From positions 184,501-248,500 of the forward strand of contig CP113928.1 of assembly GCA_029392055.1 (NCBI GenBank): a stretch of DNA of 64,000 bases, read 5' to 3'. This DNA comes from Leuconostocaceae bacterium ESL0723 (GTDB lineage: Bacteria; Bacillota; Bacilli; Lactobacillales; Lactobacillaceae). The stretch's first letter is position 1. Every line of letters starts with the position of its first letter. Below the pieces are notes generated by a model. That model was not told the DNA's origin, did not search any database, and saw only the letters and a program-made list of their open reading frames with translations. Of the stretch, positions 1-64,000 are shown piece by piece. Both the position numbers and the translations under genes were made by a program.

Positions 1-1
1 G

Positions 2-436
2 GTGCCTTACCCAGCCGAAGCCGCCCTGGTTAAGCAGTACGGCGACCAGTTGGCTGGTAAGGTGGTGGTTGAAATTGCCAACCCACTGGATTTCCAGACC
101 TTTGATAGTTTGGTTGTGCCCGCTGACAGTTCAGCTGCTCAGATCTTGCAGGAGCAGTTGCCCCAGGCGAAGGTCGTGAAGGCCTTTAACACGAACTTTG
201 CGGCTAGTTTGTTAACTGGTAAGGTCGGTGAGGAGACTACTACGGTCTTAGCAGCCAGTGATGATGCCCAAGCCAAGGCCACTTTGAAGGAAGCCCTGTC
301 AGGTTCACCATTGGACTTCTTGGACGCCGGGGCCTTAAAGCGGGCCCGCGAACTGGAAGCAATGGGCTTCATGCAGATGACGTTAGCCATCAGCAAGCAA
401 ATCGGCTGGACCGGTGGCTTTGGTGTGGTCAAGTAA
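2..436 (+). CDS. NADPH-dependent F420 reductase-like / NAD(P)-binding oxidoreductase, 3' part
   Basis: This is the C-terminal 144 codons of a Rossmann-fold reductase of the COG2085 type (NADP oxidoreductase, coenzyme-F420-dependent family). The frame is open to the left edge, and the first codons (VPYPAEAAL) match the middle of such proteins, where a strand ending in AVPY follows the dinucleotide-binding segment, so the nucleotide-binding GxGxxG part lies outside the window. Visible family features are KVVVEIANPLDF near residue 20, KVVKAFNTNF near 58 and the closing LDAGALKRARELEAM segment. In bacteria without F420 these proteins probably use NADP(H) on an unknown substrate. It stops 42 bases before a small membrane protein gene. 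The family call is fairly safe; the substrate is unknown. Confidence 0.75.
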   Translation: MPYPAEAALVKQYGDQLAGKVVVEIANPLDFQTFDSLVVPADSSAAQILQEQLPQAKVVKAFNTNFAASLLTGKVGEETTTVLAASDDAQAKATLKEALSGSPLDFLDAGALKRARELEAMGFMQMTLAISKQIGWTGGFGVVK

Positions 437-478
437 GACAAATTTAGGTCGATTTAGGCCAGATGAAGGGGTCCCTCG

Positions 479-673
479 ATGAAATTTTTGAAAAAATTAT
501 TCTCCAGGAACAGCTTGAGTGGGATTGGCATCCTTGTGATTGCTTTGATTTTCTTTGCCTTTCCCCACCTGCCCATTTGGGCCTTTATTGTCCTAGATAT
601 CCTGCTGATTGTGCTGGTTTTGCCACTGGTGATTAGTATGGTGCGGGCCTTGATGGATAATCGGGAGCCCTAA
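479..673 (+). CDS. small membrane protein, unknown function
   Basis: A 64-residue protein with a basic N-terminus (MKFLKKLFSR) followed by two hydrophobic stretches, about residues 15-31 and 33-55, and a short charged tail (DNREP). It should be a two-helix membrane protein with the N-terminus inside. The upstream sequence AGGGGTCCCTCG offers a moderate ribosome binding site 6-10 bases before the ATG. I do not recognise a family. It lies between an oxidoreductase and another small membrane protein, at the head of a run of membrane proteins reaching to 7,088, but nothing ties it functionally to them. Confidence 0.6.
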   Translation: MKFLKKLFSRNSLSGIGILVIALIFFAFPHLPIWAFIVLDILLIVLVLPLVISMVRALMDNREP

Positions 674-731
674 GCAAGTTAGTAATATTGAAGTAAAAAG
701 AGATTGAGGTTGTACAGAAGGAGGGTCGGCT

Positions 732-959
732 ATGTCATCAGAACATCAACGGCACGAGAATTGGTTTAATATGGGGCCGACTTACCTGGCCTTTGTGCTG
801 GCCTTCCTCCTGTTGCGGAGCTTCGAGCCTGAATTTAATCCAATCTGGCAAAATGCCATCGATATTATTACGGACCTGGCGCCGTTTGGGTTAGCCTTTT
901 TGCTGGTCTCGGTCCTCTTTCGGCGGAAGACAGCAGAACTAGTACACCGACAATCTTAA
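732..959 (+). CDS. small membrane protein, unknown function
   Basis: A 75-residue protein with two likely membrane helices, about residues 17-28 and 48-65, joined by an acidic, aromatic loop (FEPEFNPIW). AGAAGGAGGG upstream of the ATG is a strong ribosome binding site, which supports the start. The gene ends 8 bases before a clear terminator, so it closes its transcription unit. I do not recognise a family. Together with the gene at 479 it forms a pair of very small membrane proteins. Confidence 0.6.
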   Translation: MSSEHQRHENWFNMGPTYLAFVLAFLLLRSFEPEFNPIWQNAIDIITDLAPFGLAFLLVSVLFRRKTAELVHRQS

Positions 960-966
960 TCTCTGT

Positions 967-990
967 AAACCGGCTTCGGCCGGTTTTTTG
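967..990 (+). terminator. Rho-independent terminator with UUCG tetraloop
   Basis: Stem AAACCGGC (967-974), loop TTCG, stem GCCGGTTT (979-986), then further T residues. The C(UUCG)G loop is exceptionally stable. It ends the transcription unit of the gene at 732-959. Confidence 0.9.
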
Positions 991-1136
991 TTTGTAGTTT
1001 AACAATCTGGTAACAATGGCTTTACAAAGCGGTTAAAGCCGCTAAGCGGCCGGGTTTGCTATGTTAGGATAATAAAGATCAGTAATGGCACCAGGCTGGG
1101 ATAGCTGGACTGTGCTGACCGGTGAGGAGCCAAAAT

Positions 1137-1442
1137 ATGTACGCAGTCAAGATGATTGCCATCTACTTAACCAATTTAATCGCCCTGCTGAGCTGGTGGA
1201 TGCCGGACCATAAGAGTCTAGCCACCGTCATTTGGCAGGGACTGGGTGGTCACGGAGAAGTGTCAAACCTGTGGTTGGGCATTTTGGGCCTGGCGATTTT
1301 TATCCTGGCCTATGGCATCGATCTCTGGGATAAGCACCGCCGGACCGACAACCTGGCCTTTGAACGGGCCGCCAAGGTCTTGGCCAATCTGATTGTTTTG
1401 GGTTTTTTCCTAGGTCTGTTTTGGGGCGGGAACCCCGGTTAA
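1137..1442 (+). CDS. small multi-pass membrane protein, unknown function
   Basis: A 101-residue protein with about three hydrophobic segments (residues 3-20, 43-60 and 80-95). A GTG at 1122 would add five residues, but the GAGGAG at 1124-1129 lies at the right distance before the ATG at 1137, so I take the ATG. Charged loops (DLWDKHRRTDN near residue 62) separate the helices. The next gene begins 10 bases after the stop, with its ribosome binding site (AAGGAGG) immediately after this stop codon, so the two are probably translated from one message. No family recognised. Confidence 0.6.
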   Translation: MYAVKMIAIYLTNLIALLSWWMPDHKSLATVIWQGLGGHGEVSNLWLGILGLAIFILAYGIDLWDKHRRTDNLAFERAAKVLANLIVLGFFLGLFWGGNPG

Positions 1443-1452
1443 GGAGGGCAAG

Positions 1453-1749
1453 GTGCGTAGAATTTTACCAATTACCAACGTGATTGCCGGCGTCAGCCTG
1501 CTGGCCACCTTCCGCTGGGTTAATGGTCAAAATATTTTGACCAACCTGCTACAGAACTTTGACCGGGAACTGTCAGTGAGTGATGGCCCGCTGTGGTTGC
1601 TGGCCGGGATTGCGGCGGTGATCTCGCTGGCGATTGCGAGTTATCAGTACCGGCAAAGCGGCGGCAGTGTTAGTTTGTTTGGGACGCTGCTAATGCCCTT
1701 TAGTTTTGACTTGGTGCTGGTAGTGGTTAGTCACTTGCTGTGGCGATGA
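1453..1749 (+). CDS. small membrane protein, unknown function
   Basis: A 98-residue protein starting at GTG, placed 6 bases after AAGGAGG (1441-1447). Hydrophobic segments lie near residues 7-19, 46-63 and 75-96; a short polar segment (YQYRQSGGS) separates the last two. It follows the gene at 1137 closely and precedes the first DUF805 gene by 21 bases with no terminator between, so it probably belongs to the same operon. I recognise no family. Confidence 0.6.
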   Translation: MRRILPITNVIAGVSLLATFRWVNGQNILTNLLQNFDRELSVSDGPLWLLAGIAAVISLAIASYQYRQSGGSVSLFGTLLMPFSFDLVLVVVSHLLWR

Positions 1750-1770
1750 GGAGAATGAGGAGAGAAGAAT

Positions 1771-2214
1771 ATGATTAGAGCTTATAAGGATTTTTGGAAG
1801 AATTATTTCAAGTTTTCGGGACGGAGTACGCGCTCGTCTTATTGGGGTGCTCTGGTAGGCAACGTTATCGTTTATTTAATTCTGGTAGGGTTGTCCAATA
1901 TAGCCGCTGGGGATAAGTATGTCGATATTGCTAAATGGCATTTTGCGGGAGTTAGCGGGATTGCTGTTGTGGCTTTTCTATTAGTTGTGGCTTATCAGGT
2001 TGCAACGATTATTCCATGGTTATCCCTGCAGTACCGTCGTTTCAATGACACATCGGTACCTAAGTGGCTTTATGTTGTGGCACCGGTTGCGACTGTGTTC
2101 ACTTTTGTTGGTAATTTTAGTTCAGCTGGTTGGGTTTGGGGAATCGTAGGGGTGACCTGGTTGGTTATCTTCGTGGTTTCGGTCCTGCCAACCGACGATG
2201 ACGATGAATACTAG
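1771..2214 (+). CDS. DUF805 family membrane protein (copy 1)
   Basis: A 147-residue inner-membrane protein of the DUF805 (YhaH-like) family. The family hallmark is an N-terminal amphipathic segment with aromatic residues, here FWKNYFKFSGRSTRSSYW, followed by four membrane helices and a conserved LxxxRRxxDT-type loop (LQYRRFNDTSVPKWL near residue 86). The C-terminus is acidic (PTDDDDEY). The function of DUF805 proteins is not established. GAGGAGAGAAG precedes the ATG. It is followed after 13 bases by a second DUF805 gene, and two further copies lie at 2,780 and 6,606, so this is part of a paralogous family within one locus. Codon use is more A+T-rich than in copy 2. Confidence 0.85.
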   Translation: MIRAYKDFWKNYFKFSGRSTRSSYWGALVGNVIVYLILVGLSNIAAGDKYVDIAKWHFAGVSGIAVVAFLLVVAYQVATIIPWLSLQYRRFNDTSVPKWLYVVAPVATVFTFVGNFSSAGWVWGIVGVTWLVIFVVSVLPTDDDDEY

Positions 2215-2227
2215 GAGGCACAGTTAA

Positions 2228-2731
2228 ATGTGGAAATCATATGCCAGGTTTTGGCGCTTGTATTTTAACTTTCATCGGGAGAGTTCCCGGGCCGACTTTA
2301 TGTGGGTCGTGTTGATTAACGCGGTTATTTATGCCGTGTTGGCAATTCCAGCGGTGGTGATGCAGCCTAATAATCTTCAGGCCATTCAGGACACCGGCAC
2401 TCATCCTGCCAGTCAGACGCCCATGTTAGCCTTTTTGGGCATTTTGATACTGGCAACGACGGCCTATTTTATCGCCACGATTATCCCTTGGATTGCCCTG
2501 GAATGCCGACGGTTGCGGGATGTTGGCCTTAACATCGGTGTGGCCTTGAACCTAGTCATTATCGTTTCTTTCTTGCTAGGGCTGGCGGCCGGTGGCGTAA
2601 TTGGTGGACTTTTGATCATAATTAGTTTTTTGGTTTGGCTGGTCGTGATTCTGCTTTGCGTATTGCCCCAAGGTTACTGGCGACGCCACGAGCGTGAGAA
2701 GGCTGAGCAGCACGAAGAAAGTGAAAAATAA
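2228..2731 (+). CDS. DUF805 family membrane protein (copy 2)
   Basis: A 167-residue DUF805-type protein: N-terminal FWRLYFNFHRESSRADF motif, helices near residues 24-44, 72-92 and 106-150, and the family loop IALECRRLRDVGLNIGV near residue 90. Unlike the other copies it has a long helix-rich C-terminal half with a glycine-rich stretch (GLAAGGVIGG) and a strongly charged tail (RRHEREKAEQHEESEK). TAGGAGG upstream of the ATG supports the start. The gene sits 13 bases after copy 1 and 48 bases before copy 3, so the three are probably co-transcribed. The function is unknown, as for the family. Confidence 0.82.
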   Translation: MWKSYARFWRLYFNFHRESSRADFMWVVLINAVIYAVLAIPAVVMQPNNLQAIQDTGTHPASQTPMLAFLGILILATTAYFIATIIPWIALECRRLRDVGLNIGVALNLVIIVSFLLGLAAGGVIGGLLIIISFLVWLVVILLCVLPQGYWRRHEREKAEQHEESEK

Positions 2732-2779
2732 TTTTAGAGAAGTCGGACGTGAGTTCGTAGGATTAGAGAGGAGTTAATA

Positions 2780-3241
2780 ATGTGGACAGCTTATAAAAAA
2801 TATTGGAGTAACTATGCGCGGTTTTCTGGCAAATCAACCAGGGCAGATTACTGGTGGGTGGTGTTAGTAAACGTTATTTTATTCGTTATTTGGGTTATTC
2901 CTTTGACTATTTCTTCGATTCCAATTATTCAGCGAATTGGGGAAGGGCAGAGCTTGGATGGTGTCCCACAAGGTAGTTTAACTATCTTTTCTTTCTTGGT
3001 TCTGCTAGCAGCTGCTTATTGGTTAGCAACTTTTATTCCGAGCTGGGCCCTCCAATACCGGCGCTTCGCAGATGCTGGTCTGAATCCTTGGTGGTTTGCC
3101 ATTGTGCCAATTGGATTTGTTCTTAACATCCTGAGTAATTTTAAAGGAATGGGATGGGCTAGTATTGTGTCACTGGTAATCAGTGTGGCTACTTTAGTGA
3201 TCACCCTACTGCCAAGCAAGCAGGCGGATGACGAATATTAA
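2780..3241 (+). CDS. DUF805 family membrane protein (copy 3)
   Basis: A 153-residue DUF805 protein with the best match to the family pattern in this window: YWSNYARFSGKSTRADYWW at the N-terminus, four hydrophobic segments, and the loop ALQYRRFADAGLNPWWF near residue 90. It ends in KQADDEY, resembling the acidic end of copy 1. GAGAGGAG lies upstream of the ATG. Downstream, before the adaptor-protein gene at 3,292, is a small perfect hairpin without a T run. Function unknown; the position before an efflux-type ABC system suggests, but does not show, an envelope role. Confidence 0.87.
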   Translation: MWTAYKKYWSNYARFSGKSTRADYWWVVLVNVILFVIWVIPLTISSIPIIQRIGEGQSLDGVPQGSLTIFSFLVLLAAAYWLATFIPSWALQYRRFADAGLNPWWFAIVPIGFVLNILSNFKGMGWASIVSLVISVATLVITLLPSKQADDEY

Positions 3242-3246
3242 TTTAG

Positions 3247-3262
3247 GACTGCTGCGGCAGTC
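3247..3262 (+). other. small hairpin between DUF805 copy 3 and the export operon
   Basis: Perfect inverted repeat GACTGC-TGCG-GCAGTC with no following T run, 30 bases before the adaptor-gene start. It may be an mRNA-processing or stability element or a weak attenuator; it does not look like an efficient terminator. Confidence 0.35.
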
Positions 3263-3291
3263 ATACATAGCAACATTTTAGGGGAGAGAAA

Positions 3292-4098
3292 ATGAATAAG
3301 AAGAAGTGGACCATTGTGGGTGGGATTGCCGTTGGTTTGGTGGTGCTCTTAGTGATTGCGGTGGCAATTGCTAATCATTTCAGCCACAGCCAGTCTAAGA
3401 ATGACAGTCACTATCAAACTGCCAAAATTAGTGCCGATAGTCTGTCCTTGAGTGGTAAGGTGGTCGCACAAAACACCTACCTGGCCCATCCGGATGGACA
3501 GGTGAAGAACCTGCCAGTTAAGACTGGGGACCATGTCAACCAGAACGATTTGCTGGTTACGACCCAAGACGATGCCGGCACTCATGACACCAAAGCGCCC
3601 TTTGAAGGGACAGTGGTGGTTCGTTATGACGATGGGGCCAGCACACCTACGATTGAGCTGAGCTCAGTCAACCACAATATCAACACTCAGGTGTCCGAAT
3701 ATGACCATGACAAGCTCCATGTCGGTGACACGGTTAAGATTACTACGGTTGCTGGTGACCAGAACATCGAGGCCAAGGTGACCACGATTGCCCAGGACCC
3801 TAGTGGCGATGGCAAGGGCACCAGTCAGTACCCCGTTACCATTGACATTGGTAACCAATTAATGAATGGTCAGTCCGTCAAAATTAATGCCGCTAATCCT
3901 CAGATTAAGGTGCCAGCGAAGGCCATCGTTGACGGCAACAAGGTTTTTGTGGTCAAGGACGGTAAGGCTAAGAAAGTCGACCTAGAAGGTCAGCTCCAGG
4001 GGGATGTCTACCTGGTGACCAAGGGACTGTCAGTTGATGATCAAATTGTGACAAACCCCGACAGCAAGTTGCAGGACGGCACGAAAGTCGAGGCTTAA
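3292..4098 (+). CDS. efflux adaptor / membrane fusion protein of a MacAB-like exporter
   Basis: A 268-residue adaptor of the HlyD/MacA family. A basic start (MNKKKW) and one membrane helix (about residues 7-28) anchor it; the rest lies outside the membrane. A lipoyl-like segment is seen as HPDGQVKNLPVKTGDHVNQN (about 67-86) with its partner half GTVVVRYDDG (about 105-114), followed by barrel domains ending at residue 268. It is shorter than Gram-negative MacA and lacks the long coiled-coil hairpin, as expected where no outer-membrane channel exists. The ABC ATPase gene starts 2 bases after its stop and the permease overlaps that, so the three form a tight operon for export of a peptide or lipid-like compound; the substrate is unknown. 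Confidence 0.85.
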   Translation: MNKKKWTIVGGIAVGLVVLLVIAVAIANHFSHSQSKNDSHYQTAKISADSLSLSGKVVAQNTYLAHPDGQVKNLPVKTGDHVNQNDLLVTTQDDAGTHDTKAPFEGTVVVRYDDGASTPTIELSSVNHNINTQVSEYDHDKLHVGDTVKITTVAGDQNIEAKVTTIAQDPSGDGKGTSQYPVTIDIGNQLMNGQSVKINAANPQIKVPAKAIVDGNKVFVVKDGKAKKVDLEGQLQGDVYLVTKGLSVDDQIVTNPDSKLQDGTKVEA

Positions 4099-4100
4099 AT

Positions 4101-4787
4101 ATGATTAATTTAAGCCATATTAACAAGTACTATCGTCAGGGAAAGCAACGCTTTCACGCCCTAAAAGATATTAATATTAACGTCGATGAGGGTGAATTTG
4201 TCGCCATCATGGGGGAATCGGGCTCCGGAAAGTCGACCTTAATTAATATCATCGGTTTCTTAGATGAAAAGTTCGAAGGATTGTACGAATTTAACGGAGA
4301 AAACGTTGGGGAACTGAGCCGGTCAACATTTTCGAAGATTCGGAACCAAAACGTCGGTTTTATCTTTCAAAACTTCAAGTTGATTAACAACCAGACGGTG
4401 AAGGACAACGTGGCCCTGCCGCTGTTATACGCGGGGAAGACGATGAAAGAGGCTGAGCCAGCCATTGAAAAGGTATTAGCAGAAGTTGGCCTGGCTGACT
4501 TCAAGGACCAGTTCCCTAAAAACTTGTCCGGTGGTCAGCAGCAACGAGTTTCGATTGCCCGGGCTCTGATTAGCCGGCCCAAGTTTTTGATTGCTGATGA
4601 ACCAACTGGCGCCCTGGATAGTCATACTTCTGCTGAAATCATTGACCTGTTTAAGGAGCTGAATGCGGGCGGGATGACTGTGATTATGGTTACCCACGAC
4701 CCCAAGGTTGGACAGTCGACCAACCGGATTATCCGTATCTTAGATGGTCAAAAGGTGAGCGATGAGGAGGTGGCCCATGCGCTTTAG
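4101..4787 (+). CDS. ABC exporter ATP-binding protein (MacB/LolD type)
   Basis: A 228-residue ATPase. Walker A GESGSGKST at 38-46, Q-loop in FIFQNFKL near 90, signature LSGGQQQR at 142-149, Walker B LIADEPTGALD from 163 and switch histidine in VTHD near 199. The length and the signature place it in the MacB/LolD/FtsE group, whose ATPases drive mechanotransmission-type permeases rather than classical translocation. It starts 2 bases after the adaptor gene and its last codons overlap the permease start at 4,777, so translation is coupled. It should work with the proteins encoded at 3,292 and 4,777. Confidence 0.95.
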   Translation: MINLSHINKYYRQGKQRFHALKDININVDEGEFVAIMGESGSGKSTLINIIGFLDEKFEGLYEFNGENVGELSRSTFSKIRNQNVGFIFQNFKLINNQTVKDNVALPLLYAGKTMKEAEPAIEKVLAEVGLADFKDQFPKNLSGGQQQRVSIARALISRPKFLIADEPTGALDSHTSAEIIDLFKELNAGGMTVIMVTHDPKVGQSTNRIIRILDGQKVSDEEVAHAL

Positions 4788-5949
4788 TGAACTCTTCCGC
4801 ACCGCCCTGCGTTCCTTGCTCAGTAACCGCAAGCGCAGCTTTTTAACCATGATTGGGATTATCATCGGGATTGCATCGGTGATTACCATCATGTCCCTGG
4901 GAAATGGGGTTAAAAGTACCATTCAAAAGAACTTGAAAGCTGACCAGTCGGGTAAGCAAACCACCACGGTTTCCTTTGCCAGTACCGGCGATGACATCAA
5001 CGTTCAGGGCTTCAATCAGGCCGACCTGCAGCTGATTCGGAGCCAGTCCGGGTTGGGTGTTACTAACGTCAAGATTAAGCAGCAGACTGAGAATGTTAAC
5101 GTTTCTGGGAATATATTGGGTAGCGACCATAACCTGATTTTGACGGCTAGTAAGTCGGCGCCCGATTTAGATATGCTGGCCGGCCACAATTTGACCAGTT
5201 ATGACAATACGGTGCACAATCAGGACTTAGTGCTGTCTAAGTACCTGGCTAAGAAAATCTTTAAGTCGGTCGATCAAGCGCTGGGTGGTGCCGTGGTTAT
5301 CAACGGTATTTCCTACACCATCGTTGGCGTCTTTAATGACAAAAACGTGGGCGAAGACGTTTACGTGCCCCAGTCGACCTTTACTGGTGGGGCAGCTCAA
5401 GATCAGGGAAATGATATCGAATTGACCTTTGCCAAGGGTACCGATGTTAACAAGAGTAGCCAGAAAATAGCCAAGTTGCTGAACCAGCAGGGCAGCCACC
5501 GCGACCAGGGTGACTATTCTTACCTGGACATGGGGGCCTTGCTGGATGGCATTAGTAAGGTAATTGATGCCCTGACCTACTTTGTGGCTGCGATTGCGGC
5601 AATTTCGCTTTTCATTGCCGGAATTGGCGTCATGAACATGATGTATATCTCAGTTTCAGAGCGAACCCAAGAAATCGGAATCCGTCTGGCGGTCGGCGCA
5701 ACACCGCGGGCCATCATGTGGCAGTTCCTACTGGAGTCAATTATGCTAACCGTTATCGGTGGCTTGATTGGCTTTGCGCTGGGCGCACTGTTTGCCTGGG
5801 GAATCTCGAGCTTCCTGCCATTTAAGGCGGCACCTAGTTTTGCCAACTTCTTACTAGCTTTCAGCGTTTCAACCGGGGTCGGGGTTATCTTCGGTTTGCT
5901 GCCAGCCCAACAGGCTGCCCATAAGAATCTGATTGATATTTTGCGCTAG
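4777..5949 (+). CDS. ABC exporter permease, FtsX/MacB type
   Basis: A 390-residue permease with the MacB layout: one N-terminal helix after LFRTALRSLLSNRKRS, a large extracytoplasmic core domain (about residues 45-260) and three C-terminal helices carrying the FtsX-family stretch VSERTQEIGIRLAVGATP. I chose the ATG at 4,777, not 4,762, because GAGGAGG at 4,764-4,770 sits at the right distance from it. The gene overlaps the ATPase gene by 11 bases. It forms the membrane part of the exporter with the adaptor at 3,292 and the ATPase at 4,101. Substrate not predictable from sequence. Confidence 0.92.
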   Translation: MRFSELFRTALRSLLSNRKRSFLTMIGIIIGIASVITIMSLGNGVKSTIQKNLKADQSGKQTTTVSFASTGDDINVQGFNQADLQLIRSQSGLGVTNVKIKQQTENVNVSGNILGSDHNLILTASKSAPDLDMLAGHNLTSYDNTVHNQDLVLSKYLAKKIFKSVDQALGGAVVINGISYTIVGVFNDKNVGEDVYVPQSTFTGGAAQDQGNDIELTFAKGTDVNKSSQKIAKLLNQQGSHRDQGDYSYLDMGALLDGISKVIDALTYFVAAIAAISLFIAGIGVMNMMYISVSERTQEIGIRLAVGATPRAIMWQFLLESIMLTVIGGLIGFALGALFAWGISSFLPFKAAPSFANFLLAFSVSTGVGVIFGLLPAQQAAHKNLIDILR

Positions 5950-5960
5950 GAATTTTAAAA

Positions 5961-6560
5961 ATGAAAAGCATTTATCAAGAATTTAACTGGCGCCGGGTGG
6001 CGCAAGCGATGGGGCTTTTGTTGGTCATAATGTTGCTGGCAATGGTTGTAACCTACCTAGTAAATCCGAATGTGCATGAAGCGACGAAGGCTATCATGCC
6101 GAGATCATCAGAATCATTTTCGGCGGTAAGTGGTACTTTGGGAGAACTGCGACTTTATATTGTTAACAATTGTTTTACTGTGCCCCTTGGCATGTTAATT
6201 TTTGCTCTTCTGCCGATTCCTTATCTCTATTTATGGCAACCGATATTTACTTTCATAGGGCCGGGGGTTCTCTATGGGCTAGTTGCGCGGATTAACTTGT
6301 CACTATTCCCAAAGATTATTCTCTCTACTACCAGTCACAACCTAGTTGAAATGTTGGCCTTTGCAACAATGATAGTAATTTTGCAGCCCCTCAATCAGTG
6401 GGTTTGCAGTTTTGTCTGGCGTCACCGGACAGAACGTAGTACTACCTTGGTTAGTGAATTGAAGCAGGTCTTGGTGCGTTGGTTTACCATTGCTCTACCG
6501 ATTTTCATTTTAGCTGCGGTCCTAGAAACTTACCTAGACACTTGGTTAGGAGGTTTGTGA
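5961..6560 (+). CDS. SpoIIM-like (stage II sporulation protein M / DUF95) membrane protein
   Basis: A 199-residue protein with about five hydrophobic segments. The pattern resembles SpoIIM-family proteins: a loop YIVNNCFTVPLGM leading into a helix, then TTSHNLVEMLAFATMI, which parallels the family's PHGxxELPAx segment, and a closing FILAAVLETYLDT that matches the family end. SpoIIM proteins in non-sporulating bacteria have no settled role. It begins 11 bases after the permease stop, so it probably belongs to the export operon. Codon use is richer in A+T than in the exporter genes. The family call rests on pattern recognition and is moderate. Confidence 0.6.
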   Translation: MKSIYQEFNWRRVAQAMGLLLVIMLLAMVVTYLVNPNVHEATKAIMPRSSESFSAVSGTLGELRLYIVNNCFTVPLGMLIFALLPIPYLYLWQPIFTFIGPGVLYGLVARINLSLFPKIILSTTSHNLVEMLAFATMIVILQPLNQWVCSFVWRHRTERSTTLVSELKQVLVRWFTIALPIFILAAVLETYLDTWLGGL

Positions 6561-6605
6561 CCGCCGCCGGCAAAATGTTAAAGTGGTGTGAACGAGGAGG
6601 CGGAC

Positions 6606-7088
6606 ATGTTTAAGGCATACAAAAAATTTTGGAAGAACTATGTGAATTTCGGTGGCACCAGTGATCGGCCTGATTACTGGTGGGTGATGCTCTTTAACCT
6701 GATTCTGGGACTGATTTTTTACATCATTCTTTTTGCGGTTGGGGCTGAACTGATTCAAATGGGAACCCATGGTGCCAGCCAACAGAGTGCGGCTGCCATT
6801 GGGGCGACAGCATTGATTGTCATGTTGGTTGCCTTTGCCTACGGTATTGCGACCTTTATTCCCGGCCTTTCGATTACGATTCGCCGTTACCGGGACACCG
6901 GCTTAAACCCTTGGTGGTTTGCCATTGTACCGGTGGCCTGGGTGTTGTCGGTCGTCATGGTTATTTCGGCCGCTAACGGTGACCGCTGGGCCGCCCTGTA
7001 TTTCTGGGTTAGCATGATTTTCTATGTTGCCAGCATGGTGATTACCTTGCTGCCGACTGATTTCTTTAACCGTAAAAAGCAGGCCTAA
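6606..7088 (+). CDS. DUF805 family membrane protein (copy 4)
   Basis: A 160-residue DUF805 protein: FWKNYVNFGGTSDRPDYWW near the N-terminus, four hydrophobic segments and the loop ITIRRYRDTGLNPWWF near residue 92, close to that of copy 3. GAGGAGG at 6,594-6,600 precedes the ATG at 6,606, so the upstream GTG at 6,588 is not the likely start. The gene ends just before a strong bidirectional terminator and closes the membrane-protein block that began upstream. Function unknown. Confidence 0.87.
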   Translation: MFKAYKKFWKNYVNFGGTSDRPDYWWVMLFNLILGLIFYIILFAVGAELIQMGTHGASQQSAAAIGATALIVMLVAFAYGIATFIPGLSITIRRYRDTGLNPWWFAIVPVAWVLSVVMVISAANGDRWAALYFWVSMIFYVASMVITLLPTDFFNRKKQA

Positions 7089-7090
7089 CA

Positions 7091-7119
7091 AAAAGCGCCA
7101 TCGCAATGATGGCGCTTTT
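7091..7119. terminator. bidirectional terminator between DUF805 copy 4 and folP
   Basis: Stem AAAAGCGCCATC (7,091-7,102), five-base loop, stem GATGGCGCTTTT (7,108-7,119). T runs are present in both directions, serving the two convergent genes. Confidence 0.92.
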
Positions 7120-7120
7120 A

Positions 7121-8218
7121 TTATGGCGCAAAGGTGTTGAAAATCTTGGTTAAGAGCTGGGTTTCTTCAATATTGTGTACTCGGACAATCCGGCCACCGG
7201 TCATCACCATCTGGTATTCCACCAGTAGGCTGGCAATTAAGCGGTCATTAAGGGGCAGATCATAAAGGGTACCGAGGAAACTCTTATTAGATACGCCGAC
7301 CAAAATGGGCTGCTTTAGGTCCGCTAGGGTTTGGATGGTCTTAATCCGGTCTACATCCTGGCCGGCCTTGTCTTCTAAGGTTATGCCATCCTGGTTGGAA
7401 GTGAAGCCAACCCCGGGATCAACAATGATTTGTTCACCAGTCAGGCCGCGGGCCTTCAAAGTCTTCACCTGGTCAGCCAGGTAGGAGAGCATCGAGGCCG
7501 GTACGTCAGCGGTGGGCTTGTCTCGGTTGTTGTAGGTCGTAATCACGGAAACCTGGTACTCACTCACCAGGTCTAACATGTTGGGGTCATCGAAGCCGTC
7601 AATGCTGTTGATGACTTGGACCCCAGCATCGAGAGCCTTTCGAACGGTCTTGTGGTTGTTGGAATCCACTGACAGGATAATGCCAGGGAAGTGGTCCAAC
7701 AGCGGTTTGATGTAGGGCTCCAGCCGGGCCCATTCTTCCTCAAAGCCGATGTTTTTGGCCTTGGGGTTGGTTGACTTACCACCGATGTCAAAGAAGCGGA
7801 TGCCCTGGTCGTAGTGCCCTTGAACCCGTTTCAAGACTTCATCAACATTGTGTTCCTGGCCGTCATAGAAGGATTCCGGTGACAGGTTTAAAATGGCGTG
7901 AATTAAAGGCTGGGCACTGATATCAAAGGACTGGTTGCCGGCATCAAAGCTCAGGCGCTGACCTTCCCAGATCGTGCGTAACTGTTCAGCCAGGGGGCCA
8001 AAGTCAAAGGAGAGTTCTTCGATAATTTGCCCGAGTTCCTTATAGGAAACCGCAATTAACAGGCGGTCACCATCCATAGTGGCCGAGTGGTGATGGTAGA
8101 CCAGGTTGTTGGCAATCCGGTCGCGCTCGACCTGGTCTTCGTGGTGAATTTCAATGGTGAGCTGGCTGCCGTAGTGCAGTGGGTTGTAGGTTTCTGGGTT
8201 GAGCTGGCGTGCTTGCAT
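7121..8218 (-). CDS. folP: dihydropteroate synthase
   Basis: Dihydropteroate synthase joins p-aminobenzoate to the pterin diphosphate in folate synthesis. The 365-residue protein shows the family blocks in order: ILNLSPESFYDG (about residue 117), FDIGGKSTNP (about 149), ILSVDSNN, QVINSIDGFD, IIVDPGVGF, VGVSNKSF and GRIVRVHN. About 110 residues precede the first block, longer than in the classical enzyme; such extensions are seen in some lactic acid bacteria. The usual DIGGES reads DIGGKS here. I take the ATG at 8,218 because AGGAGAAG (complement of 8,221-8,228) precedes it. The gene is divergent from folB, with a shared promoter region of about 100 bases. Confidence 0.92.
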   Translation of the reverse strand: MQARQLNPETYNPLHYGSQLTIEIHHEDQVERDRIANNLVYHHHSATMDGDRLLIAVSYKELGQIIEELSFDFGPLAEQLRTIWEGQRLSFDAGNQSFDISAQPLIHAILNLSPESFYDGQEHNVDEVLKRVQGHYDQGIRFFDIGGKSTNPKAKNIGFEEEWARLEPYIKPLLDHFPGIILSVDSNNHKTVRKALDAGVQVINSIDGFDDPNMLDLVSEYQVSVITTYNNRDKPTADVPASMLSYLADQVKTLKARGLTGEQIIVDPGVGFTSNQDGITLEDKAGQDVDRIKTIQTLADLKQPILVGVSNKSFLGTLYDLPLNDRLIASLLVEYQMVMTGGRIVRVHNIEETQLLTKIFNTFAP

Positions 8219-8277
8219 GGCTTCTCCTGCTGGACCGCATAAAGCGGGCGTCATCATGTATACTGGTAGTTAATCTT

Positions 8278-8292
8278 TACTATTGTATAGTA
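8278..8292. promoter_or_regulatory. palindrome in the folP-folB divergent promoter region
   Basis: TACTAT-TGT-ATAGTA is a perfect inverted repeat with 6-base arms. It lies between the divergent folP and folB starts and overlaps -10-like hexamers on the plus strand (TATAGT at 8,286-8,291). It could be an operator or simply paired AT-rich -10 elements; I see no convincing -35 boxes. Confidence 0.35.
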
Positions 8293-8319
8293 GCATCATG
8301 TTTGGTGGAAGGGGACCCC

Positions 8320-8676
8320 ATGCTGACGATTAAGGTTAATAATATGAAATTCCATGCCCACATCGGCGTCTATCCCGAGGAGAAAAAGATTGGGCAAAAC
8401 ATCGAGGTCGACCTGGAACTGGTGATGCGTTCGGATCAGGCCAAGAACAGTGATGACCTGCATGACACGATTAGTTACGGAGATGTCTACCGGATGACGG
8501 CCGCAGTGGTGGCCAAGAGCCGGGCTGACCTGGTAGAGCGGTTAGCCCAGGAAATCTTGGATGCCATTCGCTCCGAGTATGGTCTCGCCATTGACCAGTA
8601 CGCCATCAACATTCGTAAGCTTGCTGTGCCAGTCGATGGCATCTTTGACTCAGTTGAAATCAGCCTGACCATGTGA
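8320..8676 (+). CDS. folB: dihydroneopterin aldolase
   Basis: A 118-residue enzyme that splits dihydroneopterin to 6-hydroxymethyl-dihydropterin and glycolaldehyde. It shows the family pattern: MKFHAHIGVYPEEKKIGQNI near residue 8, DLHDTISYGDVY near 48, the DLVERLAQEI helix near 72, and the C-terminal RKLAVPVDG segment near 101. The ATG at 8,320 is preceded by GGAAGGGGA; an open frame further upstream lacks such a site. It leads the folB-folK-folE-folC operon, with folK beginning 9 bases after its stop. Confidence 0.95.
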   Translation: MLTIKVNNMKFHAHIGVYPEEKKIGQNIEVDLELVMRSDQAKNSDDLHDTISYGDVYRMTAAVVAKSRADLVERLAQEILDAIRSEYGLAIDQYAINIRKLAVPVDGIFDSVEISLTM

Positions 8677-8685
8677 GGAAGTTCC

Positions 8686-9180
8686 ATGCGCGCCTATCTT
8701 AGTATTGGTAGTAATTTAAATGACCGGCTGGCTGCCCTGCAGGCGGCCGTTTCGGCCTTGGTCGCTGACCCGCAAATCAGTCAGGTCCAGGTATCCAAAG
8801 TCTATGAAACCAGTCCAGTGGGTGGCGTGCCCCAGGATGACTTTTACAACATCGCCGTTGCCCTGGATACCACTTATTCGGCCCATGAACTGCTGGATAA
8901 AATCCACGAGATTGAGCAGCAGCTCCACCGGGTCCGCAAGATTCACTGGGGACCGCGGACGATTGACCTCGACATTTTGTTCTACGGAGACGAACGTATT
9001 CAAGATGCGGACCTAACGGTGCCCCATCCTGAGCTTTACAACCGGAAGTTTGTCCTGGTGCCCTTATTAGATTTATACGAAGCCAACAATCCCCAGTCAC
9101 AAAAAATCAAAGCTGCCCTGGCCAAACTCAGTGATGACCAGGCTATTCAGGCCATTGATGACCAAATTACTACCAAGTAG
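8686..9180 (+). CDS. folK: 2-amino-4-hydroxy-6-hydroxymethyldihydropteridine diphosphokinase
   Basis: A 164-residue kinase that transfers diphosphate from ATP to 6-hydroxymethyl-dihydropterin, giving the folP substrate. Family blocks are YLSIGSNLNDR at the N-terminus, VSKVYETSPVGG near 39, the signature WGPRTIDLDILFYGD near 88 and LTVPHPELYNRKFVLVPL near 108. GAGGAAG precedes the ATG. It lies between folB and folE with spacings of 9 bases on each side, so the genes are translated from one message. Length is normal for the family. Confidence 0.96.
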   Translation: MRAYLSIGSNLNDRLAALQAAVSALVADPQISQVQVSKVYETSPVGGVPQDDFYNIAVALDTTYSAHELLDKIHEIEQQLHRVRKIHWGPRTIDLDILFYGDERIQDADLTVPHPELYNRKFVLVPLLDLYEANNPQSQKIKAALAKLSDDQAIQAIDDQITTK

Positions 9181-9189
9181 GACAAAACT

Positions 9190-9762
9190 ATGGACGAGAA
9201 AAATAAAAAAGTAATTGAACAGGCGGTCCGCGACATTTTGACAGCCGTGGGTGAGGACGTTAACCGTCCCGGTCTGATTGAAACGCCGGAACGGGTAGCT
9301 AAGATGTACGCCGAGGTTTTCTCATCAGTGAATGAAGACTTTACCAATTTTAAAGTCTTTGATGAGGGGGCCGACGATGTCGACCAGGAAGTCATCACTA
9401 TCGACCACATCCCCTTTTACTCAATGTGCGAACACCACCTGCTGCCCTTCTTTGGTGAAGTGGCTTTGGCCTATGTGCCCCGTGGTGGTCAAATCGTGGG
9501 CCTGAGCAAGGTGCCGCGTTTGGTAGGGCATGTTTCACGAAAGCCAAATGTCCAAGAGCGGTTGACCAGTGAAATCGCCCAGACCCTGGATGATTTGATT
9601 CACCCCCAGGGGATTGCCATCGTGGTCCGCGCCCGGCACATGTGCATGGAGATGCGTGGGGTCAAGAGCGTTGGTAATGTGACCCAGACTACCTACTATA
9701 TGGGCGAGTTCAAGGATGATTTGGCCCGGCAGGGACTCTTTTTGCAGCAGGTGCTCAAGTAA
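9190..9762 (+). CDS. folE: GTP cyclohydrolase I
   Basis: A 190-residue enzyme that opens GTP to dihydroneopterin triphosphate, the first step of the pterin branch. Zinc ligands are visible in MCEHHLLPF (about residues 79-87) and RHMCMEMRG (about 147-155), with the substrate-binding stretch GLSKVPRLV near 104, where many homologues read GLSKLARIV. The gene starts 9 bases after folK. Placing folE after folK in the operon is typical for lactic acid bacteria, which often keep the pterin branch even where p-aminobenzoate must be imported. Confidence 0.96.
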   Translation: MDEKNKKVIEQAVRDILTAVGEDVNRPGLIETPERVAKMYAEVFSSVNEDFTNFKVFDEGADDVDQEVITIDHIPFYSMCEHHLLPFFGEVALAYVPRGGQIVGLSKVPRLVGHVSRKPNVQERLTSEIAQTLDDLIHPQGIAIVVRARHMCMEMRGVKSVGNVTQTTYYMGEFKDDLARQGLFLQQVLK

Positions 9763-9771
9763 GGAGGAAGC

Positions 9772-11136
9772 ATGTCAGCAGCAAGACGATATCAGCAGGC
9801 CCTAGAACGGCTGGCTGCTATCCCGGCGGGGATGCGCTATGAGGTTGGTGAAAAGCGGATTGCCTTTTTACGCCAAATTTTGGTTTATTTAGGGTTTGAT
9901 CAGTTGACTGGCACAATTATTCGAGTAGCCGGCACCAACGGGAAGGGCTCGACCAGTGCCATGACCGGCCAAGTCCTCCAGGAGGCCGGCTACTCGGTCG
10001 GCGTCTTTTCCAGCCCCTTTCTATTTGAAGTCACTGAGGAAATCAACTACAACGGGGTCATGATTGGCCAGGAAGCCTTTGCCGATGCCCTGGAGCGTCT
10101 GGAAACGGTGCTCGACGAACATGACCTGACCTTGACCGGTGACATTTCGGAATTTGAAGCCACCTTCCTGGTGGCGATGGCCTTTTACATCGAGCAAAAC
10201 CCTGATTACCTGGTACTAGAAGTCGGCCTCGGTGGCGAGTTTGATGCCACTAATGCCGTTCCTAGGTCCGATTATGCTATCTTTACCCGGATTGGCTTGG
10301 ACCATACGCGGATTTTGGGTGATACGGTTACCAAAATCGCTCAGACTAAGATGAATATGATCCGTCCCGGTGAAACGGTGGTTAATTATGCCAACCAGCG
10401 GCCCGCCGTGAACCAGGTCCTAGAAACAATTACCAGTCAGCGTCACAACCCGGTGGTGTCGGCTAGTGCGGTCACTCTGACCAAGGTCGACCGGCAGGCA
10501 GATGCGACTTATATTGACCTGACGGTCAAGGACGTGACGATTACGGACCTGGCCCTGAAGTTGCGCGGTGAGTACCAGCTTGAAAACCTGAAAACGGTGG
10601 TGGCCCTTTGGTACTATTGGACCCACGCCAAGCACCTCCCGATTAGTGAAGATGATTTGAAGGCCGGGATTGCCAACAGTCAGATTGCCGGGCGCTTTGA
10701 GGTCTTGCGAACTAAGCCCAATTACTTTATCGTCGATGGGGCCCATAATCCCGATGGAATTGGCGCTTTGATTGACACCTTGAACCGGAACTTTGCTGAC
10801 TACCGTAAGGTCTTAATTATTGGCTTCTTGGCTGACAAGGACACGGTGCGCCTGGTCCAGGACCTGGCCGCTCTGAGTGATGCCGCCTTTATCGTGACCA
10901 CACCAGCGAACGAGGAGCGCCAACTCCAGGCTGACCAACTCTACGACCAGCTAACTGAGTTTGTTGACGCCCGTCAGGTGGTTAGCATCCCCGACCCAGT
11001 TGAAGCGGTCAATTATGCCAACCAACACTTCCAGGACGCTCACGATGTGATTATCGGCACCGGGTCCTTCTACCTGGTGAAGGAAGTCATCAAGGCCGTC
11101 CGCGCCTTACCCGAAAACCCACTGAAAAAGGAGTAA
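9772..11136 (+). CDS. folC: bifunctional folylpolyglutamate / dihydrofolate synthase
   Basis: A 454-residue Mur-ligase-type enzyme that adds glutamate to dihydropteroate or folates. Seen in order: P-loop VAGTNGKGSTS near residue 52, the FSSPFLFEVTEEI stretch near 80, LEVGLGGEFDATN near 150, DHTRILG near 178 and DGAHNPDG near 322 in the C-terminal domain. AAGGAGG lies just before the ATG, 9 bases after folE. It completes the operon, so together with folP the window encodes the route from GTP to tetrahydrofolate precursors; a p-aminobenzoate synthase is not seen here. Confidence 0.95.
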   Translation: MSAARRYQQALERLAAIPAGMRYEVGEKRIAFLRQILVYLGFDQLTGTIIRVAGTNGKGSTSAMTGQVLQEAGYSVGVFSSPFLFEVTEEINYNGVMIGQEAFADALERLETVLDEHDLTLTGDISEFEATFLVAMAFYIEQNPDYLVLEVGLGGEFDATNAVPRSDYAIFTRIGLDHTRILGDTVTKIAQTKMNMIRPGETVVNYANQRPAVNQVLETITSQRHNPVVSASAVTLTKVDRQADATYIDLTVKDVTITDLALKLRGEYQLENLKTVVALWYYWTHAKHLPISEDDLKAGIANSQIAGRFEVLRTKPNYFIVDGAHNPDGIGALIDTLNRNFADYRKVLIIGFLADKDTVRLVQDLAALSDAAFIVTTPANEERQLQADQLYDQLTEFVDARQVVSIPDPVEAVNYANQHFQDAHDVIIGTGSFYLVKEVIKAVRALPENPLKKE

Positions 11137-11138
11137 CC

Positions 11139-11861
11139 ATGATTTTACAAAAGACTAAACAGGTACTGATTTTTATTGCTTTTCTGATTTTTTACATATT
11201 TGCCAGTACTTTAGTGCAATTAAGTGCAGGATCTCGAATCCCAGTACCCATTCGCGTCGTTCTCTTTATCGTGGGCGTGGCCTTGTCGGTCCTTTATGTT
11301 TGGGCCATCATTAGGGTTATACGACTTAGGGAACCAGGATTCTCAATTTTACCGATTAATTTCAACAACGGCCGGAAGGTAATCTGGTTAATTGGTATGT
11401 GGTTGATTATCTATGGCTTGGGTGTGGTTTGGAGTGTTACCCGAGTGCATCTTTTACCACAATTCGGTCATGATATTAGTAAGAATCAGGATATTATTCA
11501 ACAGATGGCTGGAAGCGGTCAGGCAGCCCTAATTATTGTCATTTTTGATGTATTGATTCTGGCACCGGTTATGGAGGAATTACTCTTCCGGGGCCTGTTC
11601 TTGGATTACTTTGACAGCCGTAAAATCTGGTGGTTGGGACCTATTTTCTCAGGAATAGTTTTCGCCGCGATGCACGTAGTTGGCACTGGTTTCACCCTGG
11701 TAACGCTGGTGGACATGGTTCCTTATCTGATTATGGGAATTGTCCTTGCTTATGTTTATAAGAAGAGCGGACGGATTAGCAATGATATTGCTGTTCATCT
11801 AATGCAAAACACGCTTGCCAGTTTGGGACTGATTCTGACTCTTGCGATGGCGCATCATTAA
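11139..11861 (+). CDS. CPBP family intramembrane glutamic endopeptidase
   Basis: A 240-residue membrane protein with six to eight hydrophobic segments. Motif 1 of the CPBP (Abi/CAAX protease) family is clear as EELLFRGLF near residue 146; motif 2 is FAAMHV near 177 and motif 3 VHLMQN near 226. In lactobacilli such proteases are often linked to bacteriocin immunity or stress, but here the gene begins 2 bases after folC and ends in a terminator, so it is the last gene of the folate operon by position. A role in folate metabolism is not implied. Confidence 0.88.
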   Translation: MILQKTKQVLIFIAFLIFYIFASTLVQLSAGSRIPVPIRVVLFIVGVALSVLYVWAIIRVIRLREPGFSILPINFNNGRKVIWLIGMWLIIYGLGVVWSVTRVHLLPQFGHDISKNQDIIQQMAGSGQAALIIVIFDVLILAPVMEELLFRGLFLDYFDSRKIWWLGPIFSGIVFAAMHVVGTGFTLVTLVDMVPYLIMGIVLAYVYKKSGRISNDIAVHLMQNTLASLGLILTLAMAHH

Positions 11862-11871
11862 GATTCTATTT

Positions 11872-11895
11872 AAAAGAGCGGAAGCTCTTTTTTTG
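11872..11895 (+). terminator. terminator of the folate operon
   Basis: Stem AAAAGAGC (11,872-11,879), short GGAA loop, stem GCTCTTTT (11,884-11,891) with the T run continuing. Confidence 0.88.
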
Positions 11896-11918
11896 TGCCC
11901 TGAACCTGACCCGTAGCA

Positions 11919-11948
11919 TTGTTCAGGATTGGTCAAAGACGGTATAAT
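11919..11948 (+). promoter_or_regulatory. promoter of the type I restriction-modification operon
   Basis: A -35-like TTGTTC (11,919-11,924) and a perfect -10 TATAAT (11,943-11,948) are 18 bases apart, about 75 bases before the hsdR start. The -10 is strong, the -35 partial. Confidence 0.65.
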
Positions 11949-12024
11949 AAAGCTGTTTGTGGCCTAATTATCGTTAATTATGCCAAGTACAGCTTTAAAA
12001 ATACGCGGGGAGAAGCGCAAAAAT

Positions 12025-15000
12025 ATGGCAACCGTAGAAACTGATTTTGAAAAGGAACTCATTAAGCACCTACAGGTCATCGGTGGCACCAAGCAGTGGG
12101 AGTACTTACCCCATATTAAGACGACTGACCAGCTCTGGGATAACTTCAAGCAGATTCTGGAACGTAATAATGCCAAGGTCTTGAATCAGTCGCTTAGTAA
12201 AGATGAGTTTGACCAGGTCAAGAAGTACATTTCTAGCCTGGAAACGCCATACGAAGCCGGAGTTTTTCTCTATGGTCTTAACGGCGTGTGTGAAATTGAC
12301 ATTGATTTGGACAGTGGTGAACACGTTTTCCTGACGGTTTTTGATGCTGCTCAAGTTGGTGGCGGCAACACTGTCTACCAAATTGTTAACCAGATTGCAC
12401 GGCCAGCCATCATCGCTGGTCGAAAGAACTGCCGCTTTGATACCACCCTTTTAATTAACGGTTTGCCCATTATCCACATTGAGGAAAAGGCCAACAGCCA
12501 TAACAGCCAGGAAGCCTTGGTACAGTTGAAGAAGTATATTTCGGAACGGCAATTCAGTGACATTTTCTCAACCCTTCAAATCCTAGTTGCCATGACTCGT
12601 TCCGATGTGCGCTACATGGCGAACACCACTGAAAACTTTTTCAATCCTGATTTTGCCTTCCGTTGGCAGCGGGAAGATACTAATGGTGGGGTCTATGATT
12701 GGCGGGAATTCGCTGACCAGTTTTTGAGTATTCCGATGGCCCACCAGATGGCTACTAACTATATGATTCTGGATGGGACACCCAATAAGAACATGCTTAA
12801 GGTGATGCGTCCCTACCAGGTTTATGCGACCAAGCGGGTTATCGAGGCCGTTCGCAAGCATGATTTCGGCAGGGATGACCCTAAGCTGGGTTATGTCTGG
12901 CACACGACTGGTTCTGGAAAGACGATTTCATCCTTTAAGGCAGCCTGGTTAGCAGCACGGCTACCCAAGGTGGATAAGGTTGTTTTCATGGTGGACCGGA
13001 TTGCTTTAACCGACCAAACCACCCGTCAGTACGCGGCCTATGACCCTGATTCTGGTGATGATAATAAGGGCGGGGTGGTTGCTGATACATCAAGCGTTAG
13101 TGACCTGAAGAAAAAGCTCAAGGCTAAGACCCAAAACAGTATCATTGTGACTTCTAGCCAGAAGATGGGGCGCTTGGTTGAGCAAGCCAGCTTTAAAGAC
13201 ATTGACCAAAATATCCTTTTCATTGTCGATGAGGCCCACCGTTCCACGGGTGGTGATAGATTTGAGACCATCCAAAAATCCTTCAAGCGGGCCGCTTGGG
13301 TTGGTTACACCGGTACGCCGATGTTTGATGACAAACCGACTACCGCTGATATCTTTGGACCGGTCCTACATACTTATACGATTAAAAGTGCGATTGCTGA
13401 CCATAATGTGCTTGGATTTAAGGTTGATTTTGAAACAACGTTAAACCGCGAAACGATTAATAATCAACTTTTACCAAAATACTTTGAAGATGTGCACCCG
13501 GAGTGGAGCTCAGCCCAGGTCCAAAATAAAATCAAGAGCATGTCGGATGAAGAGATTGACGAAAACGTTGACTCAGGAGTCTATGACCGCAACCCACGAC
13601 ACATTGAGCTAGTGGTTGAAGACATCTTAAAGAACTGGCGCAATCGGTCCGTTGACTATCGGTACAATGCCATGTTAACGACCAAGGTAGGTGGCCTTAA
13701 CCCGTCTGTACCAATGGCGCTGGATTATTACCGGGAATTTAAAAAGCAAAACACCGCAGACAATCCGCATTTGAAGCGCCCGCTGAGGATTGGCATTAGC
13801 TTTGCGTATGGTACGGATAATAACGACCGGATGCTTGAAAATAATGATGGCCTGCGGGAAGCCATGAGTGATTATTCAGCCATGTTTGGTGGCCATTTTG
13901 ACGATACGAATGTTAGTGAGTACGTCAGTGACCTTACATCGCGTTTGAATCGGACGGCCAGCGATGGCCAGTATTTAGATTTGGTGATTGTGGTTAACCA
14001 GTTCTTAACCGGGTTTGATGCCCCTCAGCTAAATACGTTATACGTTGATCGGAGCTTACAAGGGGCCCCATTAATCCAGGCTTATTCGCGGACTAACCGG
14101 ATTGAAAACAACGAAACCAAGAGTTTCGGCCAGGTGGTGAATTACCGCTGGCCGGAATTATCGCGCCATCGAATGAACCTAGCGCTGCAGCTGTATGCCA
14201 ACCCTGAGAATGCTGCTGTGCAAACTGATTTGGAAATTGATGACCAGCTCCAGGATGATGCCATCCTGGCTCCTGATTTTAAGTTTATCCTGGCAGACGC
14301 CCGTGATGACTTGGCGCAATTGCGGGACCTAACCATGGACTTTACGGACCTGCCCCAAAGTGAAAGCCAGCAGGAAGTGATGTACGAGGTGCTAAAGCGG
14401 TATAACCGCTTGGTTAACCAGCTCAAGCAAAGTTCTGAATATAGTTATGAAGATCCTGATCATCTGTTAGAGTTGCTGGGCATTACTGTTGAACAGGAAC
14501 AACGTTTAACGGGTGGTTTGACCAATGAGTTAAAGCAGCGGGTTGCCAAAACGCGGGAGATTGACTACCAAGAGTTAGAGCTTTCGATGAGCCACATTGC
14601 CGAAGTGAAGGTTAATTATGACTATTTGTCGGAATTAATTGCTAGATTGGCTAACCAAATGCATGATAAGGATGCTGCTGGGGCAGATGAGACCAATAAT
14701 GATATTGACCGACAGACCAAGCAGATGGACGATTTCCGTTATGCCAACCAAATTAAACGTTTGGCAGATAGCCTACTGAACGGTGAATATAAGCCCGCCG
14801 ATTATCCAGTTAAGGTTGAGCATGTCGAGGATATGTTGCAGGACAATGATAGCCAAACTAAACTCATGGAAATTAATAAGTTTTTGGAGAAGTGGGGCTT
14901 AGACTTCAATCCCAGTCAAGTTGAGGAAATTATTCGTGGTCATGTTAAAGGAGCTGACGACCTGAATCAGACCGGTGGACTACAGATGTTGCAAAATAAA

Positions 15001-15126
15001 GGTTTTAAGGAATTTAAAAGTAGGACCACTGATCCTGAGGTTAAGTCATTAGGTCCGATCAAATATCGGACCGTAATGGGTACTGCCTTTAAAAAGTTAG
15101 CAGATCGAATTGTATCTGAGTATTAG
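12025..15126 (+). CDS. hsdR: type I restriction enzyme, restriction (motor/nuclease) subunit HsdR
   Basis: A 1,033-residue subunit that translocates and cuts unmethylated DNA. The N-terminal nuclease shows RFDTTLLINGLPIIHIEEKA (about residues 135-154), with D and ExK as likely catalytic residues. The superfamily-2 helicase follows: MRPYQVYATKRVI, Walker A HTTGSGKT near 293, DEAHRS near 402, YTGTPMF near 427 and FLTGFDAPQLNTLYVD near 660. The C-terminal third is helical. Length and layout fit the type IC (EcoR124I) group. I take the ATG at 12,025, 12 bases after GGGGAG; an in-frame ATG at 11,980 has no ribosome site. It is the first gene of hsdR-hsdM-hsdS and looks intact. Confidence 0.95.
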   Translation: MATVETDFEKELIKHLQVIGGTKQWEYLPHIKTTDQLWDNFKQILERNNAKVLNQSLSKDEFDQVKKYISSLETPYEAGVFLYGLNGVCEIDIDLDSGEHVFLTVFDAAQVGGGNTVYQIVNQIARPAIIAGRKNCRFDTTLLINGLPIIHIEEKANSHNSQEALVQLKKYISERQFSDIFSTLQILVAMTRSDVRYMANTTENFFNPDFAFRWQREDTNGGVYDWREFADQFLSIPMAHQMATNYMILDGTPNKNMLKVMRPYQVYATKRVIEAVRKHDFGRDDPKLGYVWHTTGSGKTISSFKAAWLAARLPKVDKVVFMVDRIALTDQTTRQYAAYDPDSGDDNKGGVVADTSSVSDLKKKLKAKTQNSIIVTSSQKMGRLVEQASFKDIDQNILFIVDEAHRSTGGDRFETIQKSFKRAAWVGYTGTPMFDDKPTTADIFGPVLHTYTIKSAIADHNVLGFKVDFETTLNRETINNQLLPKYFEDVHPEWSSAQVQNKIKSMSDEEIDENVDSGVYDRNPRHIELVVEDILKNWRNRSVDYRYNAMLTTKVGGLNPSVPMALDYYREFKKQNTADNPHLKRPLRIGISFAYGTDNNDRMLENNDGLREAMSDYSAMFGGHFDDTNVSEYVSDLTSRLNRTASDGQYLDLVIVVNQFLTGFDAPQLNTLYVDRSLQGAPLIQAYSRTNRIENNETKSFGQVVNYRWPELSRHRMNLALQLYANPENAAVQTDLEIDDQLQDDAILAPDFKFILADARDDLAQLRDLTMDFTDLPQSESQQEVMYEVLKRYNRLVNQLKQSSEYSYEDPDHLLELLGITVEQEQRLTGGLTNELKQRVAKTREIDYQELELSMSHIAEVKVNYDYLSELIARLANQMHDKDAAGADETNNDIDRQTKQMDDFRYANQIKRLADSLLNGEYKPADYPVKVEHVEDMLQDNDSQTKLMEINKFLEKWGLDFNPSQVEEIIRGHVKGADDLNQTGGLQMLQNKGFKEFKSRTTDPEVKSLGPIKYRTVMGTAFKKLADRIVSEY

Positions 15127-15135
15127 GAGTTAATG

Positions 15136-16779
15136 ATGGCAGAAAATACGGCACAGGACATTACCAAACAGCTATGGGATATGGCTAACGAATTACGGGG
15201 GACCATGGACGCCAGTGAATTTCGGAATTATATTCTGGGTTTCATGTTTTACCGTTATTTATCTGAACATCAAGAAAAATATTTAAGCGACTCCCAAATT
15301 GTAGTACCCACTGGTGAGCAAAGCTTCAACAATGCTTATGCACAAGCAGCTAATGGCAAAGATCTTCCAGATTATTTGGAAGATATTGCCAGTCACTTGG
15401 GTTATGCAATCGAGCCAGATTTTACGTGGGCTAGTGTTGTCGAAAAAGTACACACCGGCACTATTAAACCCTCTGATTATAGAGAGATGTTTGAACGGTT
15501 TAATAAAAATGCTCAAATTAACCCTAATGCGACAGCTGATTTTCGTGGGATATTCGCCGATATGAATCTTGGAAATAGTCGGTTAGGTGCTAGTACCAGC
15601 GATCGGAGCCGTAATCTCGGACGGGTAGTTGAGATGATTGATAAATTCAACTACAAGGACGAGAGTGGACACGACATATTAGGGGATGTTTATGAATATT
15701 TGATTGCCGAGTTTGCCGGTAATTCGGGCAAAAAAGCCGGTGAGTTCTACACACCACATCCAGTGTCTAAAGTTTTGGCAAAGTTGGTCACTTACAAGGC
15801 ATCCCACGAAGGAAAGTTTAGCGTTTATGATCCTACAATGGGTTCTGGCTCCCTTCTACTAACTGTTCGTGACGAATTAGTGGATGGCTATAAGATGGGC
15901 CGCGTTCAATTTTTTGGACAAGAGTGGAATACAACCACCTTTAACCTTGCTCGCATGAATTTGATGATGCACGGGGTTGAATATCAAAATATGACTTTGC
16001 GCAATGCAAACACATTGGAAGATGATTGGCCCTCTGACGATGTTAACGGCATTATGCATCCAAGAATGTTCGATGCGGTAGTTGCTAATCCTCCATACTC
16101 CGCTAAATGGGAGAATGACTCTGATAAGTTAAAAGACCCACGTTTTAAGGATTATGGAAAGCTACCGCCGAAAAACACAGCTGATTACGCTTTTGTACTA
16201 CACAGTTTGTACCACCTAAATAATCATGGGACGATGGCCATTGTTTTACCTGGAGGAGTTCTTTTCCGTTCGACCGGTGGTGAGGGTGTTATTCGGAAAA
16301 ATTTGATTCAAAAGAATAAAATTGACGCCGTGATTGCACTTCCAGGTAGGATGTTCTATTCGACTGACATCGAGACTGTGGTTGTTGTGTTTAAGAAAAA
16401 TCGCGAGAATAAAGATATCTTATTTGTTGATGCTTCTAAGGATTTCGAAAAAAATGGAAATCGTAATCAATTGACCGATAAGAATATCGACAAAATATTG
16501 GGAGCCTATGTTAGTCGCAGTGACATTGGCAAGTATGCTCACTTAGCAAGTTATGATGAGATTGAGGACAATGACTTTAACTTAAGCGTTTCACGTTATG
16601 TTGATACTTTTGAGGAAGAACCACCTGTCGATGCAGTTCAACTTCTGCAAGATATGAAACAACTTGAAGGTGAGGAACATAAACTTAGGACAGAGATTAC
16701 AGATGAAATGCGCCAACTTGTGGGCATAGATTCTGAAAGTAAAGATTACCTTGATATTTTAAAACAGGTGCTCAAATGA
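15136..16779 (+). CDS. hsdM: type I restriction-modification DNA methyltransferase subunit HsdM
   Basis: A 547-residue N6-adenine methyltransferase subunit. After an N-terminal helical domain (LWDMANELRGTMDASEFRNY) come AGEFYTPHPVSKVLAKLV near residue 196, the AdoMet-binding VYDPTMGSGSLLLTV near 231 and the catalytic FDAVVANPPYS near 312. Two ATGs are adjacent; AGGAG at 15,125-15,129 is spaced 6 bases from the second, which I chose. The hsdS start overlaps its stop (ATGA), so the methylase pair is translationally coupled. From here on the codons become clearly richer in A and T than in the folate genes. Confidence 0.95.
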   Translation: MAENTAQDITKQLWDMANELRGTMDASEFRNYILGFMFYRYLSEHQEKYLSDSQIVVPTGEQSFNNAYAQAANGKDLPDYLEDIASHLGYAIEPDFTWASVVEKVHTGTIKPSDYREMFERFNKNAQINPNATADFRGIFADMNLGNSRLGASTSDRSRNLGRVVEMIDKFNYKDESGHDILGDVYEYLIAEFAGNSGKKAGEFYTPHPVSKVLAKLVTYKASHEGKFSVYDPTMGSGSLLLTVRDELVDGYKMGRVQFFGQEWNTTTFNLARMNLMMHGVEYQNMTLRNANTLEDDWPSDDVNGIMHPRMFDAVVANPPYSAKWENDSDKLKDPRFKDYGKLPPKNTADYAFVLHSLYHLNNHGTMAIVLPGGVLFRSTGGEGVIRKNLIQKNKIDAVIALPGRMFYSTDIETVVVVFKKNRENKDILFVDASKDFEKNGNRNQLTDKNIDKILGAYVSRSDIGKYAHLASYDEIEDNDFNLSVSRYVDTFEEEPPVDAVQLLQDMKQLEGEEHKLRTEITDEMRQLVGIDSESKDYLDILKQVLK

Positions 16780-17912
16780 GTGGAGAAAAACTAGTTCCAG
16801 AAATACGCTTTTCTGATTTTTCAGGTTCGTGGACCAGGGTGAAGTTGGTCGACGTTGTAAAGCTTTTAAATGGGCGTGCTTATAAGAGAAGTGAGCTTCT
16901 TGATAAGGGGAAATACCCAGTTCTTCGGGTTGGAAATTTTTATACAAACGAAAAATGGTTTTATTCAAATTTGGAGTTAACACCGGATAAATATGTTAAT
17001 CATGGTGATCTCTTGTATACTTGGTCAGCAACCTTTGGACCTCATATATGGGCAGGTGATAAGGCAATTTTTCATTACCATATATGGAAAATAATCTTAA
17101 GTGATAAAGTTAAACGTGATTTTTTATTTCAGTTATTAATTTTTGACAAAAATAATCTCCTTGCAAATTTAAATGGTTCTACCATGCTTCATTTAACTAA
17201 AAAAGGAATGGAACAAAAATTAATCACTATTCCTTTCTCGTTGGAGCAAGAAAAGATTGGGAGGCTGTTTCAATACTACGATGATCTAATTATGGTGGAG
17301 CAGCACAAGGGAAAGCATTTACTACAATTAAAGCGTGCCTTATTACAGAAATTATTTCCGGCTGACAACGCTATCACACCCAGTATTCGTTTTGCTGGAT
17401 TTGCAGATGATTGGAAGATCAATAAGCTGGGAGAAGTTGCGGAAATAATTTCAGGGGGAGATATAGACAAACAAAAAATTAAAACAAGCGGACGGTATCC
17501 AGTTATTGCAAATGGACTAAATGGTGAGGGAATTATTGGTTATTACAACGATTTTAGAATCATGGCTCCTTCTGTAACTGTGACAGCTCGAGGAGATATT
17601 GGACATGCGCGAGCTCGGTTTGTTAATTTTACGCCAGTTGTGCGGTTGCTAAGTGTCTCTAGTCGAAAATTTGACAATGTTTTTTTAGAAAATGCTATAA
17701 ATCGTATTCACTTTGGATTTAGTGCAACAGGAGTCCCACAGTTGACAGTTCCGGATTTGAGTGTGAAAAAAGTTGTGTACCCTAGTCTAGAAGAACAAAA
17801 GAAAATAGGTTTATTATTAACAAAAGTCGATGAATTAATTTTAAACAATTCAAAAAAGAAAGATGCTCTAAATGAACTAAAAAGAGCGTTGATGCAAAAG
17901 ATGTTTGTCTGA
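16776..17912 (+). CDS. hsdS: type I restriction-modification specificity subunit HsdS
   Basis: A 378-residue subunit that reads the bipartite target of the enzyme. It has two half-repeats: each begins with a short conserved lead (PEIRFSDFSGSW at residue 8 and PSIRFAGFADDW near 202), followed by a target recognition domain and a conserved coiled-coil spacer (HLLQLKRALLQKLF near 177, DALNELKRALMQKMF at the end). The two recognition domains differ from each other, so the target should be asymmetric. There is no second hsdS or inverted partial copy in the window, so I see no sign of phase-variable shuffling here. The gene is A+T-rich. Confidence 0.94.
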   Translation: MSGEKLVPEIRFSDFSGSWTRVKLVDVVKLLNGRAYKRSELLDKGKYPVLRVGNFYTNEKWFYSNLELTPDKYVNHGDLLYTWSATFGPHIWAGDKAIFHYHIWKIILSDKVKRDFLFQLLIFDKNNLLANLNGSTMLHLTKKGMEQKLITIPFSLEQEKIGRLFQYYDDLIMVEQHKGKHLLQLKRALLQKLFPADNAITPSIRFAGFADDWKINKLGEVAEIISGGDIDKQKIKTSGRYPVIANGLNGEGIIGYYNDFRIMAPSVTVTARGDIGHARARFVNFTPVVRLLSVSSRKFDNVFLENAINRIHFGFSATGVPQLTVPDLSVKKVVYPSLEEQKKIGLLLTKVDELILNNSKKKDALNELKRALMQKMFV

Positions 17913-17962
17913 ACACAGAGAATTGTTTGGGAGTTTTCAATTATTCATACGAGGTATAAAAC

Positions 17963-19465
17963 TTGGACGAAAGCATCACAGATTTCAACATGGACGGAGA
18001 ATTTGAGTGTGACATGTTTGTCTCACTGATTGACTTTCCTGATAGAAGCGACCCCGGCTCAGTCGATGGCACCGCAGCTAAATTTTCGTACAAGAATGGT
18101 GTTGCAAAATTAATTTTATCCGGAGCAAGTGTGGGTGATATTGGCTTTGATGTGCCATTGATTCCTTCCGGTAAAGAGCGACATCTTTCAGGTTCCTATG
18201 ATGGCAATGTGCATTTGTTATATGGACTAGCTTGGAATCGCAAGAAGACTTATATTGCCTTTGATCGATGGCACGTTGAGGGGGGACTGGAGTTTAATCA
18301 CGAGCCAGTACGAACTGAGATTAGAGTTGACACTTTTCGAATCTTAAGTTCAAAAGTTACAGATGGGAATTATATTTCTGCCAGTGCATCTTATGAAGGA
18401 CTGGAAAAATTTATTGGTTATAGACCATTTTCCTTTCAGAAGGGTTCCGTAGAACTAATAAACTCAGGTGGTACTGGCGACTATCAATCGAACGAGTATA
18501 ACATCATGTTCGGCAATGTTTCGTATCAGATGCAATTTAGATATGACGTAATTCCTGTCTCCAAGAGCCTGTCAATTTCCCGGGTTGCTAAACCGATAAT
18601 AAGATTAGCTCCTAATGCAAACGTTAATGGGGACCAGATTGACGGTGTCTTAAGAAGCATTGAAGATTTTCTCCTAATTCTCATGGACTCGAAGAGCCTA
18701 TATAGGCAGATGGTGATTGGTGACTCTGCTCTTATTCAGCCCTCATTATCAACGGAGAACGGTAAGCAAAATATTTTTGTTGGTTATCAACGACAGGAGT
18801 ATGAGGAATACACCATGGGTAGGCAACCTTCGATCACTTTTAGAGACATTGAAAGTGACTTCCAGCCGATTTTATCAGCCTGGTTTGGAAACCGAAAATT
18901 AATGAATTTTGTCAGACCTTATTTGGTTCTTTATAAGAATAAAATGACGCCAGAGGCGACATTTATCTCAATGTTGTCAGCAATTGAAATTTACTATCAA
19001 GATGTTAAATATGTCAATTTACCGAGATATATCCGAAAAGTTGGAGGTGGTGGGGGAAAACAAAACCCTGGGCGTAAGTCTGCGGGTAAGCATAAAGGGG
19101 CAAACGCAGTACAGAAAACAATGTTACTTATTGAAAATTTGCCTTCGAGTGTAAAGCGATTATTGTTCGGGGGAGATGGACAAGAAGTAGATCAGAGGCA
19201 TGTATCTGATTTTGCCAAAATGCTGAATAAGAATAGAAATCATTTTGTGCATGGTAAAAATGGACAAGGTGTGGTCAAACGTGATGAGTACATTGTCCAG
19301 ATACTTGAAGTGTTGGTCTTCATTTGTTTGATTTTCACTTGGAAAGAACTAGGAGTTGATGAAAAGATTATTTCCAAATACATTGAAAGGGATTTTTCTG
19401 AGATTGTAATCAGAAAAGAACGTATCGAAGACCTTATTAACCCGTTGAATGATGAGAAACAATAA
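17963..19465 (+). CDS. ApeA-like HEPN-domain protein, probable anti-phage effector
   Basis: A 500-residue protein. Its N-terminal half is beta-rich and resembles the ApeA N-terminal domain: GTAAKFSYKNGVAKLILSG near residue 33, LLYGLAWNRKKTYIAFD near 87 and a YEGLEKFIGY stretch near 145. The C-terminal half is helical and carries the HEPN ribonuclease motif R-x4-H as RNHFVH (residues 425-430), preceded by a conserved LSAIEIYYQD helix near 339. HEPN proteins of this kind cleave RNA in abortive phage defence. The start is TTG with GAGGT 7 bases upstream; no terminator separates it from hsdS 50 bases before, so it may be read with the hsd operon. An unusual Gly/Lys-rich loop lies at about 361-380. 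I am sure of the HEPN motif, fairly sure of the ApeA relation. Confidence 0.7.
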   Translation: MDESITDFNMDGEFECDMFVSLIDFPDRSDPGSVDGTAAKFSYKNGVAKLILSGASVGDIGFDVPLIPSGKERHLSGSYDGNVHLLYGLAWNRKKTYIAFDRWHVEGGLEFNHEPVRTEIRVDTFRILSSKVTDGNYISASASYEGLEKFIGYRPFSFQKGSVELINSGGTGDYQSNEYNIMFGNVSYQMQFRYDVIPVSKSLSISRVAKPIIRLAPNANVNGDQIDGVLRSIEDFLLILMDSKSLYRQMVIGDSALIQPSLSTENGKQNIFVGYQRQEYEEYTMGRQPSITFRDIESDFQPILSAWFGNRKLMNFVRPYLVLYKNKMTPEATFISMLSAIEIYYQDVKYVNLPRYIRKVGGGGGKQNPGRKSAGKHKGANAVQKTMLLIENLPSSVKRLLFGGDGQEVDQRHVSDFAKMLNKNRNHFVHGKNGQGVVKRDEYIVQILEVLVFICLIFTWKELGVDEKIISKYIERDFSEIVIRKERIEDLINPLNDEKQ

Positions 19466-19493
19466 AGGCAGCCAACTTAGTTGGCTGCCTTTT
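19464..19493. terminator. bidirectional terminator between the HEPN gene and abiH
   Basis: Stem AAAGGCAGCCAA (19,464-19,475), loop CTTAG, stem TTGGCTGCCTTT (19,481-19,492). The right arm lies inside the last codons of the convergent AbiH gene, so one hairpin serves both messages. Confidence 0.9.
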
Positions 19494-20946
19494 CATTAGG
19501 AGTCTTTTCTGTTTGGTTCTCTTGTAATTCCCAGTCAATACGTTTAATTACAATACGTTTCATCATTTGTAGTCTAGTTAGAAGATTTTTTCCGTGATCT
19601 TGATTATCAAGAGTATCACCATACCGGTCAATTAGTTTAACCACTGCTTCAACTTGTTGCTGCGCCAGAACGTTTTCATCAATGGGTTGCCCGTCACTGC
19701 CCTTGAAAACTCTGAAATAGAAGTAAAGTTTTAAAGAATCGTCGTTGTAAAGGTCAAAATAGTCAAACATTTGTTGGAAGTAGCTATAATCGGCTTCGCC
19801 AAGAGAATGTCCAAAAAATTTAATAATCTTTATATCATTACTAAAAACATCTGAGCCCTGTTGCATATAATTTTGGCGAGAGTCCGCTGCGGCGTAGAGT
19901 GTCCTGTATGTTTTAGTGAAAACATAGTTAGTATCGTTTGGATTAATGTCCTTGTTGTCGATGCCAAAAATTATGTGCGAAGTATCGTGTGTGGTTTGTT
20001 TGTTGGGATCAAAGAACCCATGAACGTTAAGAGATTTTTCTGGGCCTTCGTCCAGTGGTTGGTAGTCAGTTGCCCTTTCCGGATAGGATCCCCATAATTT
20101 TTGATTGTATAGGTTTGTGAAATTGAAATTAAGAATGTTGTACTGCTCTGGGGTCTCTAATGATTCAGCATCGCTCTGCACTAATATGTTTAACAGGTCT
20201 TCAGTAGGATTGACAAAGGGGCTTATATGGGTCTGTGGACTTTCCTTTGTGACAGGTATTTTCGTTGCGCCGTCTGACATCTCTAGGATGGTTTTCAAGT
20301 AATTTTCGAAGTTATTTTCGAGTTCGTTTAGGGAAGAGTACAACCAATTAGTCAGGTGCTGCTTTAAGTTTCTGAAATCTGGTTCATGATTCAGTTGATA
20401 CTTGTATGTCAAGAGGAACACTGCCATTCTTTGTTTTATAGGCTGGTCGACTTTTTCACCATTCGCTTTAAGCATTATGGTGTCTGAAATTTGATTTAGT
20501 TCGTTTTGTGCAGATGTTATTCCCATGCGGTCGATAACGTGAGAGTCATATTGGTTCAGTGCTTTTATAGAGCTAAAAGTTGAACGCATCTTATCGATTA
20601 AGTCATTTTGTAAATAACGGTGCATAACTGCTTCAATGTTAGACCATTCATTGGATGAATTTGTTTGACCTCCCTCTTCCATAAATCTTTCAATAATTAA
20701 GAGCCAGTACCAAGGGTTAATCTTGTTTATGTAGTGATGGGTGTCGTGCTGACACAGAAGTTCCTTAAAATCTGTCGGGGACTGGGCTAGTGTCATTAGT
20801 ATAGAGTGAATGCTTGTATCTAATTCTTCCTCGGCAGAGTTTGCTCCCAATTTTTTCATTTGAAAATTAAAAAAGTCCGTATATCTAGTTCTGAGACCAA
20901 CAGATAAATCAAATCCATTTCCCAATAAGATTAATTGTTCCGCCAT
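19477..20946 (-). CDS. AbiH-family abortive infection protein
   Basis: A 489-residue protein of the bacteriophage abortive-infection AbiH family, first known from lactococcal plasmids. The N-terminus LILLGNGFDLSVGLRTRYTD (residues 5-24) and the C-terminal IIKFFGHSLGEADYSYF are the two hallmark blocks; the mode of action of the family is not established. The ATG at 20,946 is preceded by GGAGGTG (complement of 20,951-20,957), so a longer open frame reaching 21,063 is not the start. It faces the HEPN gene tail to tail and is A+T-rich. It appears intact and completes a defence island with the type I system and the HEPN protein. Confidence 0.9.
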   Translation of the reverse strand: MAEQLILLGNGFDLSVGLRTRYTDFFNFQMKKLGANSAEEELDTSIHSILMTLAQSPTDFKELLCQHDTHHYINKINPWYWLLIIERFMEEGGQTNSSNEWSNIEAVMHRYLQNDLIDKMRSTFSSIKALNQYDSHVIDRMGITSAQNELNQISDTIMLKANGEKVDQPIKQRMAVFLLTYKYQLNHEPDFRNLKQHLTNWLYSSLNELENNFENYLKTILEMSDGATKIPVTKESPQTHISPFVNPTEDLLNILVQSDAESLETPEQYNILNFNFTNLYNQKLWGSYPERATDYQPLDEGPEKSLNVHGFFDPNKQTTHDTSHIIFGIDNKDINPNDTNYVFTKTYRTLYAAADSRQNYMQQGSDVFSNDIKIIKFFGHSLGEADYSYFQQMFDYFDLYNDDSLKLYFYFRVFKGSDGQPIDENVLAQQQVEAVVKLIDRYGDTLDNQDHGKNLLTRLQMMKRIVIKRIDWELQENQTEKTPNEKAAN

Positions 20947-21168
20947 TGAGCACCTCCAATGTTTTCTTTCTATTATCCGGGGGAGGGGGAGGCTTGCAAG
21001 GCCAAGGTCAGACTTCACAAGGGTTTCTTTTGCATTTCTTGAACCAGTTAAAGCGTTTGTCAAACTGAAAATTTGGTTAATTTCACAAGAAATTTGGCAT
21101 AATTAACCGTTCCACTGGAATTTGCAACGTAAGTTATTTATTATGACCATGAATTGGGAGGCCAGGTG

Positions 21169-21291
21169 ATGGAAGACAAGGCAAGCACAGACGCAGAACA
21201 CAAACTACTCCACGAGCTGCACAAAGCCGAAGACGATTTCGGCAACGGCATCGACCTCCAAACATTCCACACCCGACATCAAAGACACTAA
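21169..21291 (+). CDS. 40-residue acidic small protein, unknown
   Basis: A short gene supported by context: GGGAGG at 21,156-21,161, 7 bases before the ATG, a complete frame of 40 codons, and a terminator that begins at its stop codon. The product is rich in charged residues and His (six His, six Asp, four Glu, five Lys), starting MEDKASTDAEHKLLHELHKA, and is probably soluble with a helical first half. No family recognised. It stands between abiH (divergent) and lepB (convergent), so it forms its own unit. Confidence 0.55.
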   Translation: MEDKASTDAEHKLLHELHKAEDDFGNGIDLQTFHTRHQRH

Positions 21292-21316
21292 AAAAGCAGC
21301 CCACCGGGCTGCTTTT
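21292..21316. terminator. bidirectional terminator between the small ORF and lepB
   Basis: Stem AAAAGCAGCCC (21,292-21,302), loop ACC, stem GGGCTGCTTTT (21,306-21,316). It serves the small gene on the plus strand and the signal peptidase gene on the minus strand. Confidence 0.9.
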
Positions 21317-21324
21317 CTCTCTCC

Positions 21325-21957
21325 TTACGCGAAGAAGTCTTTATTTTGGTGATCAACGTACTGTTTAATCGTATTACTATACCAGAACGGTACCACGACC
21401 TTACCGGTGATATGGCTGCGGCTGACATAGCCGAAGTAGCGGCCGTCGTTAGAGACCGAGCGGTGGTCACCCATGACAAAGTATTCGCCGGCGGGCACCT
21501 TGCTGGTGTTTTGGTCCTGGGTCTTCCAACCGCCAGTCGAGGCTGACAGGGTTTTCAGTGACCAGGTGGAACCAAAGGTCATCTCGGTCCCGGCGTTTTG
21601 CTCATCACTACTGATAAAGTCCTGGTTAATCTTTTTACCGTTAACGTAAATGTTACCGTCGCTGTAAGAAACGGTGTCACCGGGCACGCCAATCACACGC
21701 TTGACGTAATCCTTATTGCCCGGTTTAATCCGCGGGTCTTCGCCACGGGCATCGAAGACGACCACGTCACCGCGCTGGATTTTGGCCAGGTGGTTAACCC
21801 CGACCATCTGCTTGTCTAACAAATTCGGCTCCATCGAGGTCCCATTAATTGTGACAATTCCAAACACGAAGTTTAAGAATAGCCACATCGCTGCCAGGAT
21901 GAAGGCCATCCAGGCAAAGGTCGGCCCCCACTCGCGGAGAAAACTCTTTTTTTCCAT
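21325..21957 (-). CDS. lepB: signal peptidase I
   Basis: A 210-residue membrane-bound serine protease that removes signal peptides of exported proteins. One N-terminal helix (about residues 13-36) is followed by the catalytic serine in GTSMEP (Ser41) and the catalytic lysine in YVKRVIGVPGD (Lys86), then the conserved GDHRSVSNDGRYFG box near 168. Length is typical of Gram-positive SipS-type enzymes. A perfect -10 (TATAAT, complement of 21,989-21,994) lies about 32 bases before the ATG. The gene is convergent with the 40-codon gene and divergent from the PsiE-like gene. It could process the giant surface protein encoded nearby, but that is only by proximity. Confidence 0.96.
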   Translation of the reverse strand: MEKKSFLREWGPTFAWMAFILAAMWLFLNFVFGIVTINGTSMEPNLLDKQMVGVNHLAKIQRGDVVVFDARGEDPRIKPGNKDYVKRVIGVPGDTVSYSDGNIYVNGKKINQDFISSDEQNAGTEMTFGSTWSLKTLSASTGGWKTQDQNTSKVPAGEYFVMGDHRSVSNDGRYFGYVSRSHITGKVVVPFWYSNTIKQYVDHQNKDFFA

Positions 21958-22050
21958 TATTAATCAGCTCCATCATTAAGATATGCCCATTATAGTCCAA
22001 ATTACTCCCTAGCACAGACAGGATTTGCAAGCCATGGTACTATTAACCTT

Positions 22051-22467
22051 ATGAAAAACAAAGTTTACGCCTTCATCTCGCGCTTTTATGACATGGCCAT
22101 CTCCTTCTTCATGTTGGTATTTGGTGTGATTGTCCTGGCCTTTTTTGCCCTCAATCTCTATGAGCTCTTCTTGGATCTCTTCACCTACCAGCAGCATGTG
22201 AAATTTAACAGCGTCACCGAAACGGTCCTGTCGGCCTTTTTGTGCTTTGAGTTTGCGGTCATTATCAAGGAGTACTTTGACCGCCACAGTCAGATTAGTT
22301 TCGAGAACTACCTTTACATCGCCATTACCGCCATTATCCGCTCAGTATTAGTCAACCATACCAATGCGATTAAGACCCTGCTGCTCTGTGTGGCAATTCT
22401 GGTACTGGTAGCGGGCATCATTGTCTATAAGCGCTTCTATGGCAAGCATGAGGGGATGCACAGTTAA
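22051..22467 (+). CDS. PsiE-like membrane protein
   Basis: A 138-residue protein resembling phosphate-starvation-inducible protein PsiE: four hydrophobic segments (about residues 16-37, 53-70, 83-95 and 107-124), the pattern VLSAFLCFEFAVIIKEYF in the second, and the family's RSVLVN motif near 93. The function of PsiE is not known, and its phosphate control is known only in enterobacteria. The ATG lies about 93 bases from the divergent lepB start. The call is a family match by pattern; no nearby phosphate gene supports it. Confidence 0.72.
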   Translation: MKNKVYAFISRFYDMAISFFMLVFGVIVLAFFALNLYELFLDLFTYQQHVKFNSVTETVLSAFLCFEFAVIIKEYFDRHSQISFENYLYIAITAIIRSVLVNHTNAIKTLLLCVAILVLVAGIIVYKRFYGKHEGMHS

Positions 22468-22875
22468 CCCTAATATTTGGCATAATTGGTCAGAAGCGTC
22501 AGCCAAAATTCTTCAATAAAATTTAAAAATTTTTTCAACTTTAAGCATCACTTCACAAGCCTACCCCTTAGAGAAACCAGGTAACTTATCGGTTGATAAA
22601 CAAAATTGCGCACTATCTTCACATAGTGCGCTTTTTCTTTGCACTCAACTGCCCGAGTGCAAAAATTAAAAAAATCACAAGGACATATTACAGCCTTTGT
22701 AATATTATACGATTTTCATTAAAAAGTATTATATGGTCAAGGACTGTTCTTGTAAGGGTTCTGGCCCCTTTATTGCAATAATGTTACATAGTCATTACAA
22801 TTGGTGAAGTATCAATTGAAAATTCAGAATAGCACTGACTGGCTATCTGAAAGATTGCGAAGAGGGATCATATAC
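22468..22875 (+). other. 408-base gene-free leader region before the giant surface-protein gene
   Basis: An A+T-rich spacer between psiE and the giant gene. It holds a 13-base element ATTTGGCATAATT (22,475-22,487) that also occurs at 21,092-21,104, one TTCACAA heptamer (22,552-22,558), a strong terminator at 22,608-22,640 and about 235 further bases that should carry the promoter and 5' leader of the giant gene. AT-rich -10-like hexamers are plentiful (e.g. TATTAT at 22,727) but none has a well-spaced -35, so I do not name a promoter. Confidence 0.5.
22608..22640 (+). terminator. terminator downstream of psiE, possible end of a small RNA
   Basis: Stem GCGCACTAT (22,608-22,616), six-base loop, stem ATAGTGCGC (22,623-22,631), then TTTTTCTTT. 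It lies 140 bases after the psiE stop, leaving room for a short RNA between. Confidence 0.88.
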
Positions 22876-25800
22876 ATGAAAAATGAACATTTAATTAATG
22901 ATGATCTGCGCGTACATTTCAAAATGTATAAATCGGGGAAGTTCTGGCTGGTTTCCGGCCTAGGTATTTTGGGTGCCGGTATCGGCGCTGGTCAAAATGC
23001 CTCAGCGGATACCACTAGCACTGACCAGACGAACACCGAGCAGACTAGTAACCAGGCGGGCACGACCAATGCCCAGACTGTGAATTTGAACCAGGACCAG
23101 GCGGAGGCGCAAGCTTCGGCCTCTTCGTCGACTTCGGTTTCCCAGTCCACGTCTACCAGTACGCTTTCTTCTACTAGTGAATCCACCAAGGCTTCACAAA
23201 GTACTAGTCAAAGCACGATCGACCAGGACCAGAGCAAGCAGTCCAAGAGTGCTTCCGAGTCAAACAGTACTTCCGTCGCTGACAGTCAGGCAGGTAAGAG
23301 CGGTTCGACCCAAAGTGGTTCTGCACAAAGCACGGGCAACCAGAGCACGTCAACCCAGTCGACTTCACAAGGTACGACGGCTGACCAGACCCAGGACGAC
23401 AACGACGGTTTGTCCCTGCGGGATGGCGACGACACGACTAGCACTGGTTCGACGGATTCAACCAGTGACAGCAGTGCTGCGGCTCAGTCAACCTCAACCA
23501 GTCAGTCAATTGTTTCCAGCCAGAGCTTGGCTACCAGTCAGGCCGACTCTGAGCAGGCCGTTGTTAAGAGCCAGTTGAGCGAAAGTAAGTCAACCGCCGT
23601 TAGTCAGCGGACTTCAACTTCATTGAGTACTTCGACAGTGGTTTCTGAGAGTGTCGTTGCCTCAGCCTCTGACAGTCAGTCATCCACCGACCAAAGTCTT
23701 AGTACCAGCACTTCCGCCGTGCAGGCTTCTTTGAGTGCCTCAACTTCTGCTTCATTAAGCACGTCAACATCTGCTTCTACCTCTGCTTCAATCTCAGTCA
23801 GTCAAGCGGCAGTTACGGTTAATTCGGCCCTAGATCTCTCGGATAGCCGTGCTGCCTTTAACAGCACCACAATGAACCAGTCTCAGGCGGACAGCCTGAC
23901 GGCTTCAATGTCATCGTCGACCTCAGTGTCAGTTTCAACCGCTGATCAGGTGGCAAACATTGCCAAGTACAAGGCCCAGGCGCAGGCCAACGGCACATAC
24001 GCAGAAGTGTCTAACTGGAATGATTTCCAGACCGCTTATAACAATAACAACATTAGCTACATCGAATTGTCCCAGGACATTACTAACCCTGATACGGCTA
24101 GTTATAACGACCTGAACTGGCGTAATAATAGCCTGATTTTGGATGGTAATAACCACACCCTGAACCTGGGTATCAGTGCTTTGCGGACCGGGGTTACTAA
24201 CAACCCAACCACGGTTGTCAACGGTCAGTCTAGTGGTGGTTCAGTCCTGACGGTTAACAACACCAACCTGGTTCAGTGGGGAATCGGTGCCAACACCAAC
24301 AAGACCGATGCCGGTCAATTGGGGGAGCCCGATGCGGCCATTGATGCCTATAACACCCAGGGTAGTTACGGTGGTTGGACTTACAACCTGAACAATGTCA
24401 GCCTGAGTGGCCCAGCCGGTAACACCGCTGCGCAAAACCAGCAACCACACCGTCTGCTGGATAACGAAGGTGGCGTGGTCAATATGTCCGGTAACGTGAC
24501 GGCCAATACCCGTCAGGAAATGGTCCGGATTAGCCAGGTCAACGTGGCTAACGGTGCCAATATTACCTGGAATCAGACCAACGGTGCCGATTCTACTGGC
24601 GCACCAATGTTTAACTTCTCATACTTTGCCCCCGCTATTTCGGTTTCTAACCAGAGTTCAACTGGTTACGTGCACAGTATGACGGTTGGTGATGGTGCCA
24701 GCTTGACCGGAATGGCCCAGCCTGCCCAGGGATCATCTAACGTTTATGCCATGATCTATGGTACTTATGACACGGTCCTTTACGGTGATAATGTCAATAT
24801 CACCCAGAACAACCTCGGTCGTTTTATCAGTACCGATTTGGCTGGTAGCGATACCTATAACGGTAACAACCGTTATAACCGAAAGCTGATCTTTGGAAAG
24901 AACCTAACCGTTAAGGCTACCAATCTGGGTAGCACCGGTTCAATTATCCGCCTGCTGTCTGGATTCGCCGATGGTTCGCGGATTCAGTCTTCGGTCTACT
25001 TTGCCCCTGGCCTGAGTCTGGACTTACAAAGTCGTAACGTTCCTAGTGTCGACCAGCCGCTGGATTACGATGGTGGAAACACGATGACCATCGATTCACC
25101 ACGCTACCTGAACCTGTCCCTGAATGACACCAACGGTAACCCAATCAGCGGAACCCTGTTCTACTTAGGAAACGTTAACTTTAACATCAATAACGCCGAT
25201 TTGCGGATTTGGACTGGCCTAAGCAATAGTAGCAATACCCCTAACGGTAGTTCCCACTACGTGGCTAAGAATATTTCGTTTAACCGTAGTACGGTGACGA
25301 TTACCAACGTAAACAACAGTACTACCACGCTGAACACTGGTAACATTCGCCAGATTACTACCCAAAACACGGGGAATCGGACGATTAACATTAACTATGT
25401 TAACCAGGCCGGACAGGTTGTGGCTACGGTCCCAATGGATGTGAGCGATACCAGTAAGTACTACCCTGGTATGCAGATTCCAATTAACACGACTCAGTAT
25501 GCTCAAACCAACATGCCAGCCGGCTACCAGTGGGCGGTTGGTAACGAGATTTATTCTGGTGCCGCAAAGGATGCCCAGAGTAAGGGTAGTCCTGATACGA
25601 CTGCCGATAACGGTACCGCTGATGGTCAGCCAAACTACGCCATCGTACCTAATGAAGGCGTAACCTATACCTATAACATTTACGTTTACGGTAATCCAGA
25701 AACGGTGCAGTACCAGTATGTTGACCGGACAACCGGTAAGGTTTTGAACTCACCACTGTCTAACCAGACTGGTAATGAGTCGATGACCAACAAGGTTTCG

Positions 25801-28800
25801 GCCAACAAGGGAAACATCATTAACTGGAAGGACTCGTACTACACTAGTACCAACGTTCCAACTAACTATGTCTATGACACCAGTACCAATGCGGCCAACC
25901 CACAACCAACGACGACCACGGTCGGCGATAACAATCAGCTGGTCACTATTTATGTCGTGGGTAAGCAGATTAACGAAACCCCTAGGTACCAGTTAACTAA
26001 CGGTACTACGGTTGGCGTAACCGGTGGTGGTACTTTGACTGGTCGCTATGGCCAAACCCTCAGCAGTCTGCCCGTACCAACTTCTGGCACGAACGTCTTC
26101 AAGAGTGTGACGGTTAACGGCCAGCAGGTTGATCCAAGCCAGCCATATACTTTCTCAGCTACGCCAGATACGATTGTTTATACCTACCAGGCGGTTGCGG
26201 ACTGGAAGAAGGATGCGATTGCCGAGGCCCAGGCTACGGCAGCTCAGGTTAAGAGTGACATTAACAATGACCCTACCCTGACTACTACTGACCGGACTAA
26301 CGAGGCTAAGAACACTGACACTGCCTTAGCGGCTGCAATTAGCAAGATTAATTCGGTAACGAACAACGCCAGCTCGCAGAGCGTTCGTTCTCAAAACATT
26401 ACCAATATCCAGGCCACCCACACCGCCGGTGACAGCCTAGATATTCAAAAGTCACGGGCCAATGCCAAGTTGACCACGGTGGCTCAGACTACCAAGGACA
26501 ACATTAGTAACAATGATGCTCTGACTTCAGCTCAAAAGCAGGAACGGACCAACGAGGTTGATTCAGCGCTGGCTCAGGCTAAGGCAGCCGTCAATGCGGC
26601 GGCCGACGCTGACAGTGTTAACCAGACTGAGCAAACTCAGGAACCTAAGCTGCTAGGTTATAACCAGAGCGAAACGATTGATCAGCTCCGTCAGGAACAC
26701 ACTGACGCCTTAAACCAGGTGGCTACCGATACTAAGAACGCCATCGATAATGATGTCACGCTGACGGATGCCCAAAAGACCAGCCAAAAGGCCCAGGTTG
26801 ACCAGCAGACCAGCCAGTACATCAGCATGCTGCCAGACGATGCCGATGGCATGGATGCTGTGGTTAGTGCTGCCACACCAAAGATTAAGGCCCAGCACAC
26901 GTCTGGTCAGGATTTGGCGACCCAGCAGCAAAATGCCGTTAACCAAGTCAATGCTGAAGCTAGTCAGCAATCTCAGGCCATTGACAATGATAAAACCCTG
27001 ACGAACGCAGACAAGCAGACCCAAAAGCAGTCCCTCGAATCTACTCGCCAGACTGCCGTTAATACCATTAACTCGGCCCCTAATGCCCAGTCAGTCCTTG
27101 ATGACAAGACGAACGGGTTAAAGCAGGTCGATGCCGTCCACCAACCTGGTACCGATGTGGCCACTCAGCGTCAAAATGCTGAAAATGCCTTGAAACAAAA
27201 GGCTAGTGACACTGACAACCAGATTGATCAGGACGTTAACTTAACTAGTAAGCAGAAAACTGCGCAGAAGAACGCCGTGTCAAGCAGCCTCCAAAATGGC
27301 TTAACTAATCTTGACAAGGCCACTGATGCCCAGTCTATTTCGGATGCCCAAAAAGCAGCCACTGATGACGTGGCTAGCCAGTACAAGCAGGGTAAGACCC
27401 TTGCCCAGCAAAAGCAGGACGCCCTCAATGATTTGGCCAACACGGTTAGCCAAACCAAGTCCAAGATTAACGGGGATGCTACCCTTGATAATCAGGCTAA
27501 GAGCGACCAAAACGGTCAGGTAGACAGTGCCAACACGACTGCTACTCAGACAATCAATAACGCAACCGACGCTGACAGCTTGGACGAAGATGTTGCCAAT
27601 GCTAAGAGCCAGGTTGCTGCTAAGTACCAAACTGGTACGCCACTGACTACTCAGCAGCAAAATGCTAAGGACCAGTTGAGCCAAGAGGCGGCCAAGGTTA
27701 AGCAGGCAATTAACACTGATACCACCCTCTTGGATAGTGAAAAGCAGGCTCAATCAGCCAAGGTGGACACGGCTTTGCAGGCTGACCAGACCAAGGTTGA
27801 TCAGGCGACTGACGCCCAGGGTGTCGAAGATGCCCAAAAGAGTGGCATCACTGACTTGGATAACCAGCACACACCAGGCCAGGATTTGACGGCCCAAAAG
27901 CAGGCCAAGAATAGTGATTTGGACAGCCAGGCGGCTACGGTTACCAACCAGATTGACCAAGATGCTACTTTGACCAGTGATCAGAAGACTAGTCAGAAGC
28001 AGGCTGTAACTGATGCTTTGAACAACGCTAAGCAGACGGTTACCAATGCCAGCGATGCCCAGGGCGTGGCTGATGCCCACGACCAGGGTGTCAACAAGAT
28101 TAAGGCTGCCCACCAAACGCAGAATTCAGTTAGCCAGCAGCAAAATGACGCTAAGCAGGCCATTGCTGATAAGGCGCAGTCGACCAAGGCTGACATTGCC
28201 GCTGATAACACCCTGACTTCCGACCAGAAGCAGAGCCAGACCAGTGCCGTTGACCAAGCGGTTTCAACGGCCGATAGCAACATTGACAAGGCCACGAACG
28301 CCGATGATATCAACACGGCTAAGAGCAACGGTTTGAGCAGCATCGTGCACACGCCAGCTAGCTCGGTTAGTGACCAGCAAAGTGCTGCTAACCAGAACTT
28401 GAGCAACGAGGCCAACACGACCATCCAAAAGATTGACCAGGATGCTACCCTGACCGATGACAAAAAGACCCAGCAGAAGGCTAAGGTCAACAGTGATTTG
28501 TCAGCGGCCCAGGGCAAGGTTAACCAGGCCACCGATGCGGATGGTATCAACAGTGCCGAAGCTGCCGGTAAGTCAGCCATTGATGCTGATTACCAGGCCG
28601 GTGAGTCTTTGGACCAGCAAAAGCAGGACGCCCAAAAGGCCATTAATGATGCCGCCACTGCTGCCCAAAACCAGGTCAACCAGGAACCAACTTTGACCAG
28701 CGATCAGAAGACCGCCCAGGTTAAGAAGATTCAGGCCGACCAGCAGCAGGCTTTGACCAACGTTAACAACGCCCAAAACGCCCAGACGATTGCCAACCAA

Positions 28801-31800
28801 AAGACGGCCGGGGTCAACACTTTGAACAGTGATGGCCAGGACAAGGGTGACACGATTGCTGACCAGCAAACGGCGGCCAAGAATAAGTTGGCTCAGTCGG
28901 CTAGTGATGCCAAGAACTCAATTGCCCAGGATCCAACTTTGACCCAGGCCTTAAAGGACCAATTGTCAAAGAACGTGGACCAGGCAACTAGTGACGCCGA
29001 CAGCAAGATCAGTGCGGCTACGACCGCTGATGACATCAACACCGCCGAACAGGCAGGTGCTGGTAACATCGCCGGTCAGACGAACCAGATTTCAAGCCTG
29101 GCTAGTCAGTTGACGGATAGCAAGAACGCCCTGGGTAAGGCCGCTGAAGACACCAAGAGTGCCATCGATAACGATGCCACTTTGACCAGTGACCAAAAGA
29201 CTTCTCAGAAGACTAAGGTTGATAACGCCCTACAAACTGCCCAGAACCAGTTGGATGCCGCTACTGATGCCAATGGTTTGACGACAGCCACTAACACTGG
29301 CACGCAAAACATTAAGAATCAGCACCAGTCCAAGGATTTGGCTAGTGATAAGGCTGACGCCCAACAGGCAATTAATGATGAGGCTACCAAGGTTAAGGCC
29401 GCCATTGACAGCGATAAGACCTTGACGGATGCCGCCAAGACTAGCCAGAAGGCAAACGTTGACCAGACCGCACAAAGTGTTCAGACCGACATTCAAAATG
29501 CCCAAACGGCCGATGCCGTTGAGCAGGTGCAAAATGATGGTATTACCAAGGTTGACCAGCAGCACGTGCCGGCTGATTTGAACCAGCAGGTTACTGATGC
29601 CAAGGCAGCTGTTAATGCCGCTGCCCAGGCTACCAACACCCAGATTAGCCAGGATGCAACCCTGGATTCTGCTGCTAAGCAGGCCCAGCAGACCGCTGCT
29701 AACCAGGCGGCCAGTGATGCCATTACCCAGATTGGTAACGCCACTGACGCCCAAGGGGTCGAAGATGCTAAGAATGCTGGCGTCTCAAAGGTTAATAGCC
29801 AGTACAAGACTGGTACGCCAGTGGCTGACCAAATTTCAGCCGCTAAGGACCAGGTTAACAGCGCTGCCACGGCTGCTAAGCAGACCATCGACAACGATGT
29901 TACTTTGGACCAGAACCAGAAGAACGATCAGAAGGCTGCCGTTGATAAGGCTGCCAATGACGGTCTGACCAACCTTGGTCAGCAAAGTAACGCTGATGGG
30001 GTGGAGTCTGCCCAAAAGCAGGCAGTCAACACCATCAATGGCGTTCACCAGAACGGTGAAGCGGTTAGCGACCGGAAGACGGCAGCTAACAATGCCATTG
30101 ATGCCGCAGTCCAGCAGGCTAACGACACAATTGATAGTAAGACAACCCTGGATAATGCCGAAAAGGCCGACCAGAAGGCCCAGGTCAAGACTGCCGCTGA
30201 CCAGGCCAAGGCCGCTGTGAACGCCGTTGCGGATGCTCAAGGGGTTGAAAATGCCCAGGCTGCCGGCGTTAACAGTGTTTCACAGGTGCCACAGGATGGC
30301 GAAAGCTTGGCAAACCGGCGCACGGACGCTAAGTCCGCGGTTGCTAGCCAGGCTCAAAGTACTAAGAACCAGATTAATAATGACCAGGCTCTGACGACCG
30401 ACCAAAAGACGGCCCAGAGTAATGCGGTTGATGCCCAGGTGAACCAGGCTGATACGGCCATCGACAACGCTCAGGATGCCCAGGCAATCGAAGATGCCCG
30501 CGATGCTGGTAAGCAAAACGTTGCTAGCCAGTACCAGCAGGGTAATTTGACCCAGGAAAAGCAGAATGCTAGTGCTGCCCTTGATCAGACGGCTAGTCAG
30601 ACTAACCAGGCCATCGACAGCGATGACACCTTGACTGACGCCCAGAAGACGGCGGCCAAGAACCAGGTGGCTACTGATTTGTCAGCGGCTAAGGCCCAGG
30701 TTCAATCCGCCCAAAGCGCTGATGACGTGGTTTCCGCGCAAAACAGCGGTACCAACAAGATTAAGGCTGACCACCAGCAGGGTGATTTGAACAAGCAACG
30801 TCAAGACGCCGAGAGTGATTTGGCCCAGAAGGCTAGTGATACCAAGACGGCGATTGCTAATGATCCAACCTTGGATGACGCGGCTAAGACCAGCCAGTCC
30901 AACCAGGTTGACCAGCAGTTAGCCGCTGCCAACCAGGCCGTGAATGCCGCCGGTAACGCCGATGCCATCGTATCGGCCCACGACACTGGTGTTTCCAATA
31001 TTACTAAGCAGCACCAGGCCAACAGCCAGTCGGTTGCTGACCAGCAGACGGCGGCTAAGAACGCTTTGACCGACAAGGCCACAGCGGCTAAGACGGCCAT
31101 CGATAACGACCCAACTTGGACGACGGCTGAAAAGACCAGTCAAAAGAGCAAGGTTGATTCGGCTGCGAACACCCAAATCCAGGCCATTAGCCAAGTTTCT
31201 GCCAGCGATCCAAAGGCCGCTCAGACCATTGAAGACGCGCAGAAGCAGGGTAATACCGACATTGAGGCGGTTGAAAACCAGCACGGTACTTCCGTGGCTG
31301 ACCGTCAAAGTGCGGCTAACCAAAATATTGATAATGAGGCTACCAAGGTTAAGAATGACATCAGCAATGATGCCACTTTGACCAACGCCGAAAAAACTAA
31401 GCAGAGCAGTGACGTTGATACCGCAGCCGCAACGGCTAAGGCTAATATCAACAAGGCCACAGATGCTCAGTCTATTTCGGATGCCCAAGATCAAGGTATC
31501 AGCGATGTTGATGCTAAGCATGTGAAGGGTAGTCAAAGCGTTGATCAGCAAAAGAGCAATGCCACGGACGCTTTGCAAGCTGAATCTACCAAGGTTAAGA
31601 ACGCCATTAATACTGACGTTACTTTGACCAACGACGAAAAGACGGCCCAGTCTAAGGCCGTTGATGACGCCGTTAGCCAGGCAACGACCAACATTAACAG
31701 TGCCACTGATGCCCAAGGTATCACCGATTCACAAAACACCGGTATTTCAAAGATTGATGCTAGTCACGTGTCTGGTAAGTCGATTGACCAGCAAAAGAAC

Positions 31801-34800
31801 GATGCTAATTCTGCGGTTAATAACACGGCTAACGACACCAACACCAGCATCAACAACGATAGTACCCTGGACCAAAACAGTAAGAATGACCAAACTGCTG
31901 CGGTTAACAAGGCTAAGTCTGATGCCGAAAAGGCCATCAGTAACGCACAGGCGGCTCAAGAAATTGAAGATGCCAAGAACTCCGCTCAGGAAAGCATTCC
32001 TAAGCTCCACGTTCCTGGTAAGGACATTACGGAACAGCGTTCAAATGGTAAGGCCACTGTTCAGGCTGAAGCTGACAAGATTAACGCCAACATTGATGCC
32101 AGCCAGAACCTAGACAGCACTACTAAGGCTGCGCAAAAGGCCAAGGTTAACAACATCGTTTCCGCTTCTGACAGTCAGTTAGACGGTGACACCACAGCCG
32201 ATGACGTCAACAAGGATGTCCGGGCAGCTCTCGGGGCCATTGATTTGGTCGGTCAGCAGACTAGCCAAAAGGATGCCCTGACGGCGGAAGCCAACACTCA
32301 GAAGGCTGACATCGACAACGATGCAACCCTGAATGATGCGGATAAGACCACTCAAAAGCAAGGGGTGGACTCTGCCCTGACGCAGGCTAACAACAACATT
32401 GACAATGCCACCGACAGCGGTTCCGTAACTAGTGCTGCCAGCGCTGGTAAGACGGCCATTGATGCCGTTCACCAACCTGGTAAGCCAGTTACTGACACGC
32501 AGACGGCCCAAAAGAGCAATGTTGATGCCGCGGCTACTGCAGCTAAGGCAGCCATCGATAGCGATAAGACTTTGACGGACGCCCAAAAGACGGACCAAAA
32601 GGTTGCTGTTGATAAGGCTGCCAGCGATGCCAAGACCAACATTGACAATGCGACGACTGCTCAGGCTGCCCAGGATGCAGCCACCCAGGCGGAAAAGACG
32701 ATTAATGCTGCCCACCAGCCAGGTCAGTCCGTCAGCGACACCCAGACGGCGCAAAAGAGTGCGGTCGATGACGCTGCCACTGCAGCTAAGGCAGATATTG
32801 ATAACGATAAGACCTTGACGGACGCCCAAAAGGCGGACCAGAGGGCGGCGGTTGATAAGGCGGCTAACGATGCTAAGACGGCCGTTGGTAATGCTACGGA
32901 CGCCCAGAGTGCTCAGGATGCCGCTCAAAGTGGCATTAGCAAGATTAAGGACGCTCACCAGGCTGGTCAGAGCGTGAGCCAGACCCAGACCGACCAGCAA
33001 AACGCGGTTGATCAGGCGGCTACGGCGGCTAAGGCAGATATTGATAACGATAAGACTTTGACCGACGCCCAAAAGGCGGACCAAAAGGCAGCCGTTGATA
33101 AGGCAGCCAGTGATGCTAAGACGGCGGTTGGTAATGCCACCGACGCCCAGAGTGCTCAAGATGCTGCTCAAAGTGGTATTAGCAAGATTAAGGACACTCA
33201 CCAGGCCGGTCAGAGCGTTGCCCAGACGCAAACCCAGCAAAAGAGCGCCATTGATGATGCGGCGACGACGGCCAAGAATAAGATCGATACTGATCCAACC
33301 TTGGACGATGCTGCTAAGACGGCGCAGAAGGCTGCGGTTGATGACGCGGCCAACAAGGCTAAGACGGCTGTTGACCAAGCTACGACTGCTCAGGCAGCCC
33401 AAGATGCCGCTAACCAGGGCACGACCAATATTAATGATGCTTATAAGCCAGGTCAGAGCTTGGATAGCCAAAAGGCAACCCAGTCTAAGGCCCTTGACGA
33501 TGCTGCCACCGCTGCTAAGGCAGCCATTGACAACGATAAGACGCTGACTGATGCCGAAAAGACGGCGCAGAAGGCAGACGTTGACCAGGCCACGAACGCT
33601 GCTAAGACTACGGTTAACAACGCTACTACGGCCCAGGCGGCTGAAGATGCAGTCACGGACGGTACCAAGCAGATTAACGCCGCTCACCAGCAGGGTCAGC
33701 CAGTTTCTGACACGCAGACCAAGCAAAAGAGCGCCATTGATGATGCCGCCACTACGGCTGAAAACAAGATTGACAGTGATTCGAATCTGACCGACGCCCA
33801 AAAGGCCGCGCAGAAGGCCCAGGTTGCAAAGGCCGCTAGCGATGCTAAGACTGCCGTTGATAATGCGACCGACGCCCAGGCTGCGCAAGATGCTGCTAAT
33901 AATGGTGAAAAGACCATTGGTGGTATTTACCAGCCAGGTCAGCCAATCGGTAACACACAGACGCAGCAGAAGAGTGCCATTGATGATGCGGCAACCACTG
34001 CTAAGAACAAGATTGCGGCCGATAACACTTTGACGGATGCCCAGAAGACAGCCCAAGAAGCCGCTGTCGACCAGGCTGCTAACAACGCTAAGACCGCCGT
34101 TGATCAGGCCAAGACTGCTCAGCAAGTTCAGACGGCTACTGATGACGGTATTAATGCCATCAATAATGCTTACCAGCCAGGTCAGCCAGTCACTGATACC
34201 CAGACCAAGCAAAAGAGTGCCGTTGACGACGCGGCTACGGCTGAAAAGAACAAGATTGCTGGTGACAACACCTTGACTGACGCCGAGAAGTCGGCCCAGG
34301 AAGCAGCCGTTGATAAGGCAGCCAACGACGCTAAGACCGCCATTGGTCAGGCGACGACTGCTCAGGCAGTTCAAGCCGCTACTGATGCCGGTACTCAAAA
34401 CATTAAGAATGCTTACCAGCCAGGTCAGCCAATCGGTGACACCCAGACCAAGCAAAAGAGTGCCATCGATGATGCGGCCACGGCTGAAAAGAACAAGATT
34501 GCGGCCGATAACACTTTGACGGATGCCCAGAAGACAGCCCAAGAAGCCGCTGTTGATCAGGCCGCTGCGAACGCTAAGGAAGCCGTCGACCAGGCTACAA
34601 CTGCTCAGGCAGCCCAAGACGCTACCACTAACGGTACCAAGGCAATTAGTGATTCTTACCAGGCCGGTCCTTCGATTAATGATACGCAGACCAAGCAAAA
34701 GAGCGCCATTGACGATGCCGCTACGACTGCTAAGAACAAGATTGCGGCCGACAACACGCTGACTGACGCCCAGAAGACGGCCCAAGAAGCTGCCGTTGAC

Positions 34801-37800
34801 CAGGCCGCTCAGGCTGCCAAGGACAAGGTTAGCCAGGCGACGACCGCCCAGGCTGCCCAGGATGCCGCTAACAATGGTACGAATGCCATTAATAATGCTT
34901 ACCAACCTGGTCAAAGCGTGAGCCAGAACCAGGCTGCTCAGAAGGCAACCTTGAACCAGCAGGCCAGCGATGAGAAGACGGCTATTGATAACGACACCAC
35001 TTTGACCGACGCGCAAAAGACGGCCCAAAAGGCCGCCGTTGACCAGGCCAACAGTGATGCTCAGACGGCCGTTGACAATGCCCAGAATGCACAAGACATT
35101 GAAAACGCCGTCAACACTGGTAACCAAAAGATTAAGGATGCGCACCAGCCAGGTCAGTCTTTGGATAACCAAAAGACCAGTCAGACCCAGGCCATCGATG
35201 ATGCTGCAACTGCTGCCAAGACAGCAATTGCTAATGATGTGACCTTGGATGCTGCCGCTAAGGCTAGCCAGACTGCCCAGGTCGACAAGGCTGCCAACGA
35301 TGCTAAGACGAACGTGAACAACGCCGCCAACGCTCAGGCTGCCCAAGATGCTACCAACGCCGGTAAGACGGCCGTTGGCCAGGTTCACCAACCTGGTAAG
35401 TCTGTGGCTGATACCCAGGCTGACCAGAGTAACAAGATTGACCAGGCTGCCGCTGCTGCCAAGACTGCCATCGCTAACGATGGCACCTTGGATGATGCCA
35501 CGAAGGCAGAGCAAACCGCTGCCGTTGATAAGGCCGCAAGTGATGCCAAGACAGCCATTAACAACACGACTAACGCCCAAGCCGCTGAAGATGCAGCTAC
35601 TAAGGGTGCTAGCGCTGTTGCTAATGCCCACCAGCAAGGTCAGCCAGTTTCGCAGACGCAAACTGATCAGAAGAATCAGCTTGACCAGGCTGCTACGGCT
35701 GCTAAGACGGCCATTGATAACGACACGACTTTGACGGACGCTCAAAAGTCAGCCCAGAAGACGGCCGTTGATCAGGATGTTGCTAAGGCCAAGGCCAACG
35801 TTGACAGTGCGACGACTGCTCAGGCGGCTAAGGATGCTGCCAGCCAAGGCACTGCCACTATCAACAAGGACCATCAGCCAGGTCAGTCAGTTACCCAAAC
35901 GCAAACTGACCAAAAGAACCAGATTGACCAGGCTGCTACAGCAGCTAAGGCCACGATTGCTAATGATGCAACCTTGGATGACGCCACGAAGGCCAGCCAG
36001 GAACAGGCGGTTGATGATGCGGCCAACAAGGCTAAGACGGCCGTTGACCAGGCTAGTGATGCCCAAGGTGCTCAGGATGCCGCCCAAAGTGGCATTAACA
36101 CCATTAACGGGGTTCACCAGCCAGGTAAGCCAGTTACGAGCCAGAAGACCGACATTCAGGGCCAGCTCCAACAGGCTGCTGAAACAATCAAGCAGGATAT
36201 CGACAACGATACGACTTTGACTGACGCCGAAAAGACGGCCCAGAAGGCCGCCGTTGACCAGGATGCTGCTAAGGCAACTCAAAACATTAACCAGGCGACG
36301 ACTGTTCAGGCCGCTAAGGATGCTGAAAGCCAGGGTGAAGCCGCGATGAAGGCCGACCACAAGCCTGGTACCTCAGTTGATACCCAGAAGGGTCAGGCCA
36401 ACAGTGCCCTGGATAATGCCGGTAATAACGCTAGTTCAGCGGTTGATTCCGATCCAACCTTGACTGACGATGAAAAGAGTAAGCAACAGGCTGCCATTGC
36501 GTCGGCTAAGCAGGCCGCTGAGCAAGCCATTGCCGCTGCTAAGGCTGCTCAAGACATCGAAAATGCCAAGAATAAGGGAACTAGTGACATTAACAATGCC
36601 CACGTTCCTGGTAAGGACATTCCAACCCAGCAGCAAAATGCTGAGAAGGCCGTTCAGGCCGCCGTTGATGCCGCTAACCAGGCCATCGACAGTGACCCAA
36701 CGTTGACGAACGCTGAAAAGGCTGACCAGAAGAATGCGGTCACTGGTAAGCAGCAGGCCGCTAACGAGAGTATTCAGAATTCTTCAAATGCCCAAGACAT
36801 TTTGACGAACCAGAACTCAAGTTTGAACCTGATTAACAACACCCACACGAATGGTACTTCCGTTGCTGACCGCCAGCAGGCGGCTAAGGCGCAGATTACC
36901 CAGGCTGTATCCCAGGCCAAGGATGCCATTGACCAGGATAAGACGCTGAGCGATGCCGAAAAGGCCACTGAAAAGGCCAACGTTGACCAGGCCGCTACTC
37001 AGGCTAACGACAACATTACCGCTGCCACGACGGCCCAAGGTGTTCTGGATGCTCAGCAGGCTGGCCAGACCAACATTAACAACCAGCACCAGGCTGGTCA
37101 GGACCTAAACGACCGCCAGACCGCGGCCAAGCAGGCCCTCCAAACTGCTGCTGACCAGACGGATGCCGCCATCGACAGCGATGCTACCTTGGACAATGCC
37201 ACGAAGGCTGCCCAAAAGCAGGCTGTAGCTGCTAAGTTGCAACAGGCTAACGATGCAGTTGCTAACGCAACGACTGCCCAAGATATCTTGAACCAGCAGT
37301 CGGACGGTCAAAAGACCATCGGCGACCAGCACCAGCCTAATAGCAAGTCAGTTGCAGACCAACAAAACGACGCGAAGACGGCTTTGGCTAACGCAGCTCA
37401 GCAAACTAAGGATGCCATCGATGCTGATAAGACTTTGACGGATGCTGACAAGCAGACGCAAAAGAGTCAGGTTGATAGCAACCTTCAGACCGCTGAGCAA
37501 AACGTGGTCGCCGCTAACAACGCCCAAGCAGTTGAAGATGCCCAGACCCATGGTCAAAGTGCCATTACTGGTGCCCACCAGCAGGGTCAGGATTTGGCTG
37601 ATCAACAGACGACGGCTAAGAACGCGATTACGACTGAGGCCAACAAGACTAAGTCAGCCATCGACAACGATACGACTTTGACGGACGCTCAAAAGACGGC
37701 CCAGAAGGCTAACGTTGACTCGGCTGCTGCGGCTGCCCAGTCCGCTATCGCGGCTGCACCAAATGCCCAGGCCATTAAGCAGGCCCAGACCGATGGTGCT

Positions 37801-40800
37801 AATAATGTAGATAACGAGCATCAGCCTCAGGCTAGTTTGGACCAGCAACGTACCGCTGCAAAGCAGACGATTGCTGACCAGGCTAACCAGACCAAGGCTA
37901 AGATTGATGCCGATAATACTTTGACCGATGCCGATAAGGCTAGTCAGAAGCAGGCGGTTGACCAGGCTGCCCAGGCTGCAGATACTAAGATTGATGCCGC
38001 CCAGGATGCCCAGAACATCGCCGATGCTACGCAGGCCGGTCAGAGCTCAGTTACTGGTAGCCACCAGGCTGGCCAGACTGTTGATAATCAGAAGCAAACG
38101 GCTACTGCAGCTGTGAACCAGGCTGCGGCCGCTGCCAAGGCAACGATTAATGGCGATGATACTTTGACTGATGCCGACAAGGCTAGTCAGAGTCAGGCCG
38201 TTGACCAGGCTGCTAGCCAAGCTAACCAAAACATCAACCAGGCCGGCAACGCTCAGGCCATTGCCGATGCGCAAAAGCAGGGCGAAACTGCCGTTAATGG
38301 GGTTCACCAACCAGGTAAGCCAGTTAGCGGTCAAAAGGATACGGCCAAGGCCAACCTGAACCAGGAAGTTACCAAGGTTAAGAACGCCATTGATACCGAT
38401 ACCACCCTGACGGATGCCCAGAAGGCCAGCCAGAAGCAGGCGGTTGATGACCAGGCAGCTAAGGCAAGCACGAACATTGACAATGCAACCACGGCGCAGG
38501 GCGCTACTGACGCCTATAACCAGGGTGTAACGGCCATTGACCAGCAGCACCAGCCGGGTCAGGCAGTGACGACGCAAAAGGGCCAGGCTAACCAGGATAT
38601 TGATAACACTGGTAACACGGTTTCTAACGCAGTTAAGAACGATAACACCCTGACTGACCAGCAAAAGGCTGATCAGCAGGCCGCTATCGCCAAGGCCAAG
38701 GCCGCGGCTGCGGAAGCCATTGCCAAGGCTCAGGCGGCTCAAGCCATCGAAGATGCTAAGAACCAGGGAACCAGTGACATTAACAAGGCCCACGTTCCGG
38801 GTGCTACGGTTGATGACCAGCGGGCCAATGCCAAGCAGAACATCCAGAAGGCCGTTGATGAAGCTAACGCTGCCATCGATAACGATGCAACTTTGACCGA
38901 TGCCCAAAAGGCCGACCAAAAGAACCAGGTTACCGGTGACCAGCAGGCGGCCAACGACGCCTTGGATAAGTCAACTGATGCTCAGAGTATCTTGAACAGT
39001 CAAACTGATGGTTTGAACCTGATTAACCAGCGCCACCAGTCCGGTGACCCAGTTGCTACCCAGCAGGATGCGGCTAAGAGTGATTTGGCCACTGCAGCTA
39101 CGGCCGCTAAGAGTGCCATCGACAACGATGCGACCCTGACCGACGCTGACAAGCAGTCCCAGAAGAACCAGGTTGACGCCGCCGTTCAAAGTGGTGACAC
39201 GACCATTGCTGCCACGAACAATGCCCAGGCTGCTAGTGATGCCAAGGACAAGGCGGTTAGTGCAGTTAACGCTGTTCACCAACCAGGTCAAAAGGTGGCT
39301 GACCGTCAGGCCGCCGCTCAGTCAACGCTGGCTGCTAAGGCCAACGACGTTAAGAACGCCATCGACAACGATGCAACTTTGACCGATGCGCAAAAGGCAG
39401 CTCAGAAGCAGGCAGTTGATACCACGACCCAGCAAGAGCAAAACAAGCTGGCTAGTGCAGCCACTGCCCAGAGTATTGATGATACTTTGGCTCAGGCTCA
39501 AACCGACGTTACCAACCAGCACCAAGCTGGACCAAGCCTGACTGACCAACAAAACACGGCCAAGACGGCATTGGCCAAGGCTGTCAGCGACACTAAGGCC
39601 GCCATCGATGCCGACGCTACTTTGACTGATGACCAAAAGGCCAGTCAGAAGCAGGCGGTTGATCAAGCAGCTCAGGCCGCTACTGACAAGATTAATAACA
39701 GCACCCAGGCGCAGAGCTTGATTGATACCAACCAGCAAAGCATTGCCGGTGTTAAGGCTGTTCATCAAGCCCAGCAGCCAATTAGCGACCAGCAAAACGC
39801 TGCCAAGGCCCTGGTTGCCCAACAGGCTAACCAGACCAAGGCTGCTATTGATGCTGATGCTACCTTAACGGATGCCCAAAAGACCGATCAGAAGGCCGCA
39901 GTCGACCAGGCTGCTAATCAACTCAACGGTCAGATTGACGCTGCTAACACGGCCCAACAGATTAAGGATTACACTGATCAGGCCGGGGCCCAGCTCAACA
40001 AGAACCACCAGAACGGTGAGTCCGTTGCTAACCGTCAAACCGATGCTAAGTCGGCCCTTGACCAGACGGCTACCAGCACTAAGACGGCCATCGATAACGA
40101 TGCAACTTTGACTGATGCTGAAAAGACCAGTCAGAAGCAGGCCGTTGATCAGGCCACTGCCGCAGCCGAAACGGCCGTTAGCCAAGCTCAGACCGCGCAA
40201 GACATTGAAAATGCTACTCAGCAAGGTCAGGGCAAGATCACGGCTAGCCACCAAAACGGTACGGCGGTTACTGACCGTCAAAACAATGCCCAAGCGGCTG
40301 CTAAGGCGGAAGCTGATGCTCAAAAGAAGGCCATCGATGCTGATGTAACCTTGAACATTGCCGACCGGACGACCCAAAAGGCCGCCATCGACCAGGCATT
40401 GCAACAGGCGGATGCTAATATCAGCCAGGCCAAGACCGCCCAGGACGTTGAAAACGCCCAAGCTCAGGCGGTTAAGGACTTGGATGCCGTTCATAAGAAC
40501 GGTGAACCAGTCAGCCAGCACCAAGCTGATGCTAAGCAGCAAGTAACCCAGGCGGTCACTGCAGCCAAGCAGAAGATTGAAGCTGACCCAACCTTGACCA
40601 CTGCTCAAAAGCAGGATCAGGAGAGCCAGGTTGATGCTGCTGCTGAACAAGCTAACAGCAAGATTGAACAAACCACTGATGCCCAAAGTGCTCAGGATGC
40701 CGGTAAGTCCGGTGCGGCCTCAGTCGCAAACGTGCCACAGCCAGGTCAGAACCTGCCAGCCCAAAAGGCGGCCGCTAAGGCCCAGTTGACTGCCGCTGTT

Positions 40801-43800
40801 AACCAGCAAAAGCAGGCCATTGCGGCTGACATCACTTTGACTAATGCCGCCCAGGCGAGCCAGTCCGCTGCCGTGGATGCCGCGGCTAAGCAAGCCAGCG
40901 ACAAGATTGACAGTGACCAGAACGCCCAGGCCATCCAAGATGACCAGAATGCCGGTGTCAACAGCATTAATGGGGTTCACCAACCAGGTGCCACAGTTAG
41001 TGACCAGGGTAACCAGTCTAAGACCAACCTGCTATCAGCGGCTGATCGGATTAAAAACCAGATCAGTACGGATGCAACTCTGGACGATGCCCAGAAGCAG
41101 GCCCAGACCGACGCGGTTAACAACGCTTTGGCCCAGGCTACTGATTCAGTTAACAAGGCCTCAACTGCTCAGGGAGTGGCTGATGCTGAAAGTGCCGGTA
41201 CTCAGGCCATTAACAGCCAGCACCACGCCGGTGAAAAGTTAGAGGATGCCAAGACCGACGCCAAGGGTGAGATTGCTAACAAGTTGGCTGCTGTTAAGCA
41301 GGCCATTGCTAACGATGCAACCTTGGATAACGCCGCCCAGGCTAACCAGAGTGCCGCTGCCGATGCCGCTGCCCAGGCTGCTAACGACCAGATTGCTAAG
41401 GCAAGCGATGCCCAGGGCATTCTGGATGCTAAGCAGAGTGGCGAGCAAAGCATTGGTAACCAGCACCAGCCAGCTAAATCAATTAGCGACCAGCAAAATG
41501 ATGCCACGACCAGCATTGGTCAGACGGCCACTGCTGCCAAGGCAGCCATTGACGCCGATAATACTTTGACTGACGACCAAAAGACGGACCAGAAGCAGGG
41601 TGTTGATGCCGCTGTTCAACAGGCCAACAGCACGGTTAATGCCGCTTCGACTGCCCAAAGCATCGAAGATGCGGTTAAGCAGGCCGACACCAACGTTACT
41701 GGCGTTCACAAGCCAGGTAAGTCAATCAGCGACCAGCAGGCGACGGCCCAGGCAGCCATTAAGGATGCCGCTGCTCAGGCCAAGGCTAAGATTGATAACG
41801 ATGTTACCCTGGACAACGCTGCAAAGACCGCTCAAAAGAGCAGTGTTGATGCGGAAGCAGCCCAGGCTGACAGTCAGATTACTGCAGCAACTGACGCTCA
41901 ACACATTGCCGATGCCCAGAGTCAAGGTATTAACAAGGTCATCAGTGTGCAGAAGTCCGGTGACCCAGTTACTACCCAGCAGACGAAGGCTGCCGGCGAG
42001 GTTGACCAAGCTGCCACCCAGGCTAAGAACCAAATTGAAACTGACCCTACCCTAAACGATGCTGATAAGGCCACGCAGAGTAGTCAGGTTGACCAGGCAG
42101 TTGCTACGGCAAAGCAAAACATCCAAAATGCCCAGAATTCACAAGACATTGAAGATGCTAGCCGCGCCGGTCAGTCAGCTATCAACGCCGTACCAAAGTC
42201 TGGTGAAGCCGTTAGCGGTCAGCAAAGTGATCAAAATCAGGCCCTTGACAATGCTGCCAAGGATGCTAAGAACACGATTGCTAACGACCCTACTTTGAAC
42301 AATGCCCAAAAGCAGACGCAAAGTGATGCGGTTGACCAAGCAGTTAGCCAGGCTAAGGATGCCATCAATGCTGCCAAGAATGCTCAGAGTATTCAAGACG
42401 CGGCTACGAAGGGTGAAGATGCTATTAAGGGTGTTCACCAAGCCGGTCAGCCACTGACTCAGACCCAAACTGCTGCAAAGCAGACGGTTGATGATGCGGC
42501 TACTGCGGCTAACCAGGCCATCGATAACGATGCAACCCTGGATGACGCTGCTAAGGCCAGTCAGAAGCAAGCAGTTCAGACGGCGGCTAACCAGGCCAAG
42601 ACGGCCATTGATCAGACTCAAAACGCCCAGGCAGCTGAAGACGTTGCTAAGAACGGCGCTGACACGGTGGCTAGTGCTCACCAGCCAGGCCAGCCAGTTA
42701 CTGCTACCCAGGATGCCCAAAAGCAGGCCATCGATGCTGCTGCTACGCAGACCAAGACGGCCATTGACAACGATGACACCTTGGACACTGCCGCTAAGCA
42801 GTCACAAAAGGATGCAGTTGATAAGGCTGCTAGCCAGGCTAAGACCAATGTTGGAAGTGCAACAACTGCCCAGGCGGCTGAAGATGCAGCCAAGGCCGGT
42901 GTTGACCAAGTAGCTAAGGCCCATCAGGCTGGTCAGCCAGTTTCACAAACCCGGGATGCCCAGAAGCAGGCCGTTACGGCGGCAGCTAATGCGGCCAAGG
43001 ACACGATTGACAGTGATCCAACCCTGACGGATGCTGAAAAGACCAGCCAGAAGAACGCCGTTGACGCGGCTGCTACCAAGGCAGCCGACAATATCACGGC
43101 GGCTTCAAACGCCCAAGCAGCTGAGGATGCCGCTACCAATGGTCAAAGCGCTATCAAGGCGGTCCACCAGCCAGGTAAGCCAGTCACTGACACTCAGACC
43201 ACCCAAAAGGCGGCCGTTAGTGACCACGCTAACCAGGTTAAGAAGGACATTGATAACGATGCAACTTTGACTAATGACCAAAAGCAGTCCCAGAAGGCGG
43301 CGGTTGATGCAGCTGCCAAGGCTGCCCAAGACGCCGTTGACAATGCAACGACCGCCCAGGGTGCTGCCGATGCTGCGGCTGATGGTCAGAAGAAGATGGA
43401 TGCCCAGCACGTAGTTGGTACACCAATTAATGGCCAGCAATCAACTGCAAAGCAGGCCGTTACCAATGCGGTTACTGCTGCTAACCAGGCCATCGATACT
43501 GATCCAACCTTAACTAGTCAACAAAAGGCTGACCAAAAGGCTGCCGTTCAAAAGGCAGCTGATGCTGCTAACCAAGCCATTGCTCAGGCTACTGATGCCC
43601 AAAGCATTCAGGACCTGACCCAGCAAGGTCAGACTAATATCAGCAAGGCCCACCAGCCAGCCCAAAGCGTGGCCGACCAGCAGACGGCTGCAAAGCAGGC
43701 CATGCAAAATGCTGGCGACAAGGCTAAGCAGCAGATTGACAGCGATCCGACCCTGGATAACCAGGAAAAGGCCGCACAAAAGAATCAGGTTGATGCCGCT

Positions 43801-46800
43801 GTTAAGGCTGCTCAAACTGACCTTGGTCAAGCTGCTGATGCCCAGAGTATTGCGGATAAGCAAGCCCAGGCTGAGCAAAACATTAATAACCTACCTAAGT
43901 CCGGTAAGTCCCTGGCTGATCAGCGTACCGATGCTGATAATGCCATCGACCAGACGGCTAGCGCCGCTAAGCAGACGATTGCTACTGACCCAACTTTGAA
44001 TGACCAGGCTAAGTCTGATCAGCAGGCTGCGGTTGATAAGGCAGCTAATGACGCTAAGACGGCCGTTAGCCAGGCTAACAACGCCCAAGACATCGAAGAT
44101 GCTACTAGCCACGGTCAAGCCAACGTGAATGCCGTTCACAAGGGCGGTCAGTCTTTGACCGACCAGAAGGCGGCAGCAACCACGGCCCTGACCCAGGCGG
44201 CTAACGATGCCAAGGCGGCCATTGATGCCGATCCTACTTTGACCACGGCTGAAAAGAACAGCCAAAAGGCAACCGTTGACCAGGATAATCAGCAGGCTAG
44301 CGCCAAGGTTAGCCAGGCCAACGATGCCCAAGACATTCAAAATGAGCAGGCTGCTGGTACCCAGGCCATTAAGCAGGTCCATCAGGCCGGAAAGTCAGTT
44401 ACTGATCGGCAAAGTGCCGCCAGTGACAGCTTGAATAACCTGGCCAAGCAGGCTGAGGATGCCATTAGCACCGACAAGACGCTGACGGATGCCCAAAAGG
44501 CAACCCAAACGCAGGCAGTTAAGGATGCTTTGGCTAAGGCCCAGGATGCCGTGAACAAGGCTGCTGATGCCCAAGGTATTCAGGATGCTGAGACTAGCGG
44601 TGCACAGGCCATCAATGGTTCTCACCAAGCCGGTGAAAAGCTAGAAGACGCTAAGACGGATGCCAAGGACGCGGTTGACACCAAGGCCAACCAGATTAAG
44701 GCTTCAATCGATGCCGACCCTAGCTTGAATCAGGCTGCTAAGACCGCTCAGAAGAATGCGGTTGATGCAGCGGCTAGCCAGGCCAAAGATAAGATTGATA
44801 CGGCCACCGATGCCCAAGCTATTCAGACGGCCCGTGATAACGGCACGACTGACATGGGTAATCAACATGTTGCCGGCACGCCGGTTAAGGATCAGCAAAC
44901 TCAGGCAGCCACTAAGCTGACTAATTCAGCTGACCAGGCTAAGGCGGCCATCGATGCTGACCCTACTTTGACGGACGCCCAAAAGACGGCCCAGAAGCAG
45001 GCAGTTGATGACGCAGCCAAGGCGGCTAGCGACAACTTGGCTAAGGCCCAGGATGCCGAGGCCATCGAACAGGCCGTTGCCAATGGTCAAAAGGCCATTA
45101 CGGATAGTCACCAGCCAGGTCAGAGCGTTGACCAGGCTAAGACTAACCAGGAAAATGCCCTCGATGATTTGGCAAAGCAGGCTAAGGCCGCTATCGACGG
45201 TGATAACACTTTGACCGATGCCCAAAAGAAGGCTCAGGATGCCCAGGTTGACGAGGCGGTTGCCAAGGCAAAGCAGTCAATTGGCGATGCTAAGAATGCC
45301 CAAGACATTCAAACTGCCGTTGATCAGGCTAAGTCAGACATTAGCAAGGTTCACCAGCCCGGTCAGCCAGTCGATCAGCAGAAGCAGTCAGCTACTAATG
45401 CGGTTACTGATGCTGCTAATAAGGCCAAGGCTGCTATCGCCGCTGATCCAACGCTAAGCGCCGACCAGAAGAAGGCCCAGACGGCTGCCGTTGACCAAGC
45501 TGCTGCGGATGCCCAAAAGCAGATTGAAAATGCTAAGGACGCCCAGGCTGCTACCGATGCGGTCAACGAAGCCCTGAACAAGATTAACGGTGCCCACCAG
45601 GCCGGCCCATCACTGGCTGACCAGAAGAAGGCCGCCGAGGATGCCGTTGATCAAGCAGCCGACAAGGCTAAGGCGGCAATTGATGCCGACCCAACTTTGA
45701 CGGACGCGCAGAAGCAGGCTCAGAAGGCAGCTATTGACAAGGCTGCACAGGCCGCTAAGGACAAAATCAATGCTGCTACTGATGCCGATGGTATTAACCA
45801 AGGCCAGAGTGGTGCTGACAATGCCTTCCAGCAGGCTCACCAGCCAGGCCAGTCAGTTGACAACCAGGTTAAGGCCCAGCAGGCTAACTTGGATGCGGTT
45901 GTGGCTCAGACGGAGGCAGCCATTAAGGCTGATAACACCTTGAGTCAGGCTGACAAGGATGCCCAGACTAAGCAGGTAGCCACTTTGGCAAAGCAGTACG
46001 GTGACCAAATTAGCAGTGCTAAGGATGCCCAAACTGCCCAAAGTGCTTACCAAACCGGTGCCAAGGCCATCCAGGATGCCCACCAGCCGGGTCAGCCAAT
46101 TACGGAACAGACCCAGCAGGCCAAGGCTAACCTGAATGCTGTGGCTACCCGGGTCAAGAACCAGATTGCCGGTGACCAGACGTTGACCGATGCGCAAAAG
46201 GCAGCCCAGTCTCAGGCGGTTGATGAAGTAACTGCTTCAGCTAACCAGGCCCTGAGCCAGGCCCAAAACGCCGATGATGCTCAGTCAATTGTGACGAAGT
46301 CGACGGCTGACATTGAATCTCAGTACCAGCCAGGTCAACCAGTCACAAACCAAGTTCAGACTGCTAAGTCTCAGCTCAACAGCGTTGCTAATGACACTGA
46401 TCAGGCCATCGATAACGATGACACCCTTAGTGATGCCGACAAGGCAAAGCAGAAGCAAGCTGTACAGCAAGCTTTGACTACTGGTAACCAAAACATTGAC
46501 CAGGCAACGACCGCCCAAGCAGCTAGTGCCGCCTACCAGGCTGGTGCCACTGCCATTAAGGCAGCCCACGTCCAAGGTCAACCAGTTACCCAGCAGCAAA
46601 GCGTGGCCAAGGCTAACCTGACCGACGTTGCCAGCCAGACCACGGCTAAGATTAAGGCCGACCAGACTTTGACGGATGCTCAAAAGCAGACCCAGAGTCA
46701 AAACGTTGCCACTGCCTTGCAAAAGGCTACCGCGGCAATTGACCAAGCTCAGACGGCGCAAGCCGCAACCACTGCTGCCCAGAACGGTACTCAAGACATT

Positions 46801-49008
46801 CAGTCCCAGTACCAGCCAGGCAAGCCAGTGACCGAGCAGGCCACTCAGGCCAAGGCCACCCTTAATGATCTGGCCAAGCAGGTTGAAGCCGCCATCGCTA
46901 CTGATCCAACTTTGAACGATTCACAAAAGGCTAGTCAGAAGCAGGCGGTTGAGGATGCCCTCACTCAGGCTAACCAGAACATTGGCCAGGCTACGACCGG
47001 TCAGGCAACCCAAGCTGCCGTTGATGCCGGTACCAAGGCCATTAATGCCGCCCACCAGCCTGGTCAGCCAGTCAGCGATCAAAAGCAGACTAGCCAGAAC
47101 CAGATTCAGGCGGCGGCCGACAAGGCCAAGGCTGCCATTGAAGCCGACCCAACCTTGGATGCTGCCGCTAAGGCCGCTCAGGAACAGGCCGTCGACAAGG
47201 CTGCTCAGGCTGCCAGCGATGCGGTTAACCAGGCTAAGAACGCCCAGGACGCTCAGCAAGCTGCTAACGATGGTATTAGCAAGATTAACAATACCCATCA
47301 GGCTGGTCAGCCATTGACTAACCAGAAGCAGACTGCCAGTGACCAACTGGACGCTGCCGCTAAGGCCGCTAAGGATAAGATTGCCAATGACCCAACCCTG
47401 ACCGATGCGCAAAAGCAGGCTCAGGAGAAGGCCGTTGACGACGCCGTTGCGGCTGCTAAGCAGGCCCTTAATCAGGCTGACACCGCCCAGAAGGCTCAGG
47501 ATGCGGTTAATAATGGTTTGTCCAAGATTAACGGTGCTTACCAAGCCGGTCAGACGATTGATGCCCAAAAGCAGACTGCTAGTCAGGCCATTACTGATGC
47601 AGCCCAAGCTGCCAAGGATAAGATTGATAGTGATCCAACCTTGAGTGCTGCTGAAAAGCAGTCGCAGAAGAATGCGGTTGATGCCGCTGCTAAGCAAGCT
47701 CAGGATGCCTTGAACCAGGCTAAGACCGCTGACGCCGCCAATGCCGCGGTTGCCCAGGCCCAGAAGGCCTTCGCTGCTGCCCATCAGGCCGGCCAGCCAG
47801 TCACGAGCCAGCAAAAGCAGGCTAATGACCAGATTCAGCAGGCCGCTGACAAGGCCAAGGCGGCCATCGACGCCGATCCAACTTTGACGGATGCCCAAAA
47901 GGCCGCCCAGAAGCAAAAGATTGACGCCATCGCTGCCGACGCCGAAAACAAGGTCAAGAACGCAACTTCTGCCGTTGACATTAACCAGGCAGTTAGCGAT
48001 GCTAGTCAGCAGTTTGCTCAGGCCCACCAGCCTGGACAGACGGTTGATAACCAAAAGCAGTCCGCTGGCGCCGTGGTTGACGAAACCGTTAAGCAGGTTA
48101 AGGCCGCAATCGATGCCGATCCAACGCTGACTAACCAGCAAAAGGCCGACCAGAAGGCGGCCGTTGATCAGGCTGCAGCTGCAGCGGCAACTAAGATTAA
48201 GGCTGCTACTGATGCCAACACGGTTGACCAGCTGCAAAAGCAAGCGGTTACCGATTTGATGAAGCTGCACACGCCAGGTGAGTCGATGGACTCGGCTAAG
48301 AGCCAGGCTCAAACTGATGTGCAAAACACTGCTAACCAAACTAAGGCTGCCATTGACGCCGACCCAACTTTGACCAACGCGCAAAAGGCTGAGCAGAAGG
48401 CAGCCGTAGATGCGGCTACCCAAACGGCCCTGAAGCAGATTGCTCAAAGTCAAAACGTTGACGCCCTCAAGCAGACCAACGCGCAGACGGCAGTGATTAA
48501 GCAGTCTCACCAACCTGGTGTCAGTCTTGACCAACAGCGTCAGGCCACTCGCGCAGCCATCCAGGCTGCCGGACAGTCGGCTAAGACCAACGTAGCGAAT
48601 AACCCTCAGTTATCCGCTGCCCAGAAGGCCGACCGCCAGGCCCACATTGATGCTGTGGTTGCCGACGCCTTGCTGAAGGTTACCAACGCCGAATCGGCAG
48701 AGGAACTGGCTCAAATCAACCGGGATGCCCAGGCCGCAATCCTGGACGCCCAAAACGTTGACCCAGCCAGCGCAAATATTCCTGATAAGCAGAAGCCAAC
48801 TGCTAACCAGCCACGCCCTAACCAGACCGTAGTACCAGCAGCACCACGTGCAAGCTACAGCTACCCAACGGTTACGAGTGCGCTGCCAAATACGGGTCGC
48901 CAGGCTGAAAGTATCAATACCCTTGGTATCATTAGCTTGACGCTGGCAAGCTTAGGCATGCTCCTAGGTGCTAGTTACAAGTCCCGTAAGCGTGACGATG
49001 AAGCCTAA
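22876..49008 (+). CDS. giant LPxTG-anchored surface adhesin with about 93 DUF1542 repeats (8,710 residues)
   Basis: One uninterrupted frame of 8,710 codons. The ATG at 22,876 follows AGAGGG and gives a KxYKxGKxW signal (KMYKSGKFW, residues 16-24) ending ASA|D near residue 44; a TTG at 22,801 is not a likely start. Then come a Ser/Thr-rich stalk (about 45-370), a pectate-lyase-like, beta-helix adhesive domain (about 378-825), MucBP-like segments (about 835-1,030), and from residue 1,110 to about 8,630 tandem 81-residue DUF1542 repeats, mostly three-helix-like with the core xIDxDxTLTxxxKxxQ. A short Pro/Asn-rich wall segment leads to LPNTG (8,670-8,674), a membrane helix and KSRKRDDEA. It resembles Ebh-type rods of staphylococci in architecture and should extend far from the cell wall to bind surfaces or host matrix; the ligand is unknown. 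It is monocistronic with its own terminator. Confidence 0.95.
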   Translation: MKNEHLINDDLRVHFKMYKSGKFWLVSGLGILGAGIGAGQNASADTTSTDQTNTEQTSNQAGTTNAQTVNLNQDQAEAQASASSSTSVSQSTSTSTLSSTSESTKASQSTSQSTIDQDQSKQSKSASESNSTSVADSQAGKSGSTQSGSAQSTGNQSTSTQSTSQGTTADQTQDDNDGLSLRDGDDTTSTGSTDSTSDSSAAAQSTSTSQSIVSSQSLATSQADSEQAVVKSQLSESKSTAVSQRTSTSLSTSTVVSESVVASASDSQSSTDQSLSTSTSAVQASLSASTSASLSTSTSASTSASISVSQAAVTVNSALDLSDSRAAFNSTTMNQSQADSLTASMSSSTSVSVSTADQVANIAKYKAQAQANGTYAEVSNWNDFQTAYNNNNISYIELSQDITNPDTASYNDLNWRNNSLILDGNNHTLNLGISALRTGVTNNPTTVVNGQSSGGSVLTVNNTNLVQWGIGANTNKTDAGQLGEPDAAIDAYNTQGSYGGWTYNLNNVSLSGPAGNTAAQNQQPHRLLDNEGGVVNMSGNVTANTRQEMVRISQVNVANGANITWNQTNGADSTGAPMFNFSYFAPAISVSNQSSTGYVHSMTVGDGASLTGMAQPAQGSSNVYAMIYGTYDTVLYGDNVNITQNNLGRFISTDLAGSDTYNGNNRYNRKLIFGKNLTVKATNLGSTGSIIRLLSGFADGSRIQSSVYFAPGLSLDLQSRNVPSVDQPLDYDGGNTMTIDSPRYLNLSLNDTNGNPISGTLFYLGNVNFNINNADLRIWTGLSNSSNTPNGSSHYVAKNISFNRSTVTITNVNNSTTTLNTGNIRQITTQNTGNRTININYVNQAGQVVATVPMDVSDTSKYYPGMQIPINTTQYAQTNMPAGYQWAVGNEIYSGAAKDAQSKGSPDTTADNGTADGQPNYAIVPNEGVTYTYNIYVYGNPETVQYQYVDRTTGKVLNSPLSNQTGNESMTNKVSANKGNIINWKDSYYTSTNVPTNYVYDTSTNAANPQPTTTTVGDNNQLVTIYVVGKQINETPRYQLTNGTTVGVTGGGTLTGRYGQTLSSLPVPTSGTNVFKSVTVNGQQVDPSQPYTFSATPDTIVYTYQAVADWKKDAIAEAQATAAQVKSDINNDPTLTTTDRTNEAKNTDTALAAAISKINSVTNNASSQSVRSQNITNIQATHTAGDSLDIQKSRANAKLTTVAQTTKDNISNNDALTSAQKQERTNEVDSALAQAKAAVNAAADADSVNQTEQTQEPKLLGYNQSETIDQLRQEHTDALNQVATDTKNAIDNDVTLTDAQKTSQKAQVDQQTSQYISMLPDDADGMDAVVSAATPKIKAQHTSGQDLATQQQNAVNQVNAEASQQSQAIDNDKTLTNADKQTQKQSLESTRQTAVNTINSAPNAQSVLDDKTNGLKQVDAVHQPGTDVATQRQNAENALKQKASDTDNQIDQDVNLTSKQKTAQKNAVSSSLQNGLTNLDKATDAQSISDAQKAATDDVASQYKQGKTLAQQKQDALNDLANTVSQTKSKINGDATLDNQAKSDQNGQVDSANTTATQTINNATDADSLDEDVANAKSQVAAKYQTGTPLTTQQQNAKDQLSQEAAKVKQAINTDTTLLDSEKQAQSAKVDTALQADQTKVDQATDAQGVEDAQKSGITDLDNQHTPGQDLTAQKQAKNSDLDSQAATVTNQIDQDATLTSDQKTSQKQAVTDALNNAKQTVTNASDAQGVADAHDQGVNKIKAAHQTQNSVSQQQNDAKQAIADKAQSTKADIAADNTLTSDQKQSQTSAVDQAVSTADSNIDKATNADDINTAKSNGLSSIVHTPASSVSDQQSAANQNLSNEANTTIQKIDQDATLTDDKKTQQKAKVNSDLSAAQGKVNQATDADGINSAEAAGKSAIDADYQAGESLDQQKQDAQKAINDAATAAQNQVNQEPTLTSDQKTAQVKKIQADQQQALTNVNNAQNAQTIANQKTAGVNTLNSDGQDKGDTIADQQTAAKNKLAQSASDAKNSIAQDPTLTQALKDQLSKNVDQATSDADSKISAATTADDINTAEQAGAGNIAGQTNQISSLASQLTDSKNALGKAAEDTKSAIDNDATLTSDQKTSQKTKVDNALQTAQNQLDAATDANGLTTATNTGTQNIKNQHQSKDLASDKADAQQAINDEATKVKAAIDSDKTLTDAAKTSQKANVDQTAQSVQTDIQNAQTADAVEQVQNDGITKVDQQHVPADLNQQVTDAKAAVNAAAQATNTQISQDATLDSAAKQAQQTAANQAASDAITQIGNATDAQGVEDAKNAGVSKVNSQYKTGTPVADQISAAKDQVNSAATAAKQTIDNDVTLDQNQKNDQKAAVDKAANDGLTNLGQQSNADGVESAQKQAVNTINGVHQNGEAVSDRKTAANNAIDAAVQQANDTIDSKTTLDNAEKADQKAQVKTAADQAKAAVNAVADAQGVENAQAAGVNSVSQVPQDGESLANRRTDAKSAVASQAQSTKNQINNDQALTTDQKTAQSNAVDAQVNQADTAIDNAQDAQAIEDARDAGKQNVASQYQQGNLTQEKQNASAALDQTASQTNQAIDSDDTLTDAQKTAAKNQVATDLSAAKAQVQSAQSADDVVSAQNSGTNKIKADHQQGDLNKQRQDAESDLAQKASDTKTAIANDPTLDDAAKTSQSNQVDQQLAAANQAVNAAGNADAIVSAHDTGVSNITKQHQANSQSVADQQTAAKNALTDKATAAKTAIDNDPTWTTAEKTSQKSKVDSAANTQIQAISQVSASDPKAAQTIEDAQKQGNTDIEAVENQHGTSVADRQSAANQNIDNEATKVKNDISNDATLTNAEKTKQSSDVDTAAATAKANINKATDAQSISDAQDQGISDVDAKHVKGSQSVDQQKSNATDALQAESTKVKNAINTDVTLTNDEKTAQSKAVDDAVSQATTNINSATDAQGITDSQNTGISKIDASHVSGKSIDQQKNDANSAVNNTANDTNTSINNDSTLDQNSKNDQTAAVNKAKSDAEKAISNAQAAQEIEDAKNSAQESIPKLHVPGKDITEQRSNGKATVQAEADKINANIDASQNLDSTTKAAQKAKVNNIVSASDSQLDGDTTADDVNKDVRAALGAIDLVGQQTSQKDALTAEANTQKADIDNDATLNDADKTTQKQGVDSALTQANNNIDNATDSGSVTSAASAGKTAIDAVHQPGKPVTDTQTAQKSNVDAAATAAKAAIDSDKTLTDAQKTDQKVAVDKAASDAKTNIDNATTAQAAQDAATQAEKTINAAHQPGQSVSDTQTAQKSAVDDAATAAKADIDNDKTLTDAQKADQRAAVDKAANDAKTAVGNATDAQSAQDAAQSGISKIKDAHQAGQSVSQTQTDQQNAVDQAATAAKADIDNDKTLTDAQKADQKAAVDKAASDAKTAVGNATDAQSAQDAAQSGISKIKDTHQAGQSVAQTQTQQKSAIDDAATTAKNKIDTDPTLDDAAKTAQKAAVDDAANKAKTAVDQATTAQAAQDAANQGTTNINDAYKPGQSLDSQKATQSKALDDAATAAKAAIDNDKTLTDAEKTAQKADVDQATNAAKTTVNNATTAQAAEDAVTDGTKQINAAHQQGQPVSDTQTKQKSAIDDAATTAENKIDSDSNLTDAQKAAQKAQVAKAASDAKTAVDNATDAQAAQDAANNGEKTIGGIYQPGQPIGNTQTQQKSAIDDAATTAKNKIAADNTLTDAQKTAQEAAVDQAANNAKTAVDQAKTAQQVQTATDDGINAINNAYQPGQPVTDTQTKQKSAVDDAATAEKNKIAGDNTLTDAEKSAQEAAVDKAANDAKTAIGQATTAQAVQAATDAGTQNIKNAYQPGQPIGDTQTKQKSAIDDAATAEKNKIAADNTLTDAQKTAQEAAVDQAAANAKEAVDQATTAQAAQDATTNGTKAISDSYQAGPSINDTQTKQKSAIDDAATTAKNKIAADNTLTDAQKTAQEAAVDQAAQAAKDKVSQATTAQAAQDAANNGTNAINNAYQPGQSVSQNQAAQKATLNQQASDEKTAIDNDTTLTDAQKTAQKAAVDQANSDAQTAVDNAQNAQDIENAVNTGNQKIKDAHQPGQSLDNQKTSQTQAIDDAATAAKTAIANDVTLDAAAKASQTAQVDKAANDAKTNVNNAANAQAAQDATNAGKTAVGQVHQPGKSVADTQADQSNKIDQAAAAAKTAIANDGTLDDATKAEQTAAVDKAASDAKTAINNTTNAQAAEDAATKGASAVANAHQQGQPVSQTQTDQKNQLDQAATAAKTAIDNDTTLTDAQKSAQKTAVDQDVAKAKANVDSATTAQAAKDAASQGTATINKDHQPGQSVTQTQTDQKNQIDQAATAAKATIANDATLDDATKASQEQAVDDAANKAKTAVDQASDAQGAQDAAQSGINTINGVHQPGKPVTSQKTDIQGQLQQAAETIKQDIDNDTTLTDAEKTAQKAAVDQDAAKATQNINQATTVQAAKDAESQGEAAMKADHKPGTSVDTQKGQANSALDNAGNNASSAVDSDPTLTDDEKSKQQAAIASAKQAAEQAIAAAKAAQDIENAKNKGTSDINNAHVPGKDIPTQQQNAEKAVQAAVDAANQAIDSDPTLTNAEKADQKNAVTGKQQAANESIQNSSNAQDILTNQNSSLNLINNTHTNGTSVADRQQAAKAQITQAVSQAKDAIDQDKTLSDAEKATEKANVDQAATQANDNITAATTAQGVLDAQQAGQTNINNQHQAGQDLNDRQTAAKQALQTAADQTDAAIDSDATLDNATKAAQKQAVAAKLQQANDAVANATTAQDILNQQSDGQKTIGDQHQPNSKSVADQQNDAKTALANAAQQTKDAIDADKTLTDADKQTQKSQVDSNLQTAEQNVVAANNAQAVEDAQTHGQSAITGAHQQGQDLADQQTTAKNAITTEANKTKSAIDNDTTLTDAQKTAQKANVDSAAAAAQSAIAAAPNAQAIKQAQTDGANNVDNEHQPQASLDQQRTAAKQTIADQANQTKAKIDADNTLTDADKASQKQAVDQAAQAADTKIDAAQDAQNIADATQAGQSSVTGSHQAGQTVDNQKQTATAAVNQAAAAAKATINGDDTLTDADKASQSQAVDQAASQANQNINQAGNAQAIADAQKQGETAVNGVHQPGKPVSGQKDTAKANLNQEVTKVKNAIDTDTTLTDAQKASQKQAVDDQAAKASTNIDNATTAQGATDAYNQGVTAIDQQHQPGQAVTTQKGQANQDIDNTGNTVSNAVKNDNTLTDQQKADQQAAIAKAKAAAAEAIAKAQAAQAIEDAKNQGTSDINKAHVPGATVDDQRANAKQNIQKAVDEANAAIDNDATLTDAQKADQKNQVTGDQQAANDALDKSTDAQSILNSQTDGLNLINQRHQSGDPVATQQDAAKSDLATAATAAKSAIDNDATLTDADKQSQKNQVDAAVQSGDTTIAATNNAQAASDAKDKAVSAVNAVHQPGQKVADRQAAAQSTLAAKANDVKNAIDNDATLTDAQKAAQKQAVDTTTQQEQNKLASAATAQSIDDTLAQAQTDVTNQHQAGPSLTDQQNTAKTALAKAVSDTKAAIDADATLTDDQKASQKQAVDQAAQAATDKINNSTQAQSLIDTNQQSIAGVKAVHQAQQPISDQQNAAKALVAQQANQTKAAIDADATLTDAQKTDQKAAVDQAANQLNGQIDAANTAQQIKDYTDQAGAQLNKNHQNGESVANRQTDAKSALDQTATSTKTAIDNDATLTDAEKTSQKQAVDQATAAAETAVSQAQTAQDIENATQQGQGKITASHQNGTAVTDRQNNAQAAAKAEADAQKKAIDADVTLNIADRTTQKAAIDQALQQADANISQAKTAQDVENAQAQAVKDLDAVHKNGEPVSQHQADAKQQVTQAVTAAKQKIEADPTLTTAQKQDQESQVDAAAEQANSKIEQTTDAQSAQDAGKSGAASVANVPQPGQNLPAQKAAAKAQLTAAVNQQKQAIAADITLTNAAQASQSAAVDAAAKQASDKIDSDQNAQAIQDDQNAGVNSINGVHQPGATVSDQGNQSKTNLLSAADRIKNQISTDATLDDAQKQAQTDAVNNALAQATDSVNKASTAQGVADAESAGTQAINSQHHAGEKLEDAKTDAKGEIANKLAAVKQAIANDATLDNAAQANQSAAADAAAQAANDQIAKASDAQGILDAKQSGEQSIGNQHQPAKSISDQQNDATTSIGQTATAAKAAIDADNTLTDDQKTDQKQGVDAAVQQANSTVNAASTAQSIEDAVKQADTNVTGVHKPGKSISDQQATAQAAIKDAAAQAKAKIDNDVTLDNAAKTAQKSSVDAEAAQADSQITAATDAQHIADAQSQGINKVISVQKSGDPVTTQQTKAAGEVDQAATQAKNQIETDPTLNDADKATQSSQVDQAVATAKQNIQNAQNSQDIEDASRAGQSAINAVPKSGEAVSGQQSDQNQALDNAAKDAKNTIANDPTLNNAQKQTQSDAVDQAVSQAKDAINAAKNAQSIQDAATKGEDAIKGVHQAGQPLTQTQTAAKQTVDDAATAANQAIDNDATLDDAAKASQKQAVQTAANQAKTAIDQTQNAQAAEDVAKNGADTVASAHQPGQPVTATQDAQKQAIDAAATQTKTAIDNDDTLDTAAKQSQKDAVDKAASQAKTNVGSATTAQAAEDAAKAGVDQVAKAHQAGQPVSQTRDAQKQAVTAAANAAKDTIDSDPTLTDAEKTSQKNAVDAAATKAADNITAASNAQAAEDAATNGQSAIKAVHQPGKPVTDTQTTQKAAVSDHANQVKKDIDNDATLTNDQKQSQKAAVDAAAKAAQDAVDNATTAQGAADAAADGQKKMDAQHVVGTPINGQQSTAKQAVTNAVTAANQAIDTDPTLTSQQKADQKAAVQKAADAANQAIAQATDAQSIQDLTQQGQTNISKAHQPAQSVADQQTAAKQAMQNAGDKAKQQIDSDPTLDNQEKAAQKNQVDAAVKAAQTDLGQAADAQSIADKQAQAEQNINNLPKSGKSLADQRTDADNAIDQTASAAKQTIATDPTLNDQAKSDQQAAVDKAANDAKTAVSQANNAQDIEDATSHGQANVNAVHKGGQSLTDQKAAATTALTQAANDAKAAIDADPTLTTAEKNSQKATVDQDNQQASAKVSQANDAQDIQNEQAAGTQAIKQVHQAGKSVTDRQSAASDSLNNLAKQAEDAISTDKTLTDAQKATQTQAVKDALAKAQDAVNKAADAQGIQDAETSGAQAINGSHQAGEKLEDAKTDAKDAVDTKANQIKASIDADPSLNQAAKTAQKNAVDAAASQAKDKIDTATDAQAIQTARDNGTTDMGNQHVAGTPVKDQQTQAATKLTNSADQAKAAIDADPTLTDAQKTAQKQAVDDAAKAASDNLAKAQDAEAIEQAVANGQKAITDSHQPGQSVDQAKTNQENALDDLAKQAKAAIDGDNTLTDAQKKAQDAQVDEAVAKAKQSIGDAKNAQDIQTAVDQAKSDISKVHQPGQPVDQQKQSATNAVTDAANKAKAAIAADPTLSADQKKAQTAAVDQAAADAQKQIENAKDAQAATDAVNEALNKINGAHQAGPSLADQKKAAEDAVDQAADKAKAAIDADPTLTDAQKQAQKAAIDKAAQAAKDKINAATDADGINQGQSGADNAFQQAHQPGQSVDNQVKAQQANLDAVVAQTEAAIKADNTLSQADKDAQTKQVATLAKQYGDQISSAKDAQTAQSAYQTGAKAIQDAHQPGQPITEQTQQAKANLNAVATRVKNQIAGDQTLTDAQKAAQSQAVDEVTASANQALSQAQNADDAQSIVTKSTADIESQYQPGQPVTNQVQTAKSQLNSVANDTDQAIDNDDTLSDADKAKQKQAVQQALTTGNQNIDQATTAQAASAAYQAGATAIKAAHVQGQPVTQQQSVAKANLTDVASQTTAKIKADQTLTDAQKQTQSQNVATALQKATAAIDQAQTAQAATTAAQNGTQDIQSQYQPGKPVTEQATQAKATLNDLAKQVEAAIATDPTLNDSQKASQKQAVEDALTQANQNIGQATTGQATQAAVDAGTKAINAAHQPGQPVSDQKQTSQNQIQAAADKAKAAIEADPTLDAAAKAAQEQAVDKAAQAASDAVNQAKNAQDAQQAANDGISKINNTHQAGQPLTNQKQTASDQLDAAAKAAKDKIANDPTLTDAQKQAQEKAVDDAVAAAKQALNQADTAQKAQDAVNNGLSKINGAYQAGQTIDAQKQTASQAITDAAQAAKDKIDSDPTLSAAEKQSQKNAVDAAAKQAQDALNQAKTADAANAAVAQAQKAFAAAHQAGQPVTSQQKQANDQIQQAADKAKAAIDADPTLTDAQKAAQKQKIDAIAADAENKVKNATSAVDINQAVSDASQQFAQAHQPGQTVDNQKQSAGAVVDETVKQVKAAIDADPTLTNQQKADQKAAVDQAAAAAATKIKAATDANTVDQLQKQAVTDLMKLHTPGESMDSAKSQAQTDVQNTANQTKAAIDADPTLTNAQKAEQKAAVDAATQTALKQIAQSQNVDALKQTNAQTAVIKQSHQPGVSLDQQRQATRAAIQAAGQSAKTNVANNPQLSAAQKADRQAHIDAVVADALLKVTNAESAEELAQINRDAQAAILDAQNVDPASANIPDKQKPTANQPRPNQTVVPAAPRASYSYPTVTSALPNTGRQAESINTLGIISLTLASLGMLLGASYKSRKRDDEA
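23008..23985 (+). repeat. Ser/Thr-rich low-complexity region of the giant adhesin
   Basis: About 325 codons dominated by Ser, Thr, Gln and Ala in short SxS/STS runs (e.g. SQSTSTSTLSST), with a small acidic island (DDNDGLSLRDGDD). It resembles the stalks of serine-rich repeat adhesins, which are commonly O-glycosylated. No glycosyltransferase lies in this window. Confidence 0.8.
26203..48770 (+). repeat. tandem array of about 93 repeats, 243 bp each (81-residue DUF1542 units)
   Basis: The DxDxTLT-type motif recurs from near 26,263 to near 48,592; that distance divided by 243 gives about 92 steps. Equivalent points in distant units are separated by whole or near-whole multiples of 243 bp (for example 486, 2,190 and 3,402 bp). 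A typical unit starts HQPGQSV..Q and contains IDNDxTLTDAQK, AVDxAA and NATxAQ. A few units are irregular, such as one with an SASDPKAAQ insertion near 31,200 and aberrant early units near 26,640-26,860. Confidence 0.95.
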
Positions 49009-49032
49009 TCGCTGAATCTGATTGCTAAGAAG

Positions 49033-49070
49033 AGACCCCCACGGAAGTGACTTCCGCGGGGGTCTTTTTT
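49033..49070 (+). terminator. strong terminator of the giant adhesin gene
   Basis: A 15-base stem (AGACCCCCACGGAAG / CTTCCGCGGGGGTCT, one A-C mismatch), loop TGA, then a T run. It ends the giant message 25 bases after its stop codon. Confidence 0.93.
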
Positions 49071-49208
49071 GTGTGCTCTTAGTAAAAATTTCTGGTGCTC
49101 CCTGATTTCAAAACCTAGTCTCGGTGCGGGTGCTGTAGCTTAGAAAGGTACATCCCCAGTATTTGTCCCTGGCTAAAATCGCGGTTCCTTTTTAGCTTAG
49201 CCAAACCT

Positions 49209-49214
49209 TATAAT
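49209..49214 (+). promoter_or_regulatory. -10 element of the PAP2 gene
   Basis: A perfect TATAAT, 30 bases before the start codon; the only -35 candidate is a weak TTCCTT at 49,185-49,190. Confidence 0.5.
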
Positions 49215-49244
49215 GGAGGCATAAAAAGAAAGGAAGATTTGCCG

Positions 49245-50225
49245 ATGTCTATTTGGGAGAGCTCCAATACTGGGGCGTTGATTCAAGACACACGTAACCG
49301 CTTTGTGACAACCACTGGGGAGAAGAAAACACTCACAACTTTCTTAATTATTGGTTTTGCCGTTTTACTTTTTGCTACTTTCTTTGATAAAAACGTTAGT
49401 TCAACCGTGATGGATCAGAACTCGATTTTTGGAAACATTTTCCAAAACTATGCTGATCAAGGGGCTAACGTTGTGCTCTTTGCTGCCTTTGAAATCTTGG
49501 CCTGGATTACCTGGTTCAAGGTTCAGGGGAATGTTTTACGATATGCTATGACGGCCAGCCTGCTAGCGATGGCCTTAAATCAAATGCTAGCTGTGTTAAT
49601 GGATATGTTAAGTTACACGTTTTCAATGATTCACAACATTGAAAAGGGGCGCCCAATGGGGATGGCTAACAACACTGCCGCTGTTGCCAATTACCCAGAA
49701 GCGCTCCGTTGGAGCTTAGCAATCGCATTAACACTTTTTATTTCTATTGCTTTTTACTACTGGATTGGTCGCAAGGGTGCTAGCGACCTGAACTACCTGC
49801 TGATGGCCGCCCTGGTTGGGATTGCCCTGGTACTGGCCGCTACGACGACTATCAACGAAATGAAGGTCCTCTGGGGCCGCTTCCGTCCTTACGAAATGGT
49901 TAACCACATGAGTAACTTTACTCCTTGGTACCACTTAAACGGGAAGACGGGGCATAACTCCTTCCCATCTGGGCATACCATGTCTGGTTGGCTCTATCTC
50001 TGGTTAGCGTTCTTCGTGCCACGTAAGAACATCAGCTGGCAGAAGGTGATGGTTTACTTTGGGATTGGTATGGGTATCCTGACCGGTCTTAGCCGGGTTC
50101 GGATTGGCGCCCACTGGCTTAGTGACGTGACCGTTTCTAGCCTGATTGTTGGAACCATGATTTTCTTTGCAAGCCGGCTTTTGCAGGCCCACTACATCGA
50201 AAGTCGTCACAGTGACGCTGCCTAA
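49245..50225 (+). CDS. PAP2 superfamily membrane phosphatase
   Basis: A 326-residue membrane phosphatase. The three parts of the PAP2 catalytic signature are present: K-x6-RP as KVLWGRFRP near residue 206, PSGH in SFPSGHTMSG near 242, and SR-x5-H-x3-D as SRVRIGAHWLSD near 285. Five to six hydrophobic segments surround them. Such enzymes hydrolyse lipid phosphates such as phosphatidic acid or undecaprenyl diphosphate at the outer face of the membrane. The ATG at 49,245 follows AGGAAG by 8 bases; a TTG six bases earlier is less likely. The gene stands alone between two terminators. Whether it recycles undecaprenyl diphosphate or acts on lipids cannot be told here. Confidence 0.92.
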   Translation: MSIWESSNTGALIQDTRNRFVTTTGEKKTLTTFLIIGFAVLLFATFFDKNVSSTVMDQNSIFGNIFQNYADQGANVVLFAAFEILAWITWFKVQGNVLRYAMTASLLAMALNQMLAVLMDMLSYTFSMIHNIEKGRPMGMANNTAAVANYPEALRWSLAIALTLFISIAFYYWIGRKGASDLNYLLMAALVGIALVLAATTTINEMKVLWGRFRPYEMVNHMSNFTPWYHLNGKTGHNSFPSGHTMSGWLYLWLAFFVPRKNISWQKVMVYFGIGMGILTGLSRVRIGAHWLSDVTVSSLIVGTMIFFASRLLQAHYIESRHSDAA

Positions 50226-50239
50226 ATTTATTCAAAAGA

Positions 50240-50266
50240 AAAACAGCTTATGGGGCTGTTTTTTTG
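50240..50266 (+). terminator. terminator of the PAP2 gene
   Basis: Stem AAAACAGC (50,240-50,247), seven-base loop, stem GCTGTTTT (50,255-50,262) and T run. Confidence 0.85.
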
Positions 50267-50341
50267 TGGCCTAAATTTTTGCAATCGGGGGGCCGAAAAG
50301 ATAGAGTAGTACTTGATTAACGGTATTTGTAGGAGGTTAGC

Positions 50342-52873
50342 GTGGCAGAAAAAATTGATCGAATCGAGGTCCGCGGTGGCCGGGTTCATAACTTAAAAAA
50401 CATTGACGTTGATATCCCCCTAAACCAGTTTGTGGCGATTTCAGGACCATCGGGTTCCGGGAAGAGCTCGCTGGCGATGGGGATTCTCTATGCGGAAGGG
50501 TCTCGGCGGTACCTGGAGGCCCTGTCGACCTATACCCGGCGCCGGATTGGTCAGGCTAACCGGCCAGCCGTTCGCGAGGTCCGCCACATTCCATCCGCGA
50601 TTGCCCTGCGGCAGCGCCCCGGTGTGCCTTCTGAGCGTTCGACGGTGGGTTCTTTGACCGAGCTCTTTAACGTGGTCCGCCTGGCCTTTTCCCGCCTGGG
50701 CTCACCAGTCTGTCCGAACGGCCACCGGGTGCCAGCCAGTCTGGCCATCGCCCAGGCCTTTGAACAGCCCAGTGACGATGGCAGCCACGAGGGCTACATT
50801 AACTGTCCAACCTGTGGGGTCCGTTTTGCCGTGCCAACCGCTGAAGATTTCTCTTTTAACGCCGGTGGTGCCTGCCCAGAGTGTCATGGGACCGGTGAAG
50901 TCCGTCAGTTAAACCCGGACATGCTCATTCAGGATGAAAACTTATCAATCCGCGATGGGGCGGTGGCCTCCTGGCGCCTGCCGGGCCGCAGCTTTATGAG
51001 CACAATTGCGGCCTCCCGCGGGGTCAACATTGACATCCCCTTCAAGGACCTGCCGGAAAAGGACCGGGAATTTGTCCTCCACGGTCCTAAAAAGCGGTAT
51101 CCAGTCGACCTGAATACTTCCACCGGCCGGATTTACCACAACATGAACTCCCTGTATGAAAACGCCTACGATGCCGTTTATGACTCTTTGAAAACGTCGA
51201 AGAGTGACGGCGCCATCAAGCGCTTGAATAAGTTCTTCCACTTTTCGACCTGCCCGGTTTGTCACGGCACGCGGTTGAACCCTAAGCTCTTGGAGCAGAC
51301 GATTGCCGGACAAAACATTGCCCAGGTAGCCGACCTGACTTTGGGCGAGCTGCCCGACTGGGTTAAGCAGACCAAGGAATGGCTGCCCGCTAATATGCAG
51401 CAGCTGGCCTCGGTCATCCTAGATAACCTGACCAGCAACCTTCAGCCAATTTTGGAGCTGGGTCTGGATTATCTAACCCTGTCACGGAGTGCTAATACCT
51501 TATCGACCGGGGAATTGCAGCGGATTCAGCTCGCCAAGACCCTGCGGACGGAAACGACTGGGGTGCTCTATGTCTTAGATGAACCCTCGATTGGTCTCCA
51601 TCCGGACAACATCCGCGGTCTGATTTCGGTATTTAAGGCCCTGATTGACCAAGGGAACTCCCTGGTGGTCGTTGACCACAATGTCGACGTGATTGCCGCG
51701 GCCGATTGGATTATTGAAATTGGCCCTGGTTCAGGCGATGCCGGTGGGAAGGTGATTGCCCAGGGCACGCCGAAAGCTTTGGAAAAGGACCCGGATTCTT
51801 TGATTGGTCCCTTCTTGTCTGGTAAGGCCGATATCATGCACGCCAAGGTGCCACCACTAGAGCCAGACCCTAAGCTAGACACCAACATCGAAGTCCAGCA
51901 CTACTACAATTTAAACGATATTAAGGTGACCTTCCCCGGTGACCAACTAACCGCAGTTACTGGTTTTTCTGGGGCCGGCAAGACCAGCCTGATTATGGCT
52001 AGTCTGGCACCAGCCATTGAAGACCAGAGTGCTGGCCAGAACCTGCCCAAGCAGGTCACCAATTTAAAGACACCGCTCAAACACGTGATTACCGTCGATG
52101 CCAAGCCGGTCGGCAAAAACACCCGGTCTAGCGTGGCTACTTACACCAGTATCATGGATAACCTGCGCCGGCTCTTTGCTAGCCTGCCCGAGGCCAAGGA
52201 AAAGGGCTATACGATTGCTGATTTCTCCTATAACAATAAGCAGGGGGCCTGCCCCAACTGTGGTGGCCTGGGTGTGATTTCCCTGGATGTCCAGTATTTG
52301 GCCGATGTGCAAGAAATTTGTCCCGTCTGCCAGGGTAACCGCTTTAAGCCTGAAATTAGCGCCGTTAAATGGGAAGGTTACAGCATCGTTGACCTGCTCA
52401 ACCTTTCAGTGAAGGAAGCTTTGACGGTCTTGGCCAGCCAGCCTAAGATTCTCCGTCAGCTGCGCCTGCTTGATGAAATTGGCCTAGACTACCTTCACCT
52501 CGGTGAGAGCACGCCCAGCCTGTCAGGTGGTGAGGCCCAGCGCCTGAAGCTGGTCAACCACTTAAACAAGCGGCAAAACCAGACCCTCTTTATCTTCGAT
52601 GAGCCTTCGGTCGGTCTGCACCCGCTGGATGTGCAAACCCTGCTGACGGTCTTTAATAAGCTCAAAGAAAAAGGGGCAACCATCTTAATGATTACCCACG
52701 ATTTAGATTTGATGACTAACGCCGACTACCTAGTTGACCTTGGGCCCAAGGGTGGTAGTGCCGGTGGCCGCTTAATGGCCGAAGGACAACCCGCCCAGCT
52801 GATTAAAAAGCCAGATAGCCTGACCCTCAAGTACCTGCGGGCCCACTTTGAAAAGTTCGGGTTGCTAGCCTAA
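50342..52873 (+). CDS. UvrA-like excinuclease ATPase, short (class II, UvrA2) type
   Basis: An 843-residue double ABC ATPase of the UvrA family. First Walker A GPSGSGKSS near residue 34, zinc-type CPTC and CPEC near 159 and 180, CPVC near 303, signature LSTGELQRI near 387 and Walker B VLDEPSIGLHPD near 414. The second half has Walker A GFSGAGKTS near 541, CPNC and CPVC near 638 and 661, LSGGEAQRL near 726 and FDEPSVGLHP near 755. It is about 100 residues shorter than UvrA and seems to lack much of the UvrB-binding segment, as in UvrA2 proteins linked to drug tolerance. The start is GTG after AGGAGG. It overlaps the convergent TetR gene by 4 bases. Confidence 0.9.
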   Translation: MAEKIDRIEVRGGRVHNLKNIDVDIPLNQFVAISGPSGSGKSSLAMGILYAEGSRRYLEALSTYTRRRIGQANRPAVREVRHIPSAIALRQRPGVPSERSTVGSLTELFNVVRLAFSRLGSPVCPNGHRVPASLAIAQAFEQPSDDGSHEGYINCPTCGVRFAVPTAEDFSFNAGGACPECHGTGEVRQLNPDMLIQDENLSIRDGAVASWRLPGRSFMSTIAASRGVNIDIPFKDLPEKDREFVLHGPKKRYPVDLNTSTGRIYHNMNSLYENAYDAVYDSLKTSKSDGAIKRLNKFFHFSTCPVCHGTRLNPKLLEQTIAGQNIAQVADLTLGELPDWVKQTKEWLPANMQQLASVILDNLTSNLQPILELGLDYLTLSRSANTLSTGELQRIQLAKTLRTETTGVLYVLDEPSIGLHPDNIRGLISVFKALIDQGNSLVVVDHNVDVIAAADWIIEIGPGSGDAGGKVIAQGTPKALEKDPDSLIGPFLSGKADIMHAKVPPLEPDPKLDTNIEVQHYYNLNDIKVTFPGDQLTAVTGFSGAGKTSLIMASLAPAIEDQSAGQNLPKQVTNLKTPLKHVITVDAKPVGKNTRSSVATYTSIMDNLRRLFASLPEAKEKGYTIADFSYNNKQGACPNCGGLGVISLDVQYLADVQEICPVCQGNRFKPEISAVKWEGYSIVDLLNLSVKEALTVLASQPKILRQLRLLDEIGLDYLHLGESTPSLSGGEAQRLKLVNHLNKRQNQTLFIFDEPSVGLHPLDVQTLLTVFNKLKEKGATILMITHDLDLMTNADYLVDLGPKGGSAGGRLMAEGQPAQLIKKPDSLTLKYLRAHFEKFGLLA

Positions 52874-53379
52874 CCTTTTTTAGGAAAGTGCTTGGTCTTT
52901 ATAATCTCATCCAGCCGGTCGGCGTCTCGCATCGGATCAAGGGGATGGACCTGGTTTTCGTTCCAGAGATTGACGATAAACATCTGCCCCAAAGTCCAGA
53001 TGAAGTCCGGATCATCGGAGAGCTGGAAGAACTGACGGAAGATTTCCTGGTTAAACTGGGCCTTGAATTCCTCATCCTTTAACTGGAAGTCCAGGGCGGT
53101 CAGGTAGTGACTCAGTTCAAAATTACTCAATAGGGCGTAGGGACCGCGTTTAAAGGCTTCTAGGTCGATGTTTTGAAAGAAGGCCTGGAAACTTACGTCA
53201 AAGACGGCGGTTAAGAGGTCATACTTGTCGTGAAAATGGCGGTAGAAGGTATTACGGTTGATGTCTGCCTGCTGGCAGATTTCCTTGACGCTTAATTTGG
53301 AGAAGGGAACCGTCCGCATAATATTGATGGTGGTTTCGATAATATGGGCCCGCATCAGCTGGGCAGTTTTATTGGCCAT
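52870..53379 (-). CDS. TetR family transcriptional regulator
   Basis: A 169-residue regulator. The N-terminal helix-turn-helix is clear: FSKLSVKEICQQADINRNTF (about residues 26-45), then YRHFHDKYDLLTAVFD, followed by a variable ligand-sensing half. I place the start at 53,379 (MANKTAQL); a frame reaching 53,421 adds 14 residues with no better ribosome site. It is divergent from the MMPL transporter gene at 53,512, the usual arrangement for a regulator of a drug or lipid exporter, and convergent with the UvrA-like gene. It probably represses the transporter and itself; the ligand is unknown. Confidence 0.9.
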   Translation of the reverse strand: MANKTAQLMRAHIIETTINIMRTVPFSKLSVKEICQQADINRNTFYRHFHDKYDLLTAVFDVSFQAFFQNIDLEAFKRGPYALLSNFELSHYLTALDFQLKDEEFKAQFNQEIFRQFFQLSDDPDFIWTLGQMFIVNLWNENQVHPLDPMRDADRLDEIIKTKHFPKKG

Positions 53380-53405
53380 GAAAAATCCTATACACTTTTT
53401 AAAAT

Positions 53406-53424
53406 CTGTCGCTTTTATCAACAG
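53406..53424. promoter_or_regulatory. candidate operator between tetR and the MMPL gene
   Basis: Imperfect inverted repeat CTGT-N11-ACAG in the 132-base divergent spacer. TetR regulators usually bind such spacers, but the arms are short and the assignment is tentative. Confidence 0.28.
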
Positions 53425-53441
53425 TATATCATTTTTACCTC

Positions 53442-53470
53442 TTTACCCGCCTGGGGACCCAGTTTAAAAT
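53442..53470 (+). promoter_or_regulatory. candidate promoter of the MMPL transporter gene
   Basis: TTTACC (53,442-53,447) and TAAAAT (53,465-53,470) are 17 bases apart, about 40 bases before the start codon. Both boxes deviate from consensus. Confidence 0.4.
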
Positions 53471-53511
53471 AGCTAGCAGTTAGTTTTTTAGGAAAGTGGA
53501 GGAGCACAGTT

Positions 53512-55776
53512 ATGCTCGAACGTTTAGGTAAGTGGATTTACCGGCATAAATATTGGACCTTACTGGGATGGGCAGTCCTCCTGGTAGCGCTGATTGCCGG
53601 GGCCGTTGGGGGAGGTTCACACTTCTCTAGCAGCCTGTCAATTTCTGGCATTCCATCCACTGAGATTCAATCAACCCTGGAAAAGGAATTCAATCAAAAC
53701 CCCAATGCGGGAACGATGAAGGTCGTGATCCAGAATAAGAAGGATGGTGGCGTGAGCCAGGACCAGATTAAAAATCAGGTCACTGATGCCATCAACCAGG
53801 TCGATAAGGACTATGGTAAGGACGTCAAGTCAGTTACCAACCCTTATGACAGCAGCATTATCAGTAGTGATAAGACGACGACTTATGTCGACATCACCTT
53901 TGATAAGGGCCCAACGGCGGTTTCCAACGATACCATCAACGGTATTCGCCATATCTTCGATAAAAAGGTCGATACTCAGGGCACTAAGCTGGCCTACACC
54001 GGATCAGTTCAAATCACCAAGATGGACCTGGGTGGTACTTCCGAAGTCATCGGAATCGTCCTGGCCTTTATCCTGCTGCTGATTTTGTTCCGTTCCTTCG
54101 TCACTGCTGGCCTACCAATTGGTAGCGCCCTGGTGGGACTGGGAATCGGTACCTTGCTAATCACCATCGGTACCAACTTCTTTGACCTGGCCAACGTGGC
54201 CCAAACCCTGGCTGTGATGCTGAGTCTGGCCGTTGGGATTGACTATGCCTTGTTCATTTTGAACCGGTATAAGACCGATTTGGCCAGCACTGATGGTGAC
54301 CGGGAAACGGCCCTGGGCCGGGCGGTTAGTGAAGCCGGTAAGTCAGTCATCTTTGCCGGTGTGACTGTGATTGTGGCCGTTTGTGGCCTGAGTCTGGTCG
54401 GCATCGACTTCCTGTCAGCGATGGGCTTTGCCGCTGGCGTGGCCGTCTTCTTTGCCATGTTATCCGCCCTGACCCTGCTGCCAGCCCTGATTTCAGTGGC
54501 CGGCCGCTTTATTAAGCCTAACAACAAGTCCGTCCAGGACATGGTTAAGCGCCCTAGCTGGGGGACTCGTTTCTTAACGGGACACCCATGGGTGGTAACA
54601 ATTGTCGGCATCGCGGTGCTAGCCGGCTTGGCTCTGCCAGCCCAGCACATGCGCTTTGGTATGCCTTATAACGGTTCTTTGCCAGAACAGCGGACTGAAC
54701 GTCAGGCCTATGACATTATTTCAGATAAGTTTGGTGAAGGAGTTAACGCACCGCTGGTCGCGGTGATTCAGTTGGATCCTAAGGACCAGGACAATTCGGC
54801 TAACCTGGCCAAGATTGCTGACCACATCCAAAACCTGAAGGGCGCTAAGCAGATTGTGCCAGTTGTCGATAAGACCAAGGCTGCTCAAGTGCAACAGCAG
54901 TTGACCGCCCAAGCCCAGCAGCAAATGGCAGCCCAGGCCCAAGCGACTGGCCAAATGCCAACTGACCAGGATAAGGACAAGGCTGCCCAGCAAATCAAGG
55001 CAGCGGTCTTGGCTCAGGCTTCCAAGCCATACCAGCTTAGTTCAGATGGTAAGTACGCCCTGATGATTGTCATCCCTAAGGAAGGTTCGGTTTCTAAGCA
55101 GACTGGTGAGCTGACCCAAAAGATCAAAGATTACTCTAAGACTACGCAGCACGACTACGATGCCAAGATTACCCTGACTGGGGTGAATGCAGTTAACATC
55201 GATATTACTGACAAGCTGGATAAGGCGACCCCAGTCTTTGCGGGTATCATTATCCTGCTGGCCTTCATCTTGCTGATGGTCGTCTTCAAGTCCTTTGTGG
55301 TACCTTTGGTTGCCATGGCTGGCTTTGCCCTGTCCCTGTTGGCTTCCTTTGGTTTGACCACGGCGGTTATCCAGGACGGCTTCATGAAGAGCGTCTTTGG
55401 TATCAGTAAGGGCGCACCGCTGCTGTCCTTCCTGCCGGTGATTGTCATCGGGATTCTCTTCGGCCTGGCCATGGACTATGAAGTCTTCATGGTTTCCCGG
55501 GCCCGGGAAATCTTTGTTAAGACCGGTAACAATGACGAAGCTGTCACGGTTGCCCTGCAAGACAGTGGTCCCATCGTGATTACGGCGGCCCTGATTATGA
55601 TTGCCGTCTTTGGTTCCTTCGCCTTGAACTCTGATCCAACGGTTAAGTCGTTGGGTCTGGCCCTGGCCTTTGGGGTCTTCTCGGATGCCTTCATTGTCCG
55701 GCTGCTGATTGTACCATCGCTTCTCAAGATTTTGGGACGTTGGAACTGGGCTTTCCCTGGACAAAAGCATAAGTAA
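53512..55776 (+). CDS. MMPL/RND family transporter (YdfJ-like)
   Basis: A 754-residue proton-driven exporter. Two halves repeat the same plan: one helix, a large extracytoplasmic domain, then five helices. The family's membrane motif appears as GIDYALFILNRYK near residue 242 and as GLAMDYEVFMVSRARE near 654. The second outer domain contains a Gln/Ala-rich segment (TAQAQQQMAAQAQATGQ, about 463-479). GTGGAGGAG lies before the ATG. With the divergent TetR gene it forms a classic regulated efflux pair for lipids or hydrophobic toxic compounds; the substrate is unknown. The gene ends just before a terminator. Confidence 0.93.
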   Translation: MLERLGKWIYRHKYWTLLGWAVLLVALIAGAVGGGSHFSSSLSISGIPSTEIQSTLEKEFNQNPNAGTMKVVIQNKKDGGVSQDQIKNQVTDAINQVDKDYGKDVKSVTNPYDSSIISSDKTTTYVDITFDKGPTAVSNDTINGIRHIFDKKVDTQGTKLAYTGSVQITKMDLGGTSEVIGIVLAFILLLILFRSFVTAGLPIGSALVGLGIGTLLITIGTNFFDLANVAQTLAVMLSLAVGIDYALFILNRYKTDLASTDGDRETALGRAVSEAGKSVIFAGVTVIVAVCGLSLVGIDFLSAMGFAAGVAVFFAMLSALTLLPALISVAGRFIKPNNKSVQDMVKRPSWGTRFLTGHPWVVTIVGIAVLAGLALPAQHMRFGMPYNGSLPEQRTERQAYDIISDKFGEGVNAPLVAVIQLDPKDQDNSANLAKIADHIQNLKGAKQIVPVVDKTKAAQVQQQLTAQAQQQMAAQAQATGQMPTDQDKDKAAQQIKAAVLAQASKPYQLSSDGKYALMIVIPKEGSVSKQTGELTQKIKDYSKTTQHDYDAKITLTGVNAVNIDITDKLDKATPVFAGIIILLAFILLMVVFKSFVVPLVAMAGFALSLLASFGLTTAVIQDGFMKSVFGISKGAPLLSFLPVIVIGILFGLAMDYEVFMVSRAREIFVKTGNNDEAVTVALQDSGPIVITAALIMIAVFGSFALNSDPTVKSLGLALAFGVFSDAFIVRLLIVPSLLKILGRWNWAFPGQKHK

Positions 55777-55789
55777 AGTTCATTAAACT

Positions 55790-55822
55790 AAGTGGTGTTG
55801 CTGCGGCAATACCACTTTTTTT
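55790..55822 (+). terminator. terminator of the MMPL gene
   Basis: Stem AAGTGGTGTTGC / GCAATACCACTT with one G-U pair and a TGCG loop, then a T run. Confidence 0.9.
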
Positions 55823-55833
55823 ATGTTCGGTAA

Positions 55834-55863
55834 TTGTTAATAGGAAAATAAAAGTGCTATATT
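55834..55863 (+). promoter_or_regulatory. promoter of the glycerophosphodiesterase gene
   Basis: TTGTTA (55,834-55,839) and TATATT (55,858-55,863), spacer 18, 35 bases before the start codon. Confidence 0.6.
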
Positions 55864-55898
55864 GAAAGCTAAGTAACTCCAGTGGGGGAGGGAATTCT

Positions 55899-57680
55899 AT
55901 GCAATACCTATGGCGGGCCGGTCAGGCCTTTTACAAAAATTGGTGGCGGTACTTGGTGCTGATTATTGGCCTGCAGGCGCTTGTCCGGCACTTAATCATT
56001 CCCGTTTACGGTTGGATTTTCCAGGGCATCCTGGCAGTCTTTGGCATTAACTATCTCTCCTATAATAACTTGGGGGATTTGTTTACCTACGGCACCTTGC
56101 CGCTGTGGTGCCTCCTGTTGTTGGGACTGGTGGTCATGGTCACGGCCTACCTGCAGTTTGCCCTAATCATTGTGGGCGTCTACCAAATTGCCGAAGGACA
56201 TGAAATCCGGCCCCGGCAAATTCTGGCCGTGATTTTTGGTAACCTGCGCTCCTTCTCCTGGCCCGGCTTCCTGCTTTTCATGGCCTACGTGGCCGTAGTC
56301 CTACCGGCCTTTTCGACCCTCTTTTCATCCAGCCTCCTGCGGAAGGTGGTCCTACCAGACTTTGTGATTACCTTTTTGCTGAGTAACTGGTTTTATGGCC
56401 TGGCTCTCATAGTCCTGATTCTGGCCTGGTTGGTGGTGGGGGTGCGCTTAATCCGCGTCCTGCCCCTGATGCTAATCAAGGGTCAGCCCTGGCAGCAGGC
56501 CTTTGCCGATAGCTGGCGGGGAACCAAGCCCCGCTTTTGGCGCTACGTGGTTCAAATTGTCCTGATTGCCCTCTTAGTCTGGGCGGTGACTACTTTGAGC
56601 AGCTATGTGGGCGTCCACCTTCAGCTTTGGTTTGACTACCACTGGCGCAGCGTTTCCCTGGCTTCGGCTATTTTTCTAACCTTTGGGGTCCAGCTGGTCC
56701 AAGTCCTAATGGGCGTTTTTGAAACGATTCTCTTTGCCCTGATTATTACCTTCCCTGGGCAAATACCATTAGCTACCCGGCCAGCCCTCTTTAAGCGAAC
56801 CTATTCCCGGCGGGTTCAGGCCTTGGCCCGGCGACTAACGATGGTGGCGGTGGCCTTGGTTTTGATTGGCTTTAATGTGACCTACCTGGTTGGGTCCTAT
56901 AACAACCCGGCCAGCATCTTGACCATTTCCCACCGGGGCGTGGATGGCGTCAACGGCGTGCAAAACACGATTCCAGTCCTGGAGAAAACCGCCCAGCACC
57001 ATCCCGACTACGTTGAAATGGACCTGCATGAAACCAAGGATGACCAGTTTGTGGTCATGCACGATGCCAATTTGAAGGCGTTGACCGGGGTTAATAAGCG
57101 GCCCCACCAACTGACCTTAGATCAAATCACTAGTTTAACCGCCCATGAAAACGGCTTTAGTGCCCCGGTGGCTAGTTTTGATGACTACTTGGCCACGGCC
57201 GAGCGCCTGCACCAAAAGCTCCTGGTTGAAATCAAGGTTAGCTCCCAGGACAGCCCTCACATGATGCGGAATTTCACCAAGAAATACGGCCAGCGGATGG
57301 TCCAAGATGGTAACATGCTCCATTCCCTGTCCTACCCGGTTATTCTGCAATCCCGGGAAATGATGCCTAAGATTCCGGCCAGCTTTATCCTGCCCTATAC
57401 CCTGGTCCTACCCCAGACTCAGGCGAACGCCTACACTTTGGAACAGACCACCCTCAGCCAGGAAATCGTGGACCAGGCCCACCGCCAGAACCAGAAGGTC
57501 TTTGCCTGGGACATTGACGATCCCGATGAAATGCAGTCGATGATTTTCATGAACAACGATGGCATTATCACCGACGATCTCTCGACCCTCCAGTCAGTCA
57601 TCAACAGTGAGGTCGACCATCCATCCTATGCTAAGCGGATGTCCCAGCTGCTAAACGTTGACTGGCAATCAGCTTTTTAA
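55899..57680 (+). CDS. glycerophosphodiester phosphodiesterase with N-terminal membrane domain
   Basis: A 593-residue protein. The first 330 residues form seven or eight membrane helices of the kind called the glycerophosphoryl diester phosphodiesterase membrane domain. The GDPD barrel follows: ISHRGVDGVNGVQNTIPVLE near residue 344 with the catalytic HRG and metal-binding NT..E, YVEMDLHETKDD near 371 (ExD), VVMHDANL near 388 (catalytic HD) and KLLVEIKV near 442. It releases glycerol-3-phosphate from glycerophosphodiesters, possibly from lipid or lipoteichoic acid, at the membrane. Start ATG preceded by GGGGGAGGG. It is a single-gene unit with its own promoter and no clear terminator before the tRNA operon promoter. 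Confidence 0.92.
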   Translation: MQYLWRAGQAFYKNWWRYLVLIIGLQALVRHLIIPVYGWIFQGILAVFGINYLSYNNLGDLFTYGTLPLWCLLLLGLVVMVTAYLQFALIIVGVYQIAEGHEIRPRQILAVIFGNLRSFSWPGFLLFMAYVAVVLPAFSTLFSSSLLRKVVLPDFVITFLLSNWFYGLALIVLILAWLVVGVRLIRVLPLMLIKGQPWQQAFADSWRGTKPRFWRYVVQIVLIALLVWAVTTLSSYVGVHLQLWFDYHWRSVSLASAIFLTFGVQLVQVLMGVFETILFALIITFPGQIPLATRPALFKRTYSRRVQALARRLTMVAVALVLIGFNVTYLVGSYNNPASILTISHRGVDGVNGVQNTIPVLEKTAQHHPDYVEMDLHETKDDQFVVMHDANLKALTGVNKRPHQLTLDQITSLTAHENGFSAPVASFDDYLATAERLHQKLLVEIKVSSQDSPHMMRNFTKKYGQRMVQDGNMLHSLSYPVILQSREMMPKIPASFILPYTLVLPQTQANAYTLEQTTLSQEIVDQAHRQNQKVFAWDIDDPDEMQSMIFMNNDGIITDDLSTLQSVINSEVDHPSYAKRMSQLLNVDWQSAF

Positions 57681-57681
57681 C

Positions 57682-57710
57682 TTGCTTTATGCTCAGACAC
57701 TTGATACAAT
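57682..57710 (+). promoter_or_regulatory. promoter of the tRNA operon
   Basis: TTGCTT (57,682-57,687) and TACAAT (57,705-57,710) with a 17-base spacer, 20 bases before tRNA-Tyr. Confidence 0.75.
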
Positions 57711-57730
57711 ATTAGAGTTGTTTGAGACAT

Positions 57731-57813
57731 GGGAGTGTAGCGAAGTCTGGCTAAACGCGACGGACTGTAACTCCGTTCCTTCGGGTTCGTAGGTTCGAAT
57801 CCTACCGCTCCCA
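57731..57813 (+). tRNA. tRNA-Tyr (anticodon GTA)
   Basis: An 83-base cloverleaf with acceptor stem GGGAGTG / CGCTCCC, anticodon GTA in GACTGTAACTC, the long variable arm expected for bacterial tRNA-Tyr (CCGTTCCTTCGGGTTCG region) and TTCGAATC T-loop. The 3' CCA is not encoded at the discriminator A. Confidence 0.95.
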
Positions 57814-57841
57814 TTGCCTAGCTTCAGGCAAAATGAAGCAT

Positions 57842-57913
57842 TGCCCCTTCGCCAAGTGGTAAGGCAGAGGTTTTTGGTACCTCCATGCGCTGGTTCGATC
57901 CCAGCAGGGGCAA
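57842..57913 (+). tRNA. tRNA-Gln (anticodon TTG)
   Basis: A 72-base cloverleaf with acceptor stem TGCCCCT / AGGGGCA, D-loop AGTGGTAAGGC, anticodon TTG in TTTTTGGTA and T-loop GGTTCGATCCC. It follows tRNA-Tyr by 28 bases in the same unit; CCA is not encoded. Confidence 0.95.
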
Positions 57914-57918
57914 CTTAA

Positions 57919-57950
57919 AAAAGCAGTCACGTCAGTGACTGCTTTTTCTT
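57919..57950 (+). terminator. terminator of the tRNA operon
   Basis: Stem AAAAGCAGTCAC, loop GTCA, stem GTGACTGCTTTT (57,935-57,946), then TCTTT. Confidence 0.92.
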
Positions 57951-57956
57951 TGCACT

Positions 57957-57982
57957 AAAAAACACCCAGCTGGGTGTTTTAT
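57957..57982 (-). terminator. terminator of hflX (palindromic)
   Basis: AAAACACCCAGCTGGGTGTTTT is fully self-complementary and ends the minus-strand hflX message; its left arm gives the T run in that direction. Confidence 0.8.
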
Positions 57983-59268
57983 TTTTGGATAAAGTTTTCG
58001 TACTGGGGGACTTCCTCACCGGTTAATTCAACCTTGAGAGCGGTACCGTCCTCGTTATATTCTTCATCAAGAAAAGTGTGGTGGGCCGCTAGCTGGGCCA
58101 CGACCTTGTTTTCGCTGAAAGGCACGAAGAGGTCAACGACCTGGACATCCGGGAAGATGGCCTTTTTAATCAGACCGAGCAGTTCATCCTGGGACTTGAG
58201 ATCCTTGGCACAGATGGTAATGCTCTCCTGACCATCAACGGTCGGATAGGGCACATCCGCCAAGTCGGCCTTGTTGTAGACCGTAATCATGGGCCGGCCG
58301 GTTACACCAATCTTTTCTAGGGTGGACTGGGTCGTGGCCATCATTTTCTGGTAGTTAGGGTCAGAAATATCAACGACTTGGAGGAGCAAGTCCGCCTGGG
58401 CGGCCTCGGCCAGGGTGGATTGGAAGGCAGCCACCAGGTCGTGAGGCAGCTTGGAGACAAAACCAACTGTATCGGACAGCAAGAACTGCTTCTTATCTGG
58501 CAGGGTCAGCTGACGGACGGTGGTGTTTAGGGTGGCAAAGAGCATGTTCTTTTCAAAGACCTGCTTGCTCTGGTCGGCCTGGGCTCCGACGCCAAAGCGG
58601 CTGAGGAGCTGGTTCATCAGGGTTGACTTACCGGCGTTAGTATAACCGACTAAGGCGACACTGGGCAGGCCACTGTCGTGGCGTTGGGCTGACCGGGTCT
58701 GGGCGCCGCTTTCAATGTCAGCCAGTTCGTGGCGGATATGAACCATTTCACTGGTAATCCGCCGCCGGGACTCTTCCAGTTGGGTTTCACCAGAACCACG
58801 GCTGGTAAAACCACCACCACCGGCCCCGGTTTGCTGATCCAAACTAACGGACATGCTGGTCCGCAGGCGGGGCAGCTGGTACTGTAGCCGGGCTAGTTGG
58901 ACCTGGAGCTTGGCCTGCTTGGTCTGGGCCCGCTGGGCAAAGATGTCTAAGATTAGGCCGGTTCGGTCAACCACGGTGGCCTGGGTCCGCTTTTCTAAGT
59001 TACGAATTTGGGAAGGGGAGAGTTCGTCATTGGTGACAATCAGGTCCACTTCGTAGGATTGGACGGCGGCTGCCAGTTCTTCGACCTTTCCCTTACCAAA
59101 GTAGGTGCCGGGGTCGGGTCGGTCGGTTTTCTGGGTGAAGGTGGCGACCGGGTCTAAGTTGTTGGCTCGGGCTAGTTCGGCCAGCTCGGTCATTTCATAG
59201 TCCAGGTCCCCGTGGTTTTTATAAGCAAGGCCGGCCAAGATGGCCGGCCGGGTTTCAGGATTCTGCAT
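57979..59268 (-). CDS. hflX: ribosome-associated GTPase HflX
   Basis: A 429-residue GTPase that binds the 50S subunit and rescues or splits stalled ribosomes after stress. The N-terminal HflX domain contains DPGTYFGKGKVEEL (about 51-64) and NDELSPSQIRNLEKR (about 80-94); a glycine-rich linker follows (QTGAGGGGFTSRG near 145). The G domain shows GYTNAGKS near 207, DTVGFVSKLPHDL near 255 and NKAD near 313. AAAGAGG precedes the ATG. The gene starts 11 bases after the histidine phosphatase gene, so both share a message. Length normal. Confidence 0.95.
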   Translation of the reverse strand: MQNPETRPAILAGLAYKNHGDLDYEMTELAELARANNLDPVATFTQKTDRPDPGTYFGKGKVEELAAAVQSYEVDLIVTNDELSPSQIRNLEKRTQATVVDRTGLILDIFAQRAQTKQAKLQVQLARLQYQLPRLRTSMSVSLDQQTGAGGGGFTSRGSGETQLEESRRRITSEMVHIRHELADIESGAQTRSAQRHDSGLPSVALVGYTNAGKSTLMNQLLSRFGVGAQADQSKQVFEKNMLFATLNTTVRQLTLPDKKQFLLSDTVGFVSKLPHDLVAAFQSTLAEAAQADLLLQVVDISDPNYQKMMATTQSTLEKIGVTGRPMITVYNKADLADVPYPTVDGQESITICAKDLKSQDELLGLIKKAIFPDVQVVDLFVPFSENKVVAQLAAHHTFLDEEYNEDGTALKVELTGEEVPQYENFIQK

Positions 59269-59279
59269 TGATGCCTCTT

Positions 59280-59960
59280 TTATTGGTGATTAGTAAATTG
59301 GGTGGTAATATCGTTAAATTCCAAGATTTCAGTGGCGCCATCATTGTGCAGGTCAAGGTGCATCACGGATCCGTTCTGGATGGCTTGCTCACTGATATCA
59401 GGACGACCAAACATGTCCGCAATCCCGCGAATAGCCGTGCCATGGGAAACCAGGAGGACCTGGTCGCCGTCCTTGTGCTTGGCGCTGATTTGGTCAAAGC
59501 CGTGCTTAACCCGGGTAGTGAAGTCATCATAACTCTCAGCCAGCTGGTAGGGGTCGTACTTGGCAAAGAGGTCCATGACATAGGCCATGCCCTTTTCGTT
59601 AATCATATCGGTGTAGGTTGGATAGATTTTGTCAGCGTGACCGTTGAGGAAGGTTAGGGTCACCTGGGAATCCACCCCTTCAAAGGTACCGAAGTTTTCT
59701 TCCCGGAAATCAGGGAGAAGGTCGGGTTCCTTAGGTGAACCGGCCTGGTTTTCTGACAGGGCGTAGCGGGCGGTGTGGATAGCCCGGGTTAAGTCAGAGG
59801 AATAGGCGCCGTCAAAGTGGACTTGGGCTAACCGTTTACCAGCCTTGTGCCCGTCTTCAATGCCCTTGTTAGTCAAAGGTGCGTCGGAAAAACCTTGGAA
59901 GCGCCGCAGTAGGTTGAAGTAAGTTTCGCCGTGGCGAACCATGTAAATGTGAATGGCCAT
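59280..59960 (-). CDS. histidine phosphatase family protein (phosphoglycerate mutase-like)
   Basis: A 226-residue enzyme of the histidine phosphatase superfamily. The catalytic RHGE is at residues 9-12 in YMVRHGETYFNLLRRFQG, the second histidine in LLVSHGTAIRG near 159, and Glu in FREENFGTFEG near 90. In lactic acid bacteria such proteins are usually annotated as phosphoglycerate mutase or phosphatase; the glycolytic cofactor-dependent mutase has a different sequence around RHG (RHGQSxWN), so I expect a phosphatase. AGAAAGGAAA precedes the ATG. A CTAGA-N7-TCTAG inverted repeat lies just upstream (59,984-60,000). It is the first gene of an operon with hflX. Confidence 0.9.
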   Translation of the reverse strand: MAIHIYMVRHGETYFNLLRRFQGFSDAPLTNKGIEDGHKAGKRLAQVHFDGAYSSDLTRAIHTARYALSENQAGSPKEPDLLPDFREENFGTFEGVDSQVTLTFLNGHADKIYPTYTDMINEKGMAYVMDLFAKYDPYQLAESYDDFTTRVKHGFDQISAKHKDGDQVLLVSHGTAIRGIADMFGRPDISEQAIQNGSVMHLDLHNDGATEILEFNDITTQFTNHQ

Positions 59961-60145
59961 GGGATTTCCTTTCTTGGTTAAATCTAGAATACCCCTCTAG
60001 TTTAACATTGATACTGGGACCCTTCGACCGATTTTTGCATTCAGGTTACTAAAATCACAATTAGGTTAAACTTGGATTGCAACCGTTGGCCTGGCAGACA
60101 TACTTGGTTAAACTGGTAGTCAGAGAAGAGGAGAGTAGCAGATTA

Positions 60146-61144
60146 ATGACTAAGCAAAGTACCAGTAATTCCAAGCAGTTCCGTTGGCCATATGTCACCT
60201 TAATGATTATTGCAATCCTGTTCCTAGGATTGGTTACTTATCTTGGTTTCCAAGGCTTTAAGCTCCATCGTGGGACTGAGCAGTTAAAGCCGATTAACCA
60301 TGCCAATGTTTACTTGGCCTGGGATGCCTCTAATCAGGATAAAAGCCAGCAAATTGTTTCCGGCAGTAATGAGGAAGAACAGCGGCATAATTTTGCGGCG
60401 GTTTTGGACCGGATTAATGAAACCAAGACCTTGAAGGCTGAAACCCGGGTTCAGACTGATCAAAATGGCCTGATTGGGATTACACCTAACTACCTGGCGA
60501 CCTTTGATATTAAGGTGGCCCATGGTCGTGATTTTAACGCGGACGACTACCAGGATAGTCAGGCGGCGATGCCAGTAATTGTCGGGGCTGATTTTGCCAG
60601 CAAGCACCCACTTGGCCAAACCTTTACTGACCGCGATTTGCTGGTTGACAATGCCCAGTTCACCCGTCAGTACAAGGTGGTTGGTGTTTTGGCTAAGCAT
60701 AGCGTTTTGCCCCAGGTCAACGCTGGCGTTAACCAAGCTAAGGTCGACAAGCTTGATGAGCAGGTGATTGTGCCCTTGCGGGATACCGAACTAAAGGAAC
60801 ATGGCAATACCATGGCCACCATGTCGTATTTTGATAACCTGATTGTCACAACCAAGGATGCTAGCCAGCTTTCAAGCTTAGCCAAGTTCATTAATCAGCA
60901 CCCTCTTTATCAAACCAATGTGGTCGACCTGCCAACCAGTAGTAGTGGTCAATCAGCTAAAAAGGTTAACTTCCAGGTTCAGTTTGAAAGTGTGCCCGCC
61001 AGCATTAAGTATGATTACCGCCAGTTCTGGCAGTCACTGACCCTGTTACTAATCATGTTAGCGGTGCTTCTGATTTTGCTAGTCGTAAACATTTGGTGGT
61101 TAATGGCTAGTCACCGTCGCCAAAAGCAGGCCAACCTGGCTTAA
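60146..61144 (+). CDS. orphan MacB-like extracytoplasmic domain protein
   Basis: A 332-residue protein with one membrane helix at each end (about residues 16-38 and 294-320) and a large domain between. The domain follows the MacB periplasmic-core pattern: GITPNYLATFDIKVAHGRDF near 110, then an IVGADFASKHPLGQTF stretch near 146 and YKVVGVLAKHS near 178. It lacks the three FtsX-type C-terminal helices, and there is no ATPase gene beside it. GAAGAGGAGAG precedes the ATG at 60,146; an open frame from 60,077 is less likely. It may act with another exporter or be a sensor-like relic; the function is unknown. Confidence 0.65.
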   Translation: MTKQSTSNSKQFRWPYVTLMIIAILFLGLVTYLGFQGFKLHRGTEQLKPINHANVYLAWDASNQDKSQQIVSGSNEEEQRHNFAAVLDRINETKTLKAETRVQTDQNGLIGITPNYLATFDIKVAHGRDFNADDYQDSQAAMPVIVGADFASKHPLGQTFTDRDLLVDNAQFTRQYKVVGVLAKHSVLPQVNAGVNQAKVDKLDEQVIVPLRDTELKEHGNTMATMSYFDNLIVTTKDASQLSSLAKFINQHPLYQTNVVDLPTSSSGQSAKKVNFQVQFESVPASIKYDYRQFWQSLTLLLIMLAVLLILLVVNIWWLMASHRRQKQANLA

Positions 61145-61217
61145 TATTTGTAATTTCACCCCAAAACCGGCAGAATAAGAAGTGATGATTTCACACACTA
61201 GATGCTGGGAGTAAGAA

Positions 61218-61547
61218 ATGGGTTACGAGTTCCTAATTGGTTTGATTGTTATTGAAGTGATTCTCTTTTTCTGGGCCAGTCGGCGGCCAGAGGGGAAGCA
61301 GAGCTTCCTAATTTTTATCGGACTGACCCTCTTTCTAAACTTTGTCTACCTGGCCCGGCTCGGTAAGCTGTCAATGGACGGCCTGGCCGATGTCGAACTA
61401 GGCTTTGCCAAAGTTGCCTTAGTATTTTTGGTTGCCTACCTTTTCTGGCGGCGGTCACGCCAATCCAAGACTGATTTGAGTGAATACTTCTGGGCCATCT
61501 TAGCCATTATCGCCTTGATTATTGCCCTGGTGCTCATCTGGGCCTAA
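61218..61547 (+). CDS. small four-helix membrane protein, unknown
   Basis: A 109-residue protein with hydrophobic segments near residues 4-19, 28-45, 60-78 and 88-108, separated by short charged loops (ASRRPEGKQS, WRRSRQSKTD). The ATG is preceded by a GGGAGTAAGAA site. It lies 73 bases after the MacB-like gene and ends in a bidirectional terminator. No family recognised. Confidence 0.55.
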   Translation: MGYEFLIGLIVIEVILFFWASRRPEGKQSFLIFIGLTLFLNFVYLARLGKLSMDGLADVELGFAKVALVFLVAYLFWRRSRQSKTDLSEYFWAILAIIALIIALVLIWA

Positions 61548-61560
61548 TTTAAAGCACGCA

Positions 61561-61588
61561 AAAAGCAGCCAAACGGCTGCTTTTTTAT
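61561..61588. terminator. bidirectional terminator
   Basis: AAAAAGCAGCC-AAAC-GGCTGCTTTTTT (61,561-61,587) between the small membrane protein gene and the convergent CNNM-type transporter gene. Confidence 0.92.
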
Positions 61589-61592
61589 TATC

Positions 61593-63056
61593 TTAATGAC
61601 GGTGGTCATCGCGAGCATCTTTTTGCTTGCTGTCGCGGTCGTCATCCTTTTGCTTATCACGCTTATTATGCTTGTGATCGGACTTGTCGTCGTCATCGCC
61701 TTCTTCGTGGTCGAAGACCCCATTTTCATTGGTGTCCTGGGCTGGCTTAGGCAGTTCCTTGACGGCGAATTCAGAGATAAAGGCGTTGTCATAGTCCAGG
61801 GCGGTGATTTGGAAGTTAGCCACCTGCATGGTGTCACCGGCGCGGAAGTCGGGATCCTTCTTCAAAACAAAACCGGTCAGGGTAACGGCTTCATCGTCGT
61901 CAAACTCCTTGTTTTGCATGTCGAAGTAACGTTCAAAGTCATAAAGGGTCGTCTTACCGGAGACTTTGTAGCGGTGGTCGCCCAGCTTTTCGATGTACTC
62001 ATCGGACTCATCATCAATTTCATCCCGGACACTGCCGAAGAGCTCTTCGTAAATATCCTTGTCGGTGATGATACCAGCGGTACCGCCGTATTCATCGACA
62101 ACCACGGCAATTGGCGAGCGCTTCATAATCATCTCATCCATGACCGTGTGCAGGTCCATGTTTTCGGGTACGGCTGGAATCTCACGCATAATCCTTGCGA
62201 TTGGGTCCTTACCATTAATCCGGGCCTGGCGAATCATGTCGTAGTTAAAGACATAGCCGAGGACCTTATCCTTATCGTTGTCAGCCACGACTGGGAAACG
62301 GGAATGGCGCTTGTGCAGGTAGAGGTTGACCCCGTCATCAATCGTATCTTGGACATCAATCACTTCCATTGAGGTCCGATCAATCATGATATCAGCCGCG
62401 ACCTTATCATTCATTTCAAAGGCCCGTTGCATGAAGGTCAAATCTTCGTCATCCAACTCACCGGCAGCAGCAGCACTCTTAGATAGGGAAAGAATTTCAG
62501 TCTGAGAGTAAATATCGTGGTCGTTGTCGACCTCGTAACCCAGCAGGCGGGTGACGGCATTAGACAGGTGATCCAGGGTCCAAATTAAAGGGAAGAGGGC
62601 CACGTGGAAGAAACGCACCGGCTTAACAATGAAGAGTAAGACCTTAATGGGCTCTTCAATGGCGATGTTCTTAGGGACCAAATCAGTAAAGACGGCGTGG
62701 ATAATGGTGAAGATGACAATGGCGGCCACTGAGGCAACCCCGTTGGCATATTCGGCCGGGAGGACGTGGGTGCCCAAAATCAAGTTCGCCACGAACTCTT
62801 CACCGACCCAACCTAAAATCAGGCTGGTCAGGGTAATCCCGACCTGGGCCGTTGACAGGTACTCAGTCAGGTGCTCGACCATGTGGATGGCCTGGGCAAT
62901 CGTTTTTGATGGCTTCGTACGGTCATCTTGGCGGGCCTTTAAGGCACTGAGCCGGACCTTGACCAGGGAATACTCGGTCAAAGTAAAGAGCACGGCCAGT
63001 AAGAGAACGACAATAATAACAGCTAAATTAGTAAGCATAGACGGACCAGAATCCAA
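61593..63056 (-). CDS. CNNM/CorC-type (hemolysin-family, CBS-domain) ion transporter with EF-hand-like tail
   Basis: A 487-residue membrane protein. The N-terminal DUF21/CNNM domain has four hydrophobic segments with TEYSLVKVRLSALK near residue 27 and LSTAQVGITLTSLILGWVGE near 67. A CBS pair follows (MIDRTSMEVIDVQDTI near 222, SRFPVVADNDKDKVLGYV near 252), then a CorC_HlyC domain near 350-440. Proteins of this family carry Mg2+ or Co2+ efflux or related traffic. The last 50 residues are unusual: DTNENGVFDHEE (a canonical EF-hand loop spacing) and a long Asp/Lys/His-rich end. The start is probably TTG at 63,056 behind GAGGTT; an ATG at 63,038 has no ribosome site. Confidence 0.9.
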   Translation of the reverse strand: MDSGPSMLTNLAVIIVVLLLAVLFTLTEYSLVKVRLSALKARQDDRTKPSKTIAQAIHMVEHLTEYLSTAQVGITLTSLILGWVGEEFVANLILGTHVLPAEYANGVASVAAIVIFTIIHAVFTDLVPKNIAIEEPIKVLLFIVKPVRFFHVALFPLIWTLDHLSNAVTRLLGYEVDNDHDIYSQTEILSLSKSAAAAGELDDEDLTFMQRAFEMNDKVAADIMIDRTSMEVIDVQDTIDDGVNLYLHKRHSRFPVVADNDKDKVLGYVFNYDMIRQARINGKDPIARIMREIPAVPENMDLHTVMDEMIMKRSPIAVVVDEYGGTAGIITDKDIYEELFGSVRDEIDDESDEYIEKLGDHRYKVSGKTTLYDFERYFDMQNKEFDDDEAVTLTGFVLKKDPDFRAGDTMQVANFQITALDYDNAFISEFAVKELPKPAQDTNENGVFDHEEGDDDDKSDHKHNKRDKQKDDDRDSKQKDARDDHRH

Positions 63057-63485
63057 AACAGAACCTCACTTATAATTCATTATTAGCAAAAAATACAACT
63101 GCCTCTCATTATAGCAGATTTTAGGGCCAGTGCTAGATGGCATGGGGGTGGGCTTAACCAGGATTGCTGGTGAAATTGACTAAGTGATTATTTCACAAAG
63201 ACAAACTTAGGGTTTGCAATCATCGCGGCCAAAAAATTAAAAAATAAGCGGAAAGTCTCAGGGGCACAAGGGCATAAAACCGGGCTTTTTCTGTTAAAAA
63301 TCCTGGCTTGTGAAATTGAAAAAATATTGGGCCGGGGCGGCCTACACCGGGCCTATTTCCGGGCCGAACAGATGTTTGTGAAGTCTTATTTTGACCTTGC
63401 GATTTGGTTAGAAAGGCTTAGACTAGTATTTACATTCAATTACCCGAGTAAGAATTACCTATTAATTTGAGAGGAGGGTCCGACT
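63057..63485 (+). other. 429-base gene-free region before nrdH
   Basis: A long spacer of mixed composition. It holds three TTGTGAA/TTCACAA heptamers (63,192; 63,308; 63,376), a 10-base element GTGAAATTGA found twice (63,170 and 63,310) and a direct repeat of CCGGGCC near 63,347. A TTGACC at 63,391 has no well-spaced -10. No open frame with a ribosome site is seen. It is probably the control region of the nrd operon and the transporter gene. Confidence 0.5.
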
Positions 63486-63716
63486 ATGTCAGCCGTGACT
63501 GTATTTACTAAGAACAACTGCATCCAATGCAAGATGACCAAGAACTTTTTGGAACGTCAGGGGGTTGATTTCCAAGAAATCAATATCGACCTGGAACCAA
63601 AGTACGTCGATGAACTACGTGAAATGGGTTACCGCCAAACCCCAGTGGTTTTGGCCAGCGATGACCAGAGTTTCAGTGGTTTCCGTCCGGACGAATTAAA
63701 GAAACTAACCGCCTAG
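63486..63716 (+). CDS. nrdH: NrdH glutaredoxin-like redoxin
   Basis: A 76-residue redoxin that reduces class Ib ribonucleotide reductase. The redox pair is CIQC (residues 13-16 in NNCIQCKMTKNFLERQG) and the C-terminal RQTPVVLASDD and FSGFRPDELKKL segments are typical of NrdH, which unlike glutaredoxin is reduced by thioredoxin reductase. GAGGAGGG precedes the ATG. It is followed after 44 bases by nrdE. Confidence 0.95.
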   Translation: MSAVTVFTKNNCIQCKMTKNFLERQGVDFQEINIDLEPKYVDELREMGYRQTPVVLASDDQSFSGFRPDELKKLTA

Positions 63717-63760
63717 TTCTTTTTTTGCTGCCCAAATTTTAAAAACAGGAAGGGACGTCC

Positions 63761-64000
63761 ATGCCACTAAAAGATATCGATCTCAACACGGTCACCTACT
63801 TTGACCTGAATAACCAAGTTAACATTCCCAAGGATAACCAGATCCAGTTGGCCAAGGACGACCAGGCCCTGGCGGCCTTCTTGAAGGAGAACGTGGAACC
63901 CAATGTGAAACACTTTCCTTCATTAGAAGAGCGCTTCGAATGGTTGTTCGATAACGACTTCTTGGAGCGGGGTTTCATCGAGCAGTATTCGATGGACTTC
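63761..64000 (+). CDS. nrdE: class Ib ribonucleotide reductase alpha subunit, 5' part
   Basis: The first 80 codons of NrdE, cut by the window end. The sequence TYFDLNNQVNIPKDNQIQLA and FPSLEERFEWLFDNDFLERG match the N-terminal domain of class Ib alpha subunits, which lack the ATP cone. AGGAAGGGA lies before the ATG at 63,761. With nrdH immediately upstream it is the standard nrdH-nrdE-(nrdI)-nrdF order; the rest lies outside the window. Confidence 0.9.
   Translation, partial: MPLKDIDLNTVTYFDLNNQVNIPKDNQIQLAKDDQALAAFLKENVEPNVKHFPSLEERFEWLFDNDFLERGFIEQYSMDF

Follow-up and report, generated by a model that had tools for sequence, protein, structure and literature searches.

A single gene occupies 41% (26,133 of 64,000 bases) of the window analysed here, that is, of the whole stretch of 64,000 nucleotides taken from the genome of Leuconostocaceae bacterium ESL0723, a share already given in a preliminary description of this DNA. 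Such a gene raises the question of how the encoded surface protein is built, how it could be exported and attached to the cell and, above all, how the specificity of its putative binding domain might evolve while the remainder is maintained. The intact frame of 8,710 residues reported in the preliminary description is confirmed: it opens with ATG at 22876, ends with TAA at 49008 and includes 8,710 codons without an internal stop. The features concerned, in window coordinates, are:

21325..21957, - strand: signal peptidase I gene (TIGR02227, 143.9 bits)
22876..49008, + strand: giant adhesin gene, 8,710 aa, 898 kDa, free of Cys
22921..22947, + strand: KxYKxGKxW signal motif, residues 16-24 (PF19258, TIGR03715)
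23026..23985, + strand: Ser-rich linker, residues 51-370, 320 residues, 30% Ser (composition)
23437..28380, + strand: putatively exchanged cassette, about residues 188-1835 (saturated dS against the congener G001)
23986..25335, + strand: predicted beta-solenoid head of SRRP binding-region type, about residues 371-820 (PF20585, AlphaFold2, Foldseek, VIA-align)
25369..26175, + strand: MucBP-like beta domains, probably two, about residues 832-1100 (model secondary structure, Foldseek)
26182..48750, + strand: rod of 93 DUF1542-type repeats, residues 1103-8625, usual period 81 (PF07564, own-repeat model)
46120..46605, + strand: 162 residues (7749-7910, two repeat lengths) missing in the congener G001 (alignment)
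48883..48897, + strand: LPNTG sorting motif, residues 8670-8674 (direct reading; PF00746 18.1 bits, cut-off 20)
49049..49064, + strand: terminator-like hairpin with a T run (hairpin scan)

From N- to C-terminus the protein is composed of a KxYKxGKxW signal, a Ser-rich linker, a solenoid head, MucBP-like domains, a DUF1542-type rod, a short linker and LPNTG. The signal, KMYKSGKFW, scores above the cut-offs of both PF19258 (43.4 bits; cut-off 23.6) and TIGR03715 (32.4 bits; cut-off 18). LPNTG is followed by a hydrophobic stretch and a charged tail, KSRKRDDEA; the anchor model PF00746 falls slightly under its cut-off, and none of the NCBIfam models matched the C-terminal 202 residues. The signal and the sorting motif read from the letters in the preliminary description therefore both stand, as does its terminator, identified here by a weak scan (two such sites in 48600-49400, where shuffles average 0.9). 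A promoter scan 5′ of the gene yielded seven promoter-like sites (2.5 in shuffles) with no clear favourite, and an Rfam scan returned two tRNAs only. An antisense open reading frame of 1,188 aa (window 32179-35745) lies within the rod and is probably a mirror of codon bias (AT skew about +0.3).

We propose that the KxYKxGKxW signal would direct the protein to the ordinary SecA/SecY translocon and that sortase would attach its C-terminus to the wall. The 93 three-helix repeats would build up an acidic stalk some 0.3-0.4 micrometre long, presenting an SRRP-type beta-solenoid that may bind a glycan or similar ligand. Specificity would change by a recombinational swap of the head cassette, the stalk being left intact, with one crossover in the conserved signal/Ser-rich start and the other within the repeat array. 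This explanation as a whole, a sortase-anchored fibrillar adhesin whose specificity evolves by recombinational replacement of a head cassette, is in our judgement probable. It builds on the computed sequence anatomy, the predicted folds, the lack of SecA2 or SecY2 over cut-off and a mosaic against one congener.

The preliminary description had envisaged an adhesive fibre presenting its head well beyond the cell surface. The predicted long fibre with an adhesin-type head is upheld, and its reach and its adhesion would follow from that architecture. It is possible, and in our view somewhat short of an even chance, that the fibre functions mainly in cell-cell aggregation and biofilm rather than in attachment to host or plant: SasC, which also has a DUF1542 stalk, is described in the available part of PMC2761602 as aggregating by means of its N-terminal domain and not of the DUF1542 repeats. 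The present data are compatible with aggregation and surface attachment alike, and both can hold.

SRRPs carry a signal of the KxYKxGKxW type, which is associated with these proteins and with accessory Sec. In this genome, the sole full-length SecA scores 1006 bits on the housekeeping model TIGR00963 (cut-off 800) and 897 on SecA2 (cut-off 930), and for the sole SecY the TIGR00967 model gives 420 bits (cut-off 254) and the SecY2 model 164 (cut-off 250). Of the accessory Sec system, which also comprises Asp1-3 and Gtf genes, the test covered SecA2 and SecY2 and found neither protein above its NCBIfam cut-off in this assembly (96.43% complete by the tool's figure). A second SecA copy can be detected in this way, since a SecA query found a second SecA-like protein in a relative, G188. 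Accessory Sec export is unsupported, only housekeeping-type SecA and SecY having been found, and because SecA2 and SecY2 were not found, the adhesin is probably exported by ordinary SecA/SecY. The locus combines a KxYKxGKxW signal with an SRRP-type head in a small genome where SecA2 and SecY2 were not found, and the passage of a 0.9-MDa protein through an ordinary translocon becomes a question that can be tested there. Genome-wide there are one sortase match, seven places with the signal motif and three signal peptidase I genes. That one of the latter lies near the giant gene invites only a guess that it acts with the adhesin. The second SecA-like protein of G188 (L093, contig 17) is 42% identical and is perhaps SecA2; the same genome has a pair of head matches, each interrupted by a single in-frame stop.

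The main evidence on how the protein evolves comes from G001, a congeneric draft assembly in 5 contigs, where the syntenic gene is likewise intact and encodes 8,155 aa, 86 repeats included. It reveals a mosaic, the most informative feature of the gene, which is invisible in a single sequence such as the preliminary description was based on. The two proteins share 96% amino acid identity in the signal and 94% in residues 51-190. Identity is 46% in the Ser-rich end (residues 190-370; dS 2.6), 41% in the head (residues 371-880; dS 3.0), 56% in the MucBP-like part (residues 880-1180; dS 2.1) and 44% in the first repeats (residues 1181-1600; dS 2.0, on 219 of 420 codons aligned). From residue 1600 on, the rod is 90% identical (dS 0.47, dN 0.053, dN/dS 0.11), and so is the tail; nine nearby genes show 87-100% identity and dS 0.12-0.58. 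The preliminary description had concluded from the large investment in the gene that selection must be strong. Gene size is indirect evidence of this, and the dN/dS of the rod provides a more direct indication.

In windows of 150 codons, dS within the cassette ranges from 1.4 up to unbounded, and in the rod from codon 1801 on it is uneven too, at 0.10-1.13 (above 0.7 in 6 of 46 windows). The steps in divergence are sharp: one is near codon 187, where the conservation of the Ser-rich linker stops, and the other is between about 1824 and 1840, an edge which sits in repeats, so that the position of alignment gaps there is not unique. The segment between them holds the end of the Ser-rich linker, the head, the MucBP-like domains and the first nine repeats, against about four repeats in G001 (a difference of 243 + 160 residues). 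Beyond it, the rods align as a single gapless block of 5,925 codons (1824-7748). Unit by unit, 70 of the 72 repeats with an ungapped counterpart in G001 are nearer to it than to any of the units compared within the same protein, so that for the most part each position of the rod has evolved on its own. The other two, at 3361 and 3847, fall in the most uniform stretch of the rod and may reflect conversion. This mosaic supports an origin by recombination, in which the head was replaced and the stalk conserved, as far as a comparison of sequences can tell.

Foreign base composition of the cassette was considered and rejected. GC at fourfold sites is 0.43-0.53 in the ESL0723 cassette against 0.49 in its rod (each p>0.1). 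In G001 a difference in plain GC3 mostly vanished at fourfold sites, the sole difference left there concerning a Ser-rich stretch of 178 codons, at 0.35 against 0.49 (p 0.0045, one of ten comparisons). Base composition thus does not single out either lineage as the one that changed its head. In both species, rod and head have fourfold-site GC of about 0.47-0.52, against 0.63-0.79 in three of four downstream genes.

Could the head simply be fast? An account without exchange would hold that it is an old allele in both species, diverging rapidly under diversifying selection driven by ligand, host or phage. In a tree of 18 heads (G397 and G240 left out) the ESL0723 and G001 heads are indeed sisters (86/83), 1.31 changes per site apart, against 1.62-1.75 to G007, G312 and G188 and 0.25 within the pair G007-G069. 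This last pair, from the genus of Convivina praedatoris, also has heads that outpace SecA (amino acid identity of SecA/head 99.2%/80%; nucleotide identity 94% for SecA and 76% for the head), so part of the head divergence may be ordinary speed. The corresponding amino acid figures are 100%/47% for ESL0723-G001, 91%/52% for G188-G312 and 86%/37% for G188-G002, both within a genus, and 81-85%/33-45% between genera. ESL0723 and G001 are the closest pair by SecA (nucleotide identity 97.8%, against 93.8% for G007-G069), yet on these SecA/head comparisons their heads appear almost as unlike as heads of different genera. Selection on amino acids alone does not raise dS, which is at least 1.4 in the cassette against an average of 0.47 in the rod and still no more than 0.58 in nearby genes. 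Moreover, dS steps within tens of codons at both edges, and the two cassettes are about five repeats apart in length. Divergence without exchange is therefore unlikely.

For replacement of the cassette, the simplest reading is that the head of one lineage may derive from a deep-branching member of this clade outside the sample. The search for a donor found none: across 397 sampled family genomes the congener itself has the closest head (47%), the sister position of the two heads in the tree gives no sign of a gain from a sampled genus, and the six plasmid records with head relatives (from Enterococcus and Levilactobacillus) reach at most 37.4% identity. A silent second cassette was also considered and rejected, the head query matching once only in this genome. 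No more than two species of the genus came to light, so the case for exchange is built on a single pair.

A second strongly diverged segment lies close by, upstream of the giant gene: a defence-like island (window 11980-21063) with HsdR, HsdM, HsdS, an ApeA-like protein (below cut-off) and AbiH. Identity to the congener is 71% for HsdR, 72% for HsdM, 29% for HsdS and 41% for the AbiH-like protein. Between the island and the giant gene, signal peptidase I and PsiE (window 21325-22467) encode proteins 100% identical to those of the congener, so the two are separate diverged segments. The island of the congener also holds a 607-codon open reading frame without a listed match here.

A broader reading is that giant DUF1542 stalks are conserved recombination platforms, whose linker and repeats would provide homology arms for circulating SRRP-type heads. 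We put this forward tentatively and would not yet bet on it. If it were true, a cell could switch its adhesion target in one exchange with the long stalk unchanged. Heads of this type are found in 26 of the 397 sampled family genomes, that of ESL0723 counted and some matches being weak. Thirty head loci were collected from named genomes by two short peptide patterns, a sample rather than a census. The stalk following the head, judged with a repeat model from the ESL0723 protein on loci clipped at 10 kb or at contig ends, is of DUF1542 type in 7, Ser-rich in 14, of another kind in 2 and short or cut in 7; the same head module thus occurs on stalks of two types. It is combined with DUF1542 in Fructobacillus tropaeoli, F. 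ficulneus, F. pseudoficulneus, Lactobacillus bombicola, an uncultured Lactobacillus, ESL0958 and the congener, and with a Ser-rich stalk in Enterococcus, Convivina praedatoris, Leuconostoc inhae, Liquorilactobacillus aquaticus and others.

Among the relatives, contig 20 of G002 (L024-L026) includes adjoining giant open reading frames of 7,868 and 4,012 codons, and another contig (L027) a third of 3,041 codons, all with the same repeat type. In G069 (Convivina genus), contig 4 (L029-L030) encodes a DUF1542 protein of 4,507 codons whose N-terminal region is unlike the solenoid head by eye; the solenoid head match of this genome is on a separate contig.

The preliminary description had called the head pectate-lyase-like and suggested structure prediction, which is in agreement. 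PF20585 matches residues 376-511 with 44.9 bits (cut-off 24.3) when residues 1-1175 are scanned, and is unlisted when the longer piece of residues 1-1575 is scanned with Pfam. Since the match depends on how the piece is cut, the evidence from the fold weighs more. The AlphaFold2 model of residues 371-1125, from an alignment of the window with 28 related heads (L065 and L067, with short matches, left out), shows a beta-solenoid followed by further beta domains (mean pLDDT 82.9, pTM 0.73; pLDDT below 70 at 121 of 755 residues). In Foldseek the top match is YwfG (7yl4, a Lactococcus-type surface protein; E 8e-8, low TM-score), and 5nxk, the binding region of an L. reuteri SRRP, comes second (E 5e-5; TM 0.61, target-based). 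Weak MucBP matches besides YwfG correspond to the MucBP-like part, and the Pfam scan of residues 1-1575 gave no MucBP match. VIA-align places 5ny0 first (Z 27.7, rmsd 3.1, 307 aligned) and 5nxk second (Z 24.9), the next fold after the SRRPs having Z 20.0. As modelled, the head is closest in fold to the beta-solenoid binding regions of L. reuteri SRRPs. A beta-helix could also signify a polysaccharide-degrading enzyme carried on a stalk rather than a passive adhesin: PF20585 is named pectate-lyase-like, and the polysaccharide lyase RbmB (Z 19.7) and polygalacturonase 1bhe (Z 19.0) are among the structural matches. With both SRRP adhesins ranking ahead of these in the model comparison, we regard an enzyme as quite improbable.

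The rod was described beforehand as made of DUF1542 repeats, and a search of the whole genome with PF07564 bears this out: there are 84 matches at E<=1e-3, all in the giant frame, and 70 are at or above the curated cut-off (2 of them only together with neighbours). Among 14 control genomes, one has a match and none exceeds the cut-off. A model built from the protein's own repeats identifies 93 units, with a spacing of exactly 81 residues in 66 of 92 intervals. The rod contains 22.5% Ala and 5.8% Ser and has a calculated pI of 4.6. Exact repeats within the gene reach 65 nt at most, and every 80-mer is unique. Between units (the 80 of 93 that are exactly 81 codons long), nucleotide identity averages 0.51, with a median of 0.61 to the best partner and no pair above 0.88; by this measure, the units are old and differ from one another. 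Given the short exact repeats and the low identity between units, collapse during assembly is unlikely and the repeat number is credible; the genome is assembled as one contig of 1,434,568 bp. That the mosaic or the repeat number arose from collapsed or chimeric repeats, as the draft state of G001 and the NODE-type contig name on the record matched to it might suggest, is very improbable in view of the lack of a repeated 80-mer, the gapless alignment of the rods and the single head match per genome, which leaves no second head gene in sight to confuse the assemblies.

AlphaFold2 predicts three helices per 81 residues for four repeats (mean pLDDT 97.3, pTM 0.79), the input alignment consisting of 44 stretches from within the window. 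A Foldseek search of the PDB with this model gave nothing significant (best E 0.11, the BibA helical domain). The best VIA-align score, Z 8.8, is a possible common helical arrangement on the tool's scale; an Ebh-like S. aureus domain (4kjm) has Z 7.7 and EbhA (2dgj) Z 7.3. Sequence searches of solved structures gave nothing significant either (best E 0.13 for the rod and 0.22 for the head). We estimate the fibre at roughly 0.3-0.4 micrometre from 93 repeats of up to about 3.9 nm, as implied by the figure for Giant3, for which the available part of PMC12863079 gives 0.2 micrometre in all and 51 repeats, these being longer (103 residues).

Proteins of this kind are already known, as both the DUF1542-repeat adhesin and the Giant papers describe them, and a literature search reaching few subscription journals did not find this protein or its pairing with the G001 copy. 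The preliminary description chose Ebh as its comparator. Ebh and Embp of staphylococci are indeed in the same size class and are cell-wall-associated repeat proteins, but according to the available part of PMC7846122 they are built for the most part from FIVAR domains and have four and seven DUF1542 domains, and the comparison was rejected. Here FIVAR has no match in residues 1-1575 and 8209-8710 (all Pfam), the rod between having been scanned with PF07564 only. The proper comparators are AsaA, SasC, Epf and MabA, the adhesins with DUF1542 stalks in that part of PMC7846122. Like them (PMC2761602 for SasC), the ESL0723 protein has a secretion signal, a distinct non-repeat head, a DUF1542 stalk and a C-terminal LPXTG-type anchor; it belongs to the DUF1542-repeat adhesins and resembles AsaA, SasC, Epf and the Giant proteins of fructophilic lactobacilli in its layout. 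It differs in having 93 repeats rather than the 17-31 quoted for these four, a KxYKxGKxW signal rather than the YSIRK of AsaA and SasC, and an SRRP-type solenoid instead of FIVAR, Siglec-like or CBM-like heads. A protein with 29 DUF1542 domains is mentioned for L. kunkeei in the available part of PMC4511666.

With the L. reuteri SRRPs (SRRP53608, SRRP100-23) the protein shares the predicted fold of the binding region. It differs from them in its stalk, which is of DUF1542 type and not made of Ser-rich repeats, the Ser-rich part being the 320-residue linker only, and in belonging to a genome without SecA2 or SecY2 over cut-off. Giant1-3 of Apilactobacillus kunkeei, as presented in the available part of PMC12863079, differ in their imperfect repeats of 62-366 residues, against a mostly strict period of 81 here, and in their DUF5776/SH3b-like C-terminal domains without a transmembrane part, in place of LPNTG; a Pfam scan of residues 8209-8710 (E<=1) detected no such domains, only DUF1542 and the sub-threshold anchor match. 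The terms "DUF1542" and "Convivina" are absent from the main text of that paper. The Giants nevertheless resemble the present protein, as modelled, in that an SRRP-like beta-solenoid at the N-terminus sits on a long rod of alpha-helical repeats. For Giant1-3 and their Fructobacillus homologues, head exchange and intragenic recombination have been proposed (PMC12863079), as has domain replacement by transfer for the binding domains of DUF1542-repeat adhesins (PMC7846122). The present locus would be a clear case of such exchange, with both edges placed to tens of codons and a rod that has stayed in register over 5,925 codons.
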